From: Microglena sp. YARC
Taxonomy: Eukaryota; Chlorophyta; Chlorophyceae; Chlamydomonadales; Chlamydomonadaceae
Reading direction: 5' to 3'
Length of the DNA stretch: 64,000 nucleotides
NCBI GenBank assembly: GCA_022414725.1
Contig: CM039464.1
Span: forward strand, 17,791,405 to 17,855,404
Shown: in pieces, positions 1 through 64,000 of the stretch
Layout of the letters: each line of letters begins with the position of its first letter
Position numbering within the stretch: the first letter of the stretch is position 1
The notes under the pieces: model-generated
What the model was told of the DNA's origin: nothing
Database searches by the model: none
Seen by the model: the letters and a program-made list of their open reading frames with translations, nothing else
Program-made: the position numbers and the translations under genes

Positions 1-1485
1 GTCTATCATGCCTATCTGCAACCTGCTTATCTAAATTTATGTATTTTTGTGGGTGGGTGGATGGGTGGATGAATGGATGACTAATGTGGCGACCCTTCAA
101 CCCCAAAGTGGCAAGCCTGACCTCAACCCTGTTTTAACTTGTGTCCTTATATTAAAGGGAGCTGGTATGTGTGGATTGGAAGCTAAGGTCTGTTTATTTA
201 AATTTAGGTATATTAGTGCATAGATGGATGGATGGATGGCTAAAGTGGTAGACCTGACCTCGACCTGCATTGTCTGTCCTCAATCTTCATTATTTTCCCT
301 TGAAGAGGGAGTTGGTGTGTGTGGGGTGGAAGCTAAGGTCTGTTTATTTAAATTCAGGTCTATTAGTGCATAGATGGATGGATGGATGGCTAAAGTGGTA
401 GACCTGACCTCGACCTGCATTGTCTGTCCTCAATCTTCATTATTTTCCCTTGAAGAGGGAGTGGTGTGTGTGGGGGTGGAAGCTAAGGTCTGTTTATTTA
501 AATTCAGGTCTATTAGTGCATAGATGGATGGATGGATGGCTAAAGTGGTAGACCTGACCTCGACCTGCATTGTCTGTCCTCAATCTTCATTATTTTCCCT
601 TGAAGAGGGAGTTGGTGTGTGTGGGGTGGAAGCTAAGGTCTGTTTATTTAAATTCAGGTCTATTAGTGCATAGATGGATGGATGGATGGCTAAAGTGGTA
701 GACCTGACCTCGACCTGCATTGTCTGTCCTCAATCTTCATTATTTTTCCTTGAAGAGGGAGCTGGCGTGTGTGGGGTGGGAGCTGGCTTGTGGGGTGGGC
801 GCTGGCGTGTGTGGGGTGGGCGCTGGCGTGTGAGGGGTGGGCGCTGGCGTGTGTGGGGTGGGCGCTGGCGTGTATGGGGTGGGCGCTGGCGTGTGTGGGG
901 TGGGAGCTGGCGTGTGTGGGGTGGGCGCTGGCGTGTGTGGGGTGGGCGCTGGGGTCTGCTCATCTAAATTTAGGTTTATACATGGATAGATGGATGGATG
1001 GCTAAAGTGGCAAACCTGATCTCAACCTGCATTGCATGTCCTCCATCTCCATTCTATGCCCTTGAAGAGGGAGCTGGTATTTCTTTTAGGTTTATACATG
1101 GATAGATGGATGGATGGCTAAAGTGGTCAACCTGACCTCGTCCTGCATTGTATGTCCTCAATCTTCATCCTATGTCCTTGCAGAGGGAGCTTTTTTTTAT
1201 GTGTCGGTTGGGAGCTGAGGTCTGCTTATCTAAATTTATGTATATTAGTGCATAGATGGATGGATGGATAGATGGAGTGGCAAACCTGACCTCAACCTGC
1301 ATTGTATGTCCTCAATCTTCATTCTTTCCCCTTGCAGAGGGAGCTGGTGTGTGTGGGTTGGGAGCTGAGGTCTGCTCATCTAAATTGAGGTGTATTAGTG
1401 GATACATAGATAGATGGATGGATGGCTAGAGCGGTAAATCTGACCTCAACCTGCACGCCTCAATCTCCATTCTATGTCCTTGCAG
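1..1485 (+). repeat. 150-bp tandem array carrying decayed copies of the next exon edge
   Basis: Units with a period of 150 bp are visible at 151, 301, 451, 601 and 751 (marked by the string gaagaggga or its variants). Looser copies follow near 1,060, 1,173, 1,331 and 1,481. Each unit holds a pyrimidine-rich stretch, an acceptor-like sequence and a short segment resembling the start of the coding exon at 1,486 (GAGVCGxGAEV in translation), plus a (GATG)n stretch. Between 770 and 955 a shorter unit, tggggtgggcgctggcgtg, is itself tandemly repeated. This is intron of gene A, or sequence before its first exon. The reading frames through the array are artefacts of the repeat. Confidence 0.85.
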
Positions 1486-1664
1486 AGGGAGCAGGTGTGT
1501 GTGGGTTGGGAGCTGAGGTCATGGCCACCTGGGCGCATCGCCCCACTGTCTTGTCCTACGCCCCCCACGACACGCATGCCAGCCAGGTGCAGGTGTGTGC
1601 GGAGAGGGGAGTGCCCTCCATCCTCTTCAGCATGGCAAGGTGGGTTTTGAAAAGGAGCAGGGAT

Positions 1665-1730
<66 letters not shown>

Positions 1731-4700
1731 CTGGTTAACAATCATGGACACCCTCCATGGGTGGTTAGCCCCAGTGCAAGCAAACTGGACCCCTGAACAC
1801 CAGTCCACAACACAGAAATCATTGAAGCAAAAAGCACCACAACCCGTGTTTGCCTGCAGTTACCTTGTCTGCCTGGCCAACAATCATGAATGCCCTCCAT
1901 TGGTGCTTGGCCCAGTGCAAGCAAAAACACGGACCAAACCACCAAACCACCCCTCATAACCCACCAGCACCCCTCATAACCCACCAGCACCCCTCATCAC
2001 CCACCAGCACCCACCAGCACCCCTCATCACCCACCAGCACCCCTCATCACCCACCAGCACCCCTCATCACCCACCAGCACCCCTCATCACCCACCAGCAC
2101 CCTCATCACCCACCAGCACCCTCATAACCCATCACCCACCCTCATAACCCATCACCACCCCTCATAACCATCACCACCCCTCATAACCCACCAGCACCCC
2201 TCATCACCCACCAGCACCCCTCATAACCCATCACCACCCCTCATAACCCATCACCACCCCTCATAACCCATCACCACCCCTCATAACCCACCAGCACCCC
2301 TCATAACCCATCACCACCCCTCATAACCCATCACCACCCCTCATAACCCATCACCACCCCTCATAACCCATCACCACCCCTCATAACCCATCACCACCCC
2401 TCATAACCAACCAGCACCCCTCATCACCCACCAACACACCTCATCACCCACCAACACACCTCATCACCCACCAACACACCTCATCACCCACCAACACCCA
2501 TCATCACCCACCAACACACCTCATCACCCACCAACACACCTCATCACCCACCAACACCCATCATCACCCACCAACACCCATCACCACCCCCACAGGTATC
2601 AATTCCCAGCTCCCCACAACTCCTTTGACATGGTCACCTGCAAGTGGTGTTGGTGAGTGATGATGAGGGGTGTTGGTGGTTGATGATGATGGGTGCTGGT
2701 GGGTGATTAGGGGTGGCTAGTCTTTGTTTTTGCTTGTCTGTGTTTAGAAGGGGGTGGTTTTCCCCCCATACTGTGCACTATTTCACAGTATGGCATGTGC
2801 GTGTGGAGTATTTCATGGGTATGGTGCAAGTGGTGTTGGTGAGTGACGAGGGGTGGTAAGTCCAAGTGCTTGCTTGGCTACGTATGAGAGGGTATGGGGG
2901 GCAGGTACTGATATTTTCGTGGAGGTTGGTTGGGGCGAGCCTAAAGTGAGTGGCTGGGGTGGAGAATGGTGGTTAGGAGCTGGTGGGTTTGGGTTAAGTA
3001 TGTGTGGGTGGAGGTCGCTTGGGGCGAGCGCCTGCGAAGCAGAATGTTTTTTTACAAGGAAAGAAACAGTGTCTTTGCATTGCACCATGTTGCTCGGGGT
3101 AGCTTTTGGGGGGCTACTCACTGTGCTGTTTTCGTGCGATGCGTGTTGCAAATTAAGTCACTCGGTGAGACCCCAGTGCGACGTATTGCCCCCAATCCTC
3201 GCAAAGCGCGGAGCCTGGAGGCTTGGGGGGGTATTTCTGACTAGCTTGGCCGGAGCCATGCGTCGCCATGCAGCCACGGAATGGCGACGCACATGTGGAA
3301 GGGACTGGCAAGCGGCGTCACACAATGGTGTCACACACAAAAAACAGTGAAGGATGGGGGGCATGCAGATTGAGTTAAGTTGGATCGTGTCCTTAGGCCA
3401 GGAGGCTACTTCGCTATCTTTGCTGACATTTTGCACCAACCACCACCACCACCACGCCACCCTCATACCATCATCCACCACCACCACAACACCATCATCC
3501 ACCACCACCACCACCATCACCAGTTCCACACCATCACCACCACGCCACCATCATACCATCATCCACCACCACCACAACACCATCATCCACCACCACCACC
3601 ACCATCACACCATCAGCGCCCCGACCCCTAGCACCACCCACCATCACCACCACACCACCACCACCACGCCACCATCATACCATCATCCACCACGCCACTA
3701 CTACACCACCACACACCATCACCACTACACCACCATCATCACCACACCATCAACGCCGCACCACCACCACACCACCACAGACCATCACCACCATCACCAC
3801 TACACCACCATCATCCACACCACCCACCACACACCACCACCACAGACCATCACCACACACACCATCATTCACCACAACACCATCACACCACAACACCACC
3901 ACCACACACACCACCACCACCACACACACCATCACCACTACATCACCATCATCACCACACCACCACCACAACACCACAGACCATCATCACCACTCCACCA
4001 TCATCACCACACCACCACCACACCACCACCACTACACCACCATCATCACCACCACCACACCACCATCATCACCACACCATTGCCGCGAAACCTACCTTGT
4101 AGGTATTGTGTGCAGTCCACAATTATTGGTGTGTGGTACCAGGAACTGGATCGCGTCCTTTGCTACCTTTGCTGAAAATTTGCACTACCCACCACCACCA
4201 CCACACTGCCATCCTCATCACCACACCATCACACCACACCACCACCTACCATCACCACCACACCATCAGCGCCCCGACCCCTACCACCACTCACCACCAC
4301 ACCGCCTTGTAGGCATTGGGTGCAGTCCACAAGTATTGGCGCGTGGTACCAGGAACTGGACTAGTGTTCTATGCTATCTTTGCTGAAAATTGGCACCACT
4401 CACCACCACCACCATACCGCCATAATCATCACCATCATCATCACCACACCATCCACCACATCCATCACCGCCTCTACCCCTACCTTGTAGGCATTGGGTG
4501 CAGTCCACCAGGAGGTGGATCGGTCTTTTGCAACCTTTGCTGAAAATTTGCTCCACTCACCATCGCCACACCACCATCGCCATCACCACCACCATTACCA
4601 CCAACGCAACACCACCCACCACCATCACCACCCACCATCACACACCATCACACCACAACACCTCCCACCACCACCACCACACCACCCACCACACCATCAG

Positions 4701-7700
4701 CGCCCCGACCCCTACCACCACTCACCACCACACTGCCTTGTAGGCATTGGGTGCAGTCCACAAGTATTGGTGCGTGGTACCAGGAGGTGGACCGCGTCCT
4801 TAGGCCTGGAGGCTACTTTGCTATCTTTGCTGAAATTTGGCACTTGACTGGTTTCAAGGAACAGGTGTGACAGGCTTGGGATTGTGACAGAGTTGTGGTT
4901 GGGGCAGGGGTGGGTGTGGCTTGTGACAGTGCTGGGGTTGTGGCAGGGGTGGGTTGGAGTTGTAGCAGGACTGGTTTGGGCAGGGGTGGGGTGGGGTCGT
5001 GGCAGGAGTGGGTTGGATTCGAGGCATGATGGGGTTGTGGCAGGGGTGGGTGTAGAGTTGTTTATATTTGGGTTATGGTTTGATTTGTCGATGTTGCTTA
5101 CTTAGTGCACGACTGGGGTGGGCACCGTGCTAGGGTGGATGAGGTCTTTAAATGATTCATGTGTGGGGTTGGTGTCGTTGGGGGGAACTCGACTCTGTAC
5201 CTCAACTCAACTGAGAAAATAAATAAATTGTACATCATATAACGAGGCGTGAAGTTGAGGGGGGCAGCCCGTTTGCTTGCTCAGCGGCCAAACACCAAGA
5301 GTGAAAGTAATTTAATAAATATTTATGTAGTATACCTTATAAACGAAGCGTGAGGTTGAGGGGGGCAAGCCAGTTTTGCTGGCACCGGCAGTGTTTTTTA
5401 TTTCAGGTTTCTGTAGTCCAGGTTGAGTAGGTACTTGGGCTACTCAACCCTGATTTCAGGATAGTTGCGTAGGCATTGCATGGTGGAGCGCGAAGCGCGG
5501 AGCCTGGGGGGGTCGGGGGGCAGCGCGTCCCGATATCGGGGGGTTCGGGGGGTGTAGCATTATACGGAATGGCGACGGATTAGCGACGCGTCGTCGAAGA
5601 ATGAAACACTGGGCATCGGGGCCAACCACTTGACTGACAAGGACACTCAACTGATAGGGAAGTCAAATACTCGCCTTGCCTTTGAAGGCAGTTCAGATCT
5701 AATGCAGAACCCATGCGTTGTACTTGCAGCCAAAGTATTCATTGCCCCAACTCAACTAAAACTACAACTAAAACTACAACTAAAACTGCAACTCAAACTG
5801 CAACTCAAACTCAATCTAGTACCCCAACTCAACTACAACTAAAGCTGCAACTCAAACTACAACTCAAACTCAATTCAGTACCCCAGTTAAATTAAGGGCG
5901 CCTGGTGGCGTGTCCCGAATGAAATGAATTTAATTCTGGATTCAAGTGATTCTAAATTATTTTATGTTGTGTTATTTAATCCGATTTCATTCCATTCAAT
6001 TTAATTTGATCAACGTGAATAGAATGCATGTAATTGCTTTTTATTTTTTTTGCGGAGCCCCCTCTTCAAGGGGGCGGGAGCCCCCATGTTTACCCATTTG
6101 TCCATCCGACAGAAATTTCTTGAAGCCTGACACGTCAGCCAACGGTCGTGTAACTAACTCGCTTCGGTCAGCTCCATCAATGCCACCTTTCGTTCCGTTG
6201 CCAACACACTCCGCCAATTTTCCGCGTCGCTTGCGACGCTGCATAGGACTTGTATCAATTCGTATCGGATAAAATGTAACTTGGTGTAATTGAATTTCAT
6301 TTAATCGATTGATGTTTTAGCTTTGTAACGACTAAGTGTAAAAAAAGTTTTTGAAGGGTTGAATTTTAAGCAGTATTGAACATTCCTGTAATGTTATGCA
6401 ATGCATATATGTAGATTGGCTTCATTTTTAAGAGTTTGATGCAAGAAAAATGAGACCAATCAGGTGTCTGGTTGATTTCACGGAATTTGTACAAAGTATA
6501 GAATGTTTGGGCCCAGACGTGAACGGTTCGTCCCGTCCAGTTCACTCCTGGACGCACTTCTGCGAAGTACACGCACGCGTTTTTTGGCCAGCGGCAGGTG
6601 GCGTGGCTTGCCCCTGCACACCCCACAGCCCCGGCTCTGGGGTGGGGTCCGTGGGCTAATTATAGCACAAGTGCCCTATAGGAATGTTTCGTCCATTGTG
6701 ATGCTTACATGTTTCGCCTTGATTTTTGACGACAATTCTGCTCCCAAACCTACGTATACGCACAAGTGGTTCAAATATGAAATGTTAGCTCAATGCACCC
6801 TTAAATCAAATTGTTAACCGTTAATTGTAGCTGTTTGGCCCAACCTTAGCTCCTTTTCTTGAATTGCGATGCTCGTATGTGGTCTCATGAGAATTTGTCC
6901 GGTATATATACGTCTTATAATTCATCAAAAATATAGAATGTTCAAGTTTTTCATGTTTTTTTGTCATTAAACCTGAAAATGTTGTTTTGTGACTGACTAA
7001 CTAACTAACTAACTAATGGACGGATATTTCATTTGATGTACTCCTTTCTTCCCAAAATCTGGTGATTTTTCATTCGGGTACTCATCATCAAACACAACTG
7101 ATAAGGAAGTCCATTACTAATGCATAGCCCATGTGAACAAGTCCTATGCATCGTCGCAAGCGACGCGGAAAATTAGCAGAGTGTGTTGGCAACGGAACGA
7201 AAGGTGGCAATGATGGAGCTGACCGAAGCGAGATAGTTGCGCGACCGTTGGCTGGCGTGTCGGGCTTCAAGTTTTTCGGTCGGGCAAACGGACAAATGGG
7301 TAAACATGGGGGCTCCCGCCCCCTTGAAGAGGGAGCTCCACCAAAAAGACAGAGCACTTGACTTAGTCTAAAGCTTTGATACTGCACAAGTGTTTTGGCA
7401 GAGTTCCCCCTTGAGAGCGGGAGCCTCCACAGTTACCCCGTTGTCCGTTTGTTTGTCGTGTTGTCGACCCGTAACCCTGTTTGGGTGCCAAGTGCCAAGT
7501 ACTTACACAAACAGCCCATATGATGTACTTACACAAACAGCCCATGTGATGTACTTACACACACAGCCCATGTGATGTACTTGCAGACCGAGCACTGGAC
7601 ACAGTCTATGGGCTGGAAGATGATGACAGACAAGAACAGCAAAGGTATGGGCTGCACCGGGCTTGGATTGACAGCTCCAACCTAGCCGTGAGGCGGGCTC

Positions 7701-10700
7701 GGTTGGGTTGGCTGTGAAAGGGGTATCAGTGAAATGCATGTGATGCGTTGGGAGATGGTGACAGAGAAGGACAGCAGAGGCATGGGCTACGCCAGGCTTG
7801 GGAAGTGACGGGCTCCAACCTAGCCTGTGGATTGGGCTCGGTACCGTTGCCAGTGAAAGGGGCTTCAGTGAGCGGCATGTTGTGGGTTGGAAGATGGTGA
7901 CAGAGAAGGACAGCAGAGGTATGGGCTATGCCAGGCTTGGAAAGTGACAGGCTCCAACCTAGCCAGTGAGCAGGCTCGGTTGGGTTGGCAGTGAAAAGGG
8001 TATCAGTGAAATGCATGTGATGGGTTGGAAGATGGTGACGGAGAAGAAAAGCAGAGGTATGGGCTATGCCAGGCTTGGGAAGTGACGGGCTCCAACCTAG
8101 CCAGTGGATTGGGCTCGGTACCGTTGCTGGTGAAAGGGGCTTCAGTGAGCGGCATGTGATGGGTTGGAAGATGATGGCAGAGAAGAACAGCAAAGATATG
8201 GGACAGCTGCCTGCTCTCCAATGCGTATTGACAATCCTCACTGCTCTCCAATGCATCTAAACAAACCCACCAACCCGATGCATCTCAACAAACCCACTGC
8301 TCCCCAATGCATCTCAGCAAAGCTGCCTGCTCTCCAATGCGTGACAATCTCCACTGCTCCCCAATGCATCTCAACAAACCCACCAACCCAATGCATCTCA
8401 ACTGACACACCAGCCCATTGCATCTCAACAAACCCCCATTGCTCCACAAAGTATCTGAACAAACCTGCCTGCTTCCCACTGCCCAACCGCAGCATTCGTC
8501 ATGTGGCAAAAACCTTTGAACACGTTGGAGGGACTGCAGGGGGTTGGTGCTGTGCCCATGACTCCATGCGTCAAGGGTAAGAGTTGTTATTTTTTGCTGT
8601 GGTAGTGCTGGTATGGTATAGTGCTGGTGGTGAACAAATAAAAATAAATATAATGTATTGGAGGGACTGCAGGGGGTAAGCGCTGTGCCCATGACTCCAT
8701 GCGTCAAGGGTAAGAGTTTGTGTTCTTTGCTGTGGTAGTGGTAGTGCTGGTATGGTATAGTGCTGGTGGTGAAGAAGAAGAAAAATGAAAATTCGAACAT
8801 CCAAGTAAGTCACACTGCCGGGGACAGTTGACCCTACTAAGGACGTGGTGTTATCGACACCGGTTCGTAAGCTCACCTTGCTCGAGGTTGGCAACGAGGC
8901 TAGAACCAGTCACGTTTCATACGGTTGACGGCCACCGTGAGAACCAAATACAAATAAGTATAATGTGTTGGAAGTATTGCAGGGGGTAGGCGCAGTGCCC
9001 ATGACTCCATGCGTCAAGGGTGAGTTTGTTTTTTTACAGTGACAGTGCTGTTATGTATAAAGACACATTTATTGAATTAATTAATATAATGTGTTGGAAG
9101 ATTGCAGGGGGCAGATGCTCTGCCCATGACTGCATGCGTCAAGGGTAAGAGTTTTTGTATTTGCTGAGGTAGTGTTAAATACAAATTAATTGAAAATCAT
9201 TAATATAATGAGTTGGGAGATTGCAGGGGGTAGACGCTGTCCCCATGGCTCCATGCTTCAAAGGTAGGTTGTTCATACAGTGGAAGTGCTGGTACGAATA
9301 AAAACAAATAAATTGAATTAATCGAGTTTATTGATGGAATTCGTTGGAAGAATAGCAGGTCCATGCGCTGTGCCCATGGCTCCATGCTTCAAGGGTAAGT
9401 TTTTGTTACAGTGGTAATGTTGGTATGAATATAATAATAATAACAAAGAAATGAATATAATAATAATAAATAAATAGAATAATAATAAATATATTAATAA
9501 CAAATAGATAAATATAATAATAATGAATAGCTGGCTTAAATAAACGGAATTGGTTGGAAGTATTTCAGGGGCAGATGCTGTGCCCATGACTCCATGCTTC
9601 AAGGGTAAGAGTTATTATTGTTTGGTGTGGTAGCCCTGGCATAAATAAATGGAATGTGTTGGAAGTATTGCAGGGGATAAGCGCTGTGCCCATGACTCCA
9701 TGCTTTTAGGGACAGAGTTTTTATTTATTTCACTAACACACAGACAAGCGTACGTCGCTGCTTTTTGTTGCTGTGGGTAGATCTTTGTGAGTGTGCATGT
9801 ATGTGCACATATGCACATACACGCACGTACAAGCGTACGTTGCTGCTTTTTGTTGCTGTGGGTAGATCTTTGTGAGTGTGCATGTATGTGCACATATGCA
9901 CATACACGCACATACAAGCGTACGTTGCTGCTTTTTGTTGCGTGTGGTAGATCTTTGTGAGTGTGCATGTATGTGCACATATGCACATACACGCACGTAC
10001 AAGCGTATGTTGCTGCTTTTTGTTGCTGTGGGTAGATCTGTGTGAGTGTGCATGTATGTGCACATATGCACATACACGCACATACAAGCGTACGTTGCTG
10101 CTTTTTGTTGCTGTGGGTAGATCTTTGTGAGTGTGCATGTATGTGCACATATGCACATACACGCACGTACAAGCGTACGTTGCTGCTTTTTGTTGCTGTG
10201 GGTAGATCTTTGTGAGTGTGCATGTATGTGCACATATGCACATACACGCACATACAAGCGTACGTTGCTGCTTTTTGTTGCTGTGGGTAGATCTTTGTGA
10301 GTGTGCATGTATGTGCACATATGCACATACACGCACATACAAGCGTACGTTGCTGCTTTTTGTTGCTGTGGGTAGATCTTTGTGAGTGTGCATGTATGTG
10401 CACATATGCACATACACGCACATACAAGCGTACGTCGCTGCTTTTTATTGCTGTGGGTAGATCTTTGTGAGTGTGCATGTATGTGCACATATGCACATAC
10501 ACGCACATACAAGCGTACGTTGCTACTTTTTGTTGCTGTGGGTAGATCTTTGTGAATGTGCATGTATGTGCACATATGCACATACACGCACATACAAGCG
10601 TACGTCGCTGCTTTTTGTTGCTGCGGGTAGATCTTTGTAAGTGTGCTTGTGCACATATGCACATACACGCGTATGTCGCTGCCCTTTGTTGCTGTGGGTA

Positions 10701-13700
10701 GATCTTTGTGAGTACATGTATGTGCACATATGCACATACACGCACATGCAAGGGTACGTCGCTGCTTTTTATTGCTGTGGGTAGATCTTTGTGAGTGTGC
10801 TTGTGCATGTATGTGCACATATGCACATACACGCACATACATGGGTACGTTGCTGCTTTTTGGAGCTGGGGGTAGATCTTTGTGAGTGTGCATGTATTGT
10901 ATATAATGTATTGTATAACAATATAATGTATTGTATAACAACATATTGTACGGTGTATTGAGATTGACAAGTACGATAAATGATATCTATCTTACGATGT
11001 CTATATCTCAATGAAGCACGCACAAAGACACGCACACCCTAACACACACAAAACACACACGAAGAACACAAAAACGAAACACAAAACTCACACGTACACA
11101 AACACACACACACACGCCATGCCCTTGATTGCTTGCAGGGGATGTGGGACAGCCCCTCCTTCCGCAAGTACCCAGCCCCCCCCCCCCCACACACACACAC
11201 ATACACACACAACCAGTCCTGCATCCCCACCCCCCACACACACACGTCCATGCTTTGTACTCCTTGCAGGGGATGTGGAACAGCCCTCCTTCCGCAAGCA
11301 CCAAGCTGTCACACAGCACACACACCCATACACACACACAAAACAGTCCCGCATCCCCCCCCCCCCCCCCCCCCCCGCACACACATGTCCATGCCTTGTA
11401 CTGCTTTCAGGGGATGTGGACCAGCCCTCCTTTCGCAAGTACCATGCCGCATGCCGCTTCCCTATTGTGCCACAACCACAGCTTCCGGAAACTTCCAAGC
11501 AGTACGGTGACGTGGTGGCAGAGATTGTACAGGCAATCGTCAAGGTGGTGGGCGGTGAAAAATCCAAGGTCATCACCAATGTGCTTGATGGTAACAGTCA
11601 GGTGGGTAAAAGTGGCACATACATACATACATGGGGCATGGGTCCCCCCCACCACCACCACCACACACACACACACCACCACCACCAGCATTAAACAACC
11701 GTCAAGTTGTTGGGCGGCGAGAAGTCCAAGGGCATCACCAATGTGCTAGATGATAACAGCCAGTTGGGTGAGAGTGGCAAATGCATACATACATGGGGCA
11801 TGGGGCATGGGTCCCCCCCCCACACACACACGCACGCACACACACACACCACCACTACACTATCGTCAAGGTGTTGGGCGGCAAGAAATCCAAGGTCATT
11901 ACTAATGTACTAGATGGTAACAGCCAGGTGGGTTTAAGTGGCACATACATGGGGCATGGGTCCCCCCCCACGCACACACACCAACAACACCACCTCTAGA
12001 TAAATGTCAAGGTGTTGACGGCAAGAAAGCAAAGGTCATCACCAATGAGCTTGATGGTAACAGACAGCTGGGTGAGAGTGGCGAATGCGTACATATATAC
12101 CCCCCCCCACGCACACGCACACACCACCACCACCACCACTAGATAAGTGTCAAGGTATTGACGGCAAGAAAGCAAAGGTCATCACCAATGAGCTTGATGG
12201 TAACAGACAGCTGGGTGAGTGGCACATACAAAAAATTATTTTACCATAAGTATATTGATATGGTGGTATGGTATATTGATATGGTGGTAGTAATTACACA
12301 TGCAGTGTTCACCTCTCCCCCTACCCACCACCAATACACTAACCACCACCACCACCACCCCTCACACACAAAAAACTACCCACCGTCCCCTTCCCTTAAC
12401 CACCACCACCACCACCACACATATACACAACACTACCACCACCACCACATACACACAACAAATTGCCCCACCATCGCCTTCCCCTAGCCACCACGACCAC
12501 ATATATACACAACACAAGCGCCACCACCACATACACACAAAAATCTACTCAACCATCCCCTTCCCTCACCCACCACCACGACACACACAAAAAGAACTAC
12601 CCCACCGACCCCCTCCTTCGACCACACCGACACAAACAACCCTCAACCCACAACACCAACCATCAACCACAACCACCAATCAACAAGCACTCAAATCACC
12701 ACAACCCTCCACCACCCACACTCACCCCAACACCTCACCACCAACACCGCACAGGGAGGTGTGTTGGCCGCCGCCGTCCGTGCCGTCCTCCCCTTTGCCT
12801 GGGTCCTAGGCGTGCAGCCAGTCACGTCCACCGAGTACCACCACCACACCGGACCACCAAACAACCTCAACCACCACACCACCACTCTCACCACCCTACC
12901 CTCACACGACCAACCCTCAACCACCACACACCACACAGGGAGGTGTGTTGGCCGCCGATGTCCGTGCAGTCCCCCCCTTTGCCTGGGTCCTAGGCGTCCA
13001 GCCAGTCACGTCCACTGCGTACCATCACAACCACCACCGTCACCACAAACAACCCTCAACCACCACCACCTTAACCACTCTCACCACGACCAACCCTCAA
13101 CCACCACCACCAACCTAAACCACCACCATCTCACCACCAACACTAACACCGCACAGGGAGGTGTGTTGGCCGCCGGTTCCGTGCCGTCCTCCCCTTTGCC
13201 TGGGTCCTAGGCGTGCAGCCAGTCACGTCGACCGAGTACCACCACAAGGGTGTCGGCCGCACCGTGAACTTCGGGGGCAGCGGAAATGATGCTACTATCC
13301 ACCCCTCGGTCGGCAACCTCACCTATGGCTACCCAGATGGCCTGCCTACGTCCTTCTCTAGGGGCGAGGTGGGCATCTACCATGACTGGTGCTACATGTT
13401 TCCCACCTACCCAAGGTGAGATGATGGGCGTGGCTGGGGCTGGACCTGGACTGGGAAGTGTTAGGATGTGGGTGGGTGGGTGTGTAGGTATGCATGCATG
13501 CTGCTACCTGCCCACGTCCTTCTCTAAGGGTGGGGTGGGCATATACCATGACTGGCGCTACATGTTTCCTACCTACCCAAGGGGAGGTGGATGGAAGTGG
13601 TTGTGGGGCTGGGCCAGGACTGGGAAGTGTTTTAGGAAGTGGGTGGGGTGGGAGGGGGGCATGTGTAGGTATGCCATGTTGTTACCTGCCCCACGCCCTT

Positions 13701-16700
13701 CTCTAGGTGGGGTGGGCAAGTCTACCCATGACTGGCGCTACATGTTTCCCACCTACCCCAAGGTGAGATGATGGGCGTTGCTGGGGCTGGCCAGGACTGG
13801 GAAGTGTTAGGAAGTGGGTGGGTGGGAGGGGTGCTGTGTAGGTATGCATGTTTGTCTACCTGCCCCGACGCCTTATCTCTAGGGTGGGGTGGGCATCTAC
13901 CATTACTGGTGGTACATGTTTCCCACCTACCCAAGGGGAGGTGATGGAAGTGGTTGGGGCTGGGGCTGAGCCAGGACTCTGTTGCTAGAGGAAAGTGAAT
14001 GGTGTTGAAGGTAGGGGAGGAAAGGGGGCTGGGGGATACCAATAAAATCTTATTTTCCGGGCAGTGAGTACTATGGATCTAAGGTGAGTAAATTCTAAGT
14101 GAGGTACTATGGAGTCTAAGTGGAGTACTATGGATCTAAAGTGAGTACTATGGATCTAAGTTGTATTCTTCGAATAGAGAAATCAGCTGTAAGAGGATTG
14201 AGAGATAGATAGAGGATCATCTCATGGATGATTTTTTATCAAATGAGATATGGATGATTTTTTGTCAAATGAGATGATCCATCCATGGTCAAATGAGATA
14301 GATAGAGGATTGAGAGACAAATGGTTACAAAAAGCAGCTGCTAATCGGTAAATTGGAGCTTTACATGTATGCCTGTGTGTGGCAGTAGTGGGGGTTGGTA
14401 TTGGTTGGGCTTGGGGGTTGGGTAAGGAGGTGAGCGCTTGTTGAGGTGATGGACGTGGTTGAGGCTTGCCTAATTGTTACATTTTATTGGCAGGCCCTAA
14501 TTCTTAAACCCATCTTGTGCAGGGCATTTGACCTGATCATCTTTAGGGACTATGACACCCACAGGAGCAGTCTCCTCATCCATGGCTCTTTTTTTAAATC
14601 TGAAATGTATTTTTTTAGCTTTGTGGTTTCAGGCCTCCTCCAGGGACAGCGTTTTAGTGCTTTTAAAGCTATTTAGGGCCATTCAAGGCAAAAAAGAAAA
14701 ACAACTTATTTTTACTTTTGATCTATCTCCATAGGTGAATAAGTCCGAAAACGCCCTAAGTCGGTCCAAGAATATGATACAGAGCGGTACATGACCCAAA
14801 ATGCTCGGAATCGAATTCTGTCTGGCTCATATTGTTCGCCAAAGTGTCAGCTATGTGCGCAGCTACTTTTCGTCGCGTTGTTCGCATTGGTCGCGAGCAG
14901 CCTTGTTCGGCAGGCCGTTGCAGTACATCAATGTGCGATAATGTAGTTATACAAATCCACTTCGCGTCATAAACGAGGCCGCTCGAGCTATTCCGAAGAA
15001 AGGTACCTCGGGAAGAAAGGTTTATCGAACCCCTATTACAAGGTCGGAGGCTGCGCTTTCAGCCTTGGCCTAAGAATCAACTTCTGAAATAGCTGTACAT
15101 CTCAAGATTTCACCTTTCAGTGGCCTACCACACCATGGCCCAGGATTAGGGTGTGTTTTCAATGATCTACTCCAAAACAAAAACTGAGTTAAGAAGTGGA
15201 TGTTTTCAATGACAAATAAAAAAAGTTTGTTCTTCGAATTTTATTTTCAGACATAATTGACACATTTTGAATTTAAAAAAAAAAAATCTCCACGCTTATC
15301 TCAAGATAGAGCAAACTGAGGCCCAAAATGTTTCAATTGAGGCTGTGGCAGCTCTGACCTAGATTAGGACACCCACAAAATGTAAATAAATCAGGGTTTT
15401 GGGGGTACTCTCAACTGATACTGCCTGTGTACTGCTTTCCAAGACCTTCTGTAATAACTACTAGCAGGGAAAGACGTTACACAACATTTGTACCCAGTGT
15501 TCTTTTAAAATGGCTTGTTTCGTTCGCGATAGGCTCTGTATCACTTCATGCATAAAACCCGTATCGACTTAGGGAACCCCATAGTAACAAATTAGCATGT
15601 TTCCACATGACCTGAGTTCCCCACCATTATGAGAAAACCCAAATCCGAGTATTTATATGTTGAACTGATGTGGTTGGGCAACTTATTGGCAAAAAAACTT
15701 TTTTGTTTTGACTCAGGGCATGGGCTCAATCCATCTTTATCACTTCAGGGTACTGACTAGGCACCTATGGAGATAGCGATATTTTTTCGCAAAAACGGGG
15801 TCAAACTAGCAACCGCTATACATGGCGGTAAAAAGAAAACTGTTCTCATCCCTCATCCCCTCTCCTTACATTCTTCTCAGTACTCACCCTCTTATATAAG
15901 CGTGCTTAGCTTGACCACAATTACACATTCCCCGCCCCCACCCATGCCCCCCATCTTGTGCAGGGCATTGCGATACAATCATCTTCACGGGAGCAGGAAA
16001 CCCACAGGAAACTGTTTCCTCAACATTTCCTCTCATTACATTACTCTCATCCCCCACCCCTCTCATGTAAGCCCTGCTTAGCTTGACCCACACTTACAAT
16101 ACCCGCCCACCCCACCCCATCCCCCCATATTGTGCAGAGCATTCAACACGATCACCTTCAGGAACTACAAAACCCTTAGTAACTGTCTTTATCACCCTCA
16201 TCCCCTCACCCCTCTCACTACATCCCTCTCATTACCTCACCCTCTCATCCCCGTCATGTGCAGTGCATTCGACATGGTCATCTTCTGGGACTACAAAACC
16301 CACATGAACTGATTCCTCATCCCATCATCCCTCTCATTATATTACTCTCATTACCCCCCCACCCCCCCACCCCCACACACACACACACCTGCCCCATCAT
16401 GTGCAGGCATTGGACATGGTCATCTTCAGGGACTACGAAACCACATGAAGTGTCTCCTCATCCCCTCACCCCTCTCATTACATTTACTCTCATCCCTCAC
16501 CCCTCTCATATAAGCCCTGCTTAGCTTGACCCACACTTACAAGACCCCCCCCCCCACACACACACCCATCATGTGCAGGGCAGTCGACATGGTCACCTTC
16601 AGGGAATACGAACCCCACCGGAACTGCTTCCTCATTCCTCTCATTACATCCCTCTCATTACCCTCCATTCGCATTCGACATGCGTTCACCTTCAGGACTA

Positions 16701-17027
16701 CGACACCCACAGTAACTGTCTCCTCATCCCCTTATCCCTCTCATTACATCCCTGTGAGTACCTGACCCTCTCATCCCCTTCATGTGTAGGGCCTTCGACA
16801 TGGTCATCTTCAGGGACTATGAACCCCACAGGAACTGCTTCCTCACCCTCATCCTCGAGTTCGATCGCATCATCCGCCCTGGTGGCTACCTGGTGTTCAG
16901 TGGGGAAGGTTTCGCTGAAGAGCTAGACCCCAAAAATATCGGCCTGTTGGGTTGGAGGCTTTGCTCTGCAGCCTCAGCCAACCCTGACCTCAAAAACCTT
17001 CAAATATATGAGAAGGTGGTGGTGTAG
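1486..17027 (+). CDS. Gene A: DUF248/PMT-like putative SAM-dependent methyltransferase, multi-exon, 5' incomplete
   Basis: Exons placed by GT-AG borders and homology: 1486-1639, 2596-2652, 4744-4864, 7587-7644, 8540-8576, 11411-11601, 13157-13415 and 16790-17027 (TAG stop). The first carries the SAM-site-like GAGVCGLGAEV and SYAPHDTHASQVQVCAERGVP, matching the plant PMT (DUF248) pattern. Exon 3 has EVDRVLRPGGYFAIFAE, exon 4 MGWKMMTDK, exon 6 ends VITNVLDGNSQ, exon 7 has GEVGIYHDWCYMFPTYPR, and exon 8 has EFDRIIRPGGYLVF. The two RPGGY half-motifs are typical of the duplicated methyltransferase fold of this family, known in plants as Golgi-type wall-polysaccharide methyltransferases. Phases agree at exons 1-2, 2-3, 3-4, 5-6, 6-7 and 7-8. 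The 4-5 join does not fit, so at least one exon between 7,645 and 8,540 is missed. Exon 7 has a one-base deletion near 13,175 relative to its own decayed copy at 12,757. Confidence 0.8.
1640..2595 (+). repeat. Intron of gene A: poly-G tract and C-rich 20-bp minisatellite
   Basis: A nearly pure G run fills about 1,665-1,731. From about 1,955 to 2,590 a roughly 20-bp unit (cacccctcataacccaccag and variants) repeats some 30 times up to the acceptor of the exon at 2,596. No coding signal apart from frames that read through the repeats. Confidence 0.8.
2653..4743 (+). repeat. Intron of gene A: (CAC)n DNA with dead copies of exons 2 and 3
   Basis: A copy of the 3' edge of exon 2 with its donor lies at about 2,823-2,850. 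Dead copies of exon 3 lie near 3,360-3,437, 4,100-4,190, 4,310-4,396 and 4,487-4,556. Each has the acceptor ccttgtaggcattgggtgcag or a variant; the copies at 4,100 and 4,310 lost the bases coding LRPGGYF. The intact exon at 4,744 is the last of the array. Between them are long CAC/CCA microsatellites that give false His/Thr-rich frames. A GC-rich dispersed repeat sits at about 3,165-3,310. Confidence 0.75.
5389..5611 (+). mobile_element. hAT-like MITE, copy 1 (223 bp)
   Basis: The element starts CAGTGTTT and ends AAACACTG. It is flanked by GGCACCGG (5,381-5,388) and GGCATCGG (5,612-5,619), an 8-bp target duplication with one difference. It has no coding capacity. Two further copies are at 33,246 and 33,819. 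CAGTG-type ends with 8-bp target duplications are the hallmark of hAT-superfamily elements; the autonomous partner is not in the window. Confidence 0.88.
6045..6252 (+). repeat. Dispersed repeat R2, forward copy
   Basis: The sequence from gcggagccccctcttcaagg to the cgcgtcgcttgcgacgctgc end is repeated in reverse at 7,143-7,345. Part of it recurs near 17,757-17,890 (reverse) and 26,930-27,050 (forward). It contains small palindromes such as cgtcgcttgcgacg. No clear target duplication was found, so its class is open. Confidence 0.6.
7143..7345 (-). repeat. Dispersed repeat R2, reverse copy
   Basis: Reverse complement of the repeat at 6,045-6,252 with scattered differences. Short frames on both copies are shadows of the repeat. 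Confidence 0.6.
7587..8195 (+). repeat. Array of exon 4 of gene A: one intact and four altered copies
   Basis: The first copy (7,587-7,644) has acceptor, TEHWTQSMGWKMMTDKNSK and donor. Further copies end with donor-like borders near 7,782, 7,920, 8,057 and 8,195. They translate as RWEMVTEKDSR, GWKMVTEKDSR, GWKMVTEKKSR and GWKMMAEKNSK. Protein sense is partly kept, so which copy is spliced cannot be settled from sequence alone. Confidence 0.75.
8200..8480 (+). repeat. 24-bp minisatellite in gene A intron
   Basis: Units of the type ccaatgcatctcaacaaacc repeat about ten times. No gene seen. Confidence 0.7.
8537..9710 (+). repeat. Array of exon 5 of gene A: about eight copies
   Basis: Copies of a short exon (GVGAVPMTPCVK, acceptor ctgcag, donor gtaag) occur at about 8,540, 8,670, 8,985, 9,105, 9,225, 9,352, 9,568 and 9,670. 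The first is best preserved; later ones change tgcgtcaagg to tgcttcaagg. AT-rich aataaata stretches separate them. Confidence 0.75.
9745..10885 (+). repeat. 85-bp satellite in gene A intron, about 13 units
   Basis: The unit contains gctgctttttgttgctgtgg, gtagatctttgtgagtgtgc and the palindrome atgtgcacatatgcacat. Units start near 9,749, 9,834, 9,919, 10,004 and so on, at 85-bp spacing, with deletions in the last three. Because 85 is not a multiple of three and the unit lacks stops on the minus strand, long false minus-strand frames (up to 451 codons) run through it. Confidence 0.9.
10990..12210 (+). repeat. Array around exon 6 of gene A, in CA-rich DNA
   Basis: Copies of the 5' edge (ggggatgtgg..cagccctcctt..cgcaag) lie before the intact exon at about 11,140 and 11,270. 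Copies of its 3' edge (coding VKVLGGEKSKVITNVLDGNSQ) lie after it at about 11,700, 11,866, 12,005 and 12,150. Array units therefore sit on both sides of the working exon and each side repeats only the nearest splice border. Long C runs and (CA)n fill the gaps. Confidence 0.75.
12290..13960 (+). repeat. Array around exon 7 of gene A, in CCA-rich DNA
   Basis: Copies of the 5' part (GGVLAAAVRAVLPFAWVLGV, then QPVTSTEY) occur at 12,757 and 12,941 before the full exon at 13,157. Copies of the 3' edge (coding GVGIYHDWxYMFPTYP) follow at about 13,515, 13,700 and 13,880. The copy at 12,757 keeps a clean frame where the full exon has lost one base. Confidence 0.75.
13961..15830 (+). other. Intron of gene A without recognisable gene
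   Basis: Short repeats of ctatggatctaagtgagta (14,060-14,170) and of atgagatagatagaggat (14,190-14,310) are present. A lone copy of the start of exon 8 sits at 14,518-14,580. From 14,700 to 15,830 the sequence is less repetitive, AT-richer and without long frames; I recognise nothing in it. Confidence 0.5.
15831..16789 (+). repeat. Array of the 5' edge of exon 8 of gene A
   Basis: Copies of the acceptor plus the bases coding AFDMVIFRDYEPHRN occur near 15,957, 16,132, 16,256, 16,400, 16,572, 16,667 and finally 16,787, which continues into the terminal exon. Spacers are ctctcattacatcc- and ctcatcccctcacc-type repeats. Confidence 0.8.
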
Positions 17028-17049
17028 GCCCTTCCTTCGCCTCTCTGTC

Positions 17050-17320
17050 CTATCTGTCCCTCCCTCCCCATAGGCCTGTTGGGTTGGAGGCTTCGCTCTG
17101 CAGCCTCAGCCAACCCTGACCTCAAAAACCTTCAAATATATGAGATGGTGGTGGTGCTGGCGTGTGTGGTTAAGGTGGGTGGTGTAGGCCTTCCTTTCTT
17201 CTCTGTCCTATCTGTCCCTCCCTCCCCATAGACCTGTCAAGTTGGAGGCTAGGCTCAGTAGCCTCACCCAAACTGACCTCAAGAACCTTCAACTGCATGA
17301 GCAGGTGGTGGTGTAGGTAT
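17050..17320 (+). repeat. Two copies of the end of the last exon of gene A
   Basis: Segments coding LLGWRLRSAASANPDLKNLQ recur at about 17,072-17,150 and, more decayed, at 17,230-17,316. They continue the exon-edge array past the stop codon of the gene. Confidence 0.75.
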
Positions 17321-17525
17321 GTGTGGTGAAGGTGGTGCATCCCCCGTGCGGTACCCACGGAAGCCAGGGAGTACACTAAGCGGATTAGACAGTTTGAAGA
17401 CTTGTTCATGCAATGGTGGACTTGTCTAAAGCCGTCCTTTTGAAAGTTGGAAAGGGGGTTGGTTTACAGCGGGGGGGGGTAGGGGGGGGGGGAGTTGTCT
17501 AAAGCCGACGTTGGAAAGTTGGAAA

Positions 17526-17563
<38 letters not shown>

Positions 17564-18765
17564 TAAAGCTGACGTTAGAAAGTTTGGAAGAGGGGGGGTT
17601 AGGTTACAGGGGGGGGGGGGGGGGGGGGGAAGCCTGACGTTAGAAAGTTGGACAGGGGGGGGGGGGTATGAATCAGACTTCAGAAAGCTTGTTCAATGCC
17701 CCATAGGGGTTTGGGCACCGATGCCACACGTACGTGGTGTGGCACACTAAAAATTAATAGGCGGCGTCGCAAGCGATGCGGAAAATTGCCAGAGAGTGTT
17801 GGCTATCGGAGCGACAGGTGGCAAAGGAATTGTGTGCAGCAGAATGAAGCCACTTCGTTACGAGACAGTTAGTTGAGACGTGTGGTCGGGCATGTCCAGG
17901 TGCGTCTGCTGACCAACAGTCGAAGCAATGCATAGTGTAGGTGGTAGTGTGGTGCAGATATAGGATACTATTGTTTTAGCTTCCGTGTATTATGTCGTGG
18001 TGGCCAAAAGGCGAGGGGGATGGGTATAAATAATCCCTCTTTCCGGCCTGGGCTGAATCATGCTAGAGATAAATAAATAAAAAGTGGGGAGGATGGACAG
18101 AATAAACAAATAATTTGGTTGCATCTCGCCACAAAGTCATCGTCATACCTACATCCTAGCTAAATGGCGGGACAGGGACCGGCATACCTCTCTCAGCCAG
18201 GTTCCACTTCCATTATCTGATGGATTGACTTGAACTTGTACTTATAATTTCACCAGGCAACTTGGCTGTTCGCCAATGTTAATAAATTTGTAAGATTATT
18301 AACTTATTGGATTGTTCCGGGAGGGGTGACATACAAAAAATATCTAGTACCCCCTTTCAGAAAAAAGTTGGAAGAGTCAAAAAGGGGGGGGGGGGGGGGG
18401 GGTACCCACCCCACCCAAATTTAGATAAAACCTAGCCTATGTTGTGGCAAATCATCTCCTTTAGTACCCTGCATTTTCAAAACCCCAGGGAATGTTGTGG
18501 ATTGTTTTTAAACATGACCTGAACACGATTACAAATTAATCCAATATGCACCCTAGATAGCTCAATATTTTAGCTTCCTTATAGTTCCTTGCTTTCCTTC
18601 AACATCGTTTGATAAATTCATAACTGCACTTGCCTGGGTATTGGCCTGTAACCTGCATGGGCTTGCTACATGAAACCCACCAAAAGGTCTAAATGCAATG
18701 CCCGTCTGAGCCCGCCATGATTATGGAAGCTATTGTTAAGTTGGTTTAGGCCCCCTACTAGACCT
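17321..18765. other. Intergenic stretch: poly-G tracts and repeat remnants
   Basis: G runs occur at about 17,470, 17,527-17,561, 17,608-17,628 and 18,385-18,402, with gacgttagaaagttgga-type units between. A fragment of repeat R2 (reverse) is at 17,757-17,890. No convincing frame. Confidence 0.5.
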
Positions 18766-19330
18766 TCAACTTGCTCTCTGGTCCCCAAAAAGCACATCAG
18801 ACAAGAAACTATAGTCGAGGCTTCGAGGCTGTCGAGGCTTCAACTTGCTCATCACAGCTGCTATGTGTGCCACCTCGTAAGCCCCAATTGGGGGTACTTG
18901 AGCCACACCACTGTGCTTTTCCTTGTGGTGGGACTCCATTCCGTACTTCCATACGGTGGCTGAGCAGTGGGGGCACACAAGCGGGGTGTTGGTGCATGCC
19001 GCCTTATCACCCAAGTTGGCCCTCTGGCTGTACTTCTTGAAGTAGTAAGCCTTGCAGATTATGACTGCTTGCTGTCCCTTGTTGATGCTTGGGCCTGAGT
19101 ACCTTTGCAGAACTTATTGTGCTGCTCGAACTGTTGCAACCCTGCGAAATCAGTTGCCGACCGAGCACAAAGAGGACATGTGCATCCGTCATCGTCGTCA
19201 GACAGCAGTCGGCTATTGCTCAGGTCGACATGCTGCCTCTTGGATGGACTTTCGTCGTGAATAGACTCCTCGATGGACCCATTCGACTTTGCAATGCTAA
19301 TTGATTCTTCAATGCCAAAACCAGACGAGG
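18766..19330 (-). pseudogene. Zinc-finger ORF, probably frame-broken
   Basis: On the minus strand the upstream part (to about 19,062) codes for CTCPLCARSATDFAGLQQF followed by an EQHNKFC pattern. The downstream frame (to 18,766) codes for the C2H2-like CPHCSATVWKYGMESHHKEKH. The two parts are in different frames, joining near 19,060-19,070. Two zinc-binding patterns in succession suggest a nucleic-acid-binding protein or a transposase fragment. I cannot name the family. An intron instead of a frameshift is possible. Confidence 0.4.
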
Positions 19331-22300
19331 ATAAGCAGCAGATCGCCGGTACAGCAAGGTTCCAAACTTGAACTTGAACTCGAAATCGAGCTTGAATTAC
19401 ATAGCATGTGTCTGGAAAGTATGGAATTGGAACGCTTGTATTAAGACGAAGTCGGTGCACTTCTCCAGAGATGAAATGGAGCAGTCGGGAAAAAGTTGGT
19501 AAGGGCTGTAGGGGGGGGGGGGGGTACCCCCGAGAAGGTGCCCAGAATATCGCCGGACCCGGGGGTATCGATAGATCACGTGATCCCCTAATAGAAACCA
19601 CTGCCCGATACCCCAACATGGGCCGTGCCAGACTTTCTATGGCTCCTGGCATCCTCATGGATTGTCACACGTTTTATAGCCTCCTGTTGGCTGCTCACAC
19701 ACCGTCCTCCAAGCCCCCCCCCCCCCCTCATGCGATACCCACAGAAACACGAACTTGAATAGTAGGGGGCCCTGGCGGGTCCCCTGGAGGTCGGCCCCGG
19801 GGGTGGGGTATGGAACACGATGGCTTCTGGGTTTGTAGTTCAGTTGTCTAAAATTGTTACATTTCTTGTTGAATGTTGAAAAATATGACGAAGTTGTCCA
19901 CGTGGGTATGCCAAGGTGAAATGACGTGCAGCGGGAGACATTTGCTAATTGCAATCGCCAAAAACTTGATCGTTTGAAATATTTAACGTAGATTGTCATG
20001 TTATGTTTTATTTCTAGGCTTGGCATCCAATGGTATGCTTTTACTTGTAGAACTTGGAGAACTGTAAGAGAGCCGTCATGTATATGTCATTTATTGTACC
20101 AGGTGTGTGGGTGCAGTTGAGGCGGATGCATGCCTCAAAAACTTTCCTGGGCTGTTTCTGATGGATGTGGGACATGGTTTCCGTGTGTCTACGATAAGAG
20201 CTTGTTAGTCAGCTGTTGTATTGGACATGCTCCAGGTCCCTAGATTGAGTCCACAGGGCAGGAGGGAAACGACAAATGAAAAAACCGCGTCTACAGTCCG
20301 CAACCCTGAGATCCGTACGCGAAGAAGTGCACTCCGGGGCAAGCTTTCGACAGCAGGTTGGTTCCCAAAGTGCACCATTTTGCCGCAGGTACAGCAACTC
20401 CCAAGAAAGTTGAGAAGCGAAGTTGCTCTTCGACCATTGGAGTTGCTTTGCGGATATTGAACTTGCTTTCAGACTATCCAAACTGCTTTGCAACTATTGG
20501 ACGTGCGAGGCTTTGCATGTACTGGTGTTGCGACTATTCAACTTGCTTTGCGACTTTCGAAATCCGCAGCCCTGAGATCGGTACGCGGATAAGTGCCCTC
20601 AGAGGTCGATTCCATGCGAAAGAAGTCGGTTAAACCGTTTCTTGGGAGGATTTGAGGATTTGAGGATTTGACGATTTCGCGTGAAGTATCGCATACGTCT
20701 GTCCCCCTTAGGGGTCCGTCCAACTTGGTTCCATGGCTCCAGACTTTAAGGCTGCTTGTCGTCTTCGACAGTTACATAATCAATTCAAATCAAAGCGTTC
20801 TTATCAAAATTTATTCGATCCATTATCTTCATACATTCATTGATAAACTATGCAACTTTTCTCGACATTCCACCTCTGGATTGCACGTCAAGTAATGTGA
20901 AGGACTCGTTTTGTTCTTGGGTTGGGAAATCATGTTATGATCATTACGTCTCGCAACCCAAAGAATTTCCTCGCTCCATTAAAAATCACATGAACTTCAC
21001 AAAGGACTTGAGCTTGAACTTGAAATTCTAAGCCCACCATCGGTGGCCCCCCATCCCACCCTCCCAACCATCCTAGCCACGCCAGTAGTCCAACACTCCC
21101 ATCATGTTTCGAGACTCTCGACCCACCAGTCTCCCTGCGACCCACCCGGTGCGACCCACCCACGGACCACGATTCATGTGGCCACGCCACCTCCCGTTAC
21201 TACCCCTCCCCTCATCCACCACCTAACCTCCTGCTCTGGCGCTCATGCCCATCCTCGCGCATTACCCCCCTTGCCTCCTCGCAATTCTCCTCCTTCTCCT
21301 TATGGCGCTTCGAACCAACGCTACCGCCGGGCAGTGCCGAGGCATGACCGGTATACGCTCCCGCCCCTCGATAAAACCGATGGCCGCGACCAGGGGCAGA
21401 AGTAAGGTGCATGCGGCATCGGAACAATCTAGCACTGCTGCACCAACGGAATGGTGCGGGCGGTGGTGGAGGCGGTGTTCTTTAGCTATCATCGTATTTA
21501 GCTGTCATCGTTTTAACAATGAACATGCAGATGTAGTACCCTGGTGGATGATCTGTGGCTTGTTATCCGTTCTCCTTTCTCCTTGTGTGGTTCACGTTAC
21601 TCCGTAACGTGAATTGCTATGCTTATATGTTGCTCAAATCTTAGTGCCTTTACTTAATCTTAGTGCCTTAACTTAATCTTAGTGCCAAGTTTAATAGACT
21701 TTCACAAGGAATGTGAATTTGTAATCAATTTGTTCGAAAATGAAAAGAAGAAAAAATGTTCTCCTTTCCCTGCTCTCTGGTTCTATCCAGGGTAATTCCA
21801 AGCGCACACTTTTGCACGCTGGCGCAGCAAGCAATTTTTGCGTTTTTTGCACTACAAAGCGCAGTTTTTTTGTTTGCTTTGGTTAAAGCGCTGGCCAATT
21901 TGGTCAATGGAAGTACCCTGGTTCTATCATTATGTGGACATTCTGAAATATCATTCTTAAAAATGTTCAGATAATTAAACACATTATTAAGTCTTAAGCT
22001 AAGAGGAAACAAGCTTAGCGAACCAGATATATTGTACGGTCATACCCTAACCAAATAAACCCAACATGGTAGCCATTCTCCAGTATGTACACATGCATGC
22101 AAACGGGAGGGTTCCCTTGATCTCACGTCCTGTGGCAGATCGTACAATTTTCCAAATTTTTATTGTACCCTTATAACATGCAACACACCACCACCCAAAC
22201 ACTAACCACTACCACCACCCACACACCACATACCACCAACACCACCACCTCCACCACCACCACACACCACACACACCATCACCACCCACACACCACCACA

Positions 22301-22440
22301 CACCACACACACCATCACCACCCATAAACCCACACACCACCACACACCACCACCACACACCACCACCACCACCACCACCACCACCCATACATTTTTGTAT
22401 TGTACCCTTATAACATGCAACCCGGGTTGAACACACCAAT
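19331..22440. other. Stretch with no recognised gene
   Basis: Includes G and C runs near 19,510 and 19,717, and two related blocks at 20,297-20,345 and 20,559-20,612 (cctgagatc-gtacgcg). A tcttagtgccttaacttaa repeat is near 21,640-21,690. A (CCA)n tract at 22,180-22,390 leads to gene B. Frames here are short and not conserved-looking. Confidence 0.4.
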
Positions 22441-23160
22441 CATGGTTGCATACGATTTTCACAATCTTGTTTTTTTGTGTTAATAACTTGTGTGTGAGTT
22501 TTTGTGTGTGTGGTGTATGTGTCACCACCTTCTCCACCATCAACACTTCCACCACCACATGCACACTCATCTCCCCTGCACACAGCATCCCCACCACATG
22601 CACACCCACCTTGCATCCTCCCACCATCCCCCCCACCCCCACCCACCCCACCACATGTACACCCACCTTGCATCCTCCCCCCCCCCCCCCCCACCACCAC
22701 CACCACCACCCCTAGGTTCCAGAAGACTGTTGAGTTGCCTGCCTTCCCTTGCGGTAGCCATATCATGACTCGCTCCATCTACTAGGCATGCTCTGATTTG
22801 ACTAGGTTTACCCTCACTTTCACCACCCTCACCACAACATGCACACTCATCTCCTCTACCCACCCCACCTCTCACAAACCCACCCCCCACCCCACCACCT
22901 CCCACCACCCCCCCCACGTCCCCCCCCCACCCCCCACCACAGTACCACACCACCCCTAGGTTCCAGAAGACTGTTGCGTTGCCCGCTTCCCTTGCGGTAG
23001 CCATATCGTGGCTCGCTCCATCTACTAGACATGCACTGATTTGGCTGGGTTACCCTCACTGTCACCACCTTCACCACCTTCACCACCACATGCACATTCA
23101 TCTCCCCCACCTCACCCCACCCCACCCCAACTATTACAAACCCACCCCCACCACCCCTAG
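22441..23160 (+). repeat. Two decayed copies of the first recognised exon of gene B
   Basis: Copies of the acceptor and the bases coding [22 protein letters not shown] stand at 22,716 and 22,959. Each stops right after atctactag, where the working exon reads atctacgaa. C-rich spacers (cccccaccaccacc) repeat between them. Confidence 0.8.
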
Positions 23161-26100
23161 GTTCCAGAAGACTGTTGAGTTGCCCGCCTTCCCTCGCGGT
23201 AGCCATATCGTAACTCGCACCATCTACGAAGCATGCTCTGAGCTAGCTGAGTTTGAGGTTGGGCTGGCCAACTTGTTCTGTATGCACACGTCAGCCAGCC
23301 TGACAATCAACGAGAATGCATCTCCAGGTGTACCGCTGGACCTTGCGGTACGAGGGTGTTGATGGGAGGTTCACTTTTTTTTTTTTTTTTTTTTCTGTGG
23401 GCTTGGCTTGGCTGTGGCTGGGCTGAACTGGCCTTGGCTTGGCTTGGTTTGGGCTTGGCAACTAGTTCTGCATGCACATGTCAGCCAGCCTGACAATCAA
23501 CGAGAATGCATCTCCAGATGTACCGCTGGACCTTGCGGTACGAGGGTGTTGATGGGAGGTTCACATTGCTCTTGTTTTATTTATTTCTTTTGGTTTTGTT
23601 TGTTTTTGTGGGATTGGCTTGGCTGTGGCTGGGCTGAACTGGCCTTGGCTTGGCTTGGTTTGGGCTTGGCAACTAGTTCTGCATGCACATGTCAGCCAGC
23701 CTGACAATCAGCGAGAATGCATCTTCAGATGTACCGCTGGACCTTGCGGTTCGAGGGTGTTGATGGGAGGTTCACATTATTTTGTTTTGGTTTGTTCCTT
23801 TTGGTTTTCTTTGTTTTTGTTGGCTGGGCTTGGCTTGGCTTGGCTTTGGCTTGGCTTGGCAACTAGTTTTGCATGCACACGCCAGCCTGACTGTCAATCA
23901 ACGAGAATGCCTTTCCAGTTGTACCGCTGGAACTTGCGGTGCAAGGGTGTTGATGGGAGGTTGGGTTATTGGGTAGGGTTCCATTAAAAACAGGAGAATG
24001 TTTGTACTAAATTTGAGTTGGATCGTTTTCGTCACAGCTAAAGACAACGAGCAGCCAAATTGCTGGCTGGAGCCATGTAACCAAGTTAAATTGAAAGATC
24101 AATCTTATTTTGTCGCCATTCTGTTGCTGCGTGGCGACGCACAGGTCCGGCTAAACTAGTCAGAAACGCCCCCCCAACCCCCCCGGGCTCCGCGCTTCCC
24201 GGGTTTTGGGGGGCAGCGCGTTGCACTGGGGTCGAACCGAGTCGCTCAATTTGCAACGCGTCGTACGAAGAAGAAAAAAAGTGGTTCAAGCCCACCAGAG
24301 CCAGGTTTAGGGTTTAGGGTTTAGGGTTTAAGGCTTAAGGTTTAAGCCCGCCAGAGCCATGTGACCACGCTCAGATTTCCCCCTCTATGTGTTTCTATAG
24401 GACCACTTGACTTGCTCTAGCGCCTGTAGTACGCGTGCCGTAAAGGAATCGTTTTGTGTAGGGCATACCAGAGACCACAAATGAATAACGGTGCATTTCT
24501 ATTGGACCACTTGACTTGCTCTAGCGCCTGTAGCACGCGTGCCGTAAAAGGAATCGTTTTGTGTAGGGCATACCATAGACCACAAATGAATAACGGTGCA
24601 TTTCTATTGGACCACTTGACTTGTGATAGCGTCTGTAGTATGCGTGTCGTAATGATAGTAATGATAACGCCTGGTGGGGCGTGGAAGTAATATTCATCCT
24701 GGGTGTGTATTACGGGTAACACGCAAAAAAAAAGATAACGCCTGGAGGGGCGTGGTGTTAAGGGGACCCTCCCGTACGCTGCAGCTGGGGGAAATCACCA
24801 TGGTAGACATAGTAAGTGTCACCCTCCAGGCGGGAGGGACTCCTTCATGCGACGTGTGGAAAGAATGCTGGTACAGGAGGCGATAGAGGGTAACACGCAT
24901 GTATTACGGGTAACACACTGTGTGTCGATTAACATTTTTGGCGCATTTTTTTGGATTGTCGGTAATTCACGGCCACCCAGGACAAACACTAAACTCAACT
25001 GAAATAACTGAACTCAACTAATAGAACTCCCTCTGAAGTCAAACTCTAAACTGATCATCCTTCTGAACTCAAACTTCAAATCTCAAAGTGAATTTCAACT
25101 GAATCTTAACTGAACCTCAACCAAATCTAAACTGATCGCCCCTCTGAACTCATCCCTCTGAACTCGTCCATCTGAACTTAACTCAAACCCAAACCTAAAT
25201 CCAAACCCAAACCTAAACCCAAACCCAGTCTACCCCCAAATTTCTTCCCCCAACCCTCTTACCTCCTAATGGTGCATTTCCATTGGGCCACTTGACTTGA
25301 GTTGAGTCAACTTGAGTTAGACAGACTTGACTTAGCAATTGCGCGACTTGACTAAGCATTTGCATGAGTTAACTCAAGTCGAGCCTTTTGTGTGTCCATT
25401 GATTGCACCTGTACTGCTCAGATTTGCAGAGAGAAGTACAGCTCTAGTCAAGCCCAGCTAATACAAGTTTCAAAAAGGGACTCGAGTTTTTTTGTTTTAG
25501 TTGTGAAAGGATTTTCACCCCAGCAGGTGACCCACCTGACACAAACCAGCGACACCAAGGATTCAGTTCGAATGGCGTTGCCACTCCTACAAAAGAGTAG
25601 GCGCACTTTGGTTGAGTTGAGCCAGGAGCCTCGAGTTGAGCTAAATAAAATTGACTTGAAATGGACTTGACTAGACTTGACTTAGTTAAACGGATTCATA
25701 AAGAGTGGGGCGTGAATTCACTCAAGTCAAGTCAAGTTTGTTTTGAAGGAATTGGCCATAAACATTAAGTATATGGCAGCCATAAGCCCAGGTGTGGACT
25801 TTTGTGGGGTCGACTCGAGTCCAATGGAAATTTGACTTTAAATTCGATTCCAGAACAACACGCAATCCTGTTTCGACGAACGGTAGAGCATGTCGAAACA
25901 AGGGGTTCGAGGTTTGAATCTCTACGGATGCGCTTAAGTGTTCGGGGTCGCTGTCAACCGCCATGGTAGCTTTGTCCAGGTTAAGTAGCAGCCCGTTCAA
26001 TACCGCCGTAAGACGGGGCTCCCTTATAACCACGCCCCACTGACGTTATCATTGCTATCATCACGGCACACGTACTCCAGGCACTAACGCTAGTCAAGTG

Positions 26101-26655
26101 GTCCAATATAAATGCACCGTTATTTATTTGTGGTCCATGGTATGCCCTCCACAAAACAATTCCTGTATGACAGGCGTACTTCAGGCGCTAGAGCAAGTCA
26201 AGTGGTCAAATAAAATTGCACCGTTTTTCATTTGTGGTCCATGGTATGCCCTCCACAAAACAATTCCTGCTCGACACGCGTACTACAGGCACTATTGCAA
26301 GTCAAGTGGTCAAATATATATGCACCGTTTTTCATTTGTGGTCCATGGTATGCCCTGGTGGTGGTGGTGGAGATAATGATGATGATAATGATGATGATGA
26401 TGATGAGGAGGAGGAGGAGGAGGAGGAGGAGGAGGAGGAGGAGGAGGAGGAGGAGGACATTTTTTCCTGGTGCTCTACTGGATTCCAAACGTGCCCGCAG
26501 CTTGACGGAGCCAAGGGGGACTTACGAACATCATGCCCCCCCCACACACCGCCACCCACACACCCACACACCCACACACACCACCCCCACCCACACACCC
26601 ACACAAACACCCACCCACCCACTCACGCACCCCCACCCATGCACACAAACATACA

Positions 26656-26730
<75 letters not shown>

Positions 26731-27152
26731 ACAAACACACACACACACAAAAGTGCCTTAACCCGAAATGACTTCTTTCAATTTTTCTCTCTTGCCCTTT
26801 CCAGGATTCTCTGGACCGGATTGTACCGGAAGGTAGAATGTACCGTCACCTGGACGAGGGTATGGACGACATGCCAGCCCATGTGAAGGTACAGAAAAGT
26901 GCAAGGGATTTTTGGCGACCGTCTGACCATGATGAAGCCAGGCACGTCAGCCAACAGTCTCGTAACTAACTCGCTTCCCTTGCCACCTGTTGCTCCGTCG
27001 CGATCACTCTCCGCCAATTTTTAGCGTCGCAGGCGACGGTGCATCGAACTTGTTGTCTAGTACCTATGTTTAAGAATATAAAGTTTTTGTAATCAGCCTT
27101 ATCCCTTCAGCCCCTCCCCCCCCCCCCACCCCACCCCACACACACACGCACA

Positions 27153-27200
<48 letters not shown>

Positions 27201-28133
27201 GGCCCAGGTCTCCCTCAGCAATCATAATTAGGGAACGGCAAATCATATGATACCATACAAAAATCATACGATTTAATATCATATGATATGATGCCCCAGG
27301 CCAAAGTTACCTAGTCAGACCACCGGCATCATATGATATCGTATGATATCATATGATGACACGATATCATATGATATCATATTTCGGATCCCTAATCATA
27401 ATAAAGAGTCAAAGTAGGATGCAAAAATGCACCTTTTTCCCAACGATGCATCGCAATTCTGTCGCCGCATGGCGACGCATGGGTCTGGCTAAACTAGTCA
27501 GAAACTTCTCCCTCAAAGCCTCTGGGCTCTGCGCTTCGCGCCGCACAAAACAAAACAGTGGGTTTGCCCAAATGCAAGCAAACGATTTAATATCATATGA
27601 TATGATGCCCCAGACCAAAGTTACCTCGTCAGACCGCCGGCATCATATGATGCCGCACAAAACAAAACAGGGGGTTGGTCCCAATGCAAGCAAACAGGCT
27701 GGCTCCCTCAACTTCACGCAAAGCAAACAGGCTGGCTCCCTCAACTTACGTACACACCAATGCACACACAAACACACAGACCCACACCCATCCCCACCCA
27801 CACTATCCTATACCCTAGCCCCATCCACACTCTCCCTCCAGAGTTCTCTAATGGGAGCCCGCTTGAAAGTCCTTGTTGCACACACACACACTAATTCATA
27901 CACACACCAATGCACACGCAAACACAAACAAAGAAGGGAAAAAACGCTGAAACAAACTAAAAAACAGCAACAAACACAAACGCCGATACAAACACAAAAA
28001 AAAAAACAGACGCACACCCATCCTCACGCACACAATCCTATCCCCTATCCGCTTCCACACTCTCCCTCCAGAGTTCTCTTATGGGAGACAGCTTGAAAGT
28101 CCTTGTTGCACACACACACACTAATGCATGCAG

Positions 28134-28174
<41 letters not shown>

Positions 28175-31100
28175 AATGCACACAGACGCAAACACAGAAG
28201 AAGAAAAAAACGCTGAAACAAACCCAAACACAGCAACAAACACAAACACCGAAACAGACACAAACACAAATACACAGACGCACAACCATCCCCACGCACA
28301 CTATCCCATCTTATCCGAAACAAACACAAACATTGACACACAAACAAACACACACTAAGACACACAAACAAAGCACACAAAAGCACACGCAATCACTAAT
28401 GCGCACACAATCATTAACACACAACCACAAACACACAGACTCACACCCATCCCCACCCGGACCCTGCCTACCTCTCTCCCTACAGCGCTCTCTCATAGGA
28501 CACACACAAGCACGAGCACAGAAACAACAACAAACATAGAAGAAAACAAAACAGACTCACACCCATCCCCACCCACGCCCTCATCACCTCTCTCCCTCCA
28601 GAGCTCTTTCATGGGAGCCAGCTTGAGGGTGCCTGTTACACTCGCCCACTAATGCACACACAAACACACATACTCGCACCCATCCCCACCCACACTATCC
28701 TATCCCCTATTCCCTTCCACACTCTCCCTACAGAGCTCCATCATGGGAGCCAGCTTGACGGTGTCTGTTACACACACACCAAGCATTGAATGCACACACA
28801 AACACAAACACAGCAACAAACGCAAATGCCGAAATTAAAACAAACTTACACAAATTCACAGACTCACACCCTGCCTACCTCTCTCCCTCCAGAGATCTTT
28901 AATGGGAGCCAGCTTGACGGTGCCTGTCACACACACAAACACAAACACGGAAACAAACACACAGACTCACACCCATCCCCACCCACACCCTGCGTACCTC
29001 TCTCCCTTCAGAGCTCTCTAATGGGACACACACAAACACGAACACGGAAACAAACACACAGACTCACACCGATCCCCACCCACACCCTGCCTATCACTCT
29101 CCCTCCAGAGCTCTTTAATGGGAGCCAGCTTGACGGTGCCTGTTACCGGTGGTCGATTCGCCTTTGGTATATGGCAGGTGGGTTATAAAAAAAAAAAAAA
29201 AAAAAAAAAAATGAAAGAAAAAAAAAGAAAAAAAAAACATTGTCCGGGGGGGCCTCAGGAAGTTGCTCGTGTACTGCATGTCGGAATCGGGACCTAAATG
29301 GGTCGTAAGCCCCAAAACCATCGAAAAAAGTCGATGAAGTGTCGGGGGAGGGGCAGATATCGCCCCTTAAAAAAGAGGGTAGGGGGGGGGGGGGGGGGGG
29401 GGGGGTCCGGTCGCTTTCAGAAATTTCCTCTGGGGAAAACTGTTAGAGGCCAAAACTTCCTCAGGACTCGGTCTCTGATTAAGCAGACCTATGACACAAG
29501 CTCGATGAGATCTTTCCGAACCCGCGCTTATTTCCGACAACGAGTAAATATGGAGGCGCGATCCTCTAGATCCAAGTCGAGGCACCTGGTGACCTGGCAG
29601 ATCCTAGTATCATGGTCGAGCTGGTTTCAGAAATATCATCGTAACTTCCTCACCAGACGGAATCTGACGAAGTGAAGTACACCCACGAAACTGGTTTGAC
29701 AAGAGCATTTCGAATCCGCGCTTGTTTTCGAGAATGAGTTAATGTGTCGAGGTGGTGCTCGAGTTGTGACCTCCACAGGTTCTAAGTACTAAGTACAAAA
29801 AAGTGTCTAAGTTGGGCCAAACCAGAAACTCAGTATTTCCTCCCCAAACTTCTTGGGTGTATGGAGGGTACTTGGCATGCAACTTGGGCTTAACACCACC
29901 TTCAAATTCTGAAACACCAAAACTTGCTGGCTCAGCTTAGAATCAGGGCTAGGAAAGGGTGCTTGCTTGATCATGTTGTTAAACTTTGCTCAAATCCAAA
30001 TGTAAGACCACAAATGTATAAAGCTCGTCGAGGGGATCACTATAGACCCTACTTCGACCCCCTAATTATAATTTATGAAGGAGATATGGGCCTTTGGGGG
30101 GCAGGGGGGGGGGGGGGGGGGGGGGGGGGGGATAAGGCAGATTACAAAACTTCCCGACATAAGTATATGAAAAAAACTTCTTCAAGGCCCCCTGACATTG
30201 TCACGTTTACATTTTGCCTCGTAAAAAAAAACGAACTCAGGGTCCCGTCGAAAAAACAATTGTTTGGGTTTCAGTTCTTCTACGCCTTTTTTAAGCCCTT
30301 CCTATCACGATTGGGCAAGTCCCTTAAGCCTATTTGGCCTACCCCTGGACTGTAATATAAAGGTAATGATAACGCCTGGTGGGGCGTTGTGTTAAAGGAG
30401 CCCGTCGTACGCAGGTGGGGAGCGGTCTCCTACCTCAACTGGACAAGCTACCATAGCGGTTGACGACGACCTGCAACGCCAAGAGCGACCGGAGGGGGAG
30501 TCGACCCCCCCAACTCTTCATCCTCAAGCGATCTGGTCTACCACTAGACCATTGTATATCACTGAAAGGGACTACCCCTGGACTGTAACAATTTATTCTC
30601 TTGCATTGTCAGGGCATCTACTTCATTGAGCACCGCGACTGCGGAGGTCGATTTCAACCTTGGCAGAAAAACATGGCTCATTAAACCAGATTTTTTTTTG
30701 TCAGAGCATCTACTTCATTGACCACCACCATAAACACCACCACCACCACCATTACACTGACAGGGCATCTACTTGAATGAGCCCCACCACCACCACCACC
30801 ACCACCACCACACCACCACCACCACCACCACCACCACCACCATTACACTGCCAGGGCATCTACTTGAATGAGCCCCACCACCACCACCATTACACTGACA
30901 GGGCATCTACTTGAATGAGCCCCACCACCACCACCATCATCATCACCACCAACACCAACACCAACACCACCGTCACCACCACCATAAACGCCACCACCAC
31001 CACCACCATTACACTGCCAGGGCATCTACTTGAATGAGCCCCACCACCACCACCATTACACTGACAGTGCATCTACTTGAATGAGCCCCACCACCACCAC

Positions 31101-31285
31101 CATCATCATCACCACCAACACCAACACCAACACCACCGTCACCACCACCATAAACGCCACCACCACCACCATTACACTGCCAGGGCATCTACTTGAATGA
31201 GCACCGCGACTCGGGAGGTCCAAGGAGGTTGGTCATCACTGTGCAGGTAACATACCCTGATCATGCCTACCGTATGTTTTGTTAA
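23161..31285 (+). CDS. Gene B: YjbQ/UPF0047 family protein, four exons recognised
   Basis: Exons 23161-23347, 26805-26888, 29109-29177 and 31184-31246 join in consistent phase. They code for [19 protein letters not shown], then [20 protein letters not shown], then [44 protein letters not shown] and [21 protein letters not shown]. This covers most of the 130-140-residue YjbQ fold, a small trimeric protein whose E. coli member has weak thiamine-phosphate-synthase activity; its main role is unsettled. The family signatures [11 protein letters not shown], the DDMPAH loop and the EHR motif are intact. The N-terminal residues were not found upstream. The C-terminus either reads on to TAA at 31,283-31,285 or splices further; a second copy of the last exon edge at about 32,012-32,056 ends in TGA. 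Confidence 0.88.
23260..23960 (+). repeat. Three copies of the 3' edge of gene B exon 1
   Basis: The segment from ttctgcatgcacatgtcagc to ttgatgggaggttcac recurs at about 23,465, 23,680 and 23,870 after the working exon, each with cttggcttggcttggtttgg spacers. The copies keep the TINENAS-type coding and read GAT (Asp) where the exon has GGT (Gly). Confidence 0.8.
24304..24346 (+). repeat. Interstitial TTTAGGG telomere-type repeats
   Basis: Four to five tttaggg units followed by ttaagg-type decayed units. TTTAGGG is the usual telomere repeat of plants and many green algae. Confidence 0.8.
24655..24900 (-). mobile_element. SINE-like fragment with duplicated 3' end
   Basis: The reverse complement shares the ccacgcccc..ggcgttatcat 3' end with the copies at 25,862 and 30,356. 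A second copy of this end is at 24,733-24,775. The tRNA-like head is missing or unrecognisable. Confidence 0.5.
25862..26050 (+). mobile_element. tRNA-derived SINE copy
   Basis: A tRNA-like head (gaacggtagagcatgtcg, B-box-like ggtttgaatctc at about 25,909-25,920) is followed by a body similar to the reverse of 30,356-30,490 (ggtcgctgtcaaccgccatgg...ccacgccccactgacgttat). Confidence 0.6.
26361..26760 (+). repeat. Microsatellite block before gene B exon 2
   Basis: (GAT)n and (GAG)n from 26,370 to 26,457, then C-rich (CA)n from 26,540 to 26,750. False acidic, Arg-rich and His/Thr-rich frames result. Confidence 0.9.
27240..27660. repeat. ATATGATAT palindromic repeats and a GC-rich repeat fragment
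   Basis: Short palindromes (atcatatgatat and variants) recur at 27,245-27,380 and 27,583-27,650. Between them, at 27,443-27,560, is a copy of the repeat seen at 24,110-24,280 and about 3,165-3,310 (cgccgcatggcgacgcatgg, ctaaactagtcagaaac). Confidence 0.65.
27770..29108 (+). repeat. Array of the 5' edge of gene B exon 3
   Basis: Copies of ctccag plus the bases coding [13 protein letters not shown] occur near 27,838, 28,073, 28,482, 28,598, 28,732, 28,890 and 29,010 before the intact exon at 29,109. Some copies mutate to [13 protein letters not shown] or [13 protein letters not shown]. Spacers are (CA)n with hexamer variants and cccatccccacccacac blocks. Confidence 0.8.
29178..30338. other. 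Intron of gene B, no gene seen
   Basis: A poly-A tract (29,187-29,240), G runs (29,384-29,406 and 30,104-30,131) and unique-looking DNA between. No conserved frame. Confidence 0.5.
30356..30571 (-). mobile_element. tRNA-derived SINE with perfect 17-bp target duplication
   Basis: Flanked by ctacccctggactgtaa at 30,339-30,355 and 30,572-30,588, identical on both sides. On the minus strand the head has an A-box-like TGGTCTAGTGG (30,551-30,541) and a B-box-like GGGTCGACTCC (30,507-30,497), spaced as in a tRNA. Then comes a body ending ggcgttatcattac. Target duplications of this length are typical of LINE-mobilised SINEs. Confidence 0.82.
30605..31183 (+). repeat. Array of the 5' edge of gene B exon 4, about seven copies
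   Basis: The string cagggcatctacttgaatga (coding GIYLNE, with its acceptor) occurs at about 30,611, 30,702, 30,759, 30,853, 30,899, 31,017 and 31,064 before the working exon at 31,184. (CCA)n separates the copies. The first two read ttcattga instead of ttgaatga. Confidence 0.85.
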
Positions 31286-31570
31286 TTATTATATATATAG
31301 AAGCCCGGGGTTGGGGTGTGGGGGGGGACATTATTCAGGTGAGATACCATGTTCATGCCTACCGTATGTTTTGTTAATTGTTATATATAGAAGCCAGGGT
31401 GGGGTGGGGGGGGGGGGGGGATCACTGTGCAGGTAACATACCCTGATCATGCCTACCGTATGTTTTGTTAATTAATATATATATAGAAGCCCAGGGTGGG
31501 GGGGGTTATTATTCAGGTGACGTACCATGTTCATGCCTACCATATGTTTTGTTAATTATTATATATAGAA

Positions 31571-31604
<34 letters not shown>

Positions 31605-31905
31605 TATTATTCAGGTGAGATACCATGTTCATGCCTACCGTTTGTTTTGTTAATTATTATATATAGAAGCCAGGGGTGTGTGTGTGTGCGGGGGGGGTAT
31701 TATTCAGGTGAGATACCATGTTCATGCCTACCGTATGTTTTGTTAATTATTATATATATAGAAGCCAGGGGTGGGTGTGTGTGTGTGTGTGGGGTATTAT
31801 TTCAGGTGAGATACCATGTTCATGCCTACCGTATGTTTTGTTAATTATTATATATAGAAGGCGGGGGGGGGGTACTATTCAGGTAACATACCATGTTCAT
31901 GCCTT
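31247..31905 (+). repeat. About 100-bp tandem array after gene B exon 4
   Basis: Units hold caggt(g/a)a(g/c)ataccatg, ttcatgcctaccgtatg, ttttgttaattattatatat and a G-rich run. Seven units are visible. The unit starts at the donor site of exon 4, so the array repeats that splice border. Confidence 0.8.
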
Positions 31906-32011
31906 CCGTTTACTATTATTATTACTATTTCCACAAAGTATTTGTTTGTTGGAACTTATTAATTGTATTATTATATATATTATTATACATATTATATTAT
32001 TTTATACACAG

Positions 32012-32056
32012 TGACCCCGGAGGTCCCAGGAGGTTGGTCATCACTGTTCAGGTGTG
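32012..32056 (+). other. Detached copy of the last exon edge of gene B, ending in TGA
   Basis: After a cacag acceptor the frame reads [15 protein letters not shown] and stops. It may be the true terminal exon or a duplicate. The copy at 31,184 has the fuller sequence. Confidence 0.5.
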
Positions 32057-32289
32057 ATACCATGTCCATACATAAATGGTCATATGTGGTCTCGTGAGAA
32101 TATCTCCGGTATCAATAAGTCTTATAATTGGGATATCTTATATAATGTTTCGTTTTTTTGTGATTTGAAGTGAAACCTGAAAAGTAGGTTGTGACACACA
32201 CACACACGGACACACACACAGTTTTGACAGGCTAATCCCTCAATCAAAAAAACTGTACACACATGTTTTATTACTGCGAAGCCCGGGAG

Positions 32290-32835
32290 GGTGGTGTTCA
32301 CTGATCAGGTTCTGGTGAGATTACCCTTTCAGGTTCTGGTGAGATTACCCTTTTTGAAATCAGGTTCTGGTGAGATTACCCTTTTTGAGATCAGGTTCTG
32401 GTGAGATTACCTTTTTTGAGATCAGGTTCTGGTGAGATTACCCTTTTTGAGATCAGGTTCTGGTGAGATTACCCTTTTCATCATGAACTCTCTTTTTAAA
32501 ATTTTATTTTTTGTACGGCCGGTTCATAATAGTTTTTATTGCTATTCCATGTTTTAGAATCCCCACCCATATCCTCTCATCACCCCCACCCATATCCTCT
32601 CATCACCCCCACCCATATCCTCTAATCACCCCCACCCATATCCTCTCATCACCCCCACCCATATCCTCTCATCACCCCCACCCATATCCTCTCATCACCC
32701 CCACCCATATCCTCTCATCACCCCCACCCATATCCTCTCATCACCCCCACCCATATCCTCTCATCACCACCACCCATATCCTCTCATCACCCCCACCCAT
32801 ATCCTCTCATCACCCCCACCCTTATCCTCTCATAG
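32290..32835 (+). repeat. Two minisatellites: 31-bp and 23-bp units
   Basis: At 32,305-32,475 a caggttctggtgagattacc unit repeats about six times. At 32,559-32,835 a cacccccacccatatcctct unit repeats about 12 times. The rest up to 33,245 is (TG)n and unique DNA with no gene. Confidence 0.88.
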
Positions 32836-32987
32836 GAGTAGGAGTAGAGGCAGGGGTAGGGGTAGGGGTGCAGAAAATAGTGTATCATGGTTGTGAGGGG
32901 TGCCGTAGGGGTGCAGAAAAGGGCGCCGAAACCCCCCAAGATTGGCAGTGTGGCAGTGTGGATGTGGCTGTGTGTGTGTGCAAGTGT

Positions 32988-33031
<44 letters not shown>

Positions 33032-33245
33032 TGATGGTGGTGGTGGGTGGGTGGGTGGGTGGGGGGGGCTTATGAACACCGGTGTGCATGCCCCATCCAA
33101 ATGCTGATAGACTATGTAATCAAAATGCAACTTGGTAAACTCAAGCCAGGGGGGGGGGGTCTAATGATTACTGCAAGTTAGGAGAAGTTACCTGCCACAC
33201 CCATAAGCTGAGGGCATACTACCCTCACCTACAGGTACTTGCTCA

Positions 33246-33477
33246 CAGTGTTTTTATTTCAGATTTCTGTAGTCCAGGTTGAGTAGCTACTTGGGCTACT
33301 CAACCCTGATTTCAGGATAGTTGCGTAGCCATAGCATGGCGGGGCGCGAAGCGCGGAGCCTGGTGGGGTCGGGGCGGGTCAGGGAGCAGCGCGTCCCGAT
33401 ATCGGGGGGTCCGGGGGGTGTAGCATTCTACGGAATGGCGACGGAATGGCGACGCGTCGTCGAAAAATGAAACACTG
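33246..33477 (+). mobile_element. hAT-like MITE, copy 2 (232 bp)
   Basis: Ends CAGTGTTT/AAACACTG. Target duplication CTTGCTCA (33,238-33,245) and CTTGCCCA (33,478-33,485). Sequence closely matches copy 1. Confidence 0.88.
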
Positions 33478-33622
33478 CTTGCCCAACTTCAAAAAAGCTC
33501 AAATAGGGGGTGGGGGGGGCGTATGAACATCGGGGTGCATGCCCCATCCAAATGCTGATAGACTGTGTAATCAAAATTCAGCTTGCTTTACTCAAGCCAT
33601 GGGAGGAGGGGGGGGAAAGCTA

Positions 33623-33738
33623 CCCTCCAGTGAGCTAGCATCCACAAGCCAGATCTCCTTGGGTTTAGGGTTTAGGTTGTAGGGTTTAGGGTTTAGGGTA
33701 TAGGAGATCTGGCTTGTGGATGCTAGCTCACTGGAGGG
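33623..33738. repeat. Perfect 37-bp inverted repeat enclosing TTTAGGG repeats
   Basis: Arms 33,623-33,659 and 33,702-33,738 are exact reverse complements (ccctccagtgagctagcatc... against its complement). The 42-bp loop consists of gggtttaggg-type telomeric units with two variants. It sits midway between two MITE copies in opposite orientation. Confidence 0.92.
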
Positions 33739-33818
33739 GTCAAATGATTATTGCAACTAAGGAGAAGTTACCTTTCCACACCCATAAGCTGCTTTTTTAT
33801 CTGTGACAAGAGTTTCAC

Positions 33819-34041
33819 CAGTGTTTCATTTTTGGACGACGCGTCGCCATTCCGTCGCCATTCCGTAGAATGCTCCACCCCCCGGACTCCCCGATATTGG
33901 GTCGCGTTGCCCCCCCACCCCCCCAGGCTCCGCGCTTCGCGCTCCGCCATGCGATGGCTACTCAACTATCCTGAAATCAGGGTTGAGAAGCCCAAGTAGC
34001 TACTCAACCTGGACTACAGAAATCTGAAATAAAAAACACTG
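33819..34041 (-). mobile_element. hAT-like MITE, copy 3 (223 bp, inverted)
   Basis: Reverse orientation relative to copies 1 and 2. Target duplication AGTTTCAC (33,811-33,818) and AGTTTCAT (34,042-34,049). Confidence 0.88.
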
Positions 34042-34049
34042 AGTTTCAT

Positions 34050-35244
34050 CCCAGGAGGTGGGTCTTCCGACACAAATCAGCGGCACTGAGGATTCGGTTT
34101 GAATGGCGTTGCCACTCCTACAAAATAGTAGGCACACTTAGGGGCAGTGGGAGATACCGACCCTAGACCAAACAAAGATTCACCACTACCCCTATTGACC
34201 ACCTTTGAACCCTGACCTACAGGTACTTGCCCAACCTCAAATAACCTCAAATAGGGGGGGGGGGGGGGGGGGGGGGGGGGGGTCAAATGATTATTGCAAG
34301 TAAGGAGAAGTAACATGCCACGCCCATTACTCCATAAGCTGCAAGCATACTACCCTGACCTACAGGTACTTGCCCAACCTCAAATAAACTATAAAATGGG
34401 TGTGTGTGTGTGTGTGGGGGGGGGGGGGGGCAAATGAATATTGCAAGTTAGGAGAAGTCACATGCCACACCCATAAGCTGCGGTCGTACTACCTTTTTTT
34501 TAGTCGGGAAAAGAGTTTCACCCCAGGAGGTGGGCATCCCGACACAAACCAGCGACACTGGGGATTCACTTCGAACCCTGACCTACAGGCACCGTATGCG
34601 CCTTAAATATTGGCAAGATTAAGTATTGACAAGTGTCATTTCCCCCCTAAAAGTGGGTCTCAGAAAAGCATGGCAAAAGTAACTTGGCAAAGGGGTCTAT
34701 GGCTTTGACTGTCTCAAACTCAGACTTGAAATCCAGTTGGCAAAGGGTCTTATGTTATTGTTACATTTCTTTGTTACATGCTCACCAATTTGTCTGCCCA
34801 AGCTTGCTGTAAAACCTTGTAACAATTCAAATCAGGAGCATTAAACTTGCTAGGGCTTAGTAGCCAGACCGGTAAATGGCTCCAGCCAGCCAAATTGCTG
34901 GCTGGAGCCATGTAACCATGTTCAAGGTCAAGTACATGTTTACATATTAGTCTGCCCAAGCTTGCTGAAAACGAAACCATGTAGCAATTCAAATCAGGAA
35001 CATTTAACTTGCTAGGGCTTAGTAGACAGAGTACCATGGTAACCGTAACTTGGCAAAGGCCAACCACCTGGAGTGGTCTCAAGCTGCATCCCTAATCCGG
35101 TTTGGCAAAGGGTCGTTTGCCAAACTGTTTGCCAATACTTAAGGCGGGTACGGTACTTGCCCAACCTCAAATTAACTCAAATAGGGGGGGGGGGGGGGGG
35201 GGGGGGGGGGAGGGGGGGAGGGGGGGGTCAAATGATTACTGCAA
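34050..35244. other. Last host-type stretch, with repeated blocks
   Basis: Repeats of ggtcaaatgattattgcaag followed by ggagaagt occur at 33,158, 33,740, 34,282, 34,427 and 35,227, each after a G run. Two related blocks at about 34,780-34,900 and 34,940-35,040 contain tctgcccaagcttgctg. No gene seen. The fifth copy of the first block is cut at about 35,244. Confidence 0.6.
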
Positions 35245-35595
35245 AAATTTGGCCTGAATTTCTAAAATGTCATCTCACCGCATCGGGTGTCGCGCACGGT
35301 GTGATACCGACGCGTATCTAACACAAATCCGATGTACATCTAACACAAATCTAATTCGGATCTATCCTAAAACTGTCTGTACGGGGGCGAATTCTGGTTT
35401 GTTAGCGCGCATTGAACGAGTCGCAGTTCGACAGAGAGAGATTCGAGTTTGTATGGCTGTAATCTGTATGGATTTTGCGTGGTTTACACTCGTTTTTCGA
35501 AGCGCACACGAAACAATTGTCGTCGATTAAAGCCGCATTGAGTCTTACGCAACCGCATTCACTATGGTCCGGTCCTCCAAAGAAACAGTATGGTC
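35245..35595. other. Left end of the element: non-coding with inverted-repeat block
   Basis: The block at 35,464-35,570 (tttgcg..tttacactcgtttt, cgtcgattaaagccgcattg, cttacgcaaccgcattcact) recurs in reverse at 44,170-44,280 and in part, reverse, at 43,425-43,510. A short part (cttacgcaaccgcattta) is at 37,518. No gene assigned. Confidence 0.5.
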
Positions 35596-35690
35596 TCAAG
35601 CAGGCTTCTGCTTGACAACACTATGGGAATTCTGAAGGGGGGATCGCGGGTCCCGCGGAGCGGGACAGTGGAATTGAGCTGCTGACTCAC
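35596..35690 (+). repeat. Two-hairpin module, copy 1
   Basis: Hairpin 1 TCAAGCAG-GCTT-CTGCTTGA (35,596-35,615) is perfect. Hairpin 2 GTCCCGC-GGA-GCGGGAC (35,650-35,666) is perfect. The tail gaattgagctgctgactca follows. Confidence 0.85.
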
Positions 35691-35880
35691 TGACTGATAC
35701 CATGTGGCACCATCAAGCAAGCAACAACCCAGCTGCGGCTTGGCTGTTCCGTATACAAATTCAAAAAGACCCATCTTAACAACAAAAATGAATAATACAC
35801 CCTATTACATAAACTAAATGGCACTACTTTCCTACCGGATGAGGAAGAGTACCAATGACCATTTTGAAAACAAAAAACAT

Positions 35881-36360
35881 TCAGATACCTACAAAACCGC
35901 GGGGAGGCAGATGTGATGCAGGGAATGTATTCAGTTCAGCAAACTGTGCGTCAATGATGAGATGGCATGCCCTTGCATCGGATAAATTCCATGCACACCT
36001 GAGGCAGCGACACATCGTTGCAAAGTGCTCGCAGTTGTTGAATGCGGCGTTGTTGACAAATGGGGTTTGCTCAGCATCTTTGACCAGAGCGAGGGCAAGG
36101 CTTGCCGAGAGGGTCTGATCCAGAGCAGCCCCTTCGGGGTACAAAGCCTCCGCAAAGATAGAGCCGTTGGCAACGAAGTCTTCGTAGGATCGCAAGGAGA
36201 CGTTGGCCTGCTCCTTCGAAATTCCCCACACATCAACGACTGTCGGGACTTCGATATCCCCTGGTGCCACAACTTGCTGCCCGACAAAGATGCCATGGTG
36301 CCTGTAACCGGATGCGTCTTTGACCATGATCTGGGCGCCAGGCTTAAGCTTGCCGAGCAT
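35881..36360 (-). CDS. LRAT-like (NlpC/P60 superfamily) protein
   Basis: 159 residues from the ATG at 36,360. The N-terminal LKPGAQIMVKDASGYRHHGIFVG carries the His of the LRAT H-box. The later NNAAFNNCEHFATMC carries the NC motif with the catalytic Cys. Family members are papain-like acyltransferases or hydrolases acting on lipids, in cells and in some large DNA viruses; the lipid substrate here is unknown. The same frame stays open upstream without a Met, and a separate short frame from the ATG at 36,500 ends at 36,384. The start is therefore the first Met before the KPGD-like motif, and a lost upstream part is possible. No other lipid gene is nearby. Confidence 0.75.
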   Translation of the reverse strand: MLGKLKPGAQIMVKDASGYRHHGIFVGQQVVAPGDIEVPTVVDVWGISKEQANVSLRSYEDFVANGSIFAEALYPEGAALDQTLSASLALALVKDAEQTPFVNNAAFNNCEHFATMCRCLRCAWNLSDARACHLIIDAQFAELNTFPASHLPPRGFVGI

Positions 36361-36576
36361 AGCATAGCCGCTCTTGTACGGCGTCAGGGTAGCATATGGG
36401 TGCCCGAGGTCTGGTGGTGACCAAATCTGGAAGCATTCGCTTTGATGTGGGCGATTGCCGATGTGAGGATGTCGGCAAGGGTATCTTCCCGAGCTGCCAT
36501 GTTTGTCTGAAATTATGTGAGATAATATATGTTGAGAATCTAACTTTGTAAACTTGAAACTGGTGTTTGAATGTTA

Positions 36577-36645
36577 TCAAGCAGGATTCTGCTTGGACAC
36601 CCCTTTTGGTTTTATTAAGGGGGAAGCGCGGGAATTCCTGTCCCG
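36577..36645 (+). repeat. Two-hairpin module, divergent copy
   Basis: Hairpin 1 tcaagcaggattctgcttgg. The second part is changed (gcgcgggaattcctgtcccg), which still allows GGGA/TCCC pairing. A fragment (actatgggaattctgaaggg) recurs at 36,886. Confidence 0.6.
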
Positions 36646-36849
36646 AATGACTTCTGCGACGAAGACATCGACTTCTTTCTTCGACTTACACGAAACTTGA
36701 AAAATGTGAATCTTTTGCATAGCACCCAATTCCCGGCCTTTTTCATTAAGGATGACTTTTGAAAAGTCCCGAGTTCTGTACCCGGTGCTTTGGCATTCAA
36801 AAACGTAGTAAATGTTCTTTAATGGCCCGGTGCAAGGTTGTGAAGACAT
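36577..36849 (-). CDS. Small hypothetical protein, 90 residues
   Basis: Not recognised. Mixed hydrophobic and charged sequence (NIYYVFECQSTGYRTRDFSK, KKEVDVFVAEVIRD) looks like a folded small domain. Its last residues and stop lie in a variant of the two-hairpin module (36,577-36,645), so the repeat provides its 3' end. An AT-rich stretch (caaatataaaaaaataac) lies just upstream of the start. Confidence 0.45.
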   Translation of the reverse strand: MSSQPCTGPLKNIYYVFECQSTGYRTRDFSKVILNEKGRELGAMQKIHIFQVSCKSKKEVDVFVAEVIRDRNSRASPLIKPKGVSKQNPA

Positions 36850-36996
36850 GATTATTCTGTGTAGTAATTCAAATATAAAAAAATAACTATGGGAATTCTG
36901 AAGGGGGGAGGGTAAAACGGGTTACACCGCAACCAACAAGTCTTAGATAATTTTATTTTTGTATTTAAAATATATACACTTTCATTCATTCATTGA

Positions 36997-37509
36997 ATGC
37001 CAAAACTACCTCAAGCGAAAAAAGAAACGAAGAGTCGATTTGATGTCGTGTGCTACACAGGTCCCCGTCCACGCGGAAAGAAGGACGACTCGTACACGTC
37101 CGAAGAGTTCGTCGCGTTTATGAAGCATGAGGCCTCTGACAAAAAAGAACGGACGCTTGATGAATGGATAGAGTGGGCAGGCGCGCTCCGCATGAAAGCA
37201 TCGAAGTGCAGAAAAGTAACAAAATGCAACGATAAACTATCGGCTGCAGGTGAAGTCATTGAGAAAACTGAAAAGCCCCTCAAATCTTGTATCGAGAGCA
37301 AATGTCATAGTCGTTATGAACTCATGGCGAGGCTGACCAATAATTCCAAAACCGCCATGAGCTCGTTCGATAAACACGCAAGCACCGCGCGATGCGGTGC
37401 CGTCCATTGCTCGAATGAAGGCGTGAAATATGGCAAGGCGACCAAAGCATGGGACGCAATATCGAAGCGATGCGATATTCCCCGAAAGGGTTGTGCCGGT
37501 GATTGTTGA
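36997..37509 (+). CDS. Hypothetical Cys-containing basic protein, 170 residues
   Basis: Not recognised. Starts MPKLPQAKKETKSRFDVVCY. Basic, with nine scattered Cys (C-KVTKC, SCIESKC, ARCGAVHC, RCDIPRKGCAGDC), compatible with metal or disulfide binding. Ends in CAGDC. An AT-rich promoter-like stretch (tttgtatttaaaatatatac) lies 30-50 bp upstream. Confidence 0.55.
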   Translation: MPKLPQAKKETKSRFDVVCYTGPRPRGKKDDSYTSEEFVAFMKHEASDKKERTLDEWIEWAGALRMKASKCRKVTKCNDKLSAAGEVIEKTEKPLKSCIESKCHSRYELMARLTNNSKTAMSSFDKHASTARCGAVHCSNEGVKYGKATKAWDAISKRCDIPRKGCAGDC

Positions 37510-38033
37510 GGCAGGGTCTTACGCAACCGCATTTACTCAAACGAAAGCCGTGTGTATCAAGCAGGCTTGGAAATGGAAAAACGTTGGGGAGTGCATGAGC
37601 TCACCTCAGATTTAGCTTCGTAATACAGTCAACGGAATACTAAAATGAAACCGCTTCGTGTACGGCACACCTTACGGTGTAACCTAATGGTGTAGCAACC
37701 CACGGGGCAGTGGAACACCAATACGATTTTGAATCAACAAATTGCAGGATGTTAACGAGAATATCGTGGTTCTTTTTTAGATCACGGCTCTCCATCCTGC
37801 AGACTCTGTATCGTTCTTTTGTCGGTACGTTCGAGAGTGTCCATTGAAGGACCAGCCGCACTTAAGCGATCGCCTCTTCCCCGGTACCGTGGCCCAAAAG
37901 AACACGGGGTCTTTGTTGATGTGCAATGCGTCATGAAAGGAGGTTTCTTTGCTGGACGGGCCATTTTGTAGGACCATCCACTCATACAATATATGATTGT
38001 CACCGCCTTATACCGTTTTTTGGATGTTTCATT
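37510..38033. other. Gap with decayed minus-strand coding traces
   Basis: Two overlapping minus-strand frames (37,777-37,989 and 37,640-37,861, the second without an ATG) would join into one protein-like reading if shifted near 37,860. This may be a broken gene. A block at 37,625-37,690 (gaaaccgcttcgtgtacggc) resembles 38,728-38,770. Confidence 0.3.
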
Positions 38034-38555
38034 TTACTGTTCCACCGACTTGTAGCATGGATCGATACAGAATATACAACTGCACGAAAAACATAACAGC
38101 AAGCAGCTCCAGAATGCCCTTTTCCTGAGCGGAAGATACCCGAATAGCCTTACGTAATCGTCCATGTATTCCCACGTGTTTGCCGTGTACGTCTTTTCTA
38201 TCTCTACAATCTTCTTCAATCGAGCAGCATTCTGGTCGTACTCAATTTTGGTACCAGATAATAGGTGGATTGTCGTGCCGTCAAACGTGAACATAGTCTT
38301 ATTCATCACGTTCGATGTACGCCTGAAGTAGAATGTCTCTTTGTACAGGTCGAGTATTTCTAAACATTTCTTGGCGTCATCCTCATTATCGAATACCACC
38401 GTTCCATGTAAAATAAAATTTTTGCTCCTGTCATTCCACGTACTGCCTGAAACTGTGAAACACACATACATGCTTGTATCCAACTTCTTGAAGTTATCCA
38501 TTGTTTCTGTTTTACACAGAAGAGATAGGGTGCGCAAAAGCAATATACTAGACAT
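38034..38555 (-). CDS. Hypothetical protein with C-terminal membrane anchor, 173 residues
   Basis: Not recognised. The body has alternating hydrophobic strands (SMYVCFTVSGSTW, NFILHGTVVF, TMFTFDGTTIHLL). The C-terminus has FWSCLLLCFSCSCIFCID, a likely transmembrane segment with many Cys. A start at the internal Met of MDNFKKLDTSMYVCF (about residue 19) is equally plausible. Confidence 0.5.
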   Translation of the reverse strand: MSSILLLRTLSLLCKTETMDNFKKLDTSMYVCFTVSGSTWNDRSKNFILHGTVVFDNEDDAKKCLEILDLYKETFYFRRTSNVMNKTMFTFDGTTIHLLSGTKIEYDQNAARLKKIVEIEKTYTANTWEYMDDYVRLFGYLPLRKRAFWSCLLLCFSCSCIFCIDPCYKSVEQ

Positions 38556-38851
38556 AGTCTTGATTTTTTATACTTGTGAAAAATAAAACATGGTATCATT
38601 CTCATCAGACAGGTGTCTGCCAGGTGTAGCCAAGTCTGCGTGTGTAGCGTTGTAGACATCTTGACAGATGACACACAAAGCACACGACCTGTATTGTCAG
38701 AGTGTAAGTAAGTGGATACACTCAACGGAACATATAAATGAAACGTCTCTGTGTACGGCCACACGCGGTATTACTTAAAGCCTACAGTCGGCGGAACAGT
38801 ATCTTGTTTGTCAGAACTGCTTTCATTTGTTAATGCACACAGATAATAAGG

Positions 38852-39256
38852 ATGGACTTCACTAATACATCACCAGCTCAGCTAGGCATCATCATCGCTG
38901 ACGGAGGGCCACACAAGAATGCTGCATTGGCTGCACTTGTCCAAACTGCTGAGCGAGCTGATGAGGCAGTGCGGGTGGCGCATGCGGCTGTTGAAGCTGC
39001 CGTAGCCCTGCTGCGAAACAACAACCGGTATGATTTGCTTTGTTGTCTCTATAGCCATTTGAACAACCTAGACAACATCATTAGTATAACACACGACGCT
39101 TGTGATTGTGATTGCACACAGGTGGGTCATCAACTCAACGGAGAAATCGGTGCTTCAGACTGCCCTGCAAGTCCTTCAACCAAGTGGCCATGCCGCTCTG
39201 GTGCAGGGAGGGATTGGAAGGTTGCAACAGTTGACTCGTTTGCTTTCCGAAAATAA
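38852..39256 (+). CDS. Hypothetical Ala-rich helical protein, cut by IS607 copy 1
   Basis: 134 residues. The N-terminal half is strongly helical (LAALVQTAERADEAVRVAHA). The frame runs into the left end of the IS607 element at about 39,219 and stops 37 bases inside it, so the C-terminus (VATVDSFAFRK) belongs to the transposon. The original protein was probably longer or different at its end. Confidence 0.45.
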   Translation: MDFTNTSPAQLGIIIADGGPHKNAALAALVQTAERADEAVRVAHAAVEAAVALLRNNNRYDLLCCLYSHLNNLDNIISITHDACDCDCTQVGHQLNGEIGASDCPASPSTKWPCRSGAGRDWKVATVDSFAFRK

Positions 39257-39306
39257 GTAAACCTAACAGTGTATAAGGAATTTGCATGTACTAAAATCAG
39301 AATGCC

Positions 39307-40230
39307 ATGTATGGCAACCAACGCTTCTGTAAAATTGGCAAGGTCTCCGATGCCCTTGGTGTCTCCAGGACCGTCCTCCGTCGATGGGCGGATAATGGCA
39401 CGATCAGAACGATCCGGACTCCAGGCAACCAACGTCTCTTTGACCCAAGCAGCATCCAAGGCTACCTCATCGAGCAAGAAAAAAAAACCAGCAGTCGTCA
39501 AGTCATTCTCTACGCACGTGTGTCCTCACACAAACAACAACCCGACCTGCTCAGACAGCAATTGTTCTTGCAAACCCATATTTCTGACAAACATTCCGGA
39601 TGCGAGCAAGTCATTGAAGTCAAGGACATCGGATCAGGGCTCAACTTCAAGCGTCCAGGACTTTTACGAGTATTGGGACTCGTCACGGCAGGACTTGTAT
39701 CGTCAATTGTTGTGGCTTCCAAAGACAGGCTCGCAAGGTTTGGTTTCGAGCTCATTGAATGGATTTGCTCGCAGCACTCCTGCTCGATCATCGTTCTCGA
39801 TCACCAAGACGGAGCCCCTAAAGACGAGCTTGGACAAGACCTCATGTCAATCGTTCAAGTATATTGTTGCCGATGGAACGGTCGAAGAAGCTACAAAGTC
39901 AAATGCCAAACCCAAGTTGAGGACCTTAAAGCTGAAGCTGAACCCAACCAAGGATCAGAAATCGATGCTGGCAGAGTTTGCGGGGTGCAGCCGGTTCATG
40001 TACAACAAGGCGGTGGCAGCACGGTTGGGCGTCGGGAGCACTCACAAGTCTGTCTTCCGAATTCGAGACAGGTATGTGACGAACAAGGTGAGGGGGAAGG
40101 GGAAGATGCCAAACCCGTACTTCAAGAATCGCCAATGGTTGCTTCAGTGCCCCAAAAGCGTACGCCAAAGCGCAATCAAGGCTGCCTTGGCAAACATCAA
40201 GGCTTGCTTTTCGAATCTGAAAGCAGGTAA
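39307..40230 (+). CDS. tnpA: IS607-type serine recombinase TnpA, intact
   Basis: The N-terminal MerR-type helix-turn-helix (CKIGKVSDALGVSRTVLRRW, residues 8-27) is followed by the resolvase catalytic domain with YARVSS (Ser about 73), the IGSGLNFKRPGLL segment, and KDRLARFGFELIEWICSQH. It cuts and joins DNA through a covalent serine link during transposition. The family-like part ends near residue 195 (CCRWNGRRSY). The frame then stays open for about 100 more codons over the start of tnpB, so the true C-terminus may be longer than usual or use a signal I cannot see. A nine-A run at codons 58-60 is one base shorter than in copy 2, which keeps the frame. A short duplication gives IRTIRTPG. Confidence 0.88.
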   Translation: MYGNQRFCKIGKVSDALGVSRTVLRRWADNGTIRTIRTPGNQRLFDPSSIQGYLIEQEKKTSSRQVILYARVSSHKQQPDLLRQQLFLQTHISDKHSGCEQVIEVKDIGSGLNFKRPGLLRVLGLVTAGLVSSIVVASKDRLARFGFELIEWICSQHSCSIIVLDHQDGAPKDELGQDLMSIVQVYCCRWNGRRSYKVKCQTQVEDLKAEAEPNQGSEIDAGRVCGVQPVHVQQGGGSTVGRREHSQVCLPNSRQVCDEQGEGEGEDAKPVLQESPMVASVPQKRTPKRNQGCLGKHQGLLFESESR

Positions 40231-41132
40231 CATCAAGCAGTTTTCAGCTCCGTTCAGACGGAAGAAGACAGAGCTTGAGAGGGGTTGGGTCATTGAGATG
40301 GATCAGAAGAACATTTCCAAGGATGGCGACAAACTCTTCATCTTCAAAGACATATTGGGCAACATGCGCTACTTCGGTAGCAAACAACTCCATAAGTTGA
40401 TGCCTGAGGAAAACCCGACCCACGATCCAAAGGTCCAAAAATCCCGCTTCGGCGAATATTTCCTAGTCTTGTCTGTCGCTGCCAGGGACAGGAGGGCAGA
40501 GCGGAAGCCTGTCCATCCAGACAAGGTTGCAACTGCATCCATCGACCCAGGCGTCCGCAAAACAATGGTCACGTACTCACCAGAGAATGAGGAATCCTTC
40601 ATGCTTGGTCAGGGACAGGCATCCGACCTTGTCAAACTCCTGCTGGTTCATGACAAGCTGCAGTCAAGGTTGGATACTGAGAAAAACCTTACGATCAAAA
40701 GAGAGGATGAAGATAAAAAGCAGATGATTCGCATTCGGAAGAGAATTTTTACCTCAAGAAAGAGTTTAGGGACCAGACAACAAATTTCTTGGCCGCTCGC
40801 TACGATGTGTTGTTTGGTACCTCAATTGGAGACGGCGAAGATGACAATCAGTGCTGAACGGGAGCTGACAACCAAGGTTGCCCGTCAGATGCTGACTTTG
40901 AGCCACTCTGTGCTGTTCAATCGGCTGAAGGAGAAGTGTGAAGAGTACGGGGACAGTGTTCTTGCATGTGCTTGAGCATTACACAAGTCAGACATGCCCT
41001 ATGTGCGGTTTCTTAAACAAGTGTGGAGAGACATACACCTGCAAGAACTGTCAATTCACCTGCGACAGAGACATTGTGGGGGCAGCTGGCATCTTCCTGA
41101 AGGCAGTTCGAACAGAAAATCCCTGTTTGTAA
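39896..41132 (+). pseudogene. tnpB: TnpB/Fanzor-type RNA-guided nuclease, frame-broken copy
   Basis: Family features as in the intact copy at 53,868: N-terminal FAGCSRFMYNKAV, RuvC I ASIDPGVRKTMV, RuvC II LETAKMT, zinc ribbon CPMCG..CKNC and final DRDIVGAAGIF. Relative to that copy it has one-base changes at about 40,685 (+A), 40,715 (-1), 40,748 (-T), 40,815 (+T) and 40,952 (+G), and the candidate ATG is AAG. All indels lie in homopolymers or short runs, so sequencing error cannot be excluded. Confidence 0.8.
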
Positions 41133-41276
41133 AGGACAGCATCCCCGGGGGAGTTGACCCCTATGATACCCCTATGGAGAATTCATTGTCTTTCTTACTA
41201 CATGTCCCCCGGACCCCCGGATGTGTAATAAGAAATTCATAGGTTCGAGGATATACGGGTAGCTTAAATTCAACGG
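41133..41276 (+). ncRNA. Candidate TnpB guide RNA region (right end), copy 1
   Basis: The 144 bp after the tnpB stop are almost identical to 55,092-55,234 although they code for nothing. They contain complementary G/C blocks (ccccgggggagttgacccc; tgtcccccggacccccggat). In IS607/IS605 systems the guide (omega) RNA is made from the 3' end of tnpB and the right end, so this is where it is expected. No transcript evidence. Confidence 0.45.
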
Positions 41277-41347
41277 CAGGCATGGGGTTGATCCATTGCG
41301 TCATGGAGTTGTACACGATAATTGGATTAATAGGGAATGGTACTACT

Positions 41348-41710
41348 TTAATCGGTAAATAGATACTTGTTCAAGTGCAGTTTATGTTTACTGCAAATTC
41401 TAAGAAAGTGCAGCTCAGTTGAATGTAGTCCGAATAGGTTAGCAAATCGGAGGGCTTTTTCAATACTATATGGACACGTTTGACTCATGTTATTAATTGC
41501 ATGCAAGAAGTCATTTTCTTTGAACACCAGCAATCTCCCTGGTTCTCTAGTTGTTTGCATGTAAGGTAAATCAACTTGTATTTCGTTGAAGTCTTCACAT
41601 ATCTCCCTGTTCAGATCGACATGTATGTAGCAGTCTTGACGCGAAACAACTCTATCTATATCAGACACGGGGTGAGTGGATGCCTGAATAACCAAGCGAC
41701 AAGCGTTCAT
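41348..41710 (-). CDS. Hypothetical protein, paralog of 62,830-63,195
   Basis: 120 residues, not recognised. It shares the full length with the protein at 62,830: LVIQAST, DRVVSR, EICEDFN, EPGRLLV, HKLHLNKYLFT. Conserved Cys and His are few. Both copies are on the minus strand. Conservation in protein with clear divergence in DNA argues that both were under selection. Confidence 0.65.
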   Translation of the reverse strand: MNACRLVIQASTHPVSDIDRVVSRQDCYIHVDLNREICEDFNEIQVDLPYMQTTREPGRLLVFKENDFLHAINNMSQTCPYSIEKALRFANLFGLHSTELHFLRICSKHKLHLNKYLFTD

Positions 41711-41891
41711 CTTAGTTTTTCTTTTAGAATTATCATCGCCTTATGTTTTTTGGCCTGATTTACTTAAACCCATTAAGCAAAATAGTAGTGAAATACAAGG
41801 TGAAGAATGGGACAAGGAGAAGAATGGGCGGATGCAACTGGTTACAATATAGCTCTCAATCAATATCTCTCCATCTCCATCCCCCACCTCA

Positions 41892-42248
41892 TCAACCTCC
41901 AGCCCCACCCGCCGCCATGCTAAGTGGGCATACACCACAGTTACAGGCTCCGAATGTAGTCGAGTGATCGACTGTCAAAACTGCATTTGCAGGGCAATCC
42001 CTGCAATTCACCAGCAAAGGGAGAGGCATACCAAACATCTCCAGAATTAGGACACGAAAATCTGGAGATGACGAGTGCTTCAAATCTCGCAGTCGAACCC
42101 CTTCTCTGTCGACATCCTCGCCACCATCCTCGTCGATGATGCAAAAGTTGCCATGCTTTATGTACGGCAAACTTCCTACATACTCGAACTCCATACACCT
42201 TTCAGTTCGGAGCCGAATCTTGATAGACCCTTTCTTCTTCATAGCCAT
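41892..42248 (-). CDS. Hypothetical protein, 118 residues
   Basis: Not recognised. Basic N-terminus (MAMKKKGSIKIRLRTE), acidic middle (DEDGGEDVDREG), C-terminal CRDCPANAV and CNCGVCPL Cys patterns suggesting a metal site. Its start lies next to the tandem array at 42,323. Confidence 0.45.
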   Translation of the reverse strand: MAMKKKGSIKIRLRTERCMEFEYVGSLPYIKHGNFCIIDEDGGEDVDREGVRLRDLKHSSSPDFRVLILEMFGMPLPLLVNCRDCPANAVLTVDHSTTFGACNCGVCPLSMAAGGAGG

Positions 42249-42322
42249 CTTCAGTGCCTGCGAACATGGGTGGATGTTTGGTCAGCTCATGCTTTCGCAG
42301 CCAGCACAATCTTCGCAATCAA

Positions 42323-42930
42323 TTACTGGATAATGCTTTCGCAGTGGAGCCATAGAGCTAGCAAGCCAGCGCAATCCAAACGCGAACTTCGCAAATACTA
42401 GCAGCAATGAAAGTAACCATGACTGGATAATGCTTTCGCAGGTGGAGCCATAGAGCTAGCAAGCCAGCGCAATCCAAACGCGAACTTCGCAAATACTAGC
42501 AGCAATGAAAGTAACCATGACTGGATAATGCTTTCGCAGGTGGAGCCATAGAGCTAGCAAGCCAGCGCAATCCAAACGCGAACTTCGCAAATACTAGCAG
42601 CAATGAAAGTAACCATGACTGGATAATGCTTTTCGCAGGTGGAGCCATAGAGCTAGCAAGCCTCGCAAATACTAGCAGCAATGAAAGTAACCATGACTGG
42701 ATAATGCTTTCGCAGGTGGAGCCATAGAGCTAGCAAGCCTCGCAAATACTAGCAGCAATGAAAGTAACCATGACTGGATAATGCTTTCGCAGGTGGAGCC
42801 ATAGAGCTAGCAAGCCTCGCAAATACTAGCAGCAATGAAAGTAACCATGACTGGATAATGCTTTCGCAGGTGGAGCCATAGAGCTAGCAAGCCTCGCAAA
42901 TACTAGCAGCAATGAAAGTAACCATGACTA
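42323..42930 (+). repeat. Tandem array, 98-bp and 71-bp units (seven copies)
   Basis: The first three units (about 98 bp) contain actggataatgctttcgcag, gtggagccatagagctagca and agcgcaatccaaacgcgaac. The last four lack the 27-bp agcgcaatccaaacgcgaac-part. The internal deletion was thus amplified after it arose. No conserved coding. Confidence 0.88.
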
Positions 42931-42949
42931 GATCTCGATGACTGCTACT

Positions 42950-43080
42950 ATTGAACTCACCCTCGGAATTAGCTTTCGGAGTTCGCTGGATGCTCCCTAA
43001 CACACTGAGTTCACCCTCGGAATTAGCTTTCGGATTTCGCTGGATACTCCCGAACACACTGAGTTCGTGAGCGAAGAATT
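42950..43080 (+). repeat. 58-bp direct repeat, two copies
   Basis: ttcaccctcggaattagctt followed by tcggatttcgctggat occurs twice. No gene seen from here to 43,236. Confidence 0.75.
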
Positions 43081-43236
43081 GGAGTACTTCGGTACTTGGT
43101 TAAGATTGACATGGCTGGGTGTGGCTTGGCCTGGGTGCGTCAAGTAGGGTTCGTATTTTTCGAGGCGCATGGGGACATGTGTCGGATATGACTTGTTTAC
43201 ACACGTGGTTCGAGGCGCATGGGGACACGTGTTGTC

Positions 43237-43330
43237 TCAAGCAGACTTCTGCTTTGACAACTATGTCGGGAGTATGAAAGATGAATCGCGGGACCCACGG
43301 AGTGGGGCAGGGGAATTCAGTTGAGGACTC
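43237..43330 (+). repeat. Two-hairpin module, copy 2
   Basis: Hairpin 1 tcaagcagacttctgctttga (one extra t). Hairpin 2 core CCCAC-GGA-GTGGG. Followed by gaattcagttgaggactc. Confidence 0.8.
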
Positions 43331-43506
43331 GTGTGAAGCTTCGAGGCGCGCGAAAACACATTGGATTACGCCTTGAGTGATAGGGATGCTGATCGAGAGT
43401 TGGGACGCGCGTCATCATGCGGCTTTAGTCGACGACAAGGTTTTCGTGTGCGCCTCAAAAAAACGAGTGTAAGAAACGCAAAATCCGTACAGATTACAGC
43501 CGTACA

Positions 43507-43959
43507 ATGGCTACACTCAATACTTTTAAGGGGGCCTTGGCCACGCCTAAGTACAGTCCATCGAAGCTCGAAGACAACTCTTGCAACCCCCCAAGTGCTT
43601 CTTCAGATCAGCAAAAGCAGGCTAGCGTGTCGGAATCAAGTCGGAATCAAGGCCGCCTTATGATCGAATTCCGTGGTGAGCGCAAGCAAATGCCGCGTCT
43701 ACGAGGTTGGTTGAGGCCGGGAGCCAATAGGCTTTGGTGCAACATCTATAGTATCGAGCCAAGACTTCGCTTCAAGTACGTGGACCATGTTACATTCGAT
43801 GACGATATGTGGGAGTGCAACGCAGTATGGTTGCATTGCCTACATTTACCAAACGGATCAATTTATACAGCGTCGGTCTTTGAGATGCTGAAGGAGGCAG
43901 TCAACATTTTTGTCACAACACCCCGGTGCTGCAAGGTACACACTCCTCGACTCGCATGA
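43507..43959 (+). CDS. Hypothetical protein, 150 residues
   Basis: Not recognised. Ser/Pro-rich N-terminal 50 residues, then a basic, aromatic-rich domain (RLRGWLRPGANRLWCNIYS, RLRFKYVDHVTFDDDMWECN). It lies between two copies of the hairpin module and directly after an inverted-repeat block (43,425-43,506). Confidence 0.45.
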   Translation: MATLNTFKGALATPKYSPSKLEDNSCNPPSASSDQQKQASVSESSRNQGRLMIEFRGERKQMPRLRGWLRPGANRLWCNIYSIEPRLRFKYVDHVTFDDDMWECNAVWLHCLHLPNGSIYTASVFEMLKEAVNIFVTTPRCCKVHTPRLA

Positions 43960-44130
43960 TGATGCGCACCGTTTGGGAGGAGCGCACCTAATTCTCACAA
44001 GGGGGTGGTCATTCGTTTTCTACGCCATGACCGGGAGCAGGTTAGGGGGCAAGGTCTTACTGGCCGTAGCAAGGCCAAAGTAAGTATTCCTCGGTGCCCG
44101 CCATCCCCCTTCAGAACTTCACTAGGATTG

Positions 44131-44150
44131 TCAAGCAGACGCATGCTTGA
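44131..44150 (+). repeat. Hairpin 1 of the two-hairpin module, isolated
   Basis: tcaagcagacgcatgcttga gives a 7-bp stem. The second hairpin is missing; the inverted-repeat block shared with 35,464-35,570 follows. Confidence 0.6.
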
Positions 44151-44340
44151 TACACGGCTTCTTTTGAGTACAGAACCACAGTGAATGCGGTTGCGTAAGA
44201 CTCAATGCGGCTTTAATCGACGACAAGTGTTTCGTGTGCGCTTATAAAAACGAGTCTAAACAACGCAAAATCCATACCATATCCATGACCTTATAAAAAC
44301 CATTGCGATTGCGCTTAGAAAAAGAGTATTCATCGACGCG

Positions 44341-44937
44341 ATGCCGACCGATATATATATCCCGCCTTGTCAGCCCATTTCAAAACCAGTCCGCAAACTA
44401 GGAAAGGCGTTGTCGCTGGACATGGACAGTCTCGGCACAACCAAGTTTCTTAATCGCCTCCACTGCCAGAATGTCAGCCGTCTCCATGCACTGCGGGCGT
44501 CATCGGATGTTTCTGGTGATCCACGCATCTTGAAGTATAACGCATTGCTTCACCTTATTAAACAAAGACACCACACATCCCCACCGTCACGTTTGTTCCT
44601 CGTCGCTGTGGAGTACTTCTTCGATGACGGCTGCTGCAAGATCGCCAACGGGGGCGCCCTTGTATTCTCACATGCTATCAACACCCTTTTCGTTGTGGAG
44701 GCGAAAATCCTCAAAGACCCCCCTGCCCAGTATGGACATGACAAGGTGTTGAAAGCCATACAGCAGGCCACTATGTGCGCGACTAGACTTTTGTCCTGGC
44801 TACCGCATCTCATAAACATGGACCTGAAAGACGGAACCTCACTTGGATATGTGACAATTTCTCGTATGATCGTGACAGCTGTGAATCGCGGTGGACGCGT
44901 CTTCTGTCAAGATATCCACAGCCAGGAAATTTACTAA
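44341..44937 (+). CDS. Possible PD-(D/E)XK-like nuclease, paralog A
   Basis: 198 residues. Full-length paralog of 48,115-48,690 (about 80 percent identity by eye). The segment LFLVAVEYFFDDG...NGGALVFSHAINTLFVVEAK resembles the PD-(D/E)XK core with VVEAK as the ExK half. The expected preceding Asp is Gly here (NGGALV) but Asp in the paralog (NGDALV), so this copy may be inactive. The assignment rests on motif spacing only. The 25 bases before the ATG (gagtattcatcgacgcg) are shared with the paralog, and a tRNA-like sequence on the other strand follows 48 bp after the stop. Confidence 0.55.
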   Translation: MPTDIYIPPCQPISKPVRKLGKALSLDMDSLGTTKFLNRLHCQNVSRLHALRASSDVSGDPRILKYNALLHLIKQRHHTSPPSRLFLVAVEYFFDDGCCKIANGGALVFSHAINTLFVVEAKILKDPPAQYGHDKVLKAIQQATMCATRLLSWLPHLINMDLKDGTSLGYVTISRMIVTAVNRGGRVFCQDIHSQEIY

Positions 44938-44984
44938 GAATTGGAGGAGGAAGACCCATTTAAGGTGGAACTTTGGCAATATTG

Positions 44985-45093
44985 TGGAGTTGCCGAGAAT
45001 CGAACCCGGGTCTGTTGGTATAGGGTACCATGAGATTGACGGGAAATAAGAAAACTGCCCTTACCTTACGCTCTACCATTGAGCTACAACCCC
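44985..45093 (-). tRNA. tRNA-like sequence 1 (class II shape, Leu(AAG)-like)
   Basis: Reverse strand: acceptor GGGGTTG pairs with CAACTCC, discriminator A, D-arm GCTC-AATGGTA-GAGC, T-arm CCGGG-TTCGATT-CTCGG. A variable hairpin TGGTA-CCCTA-TACCA precedes the T-arm. The anticodon arm is odd: TAAGG then TAAG; a small intron or decay is likely. AAG would be Leu, and A73 plus a long variable arm fit Leu, but the D-arm looks like a class I tRNA. Confidence 0.55.
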
Positions 45094-45187
45094 AGACGTA
45101 GATGCAAAAACTCCTCATGTATATTTTTATATTACTACCACTTTATGTAAAAGGGTACTACTTCCCATACTCGTCGCATCTGCCTGC

Positions 45188-45712
45188 ATGCTCGCCTTTG
45201 CGCCTGCCCCCTGTAATTGGAAGTTGAAACGCTATCTTGCGCTTATTCTGGACAACAAGTGGAAAGCTATACTTTATAAACAATCAATCAATATGATTGA
45301 CAAGTGTTTTTCTCTACTAATACCTATCTGCATAGCTACCTTCGCTTTTATTTACATAGCTCGACTGAAGATTGAGATTGAGACTGAGCGCGCTCGAATT
45401 AAGGCAGATGCTGCTCGACTGAAGATTGAGCTTGAGCTTGAGCTTGAGACTGAGCACTCTCTAACGAAGGCAGATGCTTCTCGAGTGAATAGTCTGGAGA
45501 TTGAGCTTGAGACTGAGCGCGCTCGAAATAAGGCATATGTTGCTAGACTGAAGATTGAGACTGAGCGCGCAGAAGCACTTGAGAAGCAACTGAGGTACGA
45601 AAAGTCAAGCATGACTGCCGAGCAATGGAATTCCCTGAACGATCATGACAGGCGTCTCAATGAGGATCTTTGCAAACAATACGGAATCCCCTTCCCCAAC
45701 ATTCAGGAGTAA
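45188..45712 (+). CDS. Membrane-anchored coiled-coil protein
   Basis: 174 residues from the first ATG; a start at the Met of MIDKCFSLLIPICIATF (about residue 36) is more likely. One transmembrane segment (SLLIPICIATFAFIYIA) is followed by a coiled coil of imperfect 11-residue repeats (RLKIEIETERARIKADAA-type) and a C-terminal tail EQWNSLNDHDRRLNEDLCKQ. The coding repeats are visible in the DNA (attgagcttgagactgagcg). Role unknown; probably a scaffold on a membrane. Confidence 0.6.
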   Translation: MLAFAPAPCNWKLKRYLALILDNKWKAILYKQSINMIDKCFSLLIPICIATFAFIYIARLKIEIETERARIKADAARLKIELELELETEHSLTKADASRVNSLEIELETERARNKAYVARLKIETERAEALEKQLRYEKSSMTAEQWNSLNDHDRRLNEDLCKQYGIPFPNIQE

Positions 45713-45764
45713 TTCCTCGATTCCGCGATTCCTCTTTCATGAGCGCATGGGGACACGTGTCGTC

Positions 45765-45855
45765 TCAAGCAGACGTCTGCTTAACAAACTATTTCGGGAT
45801 CATGAAAGAGGAATCGCGGGACCCACGGAGTGGGGCAGGGGAATTGAGCTTCTGA
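45765..45855 (+). repeat. Two-hairpin module, copy 3
   Basis: Hairpin 1 tcaagcagacgtctgcttaa. Hairpin 2 core CCCAC-GGA-GTGGG. It lies 53 bp after the stop of the coiled-coil gene. Confidence 0.8.
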
Positions 45856-45885
45856 CTCGCGGAAACACGTGTCCTAGGATCTGAC

Positions 45886-46260
45886 TTGTCCATCGGAGGA
45901 CACACGCAAACGGCGGAACACTGTCGAATGTATCGGAGGACACAAGATGCGGAACACTGTCGAATGTATCGGACACCGAATGGCACACGCAAGACACACG
46001 CAAACGGTGGAACACGGTCGAATGTATCGGAGGACACAAGAGGCCGAACCCCGTTCGTCCATTCATTCTCACACACACCAAGGCGGCTTTCTCAAGCAGA
46101 CCCCCCGTTCGTCCATTCATTATCACACACATATGCCACGGCGGCTTGCGCATGCCCCCCCATTCGTCCATCTGTTTCCACAAATCATCTTCTATCAAAC
46201 GTCGGAACGATGTCCATACTCTTGGGGGAGCACTCATACATGACGGAAACACGGTAAAGT
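45886..46260 (+). repeat. CGGCGGAACACTGTCGAATG repeats, cluster 1
   Basis: A roughly 38-bp unit (cggcggaacactgtcgaatg, tatcggaggacacaagatg) occurs about four times, then ccgttcgtccattcattctc units. The same family fills 47,455-47,700. Frames across it are repeat artefacts. A partial hairpin-1 element (ccaagcaggtctctgctag) is at 46,287. Confidence 0.75.
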
Positions 46261-46559
46261 AGTCGGAAACGGTGATCACATGCCAAGCCAAGCAGGTCTC
46301 TGCTAGACAAATCTGCATTCAATATGGTCAGGGTTGCCGGAGCGGAGGTACCATATGTAGAGTTGACAGGTGATGGGTACCTGGAACCCTCCCTATATCA
46401 AGGCGGATCCTGTGTCGAGTCATAGGGCGACTTTCGCATCACGGCGGCACCTGTTGGGATTAGTTGAGTTGAGTTGAGTTGAGTTGCTGCTGCAAGTACC
46501 CCCAAGGGAACGTGCCATGAGGGAAGCACCAGATACGTGGTCTGTCCCTATTTCGATTT
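46261..46559. other. Gap without gene
   Basis: Contains (gagtt)n at 46,463-46,485 and a partial hairpin-1 element at 46,287. The frames here are the out-of-frame tail of the ankyrin-like gene. Confidence 0.4.
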
Positions 46560-47102
46560 CTACCCCAGGACGTAAGGTAATGTGCATGATGTGGATGCAT
46601 ACCGTGAGCATGCAGCATGTCCACCCTTGCATGTGCAATCGCAATTGGCACAAATGTGTAAAGCCCAGGTTGACAGAGAAGGATGCATAGGGGATCCTTG
46701 TCTATGTACCAGGATGAGACATTCAACATTTCCCCCCAATGCTGCAACATTGCTCAGACCCATAAGCACATCCTTCTCCATATGCTCATGTTCATGAATA
46801 TGCATAGCATGGGATGCTCCGCACTGATCAAACAAGAATGAAAGACAAGCCATTTGCCCACATGCAGCTGCATGAAGGGCGACACGGAATGAATTGATGA
46901 AACATTGTCCATGATGCCATGCATTGACGAGACACTCTAATTTACCATGAAGTGCTGCTACATTCGCAATCAGCTCCCATTTGCTCGCCTCGATGCCACA
47001 CCAGTCGCACGACTTGGGATCATGATCAAGCAAGAAAGATGAATGACAACACCTGCATGTGCCTGTCATGTGCTGCAACACGTCATACCTCCAAGTTGGC
47101 AT
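46560..47102 (-). CDS. Ankyrin-like repeat protein with N-terminal zinc motif
   Basis: 180 residues. N-terminal CRCCHSSFLLDHDPKSCDWC suggests a zinc-binding site. Then come repeats of viral ankyrin type: ANVAALHGKLECLVNAWHHG, HAAACGQMACLSFLFDQCG, SNVAALGGNVECLILVHRQG. Such proteins are abundant in large DNA viruses and mediate host-protein contacts, some as ubiquitin-ligase adaptors. After the third repeat the sequence turns low in similarity (ALHICANCDCTCKGGHAAC), perhaps a fourth, frame-damaged repeat. Confidence 0.65.
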   Translation of the reverse strand: MPTWRYDVLQHMTGTCRCCHSSFLLDHDPKSCDWCGIEASKWELIANVAALHGKLECLVNAWHHGQCFINSFRVALHAAACGQMACLSFLFDQCGASHAMHIHEHEHMEKDVLMGLSNVAALGGNVECLILVHRQGSPMHPSLSTWALHICANCDCTCKGGHAACSRYASTSCTLPYVLG

Positions 47103-47312
47103 CTGGTGACCGGTGAATTGTGTGCAAGAGATGCACTCTGGTTATGCTGTCTCATGACATGAATGGGATTGCGGATCAATCTGATCCCGTGAGGGGACAA
47201 CAAATTCCATTTGGAAGTGTACTGGTTGACATAAGTGAGGCGGCACACATCCAGGCGAGCGCCGACAGCGGACCCCGGTCTGCAGACTTTGTATCTTCAG
47301 ACAAACGACGTA

Positions 47313-47314
47313 GC

Positions 47315-47358
<44 letters not shown>
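47313..47358 (+). repeat. (GATA)n microsatellite
   Basis: About 11 gata units. Confidence 0.95.
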
Positions 47359-47454
47359 GATAACGCACTTTATCACGACACATGCCGTATCCTCACACAC
47401 GCGTCGCGGCGGATGCTGTCGAGATGATGCCCACCAACCACTCTCACTCATTCT

Positions 47455-47700
47455 CACGCAAACGGCGGAACACTGTCGAATGGCACACGCAGGACCCTCA
47501 TTGACACACACAAGATGCGGAACACTGTCGAATGTATCGGAGGACACAAGATGCGGAACACTGTCGAATGTATAGGAGGACACACGCAAACGGCGGAACA
47601 CGGTCGAATGTATCGGAGGACACAAGATGCGGAACACGGTTGAATGTATCGGAGGACACTCATTGACACACGTAAACGGCGGAACACATGTAGACGACTC
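47455..47700 (+). repeat. CGGCGGAACACTGTCGAATG repeats, cluster 2
   Basis: Six units of the 38-bp family also seen at 45,886-46,050. Surroundings (47,103-47,454 and 47,701-48,090, the latter with (CT)n at 47,960-48,015) hold no gene I can support. Confidence 0.75.
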
Positions 47701-48114
47701 ATCTTCATAGTCCATCACTCACTCACTCAGATTAAAGGGACCGGCGCTTTGCGTACACAGGCATGCCCAATCCTTGTGTATTGCTGGAGGTACGATAGCC
47801 GGGCATCATAAAAGGACCTCCTCGCCCAGAGCATGCATATTTTTCTTTTATTCTCCTCATCATCCTCTTCACTAGCGCGTCATTCGCACACCACCCTCCT
47901 CTTTCCTTTCTTCCATCTACAAATAACGCAAAATACATACACACGCGAATATCTATCCCTCTCTCTCTCTCTCTCTTTCTCTCTCTCTATCTTTCTATCT
48001 CTCTCTCTCTCTCTTTTCCACACGCCACACAGACGGATATGTAAAGCCTTCTTTTGAGATTGGAGTCATTGCCACATCCACGTATGCGCGAAGAAAAGAG
48101 TCTTCATCGACGCG

Positions 48115-48690
48115 ATGCCGACACAACCTTGTCAGCCCATTTCAAAGCCAGTCCGCCAACTAGGAAGGGCGCTGGACATGGACAGTCTCGACACATACAA
48201 GTTTCTTGATCGCCTCCACTGCCGGAATGTCAGCCGTCTCAATGCACTGCGGACGTCATCGGCTACTTCCGGCGATCCACGCGTCTTGGAGTATAACGCA
48301 TTGCACCACCTAATTAAACAAAAACACCACACATCCCCATCGTCACGTTTGTTCCTCGTCGCTGTGGAGTACGTCTTCGATGACGGATGCTTCAAGCGCG
48401 CCAACGGGGACGCCCTTGTATTCTCACATGCTATCAACACACTTTTCGTGGTGGAGACGAAAATCCTCAAAGCCCCTGCCAAAACTGGAAATGCCAAGGT
48501 GTTGAAAGCCATACATCAGGCCATTATGTGCGCGAGTAGACTTTCGTACTGGCTACCGCATCTCATCAACATTGACATGAAAGACGGAACAACACTTGGA
48601 TCTGTGACAATTCGTCGTATGATCGTGACAGCTGTGGATCGCGGTGGACGCGTCTTCAGTCAAGATATCCGCAGCCAGGAAATTGATTAA
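48115..48690 (+). CDS. Possible PD-(D/E)XK-like nuclease, paralog B
   Basis: 191 residues. Same layout as 44,341-44,937, without its 7-residue N-terminal insertion. It has NGDALVFSHAINTLFVVETK: an Asp about 15 residues before ExK, as a PD-(D/E)XK site needs, then KVLKAIHQA with the Gln often seen after the core. Inference from motifs only. A tRNA-like sequence on the opposite strand follows after 33 bp. Confidence 0.55.
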   Translation: MPTQPCQPISKPVRQLGRALDMDSLDTYKFLDRLHCRNVSRLNALRTSSATSGDPRVLEYNALHHLIKQKHHTSPSSRLFLVAVEYVFDDGCFKRANGDALVFSHAINTLFVVETKILKAPAKTGNAKVLKAIHQAIMCASRLSYWLPHLINIDMKDGTTLGSVTIRRMIVTAVDRGGRVFSQDIRSQEID

Positions 48691-48722
48691 GTTAGTTAAC
48701 TTAATTAACTCAGGCAAAACAC

Positions 48723-48833
48723 TGGAGGTACCGAAATTCGAACCCGGATCTTACATATCGCTCAGTGGGCGACATGATCAAGGAATGATGAAAATTGGCT
48801 TAACCTCACGCTATACCACTGAGCTACAACCCC
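48723..48833 (-). tRNA. tRNA-like sequence 2 (class II shape, Leu(AAG)-like, intron)
   Basis: Reverse strand: acceptor GGGGTTG with TACCTCC (one mismatch), discriminator A, D-arm GCTC..TAGC (one mismatch), anticodon stem TGAGG/CCTTG around TTAAGC plus about 13 extra bases (intron-like). Variable arm CATGTCGC-CCACTGA-GCGATATG is an 8-bp stem. T-arm CCGGG-TTCGAAT-TTCGG. Anticodon AAG reads Leu. Mismatches suggest some decay. Confidence 0.55.
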
Positions 48834-49540
48834 GTTGACAGATTAGCAACTAAACTATTGTTTTAATAAAAACGAGTGTAAACAATTTTGATCCATATAG
48901 GTCTCGGCATTGTTTTGCTGAGTATGTAATCATATTCACTGGCTGACCAAGACGGCTTCAGATTCGATTGCCGCGCACAAAATCATCTTATATCAAACGG
49001 CGGAACGATGTCGATACTATTGGGGGAGCACTCACAGATGACGGAAACACACGGTAATGTAGTCGCGGTGATCGCATGCCAAGCAGGACTCTGCTAGTAA
49101 TCGCTCTAGTTTATCGATAGGGGAATCGCGGGCCTTAGAGCATACCAAAAGGGAACAGATCTGCTCACAAAATGCGGAACTCTGTGCCATTACTTACGCC
49201 CGAACAACCAGGATAACCGTGTGGCCTCAAATACCGGATTCGGCACGCCCCTACACGAAATCCTTAATATTACACGAAAAACAATGGGGATGTCAAGCTG
49301 AGTTGAGACAACCAACATCTGAAGAGGAGAATAAGTTTTTGTAAAAGAGTTTTCTGCGTTGTTTACAACACTTCATTCGAGGACGGGTGTCTGCGACAGC
49401 CGTCATGGTATGTGTGTGAGCGAATGCCGCCATGGTATGTGTGTGAGCGAATGCCGCCATGGTATGTGTGTGAGCATATATGGGTCTGTTTTGCCCACCA
49501 GCGTTTGGGGGGGAGGATAGGGGTGTTCCATCATCATGCA
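48834..49540. other. Gap with hairpin-module fragment and short repeats
   Basis: Holds a two-hairpin module fragment (49,083-49,140, second hairpin lost) and three gtatgtgtgtgagcgaatgc-type units (49,409-49,475). No gene. Confidence 0.5.
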
Positions 49541-50560
49541 CCGGATCGTGTCTTAGGGAGCGTCTACAAAAGAAATCCGCAAGGTTTCAAGCAGGCGCCA
49601 TGCTCTACAAAACATACATCTCCTCTCTCTTTTTTTTTTATTATTAAAAAAAAAGTGTAGCGCTTGTATCGGTTGTAGCACCTAAAGCAAAAGGTTATAT
49701 ATGGAACGACAAGTTGAAACTATTGCTGAGAGCCGTACAAACGATACAAACGCTACAGGACACCGGATCGTGTCTTAGGGAGCGTCTACAAAAGAAATCC
49801 GCAAGGTTTCAAGCAGGCTCCATGCTCTACAAAACATACATCTCCTCTCTCTCTTTTTTTTATTATTAAAAAAAAGTGTAGCGCTTGTATCGGTTGTAGC
49901 ACCTACAGCAAAAGGTTAATATATGGAACGACAAGTTGAAACTATTGCTGAGAGCCGTACAAACGATACAAACGCTACAGGACACCGGATCGTGTCTTAG
50001 GGAGCGTCTACAAAAGACATCCGCAAGGTTTCAAGCAGGCTCCATGCTCTACAAAACATACATCTCCTCTCTCTCTTTTTTTTATTATTAAAAAAAAAGT
50101 GTAGCGCTTGTATCGGTTGTAGCACCTACAGCAAAAGGTTATATATGGAACGACAAGTTGAAACTATTGCTGAGAGCCGTACAAACGATACAAACGCTAC
50201 AGGACACCGGATCGTGTCTTAGGGAGCGTCTACAAAAGACATCCGCAAGGTTTCAAGCAGGCTCCATGCTCTACAAAACATACATCTCCTCTCTCTCTTT
50301 TTTTATTATTAAAAAAAAGTGTAGCGCTTGTATCGGTTGTAGCACCTACAGCAAAAAGGTTAATATATGGAACGACAAGTTGAAACTATTGCTGAGAGCC
50401 GTACAAACGATACAAACGCTACAGAACACCGGATCGTGTCTTAGGGAGCGTCTACAAAAGAAACCCGCAAGGTTTCAAGCAGGCGCCATGCTTTACAAAA
50501 CATACATTTCCTCTCTCTCTTTTTTTATTATAAAAAAAAGTGTAGCGTTTGTAGCGCACA
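49541..50560 (+). repeat. 222-bp satellite, about 4.6 units, directly before the prim-pol gene
   Basis: Units begin at caccggatcgtgtcttaggg (about 49,540, 49,761, 49,985, 50,206, 50,429). Each has cgcaaggtttcaagcaggc, a T-run/ATTATT/A-run hairpin (ttttttattattaaaaaa), tgtagcgcttgtatcggttg and aaaggttatatatggaacga. The last unit is truncated 20 bp before the prim-pol start region. Frames such as 50,158-50,565 reflect the repeat. Confidence 0.92.
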
Positions 50561-50585
50561 ATTAGACAGAGCATATAAGGATCGT

Positions 50586-51512
50586 GTGCGGTATGTTGTG
50601 AACATGGAAATGAGCGACATCATTCGCGAAACCTATGATTGGCTCTTGCAATGCGGTCGAGACGTGGTCGGTGACACCGTCCTCATCCCTACCGGAGCGA
50701 AGAAACCTATCGTTTGTCACAAGGAGCCCGGGCAGTGGTCCATGGAAAAGGCGCATCTTTACATGGTCAAAAACCCTGAACGTGCGCAGTGGGGACTTCT
50801 CCTGGATTCGTTGTGCGTTGTGGACGCCGACTCTGACGATGCGGTGGCGAAGATTGAGGCCCTGCAAGACCCTGACGTCGTCGAAGCCCTCTCGGTGTGC
50901 CCCATCCAACAGACCAACAAGGGCCGGCATTATCTGTTCATTCGCCCAGAGTGGGCTGACGCGGAAGGTTACTGGGATGGCGCACGACAGGTCATCGGTT
51001 TTGACGCCGATTTGAAGACGCGTTGTTCCACCGGTACACGCGGCGTCTTGGCGATATGCCCTTCCTTGAACAAGACGTGGGTGCGTGAGCCGTGGGCTGC
51101 GGGGACTAAGCTCGTCGATATACCTCGGACGTTGATGGAGCTGGTGGTGAAACCAAAACAAACGAAACAAAAGAAACAAAAGTCAATCAAAGTTGTGGTC
51201 AATGCCGATATCGATCACGCAAGTGGTGCACCCGAGGCGTTTGATGAGGTAGCGGCGCTGGTCGATATCATCGCCGCTACCCGCGCAAGCTCATACCGCA
51301 CATGGATGGAAGTCGGGTGGTGTCTGCACAACATATCGCCCACCCATCTCCCATTGTGGGAACTCTTCAGCAAAAAGTGCCCGGAGAAGTACACAAAGGG
51401 GAAGTGTGGCGAGGTATGGGGCACAATGAATTCGGATGATCGCGCGGGGCTTGCGCTTGCGCTTGCGCCTAGGATCTTTGCACATGTGGGCCAGACACGA
51501 CTCCCCGGTTGA
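50586..51512 (+). CDS. Prim-pol (AEP primase-polymerase) part of a primase-helicase, broken at its 3' end
   Basis: 308 residues. Archaeo-eukaryotic primase-type motifs: LCVVDADSDDAV (Asp80/Asp82), KGRHYLFIRP (His115), GFDADLKTR (Asp140). Then a basic linker (KPKQTKQKKQKS) and a PriCT-2-like domain (YRTWMEVGWCLHNI...LWELFSKKCPEKY). A start at the second Met (MEMSDIIRE) is possible. Such fusions start and unwind DNA at viral origins. The frame departs from the family near 51,470 within a gcgctt repeat; the remainder continues in other frames to the helicase at 51,942. Confidence 0.82.
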   Translation: MRYVVNMEMSDIIRETYDWLLQCGRDVVGDTVLIPTGAKKPIVCHKEPGQWSMEKAHLYMVKNPERAQWGLLLDSLCVVDADSDDAVAKIEALQDPDVVEALSVCPIQQTNKGRHYLFIRPEWADAEGYWDGARQVIGFDADLKTRCSTGTRGVLAICPSLNKTWVREPWAAGTKLVDIPRTLMELVVKPKQTKQKKQKSIKVVVNADIDHASGAPEAFDEVAALVDIIAATRASSYRTWMEVGWCLHNISPTHLPLWELFSKKCPEKYTKGKCGEVWGTMNSDDRAGLALALAPRIFAHVGQTRLPG

Positions 51513-51941
51513 GTATTGGGACATCGTCAGTCAGCGCGTCATCGAGGACATCCGCACGTGCAACGGAGCCATAACGAGATCGCGCGCATCGCAAAAAAAT
51601 ACTTGGCAAACGCATCGCTTCCGCGAGCACGAACGGCAAGATATGGTACGTATTTGACGGGCGATGGAAGACGGACGTCGCCGCGATCCACGTCAAGCAC
51701 GAGCTGTCCACCGTTGTTCTAGAGCACTTCATTATCGCTATGAACAAGGAGAGAGCGTCCCAAAGCGCTTACGACATGCAGAGCAACGCGAGCACAAAGA
51801 ACGACGCCGACCGGCTATCGCACATCACCGCGCGCCTCCAGGACGCGACCTTCAAGAATAACGTCCTGCAAGAGATGCTCGAGTACTTTTACGACCCGGA
51901 CTTCATGAAGAAACCCAAACCTCTTAGGGTTCAACAACGGC
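51470..51941 (+). pseudogene. Linking part of the primase-helicase, split over several frames
   Basis: Protein-like segments appear in successive frames: RHDSPVEYWDIVSQRVIEDI (to about 51,570), NEIARIAKKYLA (to about 51,615), then GKIWYVFDGRWKTDVAA and MNKERASQ...VLQEMLEYFYDPDF (to about 51,920), and then the helicase frame. This implies four frame changes in about 450 bp. Causes may be decay, read errors or small introns. Confidence 0.7.
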
Positions 51942-52973
51942 GTGTGGGACCTCAAAAACGGCGTCTTCCGTCAAGGGCTCTCCATGTCCGTGGGATTCGA
52001 TTACAATGTCGCAGTGTGCGAGGAATCAGCAGACCGCGTGCGGAAATACTGGGACACGATGCACCCCGACGACAACCAACAAGAATACCTCATCCACACA
52101 TTTGCTAGACAGCTGTACGGAGACAGCGGACAAGAGCTCTTTCACATACACGCCGGTGCCAACGCGTCCGCCTCTAACGGGAAGACCAAGTTCTTCGAAG
52201 TCATGGAGATCGCATTGGGCGACTACATCCGGAAATTCGGCGTGGAAATGCTGACAAGCAAGCAACGCATCAATCCAGGTCGCCCGATGCCAGAGTTTGC
52301 GACGTGGAAGGGGGTCCGCATTATGTATTGCACAGAGCCAAACCACGACGAAGTCTTAAATTCCGGAGTCCTCAAGGATATGACCGGTGGGGAAGGCATC
52401 ACCTACCGCCTCTTGCACTCCAGCGACATCGTAAGCTTCCGCCCGCAACACAAGATACACATCATGTGCAACGCCCCGCCGATGGTCGACGGTTCTGACT
52501 CTGGAGTCCAACGACGGATACGAAAACTCGACTACATCAGTCGGTTTGTGGACGCGGATGATGCGGACGCCGACAAATTCGTCTTCCCACAAGGCGCCGG
52601 GCTTGTAGAGTCATTCAAGGCAGACGGAGCGATGCGCATGGAGTTCCTACGCACCCTTCTACACGCGTTTGCATACGCGTACAAGTTCGATATGCCCGAT
52701 TCGTTAAAGCAGACCAGTGCGATGTACTTGAACGCGAGCGACGCCGTGGCTATGTTCGTCGAAGAGCACGTCGCAGCCAGCCCGGACAGCGCATTTCTGC
52801 TGAAGGAGGCCAAAGAACGCTTCAAGACATGCGAATATTTCAACGGGAAACTCAGCACGATCAAGACGGACCTGGAACGTCACCTAAGCGTCAGGTGTCT
52901 AGATCAAAGCCGCGTCAAAAGCCGCGGAAACGAAAATTTGCGAGGGGTTTTCAAAGGATACAGGCTGGTGTAA
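51942..52973 (+). CDS. D5-like superfamily 3 helicase domain
   Basis: 343 residues as an open frame; the family-like sequence begins a little upstream (GFNNGVWDLKNGVF pattern). Walker A GANASASNGKTKF (residues 72-84), Walker B RIMYCTEP (126-133), sensor KIHIMCNAPP (171-180), arginine-finger region GVQRRIRKLDY (188-198). This is the D5/NCLDV type of replicative helicase, normally fused behind the prim-pol encoded just upstream. The C-terminal part (residues 260-343, ASDAVAMFVEEHV, FKTCEYFNGK) matches the usual C-terminal DNA-binding region. The ATP-site residues look intact. Confidence 0.85.
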   Translation: MWDLKNGVFRQGLSMSVGFDYNVAVCEESADRVRKYWDTMHPDDNQQEYLIHTFARQLYGDSGQELFHIHAGANASASNGKTKFFEVMEIALGDYIRKFGVEMLTSKQRINPGRPMPEFATWKGVRIMYCTEPNHDEVLNSGVLKDMTGGEGITYRLLHSSDIVSFRPQHKIHIMCNAPPMVDGSDSGVQRRIRKLDYISRFVDADDADADKFVFPQGAGLVESFKADGAMRMEFLRTLLHAFAYAYKFDMPDSLKQTSAMYLNASDAVAMFVEEHVAASPDSAFLLKEAKERFKTCEYFNGKLSTIKTDLERHLSVRCLDQSRVKSRGNENLRGVFKGYRLV

Positions 52974-53206
52974 AGAATCGAATGAATGAATGCAAGCAAA
53001 CGCACGTACGTACAAACACACGCAAAGGGATGAACACTGTCATCGTCCATCTGACTCCACATGCAAACGGCGGAAACATGTCCTCGTCTCCAAAAGACAC
53101 CGCGGCGGCAAGCGCATCCTCATTGTCTCGTCCATCTGTCTCCAGGCTCGATGATAATGATGCTTATGGATTATCTAGTTTGTTCAGAAAATTAGGATGG
53201 AAGCAA
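52974..53206 (+). other. Spacer between helicase gene and IS607 copy 2
   Basis: Includes catctgactccacatgcaaa and cggcggaaacatgtc, shared with 63,733-63,770. No gene. The frame that crosses it ends inside the transposon. Confidence 0.45.
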
Positions 53207-53296
53207 AGGTTGCAACAGTTGACTCTTTTGCTTTCCGAAAATAAGTAAACCTAACAGTGTATAAGGAATTTGCATGTACTAAATATCAGAATGCTA

Positions 53297-54190
53297 TGTA
53301 TGGCAACCAACGCTTCTGTAAAATTGGCAAGGTCTCCGATGCCCTTGGTGTCTCCAGGACCGTCCTCCGTCGATGGGCGGATAATGGCACGATCCGGACC
53401 CCAGGCCACCAACGTCTCTTTGACCCAAGCAGCATCCAAGGCTACCTCATCGAGCAGGAAAAAAAAAACCAGCAGTCGTCAAGTCATTCTCTACGCACGT
53501 GTGTCCTCACACAAACAACAACCCGACCTGCTCAGACAGCAATTGTTCTTGCAAACCCATATTTCTGACAAACATTCCGGATGCGAGCAAGTCAAGGACG
53601 TCGGATCAGGGCTCAACTTCAAGCGCCCAGGACTTTTACGAGTATTGGGACTCGTCACGGCAGGACTTGTATCGTCAATTGTTGTGGCTTCCAAAGACAG
53701 GCTCGCAAGGTTTGGTTTCGAGCTCATTGAATGGATTTGCTCGCAGCACTCCTGCTCGATCATCGTTCTCGATCACCAAGACGGAGCCCCTGAAGACGAG
53801 CTTGGACAAGACCTCATGTCCATCGTTCAAGTATATTGTTGCCGATGGAACGGTCGAAGACGCTACAATGTCAAATGCCAAACCCAAGTTGAGGACCTTA
53901 AACCCAATCAAGGATCAGAAATCGATGCTGGCAGAGTTTGCGGGGTGCAGCCGGTTCATGTACAACAAGGCTGTGGCAGCACGGTTGGGCGTCGGGAGCA
54001 CTCACAAGTCTGTCTTCCGAATTCGAGACAGGTATGTGACGAACAAGGTGAGGGGGGAGGGGAAGATGCCAAACCCGTACTTCAAGAATCGCCAATGGTT
54101 GCTTCAGTGCCCCAAAAGCGTACGCCAAAGCGCAATCAAGGCTGCCTTGGCAAACATCAAGGCTTGCTTTTCGAATCTGAAAGCAGGTAA
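53297..54190 (+). pseudogene. tnpA: TnpA serine recombinase, frame-broken in copy 2
   Basis: The frame starting MYGNQRFCKIGKVSDALGVS runs into an A10 run (53,459-53,468) where copy 1 has A9. Afterwards the recombinase continues in the other frame with YARVSSHKQQPDLLRQQ and KDRLARFGFELIEW, to 54,190. One base separates it from an intact gene. Transcriptional slippage or a programmed shift on the A run is possible, as is a read error. Confidence 0.82.
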
Positions 54191-55091
54191 CATCAAGCAG
54201 TTTTCAGCTCCGTTCAGACGGAAGAAGACAGAGCTTGAGAGGGGTTGGGCCATTGAGATGGATCAGAAGAACATTTCCAAGGATGGCGACAAACTCTTCA
54301 TCTTCAAAGACATATTGAGCAACATGCGTTACTTCGGTAGCAAACAACTCCATAAGTTGATGCCTGAGGAAAACCCGACCCACGATCCAAAGGTCCAAAA
54401 ATCCCGCTTCGGCGAATATTTCCTAGTCTTGTCTGTCGCTGCCAGGGACAGGAGGGCAGAGCGGAAGCCTGTCCATCCAGACAAGGTTGCAACTGCATCC
54501 ATCGACCCAGGCGTCCGCAAAACAATGGTCACGTACTCACCAGAGAATGAGGAATCCTTCATGCTTGGTCAGGGACAGGCATCCGACCTTGTCAAACTCC
54601 TGCTGGTTCATGACAAGCTGCAGTCAAGGTTGGATACTGAGAAAACCTTACGATCAAAAGAGAGGATGAAGATAAAGAAGCAGATGATTCGCATTCGGAA
54701 GAGAATTTTTTACCTCAAGAAAGAGTTTAGGGACCAGATAACAAATTTCTTGGCCGCTCGCTACGATGTGTTGTTGGTACCTCAATTGGAGACGGCGAAG
54801 ATGACAATCAGTGCTGAACGGGAGCTGACAACCAAGGTTGCCCGTCAGATGCTGACTTTGAGCCACTCTGTGCTGTTCAATCGGCTGAAGGAGAAGTGTG
54901 AAGAGTACGGGACAGTGTTCTTGCATGTGCTTGAGCATTACACGAGTCAGACATGCCCTATGTGCGGTTTATTGAACAAGTGTGGAGAGACATACACCTG
55001 CAAGAACTGTCAATTCACCTGCGACAGAGACATTGTGGGGGCAGCTGGCATCTTCCTGAAGGCAGTTCGAACAGAAAATCCCTGTTCGTAA
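53868..55091 (+). CDS. tnpB: TnpB/Fanzor-type RNA-guided nuclease, intact
   Basis: 407 residues from the ATG at 53,868 (MSNAKPKLRT), which sits just before the conserved N-terminal FAGCSRFMYNKAV. Middle FKNRQWLLQCPKSVRQSAIK and FRRKKTELERGW. RuvC I ASIDPGVRKTMVTY, RuvC II LVPQLETAKMT, zinc ribbon TCPMCGLLNKCG..YTCKNCQF, RuvC III CDRDIVGAAGIF. Length and motifs fit the IS607-linked TnpB/Fanzor family, whose members cut DNA under guide of an RNA from the transposon end and promote its retention. The same frame is open upstream to 53,499 across tnpA; those codons are probably not translated. The 5' part overlaps the extended tnpA frame by about 320 bp. Confidence 0.88.
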   Translation: MSNAKPKLRTLNPIKDQKSMLAEFAGCSRFMYNKAVAARLGVGSTHKSVFRIRDRYVTNKVRGEGKMPNPYFKNRQWLLQCPKSVRQSAIKAALANIKACFSNLKAGNIKQFSAPFRRKKTELERGWAIEMDQKNISKDGDKLFIFKDILSNMRYFGSKQLHKLMPEENPTHDPKVQKSRFGEYFLVLSVAARDRRAERKPVHPDKVATASIDPGVRKTMVTYSPENEESFMLGQGQASDLVKLLLVHDKLQSRLDTEKTLRSKERMKIKKQMIRIRKRIFYLKKEFRDQITNFLAARYDVLLVPQLETAKMTISAERELTTKVARQMLTLSHSVLFNRLKEKCEEYGTVFLHVLEHYTSQTCPMCGLLNKCGETYTCKNCQFTCDRDIVGAAGIFLKAVRTENPCS

Positions 55092-55234
55092 AGGACAGCA
55101 GCCCCGGGGGAGTTGACCCCTATGATACCCCTATGGAGAATTCATTGTCTTTCTTACTACATGTCCCCCGGACCCCGGATGTGTAATAAGAAATTCATAG
55201 GTTCGAGGATATACGGGTAGCTTAAATTCAACGG
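55092..55234 (+). ncRNA. Candidate TnpB guide RNA region (right end), copy 2
   Basis: Near-identical to 41,133-41,276, with few substitutions (atccccggggg to agccccggggg). It ends at the transposon border, after which a guide would start in host sequence (gaaggactaag...). Inferred from position and conservation. Confidence 0.45.
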
Positions 55235-55734
55235 AAGGACTAAGGCGGCTTCAAGGAACCCTCAAGGATTGTACAGAGTGCCCAGGAGACTTTCACAGCT
55301 TGGAAGGAGAGATTCTGACGATTCCTCTTTTGACAGAGGAACTGCTCGTCTTCGCAAGCGGTGGCGGCTACCTTGACAGCACTCTCATCGATCCGAGAGG
55401 TTAGCCAACCTCGAGTGTGTTATCAGACATCGGGGTTTTGGCAATCCCCATCGATGCTGTCGGGCGTGAGCCACACACTTCACTCGAGGCTCGATGAATG
55501 ATGCTGCTTATGGAAAGGAGGAAGATGTCGGTCGGTAGGTCGGTCGTGTTCGAAGGAAGAGAGAGGAGAACAAAACAAAAGGAAAATAATTATGCAGTTT
55601 CGGGGATCGTCGGGTCTTTTATCATGTCCGGCGATCGATTGTACCGCTGCCAGCACTACACAGGATTTAGGTGAGGGGGCTTATGCCACTCACTACGTTT
55701 TCACTCGTTTTTAGAGGAACGGCGACCACTCTCA
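55235..55734. other. Gap without gene
   Basis: At 55,425-55,460 gacatcggggttttggcaat resembles 63,830-63,860. Near 55,493 cgatgaatgatgctgcttat resembles the sequence at 53,150 left of IS607 copy 2. No supported frame. Confidence 0.4.
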
Positions 55735-56280
55735 TCAAGGACGGCGGCATCTGTGTCGAGTCGAGTCGAGTCGCAGAGTCACATGGCGACATCTCGCATC
55801 ACGGCGGCACGTGTGTCGAGTCACATGGCGACCTCTCGCATCACGGCGGCACCTGTGTCGAGTCACATGGCGACCTCTCGCATCACGGCGGCACCTGTGT
55901 CGAGTCACAGAGCGACCGACCTCTCGCATCACGGCGGCACCTGTGTCGATTCACGTCACAGAGCGACTTTCGCATCACGGCGGAACCTGTGTTGAGTCAC
56001 ATCACAGAGCGACCGACATCTCGCATCACGGCGGCACCTGTGTTGATTCACGTCACAGAGCGACCACTCTCATCAGGCGGAACTTGTGTCGAGTCACATC
56101 ACAGAGTGACCACTCTCATCGGGCGGCACTTGTGTCGAGTCACATCACAGAGCGACCTCTCGCATCAGGCGGAACTTGTGTCGAGTCACATCACAGAGCG
56201 ACCTCTCGCATCACGACGGTACCTGTGTCGAGTCACACGGCGACCACTATCATCAATGCGGAACGATGTCGACTTACGGG
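55735..56280 (+). repeat. CGGCGGCACCTGTGTCGAGT array 1
   Basis: Eleven units of 38-48 bp: ctctcgcatcacggcggcac, ctgtgtcgagtcacatcaca, gagcgac. Related arrays are at 61,225-61,690 and 62,335-62,580. Frames through it are artefacts. Confidence 0.9.
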
Positions 56281-56387
56281 GGACGATCGCTCGCATCGCA
56301 AACAAGTCGATACTCTCTAAGATATTATCACTCACAGATGACGGAAAACACGGTAAAGTAATTGCAACCTGTGATCACATATCAAGC

Positions 56388-56450
56388 ATGGGTCTGCTAG
56401 ACAAGCGCTCTCGTATATCGATAGGGGAATTGCGGCCCCCACGGAACACC
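56388..56450 (+). repeat. Two-hairpin module, subtype B, truncated
   Basis: tcaagcatgggtctgctagac, then atcgataggggaattgcggc and the start of hairpin 2 (ccccacgga). It is cut by the 113-bp satellite. Confidence 0.65.
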
Positions 56451-56451
56451 A

Positions 56452-57650
56452 TTTTCAGAGGTGTTCATGCGAACACGTTCGTTTAAAATAGGGATTGATG
56501 TGAGCCTCCGGCATTCTTCAGTATTTATTTTTTGTTGAAATAATTGTTGTTACCGAGATGGAGAGTCTTTTCAGAGGTGTTCATGTGAACACGTTTGTTT
56601 AAAATAGGGATTGATGTGAGCCTCCGGCATTCTTCAGTATTTATTTTTTGTTGAAATAATTGTTGTTACCGAGATGGAGAGTCTTTTCAGATGTGTTCAT
56701 GTGAACACGTTTGTTTAAAATAGGGATTGATGTGAGCCTCCGGCATTCTTCAGTATTTATTTTTTGTTGAAATAATTGTTGTTACCGAGATGGAGAGTCT
56801 TTTCAGAGGTGTTCATGCGAACACGTTCGTTTAAAATAGGGATTGATGTGAGCCTCCGGCATTCTTCAGTATTTATTTTTTGTTGAAATAATTGTTGTTA
56901 CCGAGATGGAGAGTCTTTTCAGAGGTGTTTATGTGAACACGTTTGTTTAAAATAGGGATTGATGTGAGCCTCCGACATTCTTCAGTATTTATTTTTTGTT
57001 GAAATAATTGTTTTTACCGAGATGGAGAGTCTTTTCAGATGTGTTCATGTGAAAACGTTTAAAATAGGGATTGATGTGAGCCTCCGGCATTCTTCAGTAT
57101 TTATTTTCAGTTGAAATAATTGTTGTTACCGAGATGGAGAGTCTTTTCAGAGGTGTTCATGCGAACACGTTCGTTTAAAATAGGGATTGATGTGAGCCTC
57201 CGGCATTCTTCAGTATTTATTTTTTGTTGAAATAATTGTTGTTACCGAGATGGAGAGTCTTTTCAGAGGTGTTCATGTGAACACGTTTGTTTAAAATAGG
57301 GATTGATGTTAGCCTCCGACATTCTTCAGTATTTATTTTTTGTTGAAATAATTGTTGTTACCGAGATGGAGAGTCTTTTCAGATGTGTTCATGTGAACAC
57401 GTTTAAAATAGGGATTGATGTGAGCCTCCGGCATTCTTCAGTATTTATTTTTTGTTGAAATAATTGTTGTTACCGAGATGGAGAGTCTTTTCAGAGGTGT
57501 TCATGTGAACACGTTTAAAATAGGGATTGATGTGAGCATCCAGCATTCTTCAGTATTTATTTTTTGTTGAAATAATTGTTGTTACCGAGATGGAGAGTCT
57601 TTTCAGAGGTGTTCATGTTTAAAATAGGGATTGATCTGAGCCTCTGGCAT
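56452..57650 (+). repeat. 113-119-bp satellite, about 10.5 units
   Basis: The unit has ttttcagaggtgttcatgtg with the palindrome gtgttcatgtgaacac, gtttaaaatagggattgatg, tgagcctccggcattcttca and ttgttgaaataattgttgtt. A single fragment of it occurs at 63,781-63,830. It ends about 80 bp before the 3' end of the T5orf172 gene on the minus strand. Confidence 0.93.
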
Positions 57651-57729
57651 TCTTCATACAATTTTTCACGACCGCATCATACGCGTGCTTTATCTGTCTG
57701 TGAGTGCGTGCAGCAATGGATAACAGAGC

Positions 57730-59010
57730 TCAATCCAATACAGGCCACATCTTCTCACGCATGTCATTGATGACATCCGTAATGCAGAAAGAGTAAACAG
57801 CACCCGTGTTGCAGCGTCGCTTGGAGACGCCCCTCAAGCCAAGCTTGGACATCTTGAGACCAAACTTGATCAAGGTGGTTTCATGTTTAGGAGAACCAGG
57901 GATCGGGGATAGCCAGTCATTGAACATGGAGAACAAGGTGGCCGCCGTGAAGCTCACAGAATCATTGATACGGGGATGCGAGACGCTCTGCTCTTGCATC
58001 AGGTGCAAGAGGAATTGGGACTCAATCAGCAGGATGTCTTCGGGGGTAGCTTTTTGCAGGGTGTACCTCGTGTCCAGGCCGCACTCCTGGACGACCTGCG
58101 CCAGCTCGACAACGTCAGAAACAGTCGCCTGTAGCCCCTCCTCCTTGCAGAACGTGACGTAAGCATTGTACATGCCCGGGGTCGTGGCGATATGCGGTCG
58201 CAGATCGCCGGGGGTGGTGGCAATGCACCGCTCATCCAGAAAGCGGAGGATATTCTTGTGGCGAGTGAAGTCGGGGAACCGCAGGGCACGACGGGGAAGC
58301 AGCAGGCCGTCGAAAATGTGCTGGATGGGTTGGATGCCCAGATCCTTGAGCGATGATACCACTTTCTTGGCGGTGAAGCTCGACCTGGGTAGCTTCGACA
58401 GTACCCGAGCGACAAATGCGCCCTGATCCAACACCGCACCAGACAGCTCTGTTGCATTGGCCTCGACAAAGTCGTGCACCATATCGTAACACTCGATGTT
58501 AGCCTGAACGACGTTGTCAAAAAGCACAGTCACCACACGTGAGACGTACGTCTCACGATCCATACGCTCCTGGTCCGTCTCCTCAGATTCAACGGCGGAT
58601 TCCACGGATCCCTCAGATTCAACGGAGTCATCACGTGGAGTGTCACACTCCTCCTGTTTGCCACCGCAGTCGTCGCCATACCAGGCGTACTTCAAAACGT
58701 TCGCTAACATACCATTGTAAACGGTGGCTTCGCCCACATCGAAGTACTCGGCACCCAGATCTCTTCGTGGCTGGATTCTGGAATCGTAACCACCGCGCAT
58801 GTACCTGAGCAGTGTCGCCTCTGCATCCACGCACGCTTGTGCATCTCGAACATGGATGGCAAAAATGAGCTGGGATCCATTGGGGTACTGCGAGAGCCTC
58901 TTGCAGAACGGCTGGCTGGTCCGGCCGACCTTGACGACCAACGGGGACAATTTGCCCAGGAACTCGCGCTCGACGAGGGCGTACACGACGTGCTGGGTGT
59001 GGTGCGCCAT
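57730..59010 (-). CDS. T5orf172/MUG113-like (GIY-YIG superfamily) protein, paralog 1
   Basis: 426 residues from MAHHTQHVVYALVE, chosen because the divergent paralog starts MAHMTTNVVYALVE; an upstream Met at 59,049 exists. N-terminal domain: VVYALVE, VVKVGRTSQPFCKRLSQYP, IFAIHV, AEATLLRYMRGG, RRDLGAEYFDV, the T5orf172 pattern related to GIY-YIG nucleases. An acidic Ser/Glu linker (ESEGSVESAVESEETDQERM) follows, then a long helical region and a C-terminal domain (SFTAATLFSMFNDWLSPIPG) that resembles DNA-binding tails of viral replication proteins. Nuclease activity is unproven for this family. Confidence 0.7.
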   Translation of the reverse strand: MAHHTQHVVYALVEREFLGKLSPLVVKVGRTSQPFCKRLSQYPNGSQLIFAIHVRDAQACVDAEATLLRYMRGGYDSRIQPRRDLGAEYFDVGEATVYNGMLANVLKYAWYGDDCGGKQEECDTPRDDSVESEGSVESAVESEETDQERMDRETYVSRVVTVLFDNVVQANIECYDMVHDFVEANATELSGAVLDQGAFVARVLSKLPRSSFTAKKVVSSLKDLGIQPIQHIFDGLLLPRRALRFPDFTRHKNILRFLDERCIATTPGDLRPHIATTPGMYNAYVTFCKEEGLQATVSDVVELAQVVQECGLDTRYTLQKATPEDILLIESQFLLHLMQEQSVSHPRINDSVSFTAATLFSMFNDWLSPIPGSPKHETTLIKFGLKMSKLGLRGVSKRRCNTGAVYSFCITDVINDMREKMWPVLD

Positions 59011-59201
59011 GGATGGATGATACACAAGGGAAGGGAAGGCTTGACTCAACCAATATGCTTGTCGCGAGCTTTATATCGTGATAATCGAGCGTTTTTACGA
59101 GGTTTGGAGATCTTCAGATCTTCAGGTCCATGCGACATCCACCATGTCACACATATGACAAGGAGTGACGAGAATCCGTGTGTCATGAAAGCCGCCATGG
59201 C

Positions 59202-59237
<36 letters not shown>

Positions 59238-59552
59238 ATGAATGATGGACGGGGTCGCAAATGGTGATCACATGTCAAGCATAGGCCTGCTATACAATAG
59301 ATCTCGTACATCGATAGGGGAATCGCGGGCCCCACGGAGTGGGGTAGGGGAATTGAGCTGCAGAAACCAAGTGTGTCAAGGCATCAATCAATCATCACAC
59401 GCAAAACTGTGGAAAACTGTCGCATCCACACCGTCCGTCCGTCCGTCCATTCATGACACACGGATGCGGTGGCGGATCATCGCCACTCATCGTTTAGTGG
59501 AAGTGGTGTAAACGCGAGCATAATATAGCATAGGAGCAGCTCGACAGCGATC
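59011..59552. promoter_or_regulatory. Shared divergent promoter region of the T5orf172 pair
   Basis: It separates two divergent paralogs. TATA-like motifs: cataatatag at about 59,519, some 30 bp before the right-hand ATG, and gatataaag on the minus strand at about 59,068-59,076. It also contains a (TG)n tract (59,203-59,233) and a full hairpin module (59,276-59,365). Confidence 0.5.
59276..59365 (+). repeat. Two-hairpin module, subtype B
   Basis: tcaagcataggcctgctata, then atcgataggggaatcgcggg and hairpin 2 GCCCCAC-GGA-GTGGGGT, then gaattgagctgcagaaacc. Confidence 0.8.
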
Positions 59553-61052
59553 ATGGCGCACATGACAACCAATGTCGTGTACGCGTTGGTTGAGCACAAG
59601 TTCATTCAGAAAGATGAGATCGTCGTCAAGGTGGGCAGGACGTCGAAGCCCGTTGTTCAGCGACTTTCTCAGTACCCGAAGAACTCAAAGATGATCTTCG
59701 CAATCCACGTACTTAATCCGTGTGCTTGTGGGGAGGCTGAGACTGTCCTGCTCCGGTACCTTCGCGGAGACCCTCGAGTCAAGCCCCGTCGCGACGTTGG
59801 ATACGAGTACTACCAACTTGACGCGGGTGATGCAGGTGCCGTCTTTCGGGAGATGGCCGTTGTCGTCTTCCAGTACGTGTGGACAGGTGGCGTCGACAGC
59901 TTTGATTGCGGCACCGAGGACGTGCCACCCGACGCCCCCATCTTTGCCGTTGTTGAGAGAGAGAAGGAGCGAGAGAAGCAGAGAGAGAAGGAGCGAGAGA
60001 AGGAGCGAGAGAAGGAGCGAGAGAAGCAGCGAGAGAAGACGGTCTCTGGAATGGTCGCCAAGATATTCAAGAACGTCTTGAGGAGCAATACCCCACGTTC
60101 CGTGGAGGTACTTGCATCTCTTCTGTGCCATGAGCTGCAGCGCCCCTTTCGTGGCGTGCCGTTGCACCCCGATCTTCTGAAGATCGGGTTGATAGAGGAG
60201 ACACTCGCTGCTCTGGGGTTTTCGTCCCCGTTCGACACTGAGACAATCATCCCGAACCTGATGACGGTGTTCGACGCCAAGCTCAAGGGAACACAGATGT
60301 TCCGCGACTACGCAAACACCGCTCGGCTGTTCAGCCATGCCTCGTGCGGCGTTCGCGACGGGTGGGACCTGTGCAAGGTGTCCAAGTCTGTGAAGATGAT
60401 CCTGAACGCCGTGGGTCTGGATATGGTGAGCGTGACGAAGCGGGTGCAGGTCAAGGGCAAGAGAACTCAGGAGGAGAGGAACTACCGCCTGTGCCCTGAG
60501 AGTGTCTGCCGTATGCTCGAGCTCGTGAAACTTCGTCTTCTGCGCACTGACCTCACGCCGCAGCTGCCCTTTCTGGCCACGAGCTGTCCATGTACAGCTC
60601 TCCGGGTACAGGCGGTAGTTCCTCTCCTCCTTGGTGCGCTTGCCTTTGACCTGCACGCGCTTGGTCTCGCTCACCATGTCCATACCACGCGCGCGCAGGT
60701 CAAAGGCAAGCGCACCAAGGAGGAGAGGAACTACCGCCTGTGCCCGGAGAGTGTCTCCCGGATGCTGGAGCTCTTGAAACTTCGTCTTCTGCGCACGGAC
60801 CTCACGCCGCCGCCGCGCTGCCCTTTCGGGTCACGAGATGTCCATGTACAGACAGCCATAGTCTATCGGCAAACAACGGATTGTATTATTCAACAAGCGG
60901 CGGAGCCCCTTTCACCTCTCCCCCCAGCGGAGCGACCGGGGGCGACCGGAGGGGAGCCCCCACAAAGGATTCCGCGAGGAACCGAGCGGGTGGGCGACCG
61001 GAGGGGAGCCCACAGTTCACATCAACCAGCAGACACACTACTGTGTAACTAA
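59553..61052 (+). CDS. T5orf172/MUG113-like protein, paralog 2, with rearranged C-terminus
   Basis: 499 residues. N-terminal domain parallels paralog 1 (VVYALVE, VVKVGRTSKPVVQRLSQYP, IFAIHV, RRDVGYEYYQL). The linker is a charged EKEREKQREKEREKE repeat encoded by agcgagagaaggagcgagag units. The middle is helical. From about residue 300 the segment VQVKGKRTQEERNYRLCPES...LRLLRTDLTP appears twice, separated by an inverted copy of the same DNA (about 60,583-60,690). The frame happens to stay open through all three pieces. Beyond about residue 430 the translation (SPLPPAERPGATGGEPPQRI) does not look native, so the original protein probably ended earlier. Confidence 0.68.
   Translation: MAHMTTNVVYALVEHKFIQKDEIVVKVGRTSKPVVQRLSQYPKNSKMIFAIHVLNPCACGEAETVLLRYLRGDPRVKPRRDVGYEYYQLDAGDAGAVFREMAVVVFQYVWTGGVDSFDCGTEDVPPDAPIFAVVEREKEREKQREKEREKEREKEREKQREKTVSGMVAKIFKNVLRSNTPRSVEVLASLLCHELQRPFRGVPLHPDLLKIGLIEETLAALGFSSPFDTETIIPNLMTVFDAKLKGTQMFRDYANTARLFSHASCGVRDGWDLCKVSKSVKMILNAVGLDMVSVTKRVQVKGKRTQEERNYRLCPESVCRMLELVKLRLLRTDLTPQLPFLATSCPCTALRVQAVVPLLLGALAFDLHALGLAHHVHTTRAQVKGKRTKEERNYRLCPESVSRMLELLKLRLLRTDLTPPPRCPFGSRDVHVQTAIVYRQTTDCIIQQAAEPLSPLPPAERPGATGGEPPQRIPRGTERVGDRRGAHSSHQPADTLLCN
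60417..60830. repeat. Forward-inverted-forward triplicated segment
   Basis: Three copies of a 110-140-bp segment: forward at 60,417-60,560, reverse at 60,583-60,690, forward at 60,695-60,830. Markers are caggtcaagggcaag / cttgcctttgacctg / caggtcaaaggcaag. The reverse copy and the third copy share bases that differ from the first. Confidence 0.85.
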
Positions 61053-61186
61053 CTGTCAAGTCTTACACAATGTGTATGTTGTTTGTAAAAGATTCACTTG
61101 TTTGTAACACTTGGGTTTATTATCACGGTAACGCTTGAGCTTCTTTCTCACTGGAACGCTTGGGCGTTTCCGATGTGTCGTCTCAA

Positions 61187-61245
61187 GCAGACTTCTGCTT
61201 GACAACTATGTCGGGAGTATGAAAGAGGAATCGCGGGACACACGG
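61187..61245 (+). repeat. Two-hairpin module, copy 4 (fused to repeat array)
   Basis: Perfect hairpin 1 tcaagcagacttctgcttga. The sequence follows the module to gaatcgcgggac and then switches to the CGGCGGCACCTG array, replacing hairpin 2. Confidence 0.75.
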
Positions 61246-61690
61246 CGGCACCTGTCGAGTCGAGTCGAGTCACATCACAGAGCGACCGACCTCTCGCATC
61301 ACGGCGGCACCTGTCGAGTTGAGTCACACTCGCATCACTGCGGAACCTGTGTCGTGTCACAGAGCGACCACTCGCATCAGGCGGCACCTGTCGAGTCGAG
61401 TAACATCACACGGCGACCTCTCGCATCACGGCGGCACCTGTCGATTCGTGTCACATCACAGAGCGACCTCTCGCATCACGGCGGAACCTGTCGAGTCGAC
61501 TCACATCACAGAGCGACCACTCGCATCAGGCGGTACCTGTCGAGTCGAGTAACATCACACGGCGACCTCTCGCATCACGGCGGCACCTGTCGATTCGAGT
61601 CACATCACAGAGCGACCTCTCGCATCACGGCGGAACCTGTCGAGTCGACTCACAGAGTCACAGAGCGACCACTTTCATCAGGCGGAACCT
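61246..61690 (+). repeat. CGGCGGCACCTGTCGAGT array 2
   Basis: About nine units related to 55,735-56,280, mostly with ctgtcgagtcgagtcacatc in place of ctgtgtcgagtcacatc. Confidence 0.88.
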
Positions 61691-61765
61691 GTGTTGACTT
61701 ACGGGGGACGATCCCTCGCATCGCAAAGAAGTCGATACTCTCTAAGACAACCTGTGATCACATGT

Positions 61766-61830
61766 CAAGCATGGGTCGATAGGGGAATCGCGGGCCCCAC
61801 GGAGTGTGGCAGGGGAATTTAGTTGCAGAA
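61766..61830 (+). repeat. Two-hairpin module, subtype B, shortened
   Basis: tcaagcatgggtcgataggg (hairpin 1 deleted), then GCCCCAC-GGA-GTGTGGC, then gaatttagttgcagaaacc. Confidence 0.7.
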
Positions 61831-61965
61831 ACCTGTCAAGTCATCATACACGTACACACGCAAACGGCGGATTCTCGTCACTCATCGCTCGTCCTCGAAT
61901 GAAATAACCATTCTTCAGTGTAAACAACCATCAGCACAGCACAGCACAGCACACTTCACAAACGA

Positions 61966-62193
61966 ATGAGTTCCTTTGACGAAATCAATGAAGATGTCGC
62001 ACAAATGAGTGAAGATGTCAAACGAATCAATGAAGATGTCAGACGAATCAATGAAGATGTCAGACGAATCAATGAAGATGTCAAACGAATGAGTTCCTTT
62101 GACGAAATCAATGAAGATGTCGCCTCTCGTTTGCGGAAAGTGGAGATGCGTCACACCCCGGTGTGTCACAAGGATCCACCTAAGACATTATAA
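61966..62193 (+). CDS. Small coiled-coil protein with 21-bp coding repeats
   Basis: 75 residues: MSSFDEINEDVAQMSEDVKR, then RINEDV heptads three times, then MSSFDEINEDVASRLRKVEM. The DNA repeat gaatcaatgaagatgtcaga (21 bp) equals one heptad, so unit number can change without a frameshift. The first line of the protein recurs after the heptads. Role unknown. Confidence 0.5.
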   Translation: MSSFDEINEDVAQMSEDVKRINEDVRRINEDVRRINEDVKRMSSFDEINEDVASRLRKVEMRHTPVCHKDPPKTL

Positions 62194-62283
62194 AAGTTTG
62201 GAATACGCATTATCACGCATTTGCACTGTAACGCTTGAGCTTCTTCCTAACTGGAACGCTTGGGCGTTTCCGATGTGTTGTCT

Positions 62284-62345
62284 TCAAGTAGACTTCTGCT
62301 CGACAACTATGTCGGGAGTATGAAAGAGGATTCGCGGGACACACG
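62284..62345 (+). repeat. Two-hairpin module, copy 5 (fused to repeat array)
   Basis: tcaagtagacttctgctcga, then gggagtatgaaagaggattc, then array 3, as at 61,187. The upstream gcttgggcgtttccgatgtg is also shared with 61,158, so the whole 61.13-61.25 block is duplicated here. Confidence 0.75.
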
Positions 62346-62580
62346 GCGGCACCTGTCGAGTCGAGTCACAGAGCGACCGACCTCTCGCATCAGGCGGCAC
62401 CTGTGTCGAGTCACATCACAGAGCGACAGACCTCTCGCATCAGGCGGCGGCACCTGTCGAGTCGAGTCACATCACAGAGCGACTTTCGCATCAGGCGGCG
62501 GCACCTGTCGAGTCGAGTCGAGTCGAGTCGAGTCACATCACACGGCGACCTATCGCATCACGGCGGCACCTGTGTCAATA
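62335..62580 (+). repeat. CGGCGGCACCTGTCGAGT array 3
   Basis: Five to six units of the family at 55,735 and 61,246, with an internal gagtc run (62,510-62,533). Confidence 0.88.
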
Positions 62581-62653
62581 CCTCGATACTGTAAGATATC
62601 ACTCACAGATGACGGAAAACCCGGTAAAGTAATCGCAAACGATGATCACATGT

Positions 62654-62750
62654 CAAGCAGAGGCATGCTAGACAATAGATCTCGTATATCTATAGGGGAA
62701 TCGCGGGCCCCACGGAGTGGGGCAGGGGAATTGAGCTGCAGAAACCTGTC
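62654..62750 (+). repeat. Two-hairpin module, subtype B, full copy
   Basis: tcaagcagaggcatgctaga, then ataggggaatcgcgggc, hairpin 2 GCCCCAC-GGA-GTGGGGC (perfect), then gaattgagctgcagaaacc. The next 65 bp (tcaaggcatcaatcaatcat, ctgtggaaaactgtcgcatc) are shared with 59,378-59,440. Confidence 0.85.
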
Positions 62751-62829
62751 AAGGCATCAATCAATCATCACACGCAAAACTGTGGAAAACTGTCGCATCC
62801 ACACCGTCCGTCCGTCACAGCCAGCAAGA

Positions 62830-63195
62830 CTAATTGGTGAATAGATACTTGTTCAAATGCAATTTATGTTTATTGCAAACCTGAAGGAAGTGTATTTCAT
62901 TTGGATGTAGTCTGAATAAGTCAACAGATATGAGGGCTATTTCGATGTCACGTGGACATGTTTGACCCATGTTACAAATTGCATGCAAGAAACGACTTTC
63001 CTTAATTACCAACAATCTCCCTGGTTCTCCAGTTGTTCGCATGTGAGGCAGATCAATTTCTATGTCGTTGAAGTCTTCACAGATCTCATTGCTCAGACTC
63101 ACAGGTATATTATAGCAGGCTTCACGTGAAACAACTCTATCCACATCAGCAACACGTTGAGTGGATGCTTGAATTACCATGAGACATTTTTCCAT
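62830..63195 (-). CDS. Hypothetical protein, paralog of 41,348-41,710
   Basis: 121 residues, not recognised. Shares VIQAST, DVDRVVSR, NEICEDFN, EPGRLLVIKE, FLHAI-NM-QTCP and HKLHLNKYLFT with the other copy. No repeat flanks are shared between the two. Confidence 0.65.
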   Translation of the reverse strand: MEKCLMVIQASTQRVADVDRVVSREACYNIPVSLSNEICEDFNDIEIDLPHMRTTGEPGRLLVIKESRFLHAICNMGQTCPRDIEIALISVDLFRLHPNEIHFLQVCNKHKLHLNKYLFTN

Positions 63196-63840
63196 ATTTG
63201 ATTTTTCCTACAAAACGTTCTGACGTTATTCGAGCTATTATTGTAAATGGTTTAGCCTGATTTGTTTTTTCTCGCACGGTGTCTAGTTCGTATAGCGGGA
63301 CACCCTTTATACAATTTGGCGAGACGTCGGATTCATCTGATTGATTAAGATCACCCAGATGTCTGAGTTTTTGGCACATTCATGCCAACCTGGATGGTGC
63401 CCCTCAAGCGTAAGCCACCCCTCCGGTGCTTTCCTTGTGCGTATTTACGTGCCTCTCAAAATGCACAAAACACATTAAATACGCCTCAAGCAGAAGTAGC
63501 CTAGTGATCGTAGGCGCATAACAAGCGACGTACGAAGGGGAGCCCTCACGACTCACGCAAGTGAACAGGAATAAGATGCACACACGCACATTTGCATCCA
63601 TCGACCGCATGCATGAATGAATCAATGAATCAATGCAAGCAACACACACGTACGTACGTACGAACGAACGAACGAACGAACGAACACACGCAAACGGAGG
63701 AACACTGACGACGACGACGACGATCGAAAAACATCTGACTCCACATGCAAACGGCGGAAACATGTCGTCTCCAAAAGACGTCTTTTCAGAGGTGTTCATG
63801 TGAACACGTTTGAAATAGGGATTGATGTGAGACATCGGGG
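63196..63840. other. Gap with tandem ACGA and a satellite fragment
   Basis: (cgta)n and (cgaa)n at 63,650-63,684, cggcggaaacatgtc shared with 53,070, and a single piece of the 113-bp satellite at 63,781-63,830. The minus-strand frame of 169 codons here is an artefact of these repeats. Confidence 0.55.
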
Positions 63841-64000
63841 TCTGGGCAATCCCCATCTTTGCCGTTGTTGAGCAAGAGAAGGTTGCAACAACAGCGAACG
63901 TCTTAAGGCGCAATACCCCACGTTCAGTGGAGGTACTTGCATCTATTCTGTGCCCTGAGCTGCAGCGACCCTTTCGTGGCGTGCCGTTGCACCCCGAGTG
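63841..64000 (+). pseudogene. Fragment of a third T5orf172-type gene (runs off the window)
   Basis: ccccatctttgccgttgttg then, after a deletion of the charged linker, ggagg-tacttgcatct and cagcg-ccctttcgtggcgt, matching 59,935-60,175 of paralog 2 with about 90 percent identity. The N-terminal domain is absent; a satellite fragment abuts it. Confidence 0.7.

Follow-up and report, generated by a model that had tools for sequence, protein, structure and literature searches.

The two-hairpin module repeated in the window, the whole 64,000-nucleotide stretch of Microglena sp. YARC DNA that was analysed, is tentatively regarded as a family of short interspersed DNA repeats, non-coding and spread through duplication and strand switching, within a decaying endogenous giant-virus-like segment; this reading is given slightly less than an even chance. 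A copied DNA repeat is the most likely identity of the module, rather than an RNA signal.

Copies of the module and their genomic context

Twelve module copies, together with fragments, are present in the window, all of them past 35.5 kb. They were scored with a sequence-only model built from the 12 copies, and the resulting 38.9 to 72.3 bits (E 3.6e-11 to 1.4e-21) are thus scores of its training sequences. An independent check, a BLAST search with a single-copy query of 221 bp around position 35596, matched 10 of the 11 other copies and a 24-nt fragment at E <= 5.9e-4, missing copy 49077. The repeated module reported by the first-pass annotation is therefore borne out at the coordinates given there, far above chance, and its restriction to the virus-like part holds within the window, where the model, run with default filters, gave nothing below 35.5 kb at E<=5. 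Near 35 kb the CpG observed/expected ratio climbs from 0.24-0.70 to 0.79-1.16, and several genes past about 35 kb are virus-like. The module-bearing segment also contains two copies of an IS607/Fanzor-like (TnpB-like) element (39218-41280 and 53206-55238). A protein-guided search of viral contigs with a helicase-type ORF, a helicase alignment and a 198-aa family yielded no confirmed relative, and phage records searched at the DNA level with 59255-59443 gave no match.

Full-length copies of subfamily B are 59275 (59267-59372) and 62653 (62645-62750), while subfamily A includes copies 43237 (43229-43334) and 45765 (45757-45862), each with one A.G mismatch in hairpin 2. Copy 35596 (35588-35693), of subfamily A', has both hairpins perfect and is the sole copy with paired changes. 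Copy 61766 of subfamily B (61758-61837) carries an internal deletion of the right half of hairpin 1 and the linker, and its hairpin 2 has one mismatch. Truncated copies comprise 49077 (subfamily B, 49069-49136), cut in a hairpin 2 arm; 56382 (subfamily B, 56374-56446), cut at the hairpin 2 loop and adjoining a 116-bp tandem array; and 61183 (subfamily A, 61175-61250), which passes into a minisatellite where it is cut at the hairpin 2 loop, a truncation repeated in copy 62284 (subfamily A, 62275-62351), which lies in the same shared block. The copy at 44088-44155, found by both BLAST and the model, lacks the right half of hairpin 2, and in the divergent copy 36577 (36569-36650) hairpin 1 is present and a different CGGGA...TCCCG hairpin replaces hairpin 2.

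Three fragments lie on the plus strand. One of 24 nt (36886-36909) is identical by BLAST to part of copy 35596, in its linker and block 2, and another (46288-46314) consists of hairpin 1 alone with the left flank of subfamily B. The third, a probable fragment (37507-37568), runs from the subfamily A' left flank to TCAAGCAGGCTT and is cut inside hairpin 1; BLAST aligned 22 nt of it (E 0.002), the remainder was recognised by eye, and it is absent from the matches of the model. A minus-strand model match at 45720-45789 overlaps copy 45765, the stretch 45723-45742 repeating 45800-45819 in inverted orientation. Not every TCAAGCAG word in the span belongs to a module copy; exceptions include the words within the two IS607/Fanzor-like genes and within a tandem array of 222-bp units at 49.5-50.6 kb.

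The copies had been described as lying on one strand and in intergenic spaces. Eleven are indeed on the plus strand and one is on the minus strand (44088-44154, 51.2 bits); for this bias the two-sided value is 0.006 assuming independent copies, which some are not. Six of the 12 (45765, 56382, 61183, 61766, 62284 and 62653) overlap a mechanically listed ORF of at least 100 aa, and these ORFs are taken as spurious because they run through repeats.

Conserved blocks and breakpoints

Conservation is bipartite, comprising hairpin 1 and a second block of AATCGCGGG, hairpin 2 and the tail, and the linker between them differs by subfamily. Identity between subfamilies A and B is 72% in hairpin 1, 84% in block 2 and 88% in the tail, versus 28% in the left flank and 36% in the linker; a comparison with two typed linker strings gave p 0.05, and a faint relation of the linkers is possible. 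The unpaired ATCGCGGG and the GGAATT beside hairpin 2 are invariant in the six full copies while the arms vary, and conservation therefore does not track pairing.

Every one of the six right-truncated copies breaks off in the 5' half of hairpin 2. Measured from the start of the GCGG word, the ends lie at 5 to 14 nt, a range reaching from the opening base of the 5' arm to the loop. The end of the minus-strand copy falls at the first arm base by strict scoring and in the loop by BLAST. Three of the six continue into tandem arrays. The module copies sit inside larger duplicated blocks of differing extents, namely 35466-35659 (inverted at 44277-44088), 43215-43331 (45743-45859), 59255-59443 (62633-62816) and 61124-61491 (62224-62573).

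Pairing and covariation in the hairpins

The proposed hairpin 1, TCAAGCAG-N4-CTGCTTGA, is exact in two copies (35596 and 61183), imperfect in nine of the 12 and lost in 61766. Across 11 copies it shows no double change and one pair is broken in five; its AGCA/TGCT core is paired in all 11 copies counted, once via G-U. In hairpin 2 the GGA loop is constant, as had been stated, in all six two-armed copies, and the right arm is absent from the other six. Pairing extends to 39 of 42 cells in the six full copies, and three of the six two-armed copies have an uncompensated mismatch; the A variant (43237 and 45765) is a mismatch, as the first-pass annotation had noted, and 61766 has another. The stems of both hairpins are 7-8 bp long and often broken. 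A census of stem-8 hairpins counted 19 in the host-like part versus seven in the virus-like part, and therefore hairpins per se are no marker of the latter.

Paired stem changes in hairpin 2, from which selection on a folded molecule had been deduced, do exist and are confined to copy 35596, where the two double changes may represent a single event. With all 12 copies aligned, the covariation score was reached by 284 of 500 shuffles and the count of double-changed pairs by 219 of 500, while the share of paired cells was somewhat high (reached by 39 of 500). Hairpin 2 alone, in the six full copies, exceeded most shuffles (15 of 500 reached its covariation), a signal that comes from copy 35596 alone. 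RNAalifold recovered neither hairpin from the 12-copy alignment, and folding z-scores ranged from -1.96 to +1.24 in the 10 copies tried. Covariation thus gives the deduction of selection on the fold no support, its score over 12 copies lying within the shuffles and the double changes in one copy. In copy 35596 the changed left arm and the adjacent invariant GCGGG form the palindrome CGCGGG-T-CCCGCG, which is the pattern expected from local templating, and multibase compensatory changes in hairpins have been reported to arise by template switching (PMC8794818).

Spread of the repeat and alternative explanations

The copies would have spread as DNA via duplication together with strand switching during replication or repair, in which hairpin 2, a short GC-rich palindrome, may act as a weak point. 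On this view one template-switch event, in which one arm was rewritten from the other, would most simply account for the double change in copy 35596, which is not read as repeated compensation selected on RNA. The likeness of the two blocks among copies is assumed to reflect common descent and gene conversion. The copies and their confinement, the composition switch near 35 kb, the mosaic extents of the duplicated blocks, and the breakpoints and mismatches of hairpin 2 speak for the DNA-repeat reading. Against it stand the uneven divergence of subfamilies A and B, which fits sequence constraint and not plain decay, the 9-10 nt direct repeats on both sides of three copies, which are possible target duplications, the presence of 11 of 12 copies on one strand, and the excess of hairpin 2 over most shuffles.

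The main rival is transposition, in which the module would be a non-autonomous, MITE-like transposon mobilised in trans by a transposase that the element or its host supplies; this is rather unlikely. The module is short, non-coding, dispersed and hairpin-bearing, and MITE-like repeats are reported from giant viruses (PMC10664404), but no terminal inverted repeat occurs at a common position in the 12 copies (flanks -100 to +200): inverted 8-mers between the flanks were found in four copies, at different places, and direct 8-mers in five, at differing offsets. Flanking duplications, named in the first-pass annotation as the mark of a MITE, have a possible counterpart in direct repeats around three of the 12 copies, whose sequences and offsets differ: 10 nt around 36577 (-27/+116 from TCAAGCAG) and 43237 (-28/+103), and 9 nt around 45765 (-12/+100). 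At random places outside tandem arrays, repeats of at least 9 nt occur in 2.2% and of at least 10 nt in 0.9%, but this control omits arrays, and the same filter would remove six of the 12 copies, including 45765; with arrays included, 13% of random places reach 9 nt, versus three of 12 copies. Furthermore, the repeat of 43237 is found a third time at -78, and the windows were picked after the first flank 8-mer result. The ends of the IS607/Fanzor-like element, although it shares the segment with the module, were rejected as its source, with no significant similarity in 20 comparisons covering five of the 12 copies on both strands (best shuffle fraction 0.06).

It is unlikely that the module acts in cis in the DNA of the virus-like element, as a replication origin or as a packaging or recombination site; a protein would bind the two blocks with the linker as spacer, and hairpin 2 would be extruded or nicked. 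Conservation of the blocks between subfamilies over a poorly conserved linker, breakpoints within hairpin 2 and the predominant orientation are consistent with such a site, whereas the right arm and tail are absent from six copies, one copy has lost its linker together with half of hairpin 1, spacing along the segment is irregular and no partner protein was identified. Least probable of the rivals is a structured RNA signal, for example a hairpin for mRNA 3'-end processing, or else a small non-coding RNA. The pairing of the hairpin 1 core and of hairpin 2 would suit it, but the covariation and folding results argue against it, as do the incomplete hairpin 2 in half of the copies and the location of three copies (36577, 43237 and 59275) between divergent ORFs, which makes the suggested 3'-end processing a poor fit. 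A ribozyme or other known RNA was rejected, Rfam giving no family at cut-off at any module; a mir-616 match far under cut-off (E 2.5) overlaps copy 45765 and is taken as chance. A tRNA-derived SINE, judged by eye, was likewise set aside. The mobile-element and recombination-site options raised in the first-pass annotation may still apply; its fold-selection argument is not supported.

The module was also compared with described systems. Like the pithovirus M1 and M2 repeats, the module is a short, non-coding, hairpin-forming and MITE-like repeat of unclear origin dispersed in giant-virus DNA; unlike them, as reported (palindromic, bounded by terminal inverted repeats of 54 and 47 bp and with a putative TA target duplication, PMC10664404), it has two 7-8 bp hairpins and lacks both terminal inverted repeats at a shared position and a palindrome with inverted repeats of about 50 bp. 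With the Submariner MITEs of pandoraviruses, linked in published accounts to an amoeba-host transposon (PMC4495683, PMC6004678), it shares the character of a non-autonomous repeat within a giant-virus genome, but no parent element was found for it in the window. The hairpins at mimivirus mRNA 3' ends likewise lie outside genes in giant-virus DNA, but are described as keeping structure without conserved sequence (PMC4402537) and as having stems of at least 13 bp (PMC8557863), whereas the module is conserved in sequence, including the unpaired ATCGCGGG, has shorter stems and is mixed in position relative to ORFs. Two exact module patterns had no match in other viral contigs, a third matched one viral contig, and one pattern matched two genome contigs. 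With the model, two of these three loci gave matches limited to 19-23 nt (12.1 bits and E 0.0029 in each case) and the third gave none; these matches are probably chance, because the patterns themselves had selected those words. Among the open-licence papers listed by literature searches, none describes the module in its title or the start of its abstract.

It is improbable, though conceivable, that the module serves a giant-virus-like element as a bipartite cis-acting DNA site. Its GC-rich hairpin would then be extruded and either cut or bypassed in replication, with the blocks as putative protein-binding sites, the free linker as a spacer and the recurring hairpin 2 breakpoints as scars of use. 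If true, the module would be a signal for hairpin-directed rearrangement that differs from the giant-virus hairpins found described. As a DNA repeat, it adds to the repeat families of giant-virus DNA one with an unusual, bipartite pattern of conservation, and it teaches that, with few copies, a short palindrome whose arms have changed in pairs can be mistaken for selected RNA structure. If the clustering of breakpoints in hairpin 2 holds in more copies, the module would offer a natural system in which endogenous viral DNA is rearranged through hairpins.

Copies of the two-hairpin module and their setting

Words and hairpins were counted directly, and copies of the two-hairpin module were found by BLAST of six module regions against the window and then aligned to build a sequence-only model, R1. 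At E≤5, R1 has 19 matches in the window, every one beyond 35.5 kb, which agrees with the first-pass annotation in confining the module to the virus-like part. Twelve are R1's own training copies (named here by window position), two are fragments (45720-45789, minus strand; 46288-46314, plus strand), and five are short, opposite-sense matches on hairpin 1 of known copies, which a near-palindrome would be expected to give. A further probable fragment (37507-37568) was spotted by eye. The copies had been described as lying on one strand, which holds for the 11 on the plus strand but not for the minus-strand copy at 44088-44154.

The character of the sequence shifts near 35.0-35.3 kb. In 4-kb bins, the CpG observed/expected ratio runs from 0.24 to 0.70 over the nine bins starting at 1 to 32001 and from 0.79 to 1.16 over the seven that begin at 36001 or later. 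G or C runs of at least 8 are found in eight of those nine bins and are missing from all seven later ones. CpG counts per 500 bp give just an approximate place for the step, 33.0-34.2 kb also being moderate. We take the shift at about 35000-35300 as the boundary of the virus-like segment, only one boundary of which lies inside the window. The host-like part (1-35000) has an excess of perfect short hairpins (stem 10: 18 observed versus 0.1 in shuffles), unrelated to the module.

The DNA past the step contains a prim-pol ORF (50604-51512) that has a PriCT-2 domain and a helicase-type ORF (51984-52973) without a Pfam match of its own, the nearest relative of which (P0001, 96%) carries a D5_N domain; another helicase relative (51% over 91%) comes from the green alga Edaphochlamys debaryana. 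The prim-pol and helicase-type parts are separate ORFs at 50604-52973 and a single protein in the relative P0024, suggesting a decaying gene. An element comprising an IS607-type recombinase and a TnpB/Fanzor-like ORF is present in two copies, 97% identical (39218-41280 and 53206-55238). The Fanzor-like ORF of the second (53868-55091) is open over 407 aa, while the listed ORF of the first stops earlier, at 40975. The Fanzor-like ORF matches 'TnpB-like protein L79' in PDB (1.7e-15); L79 is a mimivirus protein. Also beyond the step are an ORF with an LRAT domain and another whose T5orf172 match falls below that family's cut-off. The DNA beyond about 35 kb is read as a giant-virus-like segment that is endogenous to a eukaryote, an assembly join being a possible alternative.

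Several other repeats occur near module copies. A repeat of 73-91 bp (35449-35538, 43417-43507 and 44205-44277) sits just upstream of ORFs 43507 and 44341 and may be a shared promoter region. Related minisatellite arrays with units of about 42-51 bp (55719-56322, 61241-61703 and 62342-62576) adjoin module copies, and a 116-bp tandem array occupies 56452-57618. Two tRNA-like genes of 109-111 nt with an apparent intron are encoded on the minus strand (44985-45093 and 48723-48833), each just downstream of a paralogous ORF of 191-198 aa; the second scores below Rfam's cut-off, and ARAGORN listed neither.

Subfamilies and truncation at hairpin 2

The copies fall into subfamily A (43237, 45765, 61183 and 62284), subfamily B (62653, 59275, 56382 and 49077, plus 61766 with an internal deletion), subfamily A' (35596 and 44147 minus) and the divergent copy 36577. 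All have in common hairpin 1 and AATCGCGGG, exactly or in a close variant. Between A and B, compared over four copies each with the deleted copy 61766 omitted, identity is lowest in the left flank (28%) and the linker (36%), and reaches 69% in hairpin 2 (with truncated copies counted), 72% in hairpin 1, 84% in block 2 and 88% in the tail (two copies each). The family is thus bipartite: two blocks are conserved and the linker that joins them is free.

Measured from where GCGG begins, the six right-cut copies break off at 5, 5, 7, 13, 13 and 14 nt, positions that span the 5' arm of hairpin 2 from its first base as far as the loop. Copies 61183 and 62284 belong to one duplicated block and are not independent breaks, and their exact break is uncertain because CACGG is common to the junction and the minisatellite; the minus-strand copy breaks at 5 with strict scoring and in the loop in BLAST. 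Hairpin 2 may be a weak point, or else some copies may retain an older, shorter form of the module; the former is favoured, since the tail is common to A and B. The breaks are a suggestive feature.

Covariation and folding

Paired changes in hairpin 2 had been taken as evidence of a selected fold, a reading that shuffles of both hairpins over all copies do not support. Taking the two hairpins together in 12 copies, the share of paired cells is 81.4% (39/500 shuffles reach it), double changes occur at two pairs (219/500) and the covariation score is matched by 284/500. Hairpin 1 alone yielded no double change in 11 copies (61766, missing the right arm, was omitted); its third pair is broken in five of these and its innermost pair in four. 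In the six copies with both arms of hairpin 2, 39 of 42 cells pair with two double changes, a combination reached by 15/500 shuffles and none of six slid registers. Both double changes are held by copy 35596; one mismatch is common to 43237 and 45765, and a different one occurs in 61766. We infer that a single template switch, copying one hairpin arm from the other, would have produced the clustered double change in 35596; PMC8794818 reports that template switching yields multibase compensatory mutations.

RNAalifold recovered neither hairpin from the copy alignment, predicting instead that the right arm of hairpin 1 pairs with GCGGG. Folding of 10 single copies (62284 and 49077 left out) gave negative z-scores in six (-0.23 to -1.96) and positive ones in four (+0.71 to +1.24). 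The most constant part of the module, ATCGCGGG, is unpaired in the originally proposed fold. Support for a selected fold comes from a single copy.

Placement and nature of the module

In the mechanical ORF list, divergent ORFs flank copies 36577, 43237 and 59275, the last when the longer ORF 57730-59010 is used and the overlapping plus-strand 58852-59241 ignored. Copies 45765, 49077 and 61183 each come after the 3' end of an ORF on the plus strand, and the minus-strand copy comes after ORF 43507-43959 and points against it. Six of the copies overlap ORFs of the list; these ORFs extend through repeats and are taken as spurious. Such a mixed arrangement does not suit a promoter or a 3'-end signal.

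A transposon is also in play, as direct repeats of 9-10 nt flank three copies: 36577 (-27/+116), 43237 (-28/+103) and 45765 (-12/+100). These repeats were sought after the fact, however, and differ in sequence and offset, and across the flanks of the 12 copies no terminal inverted repeat keeps the same position. Direct repeats of at least 9 nt occur at 13% of random places with tandem arrays counted and 2.2% without them; six copies pass the no-array filter, two of them with 10 nt, a length that 0.9% of random places reach. Flank 8-mer matches are in excess, both direct (13 versus 4.9 expected, from 5 of 12 copies) and inverted (15 versus 2.5, from 4 of 12). Copy 59275 is flanked by a 15-bp inverted repeat (59175-59189/59450-59464); the flank comparison that showed it found none at the sister copy 62653.

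The module is most likely an object of an ordinary kind, an interspersed repeat that is specific to its lineage and lies in giant-virus-like DNA; its one unusual feature is the pair of conserved blocks with a free linker between them.
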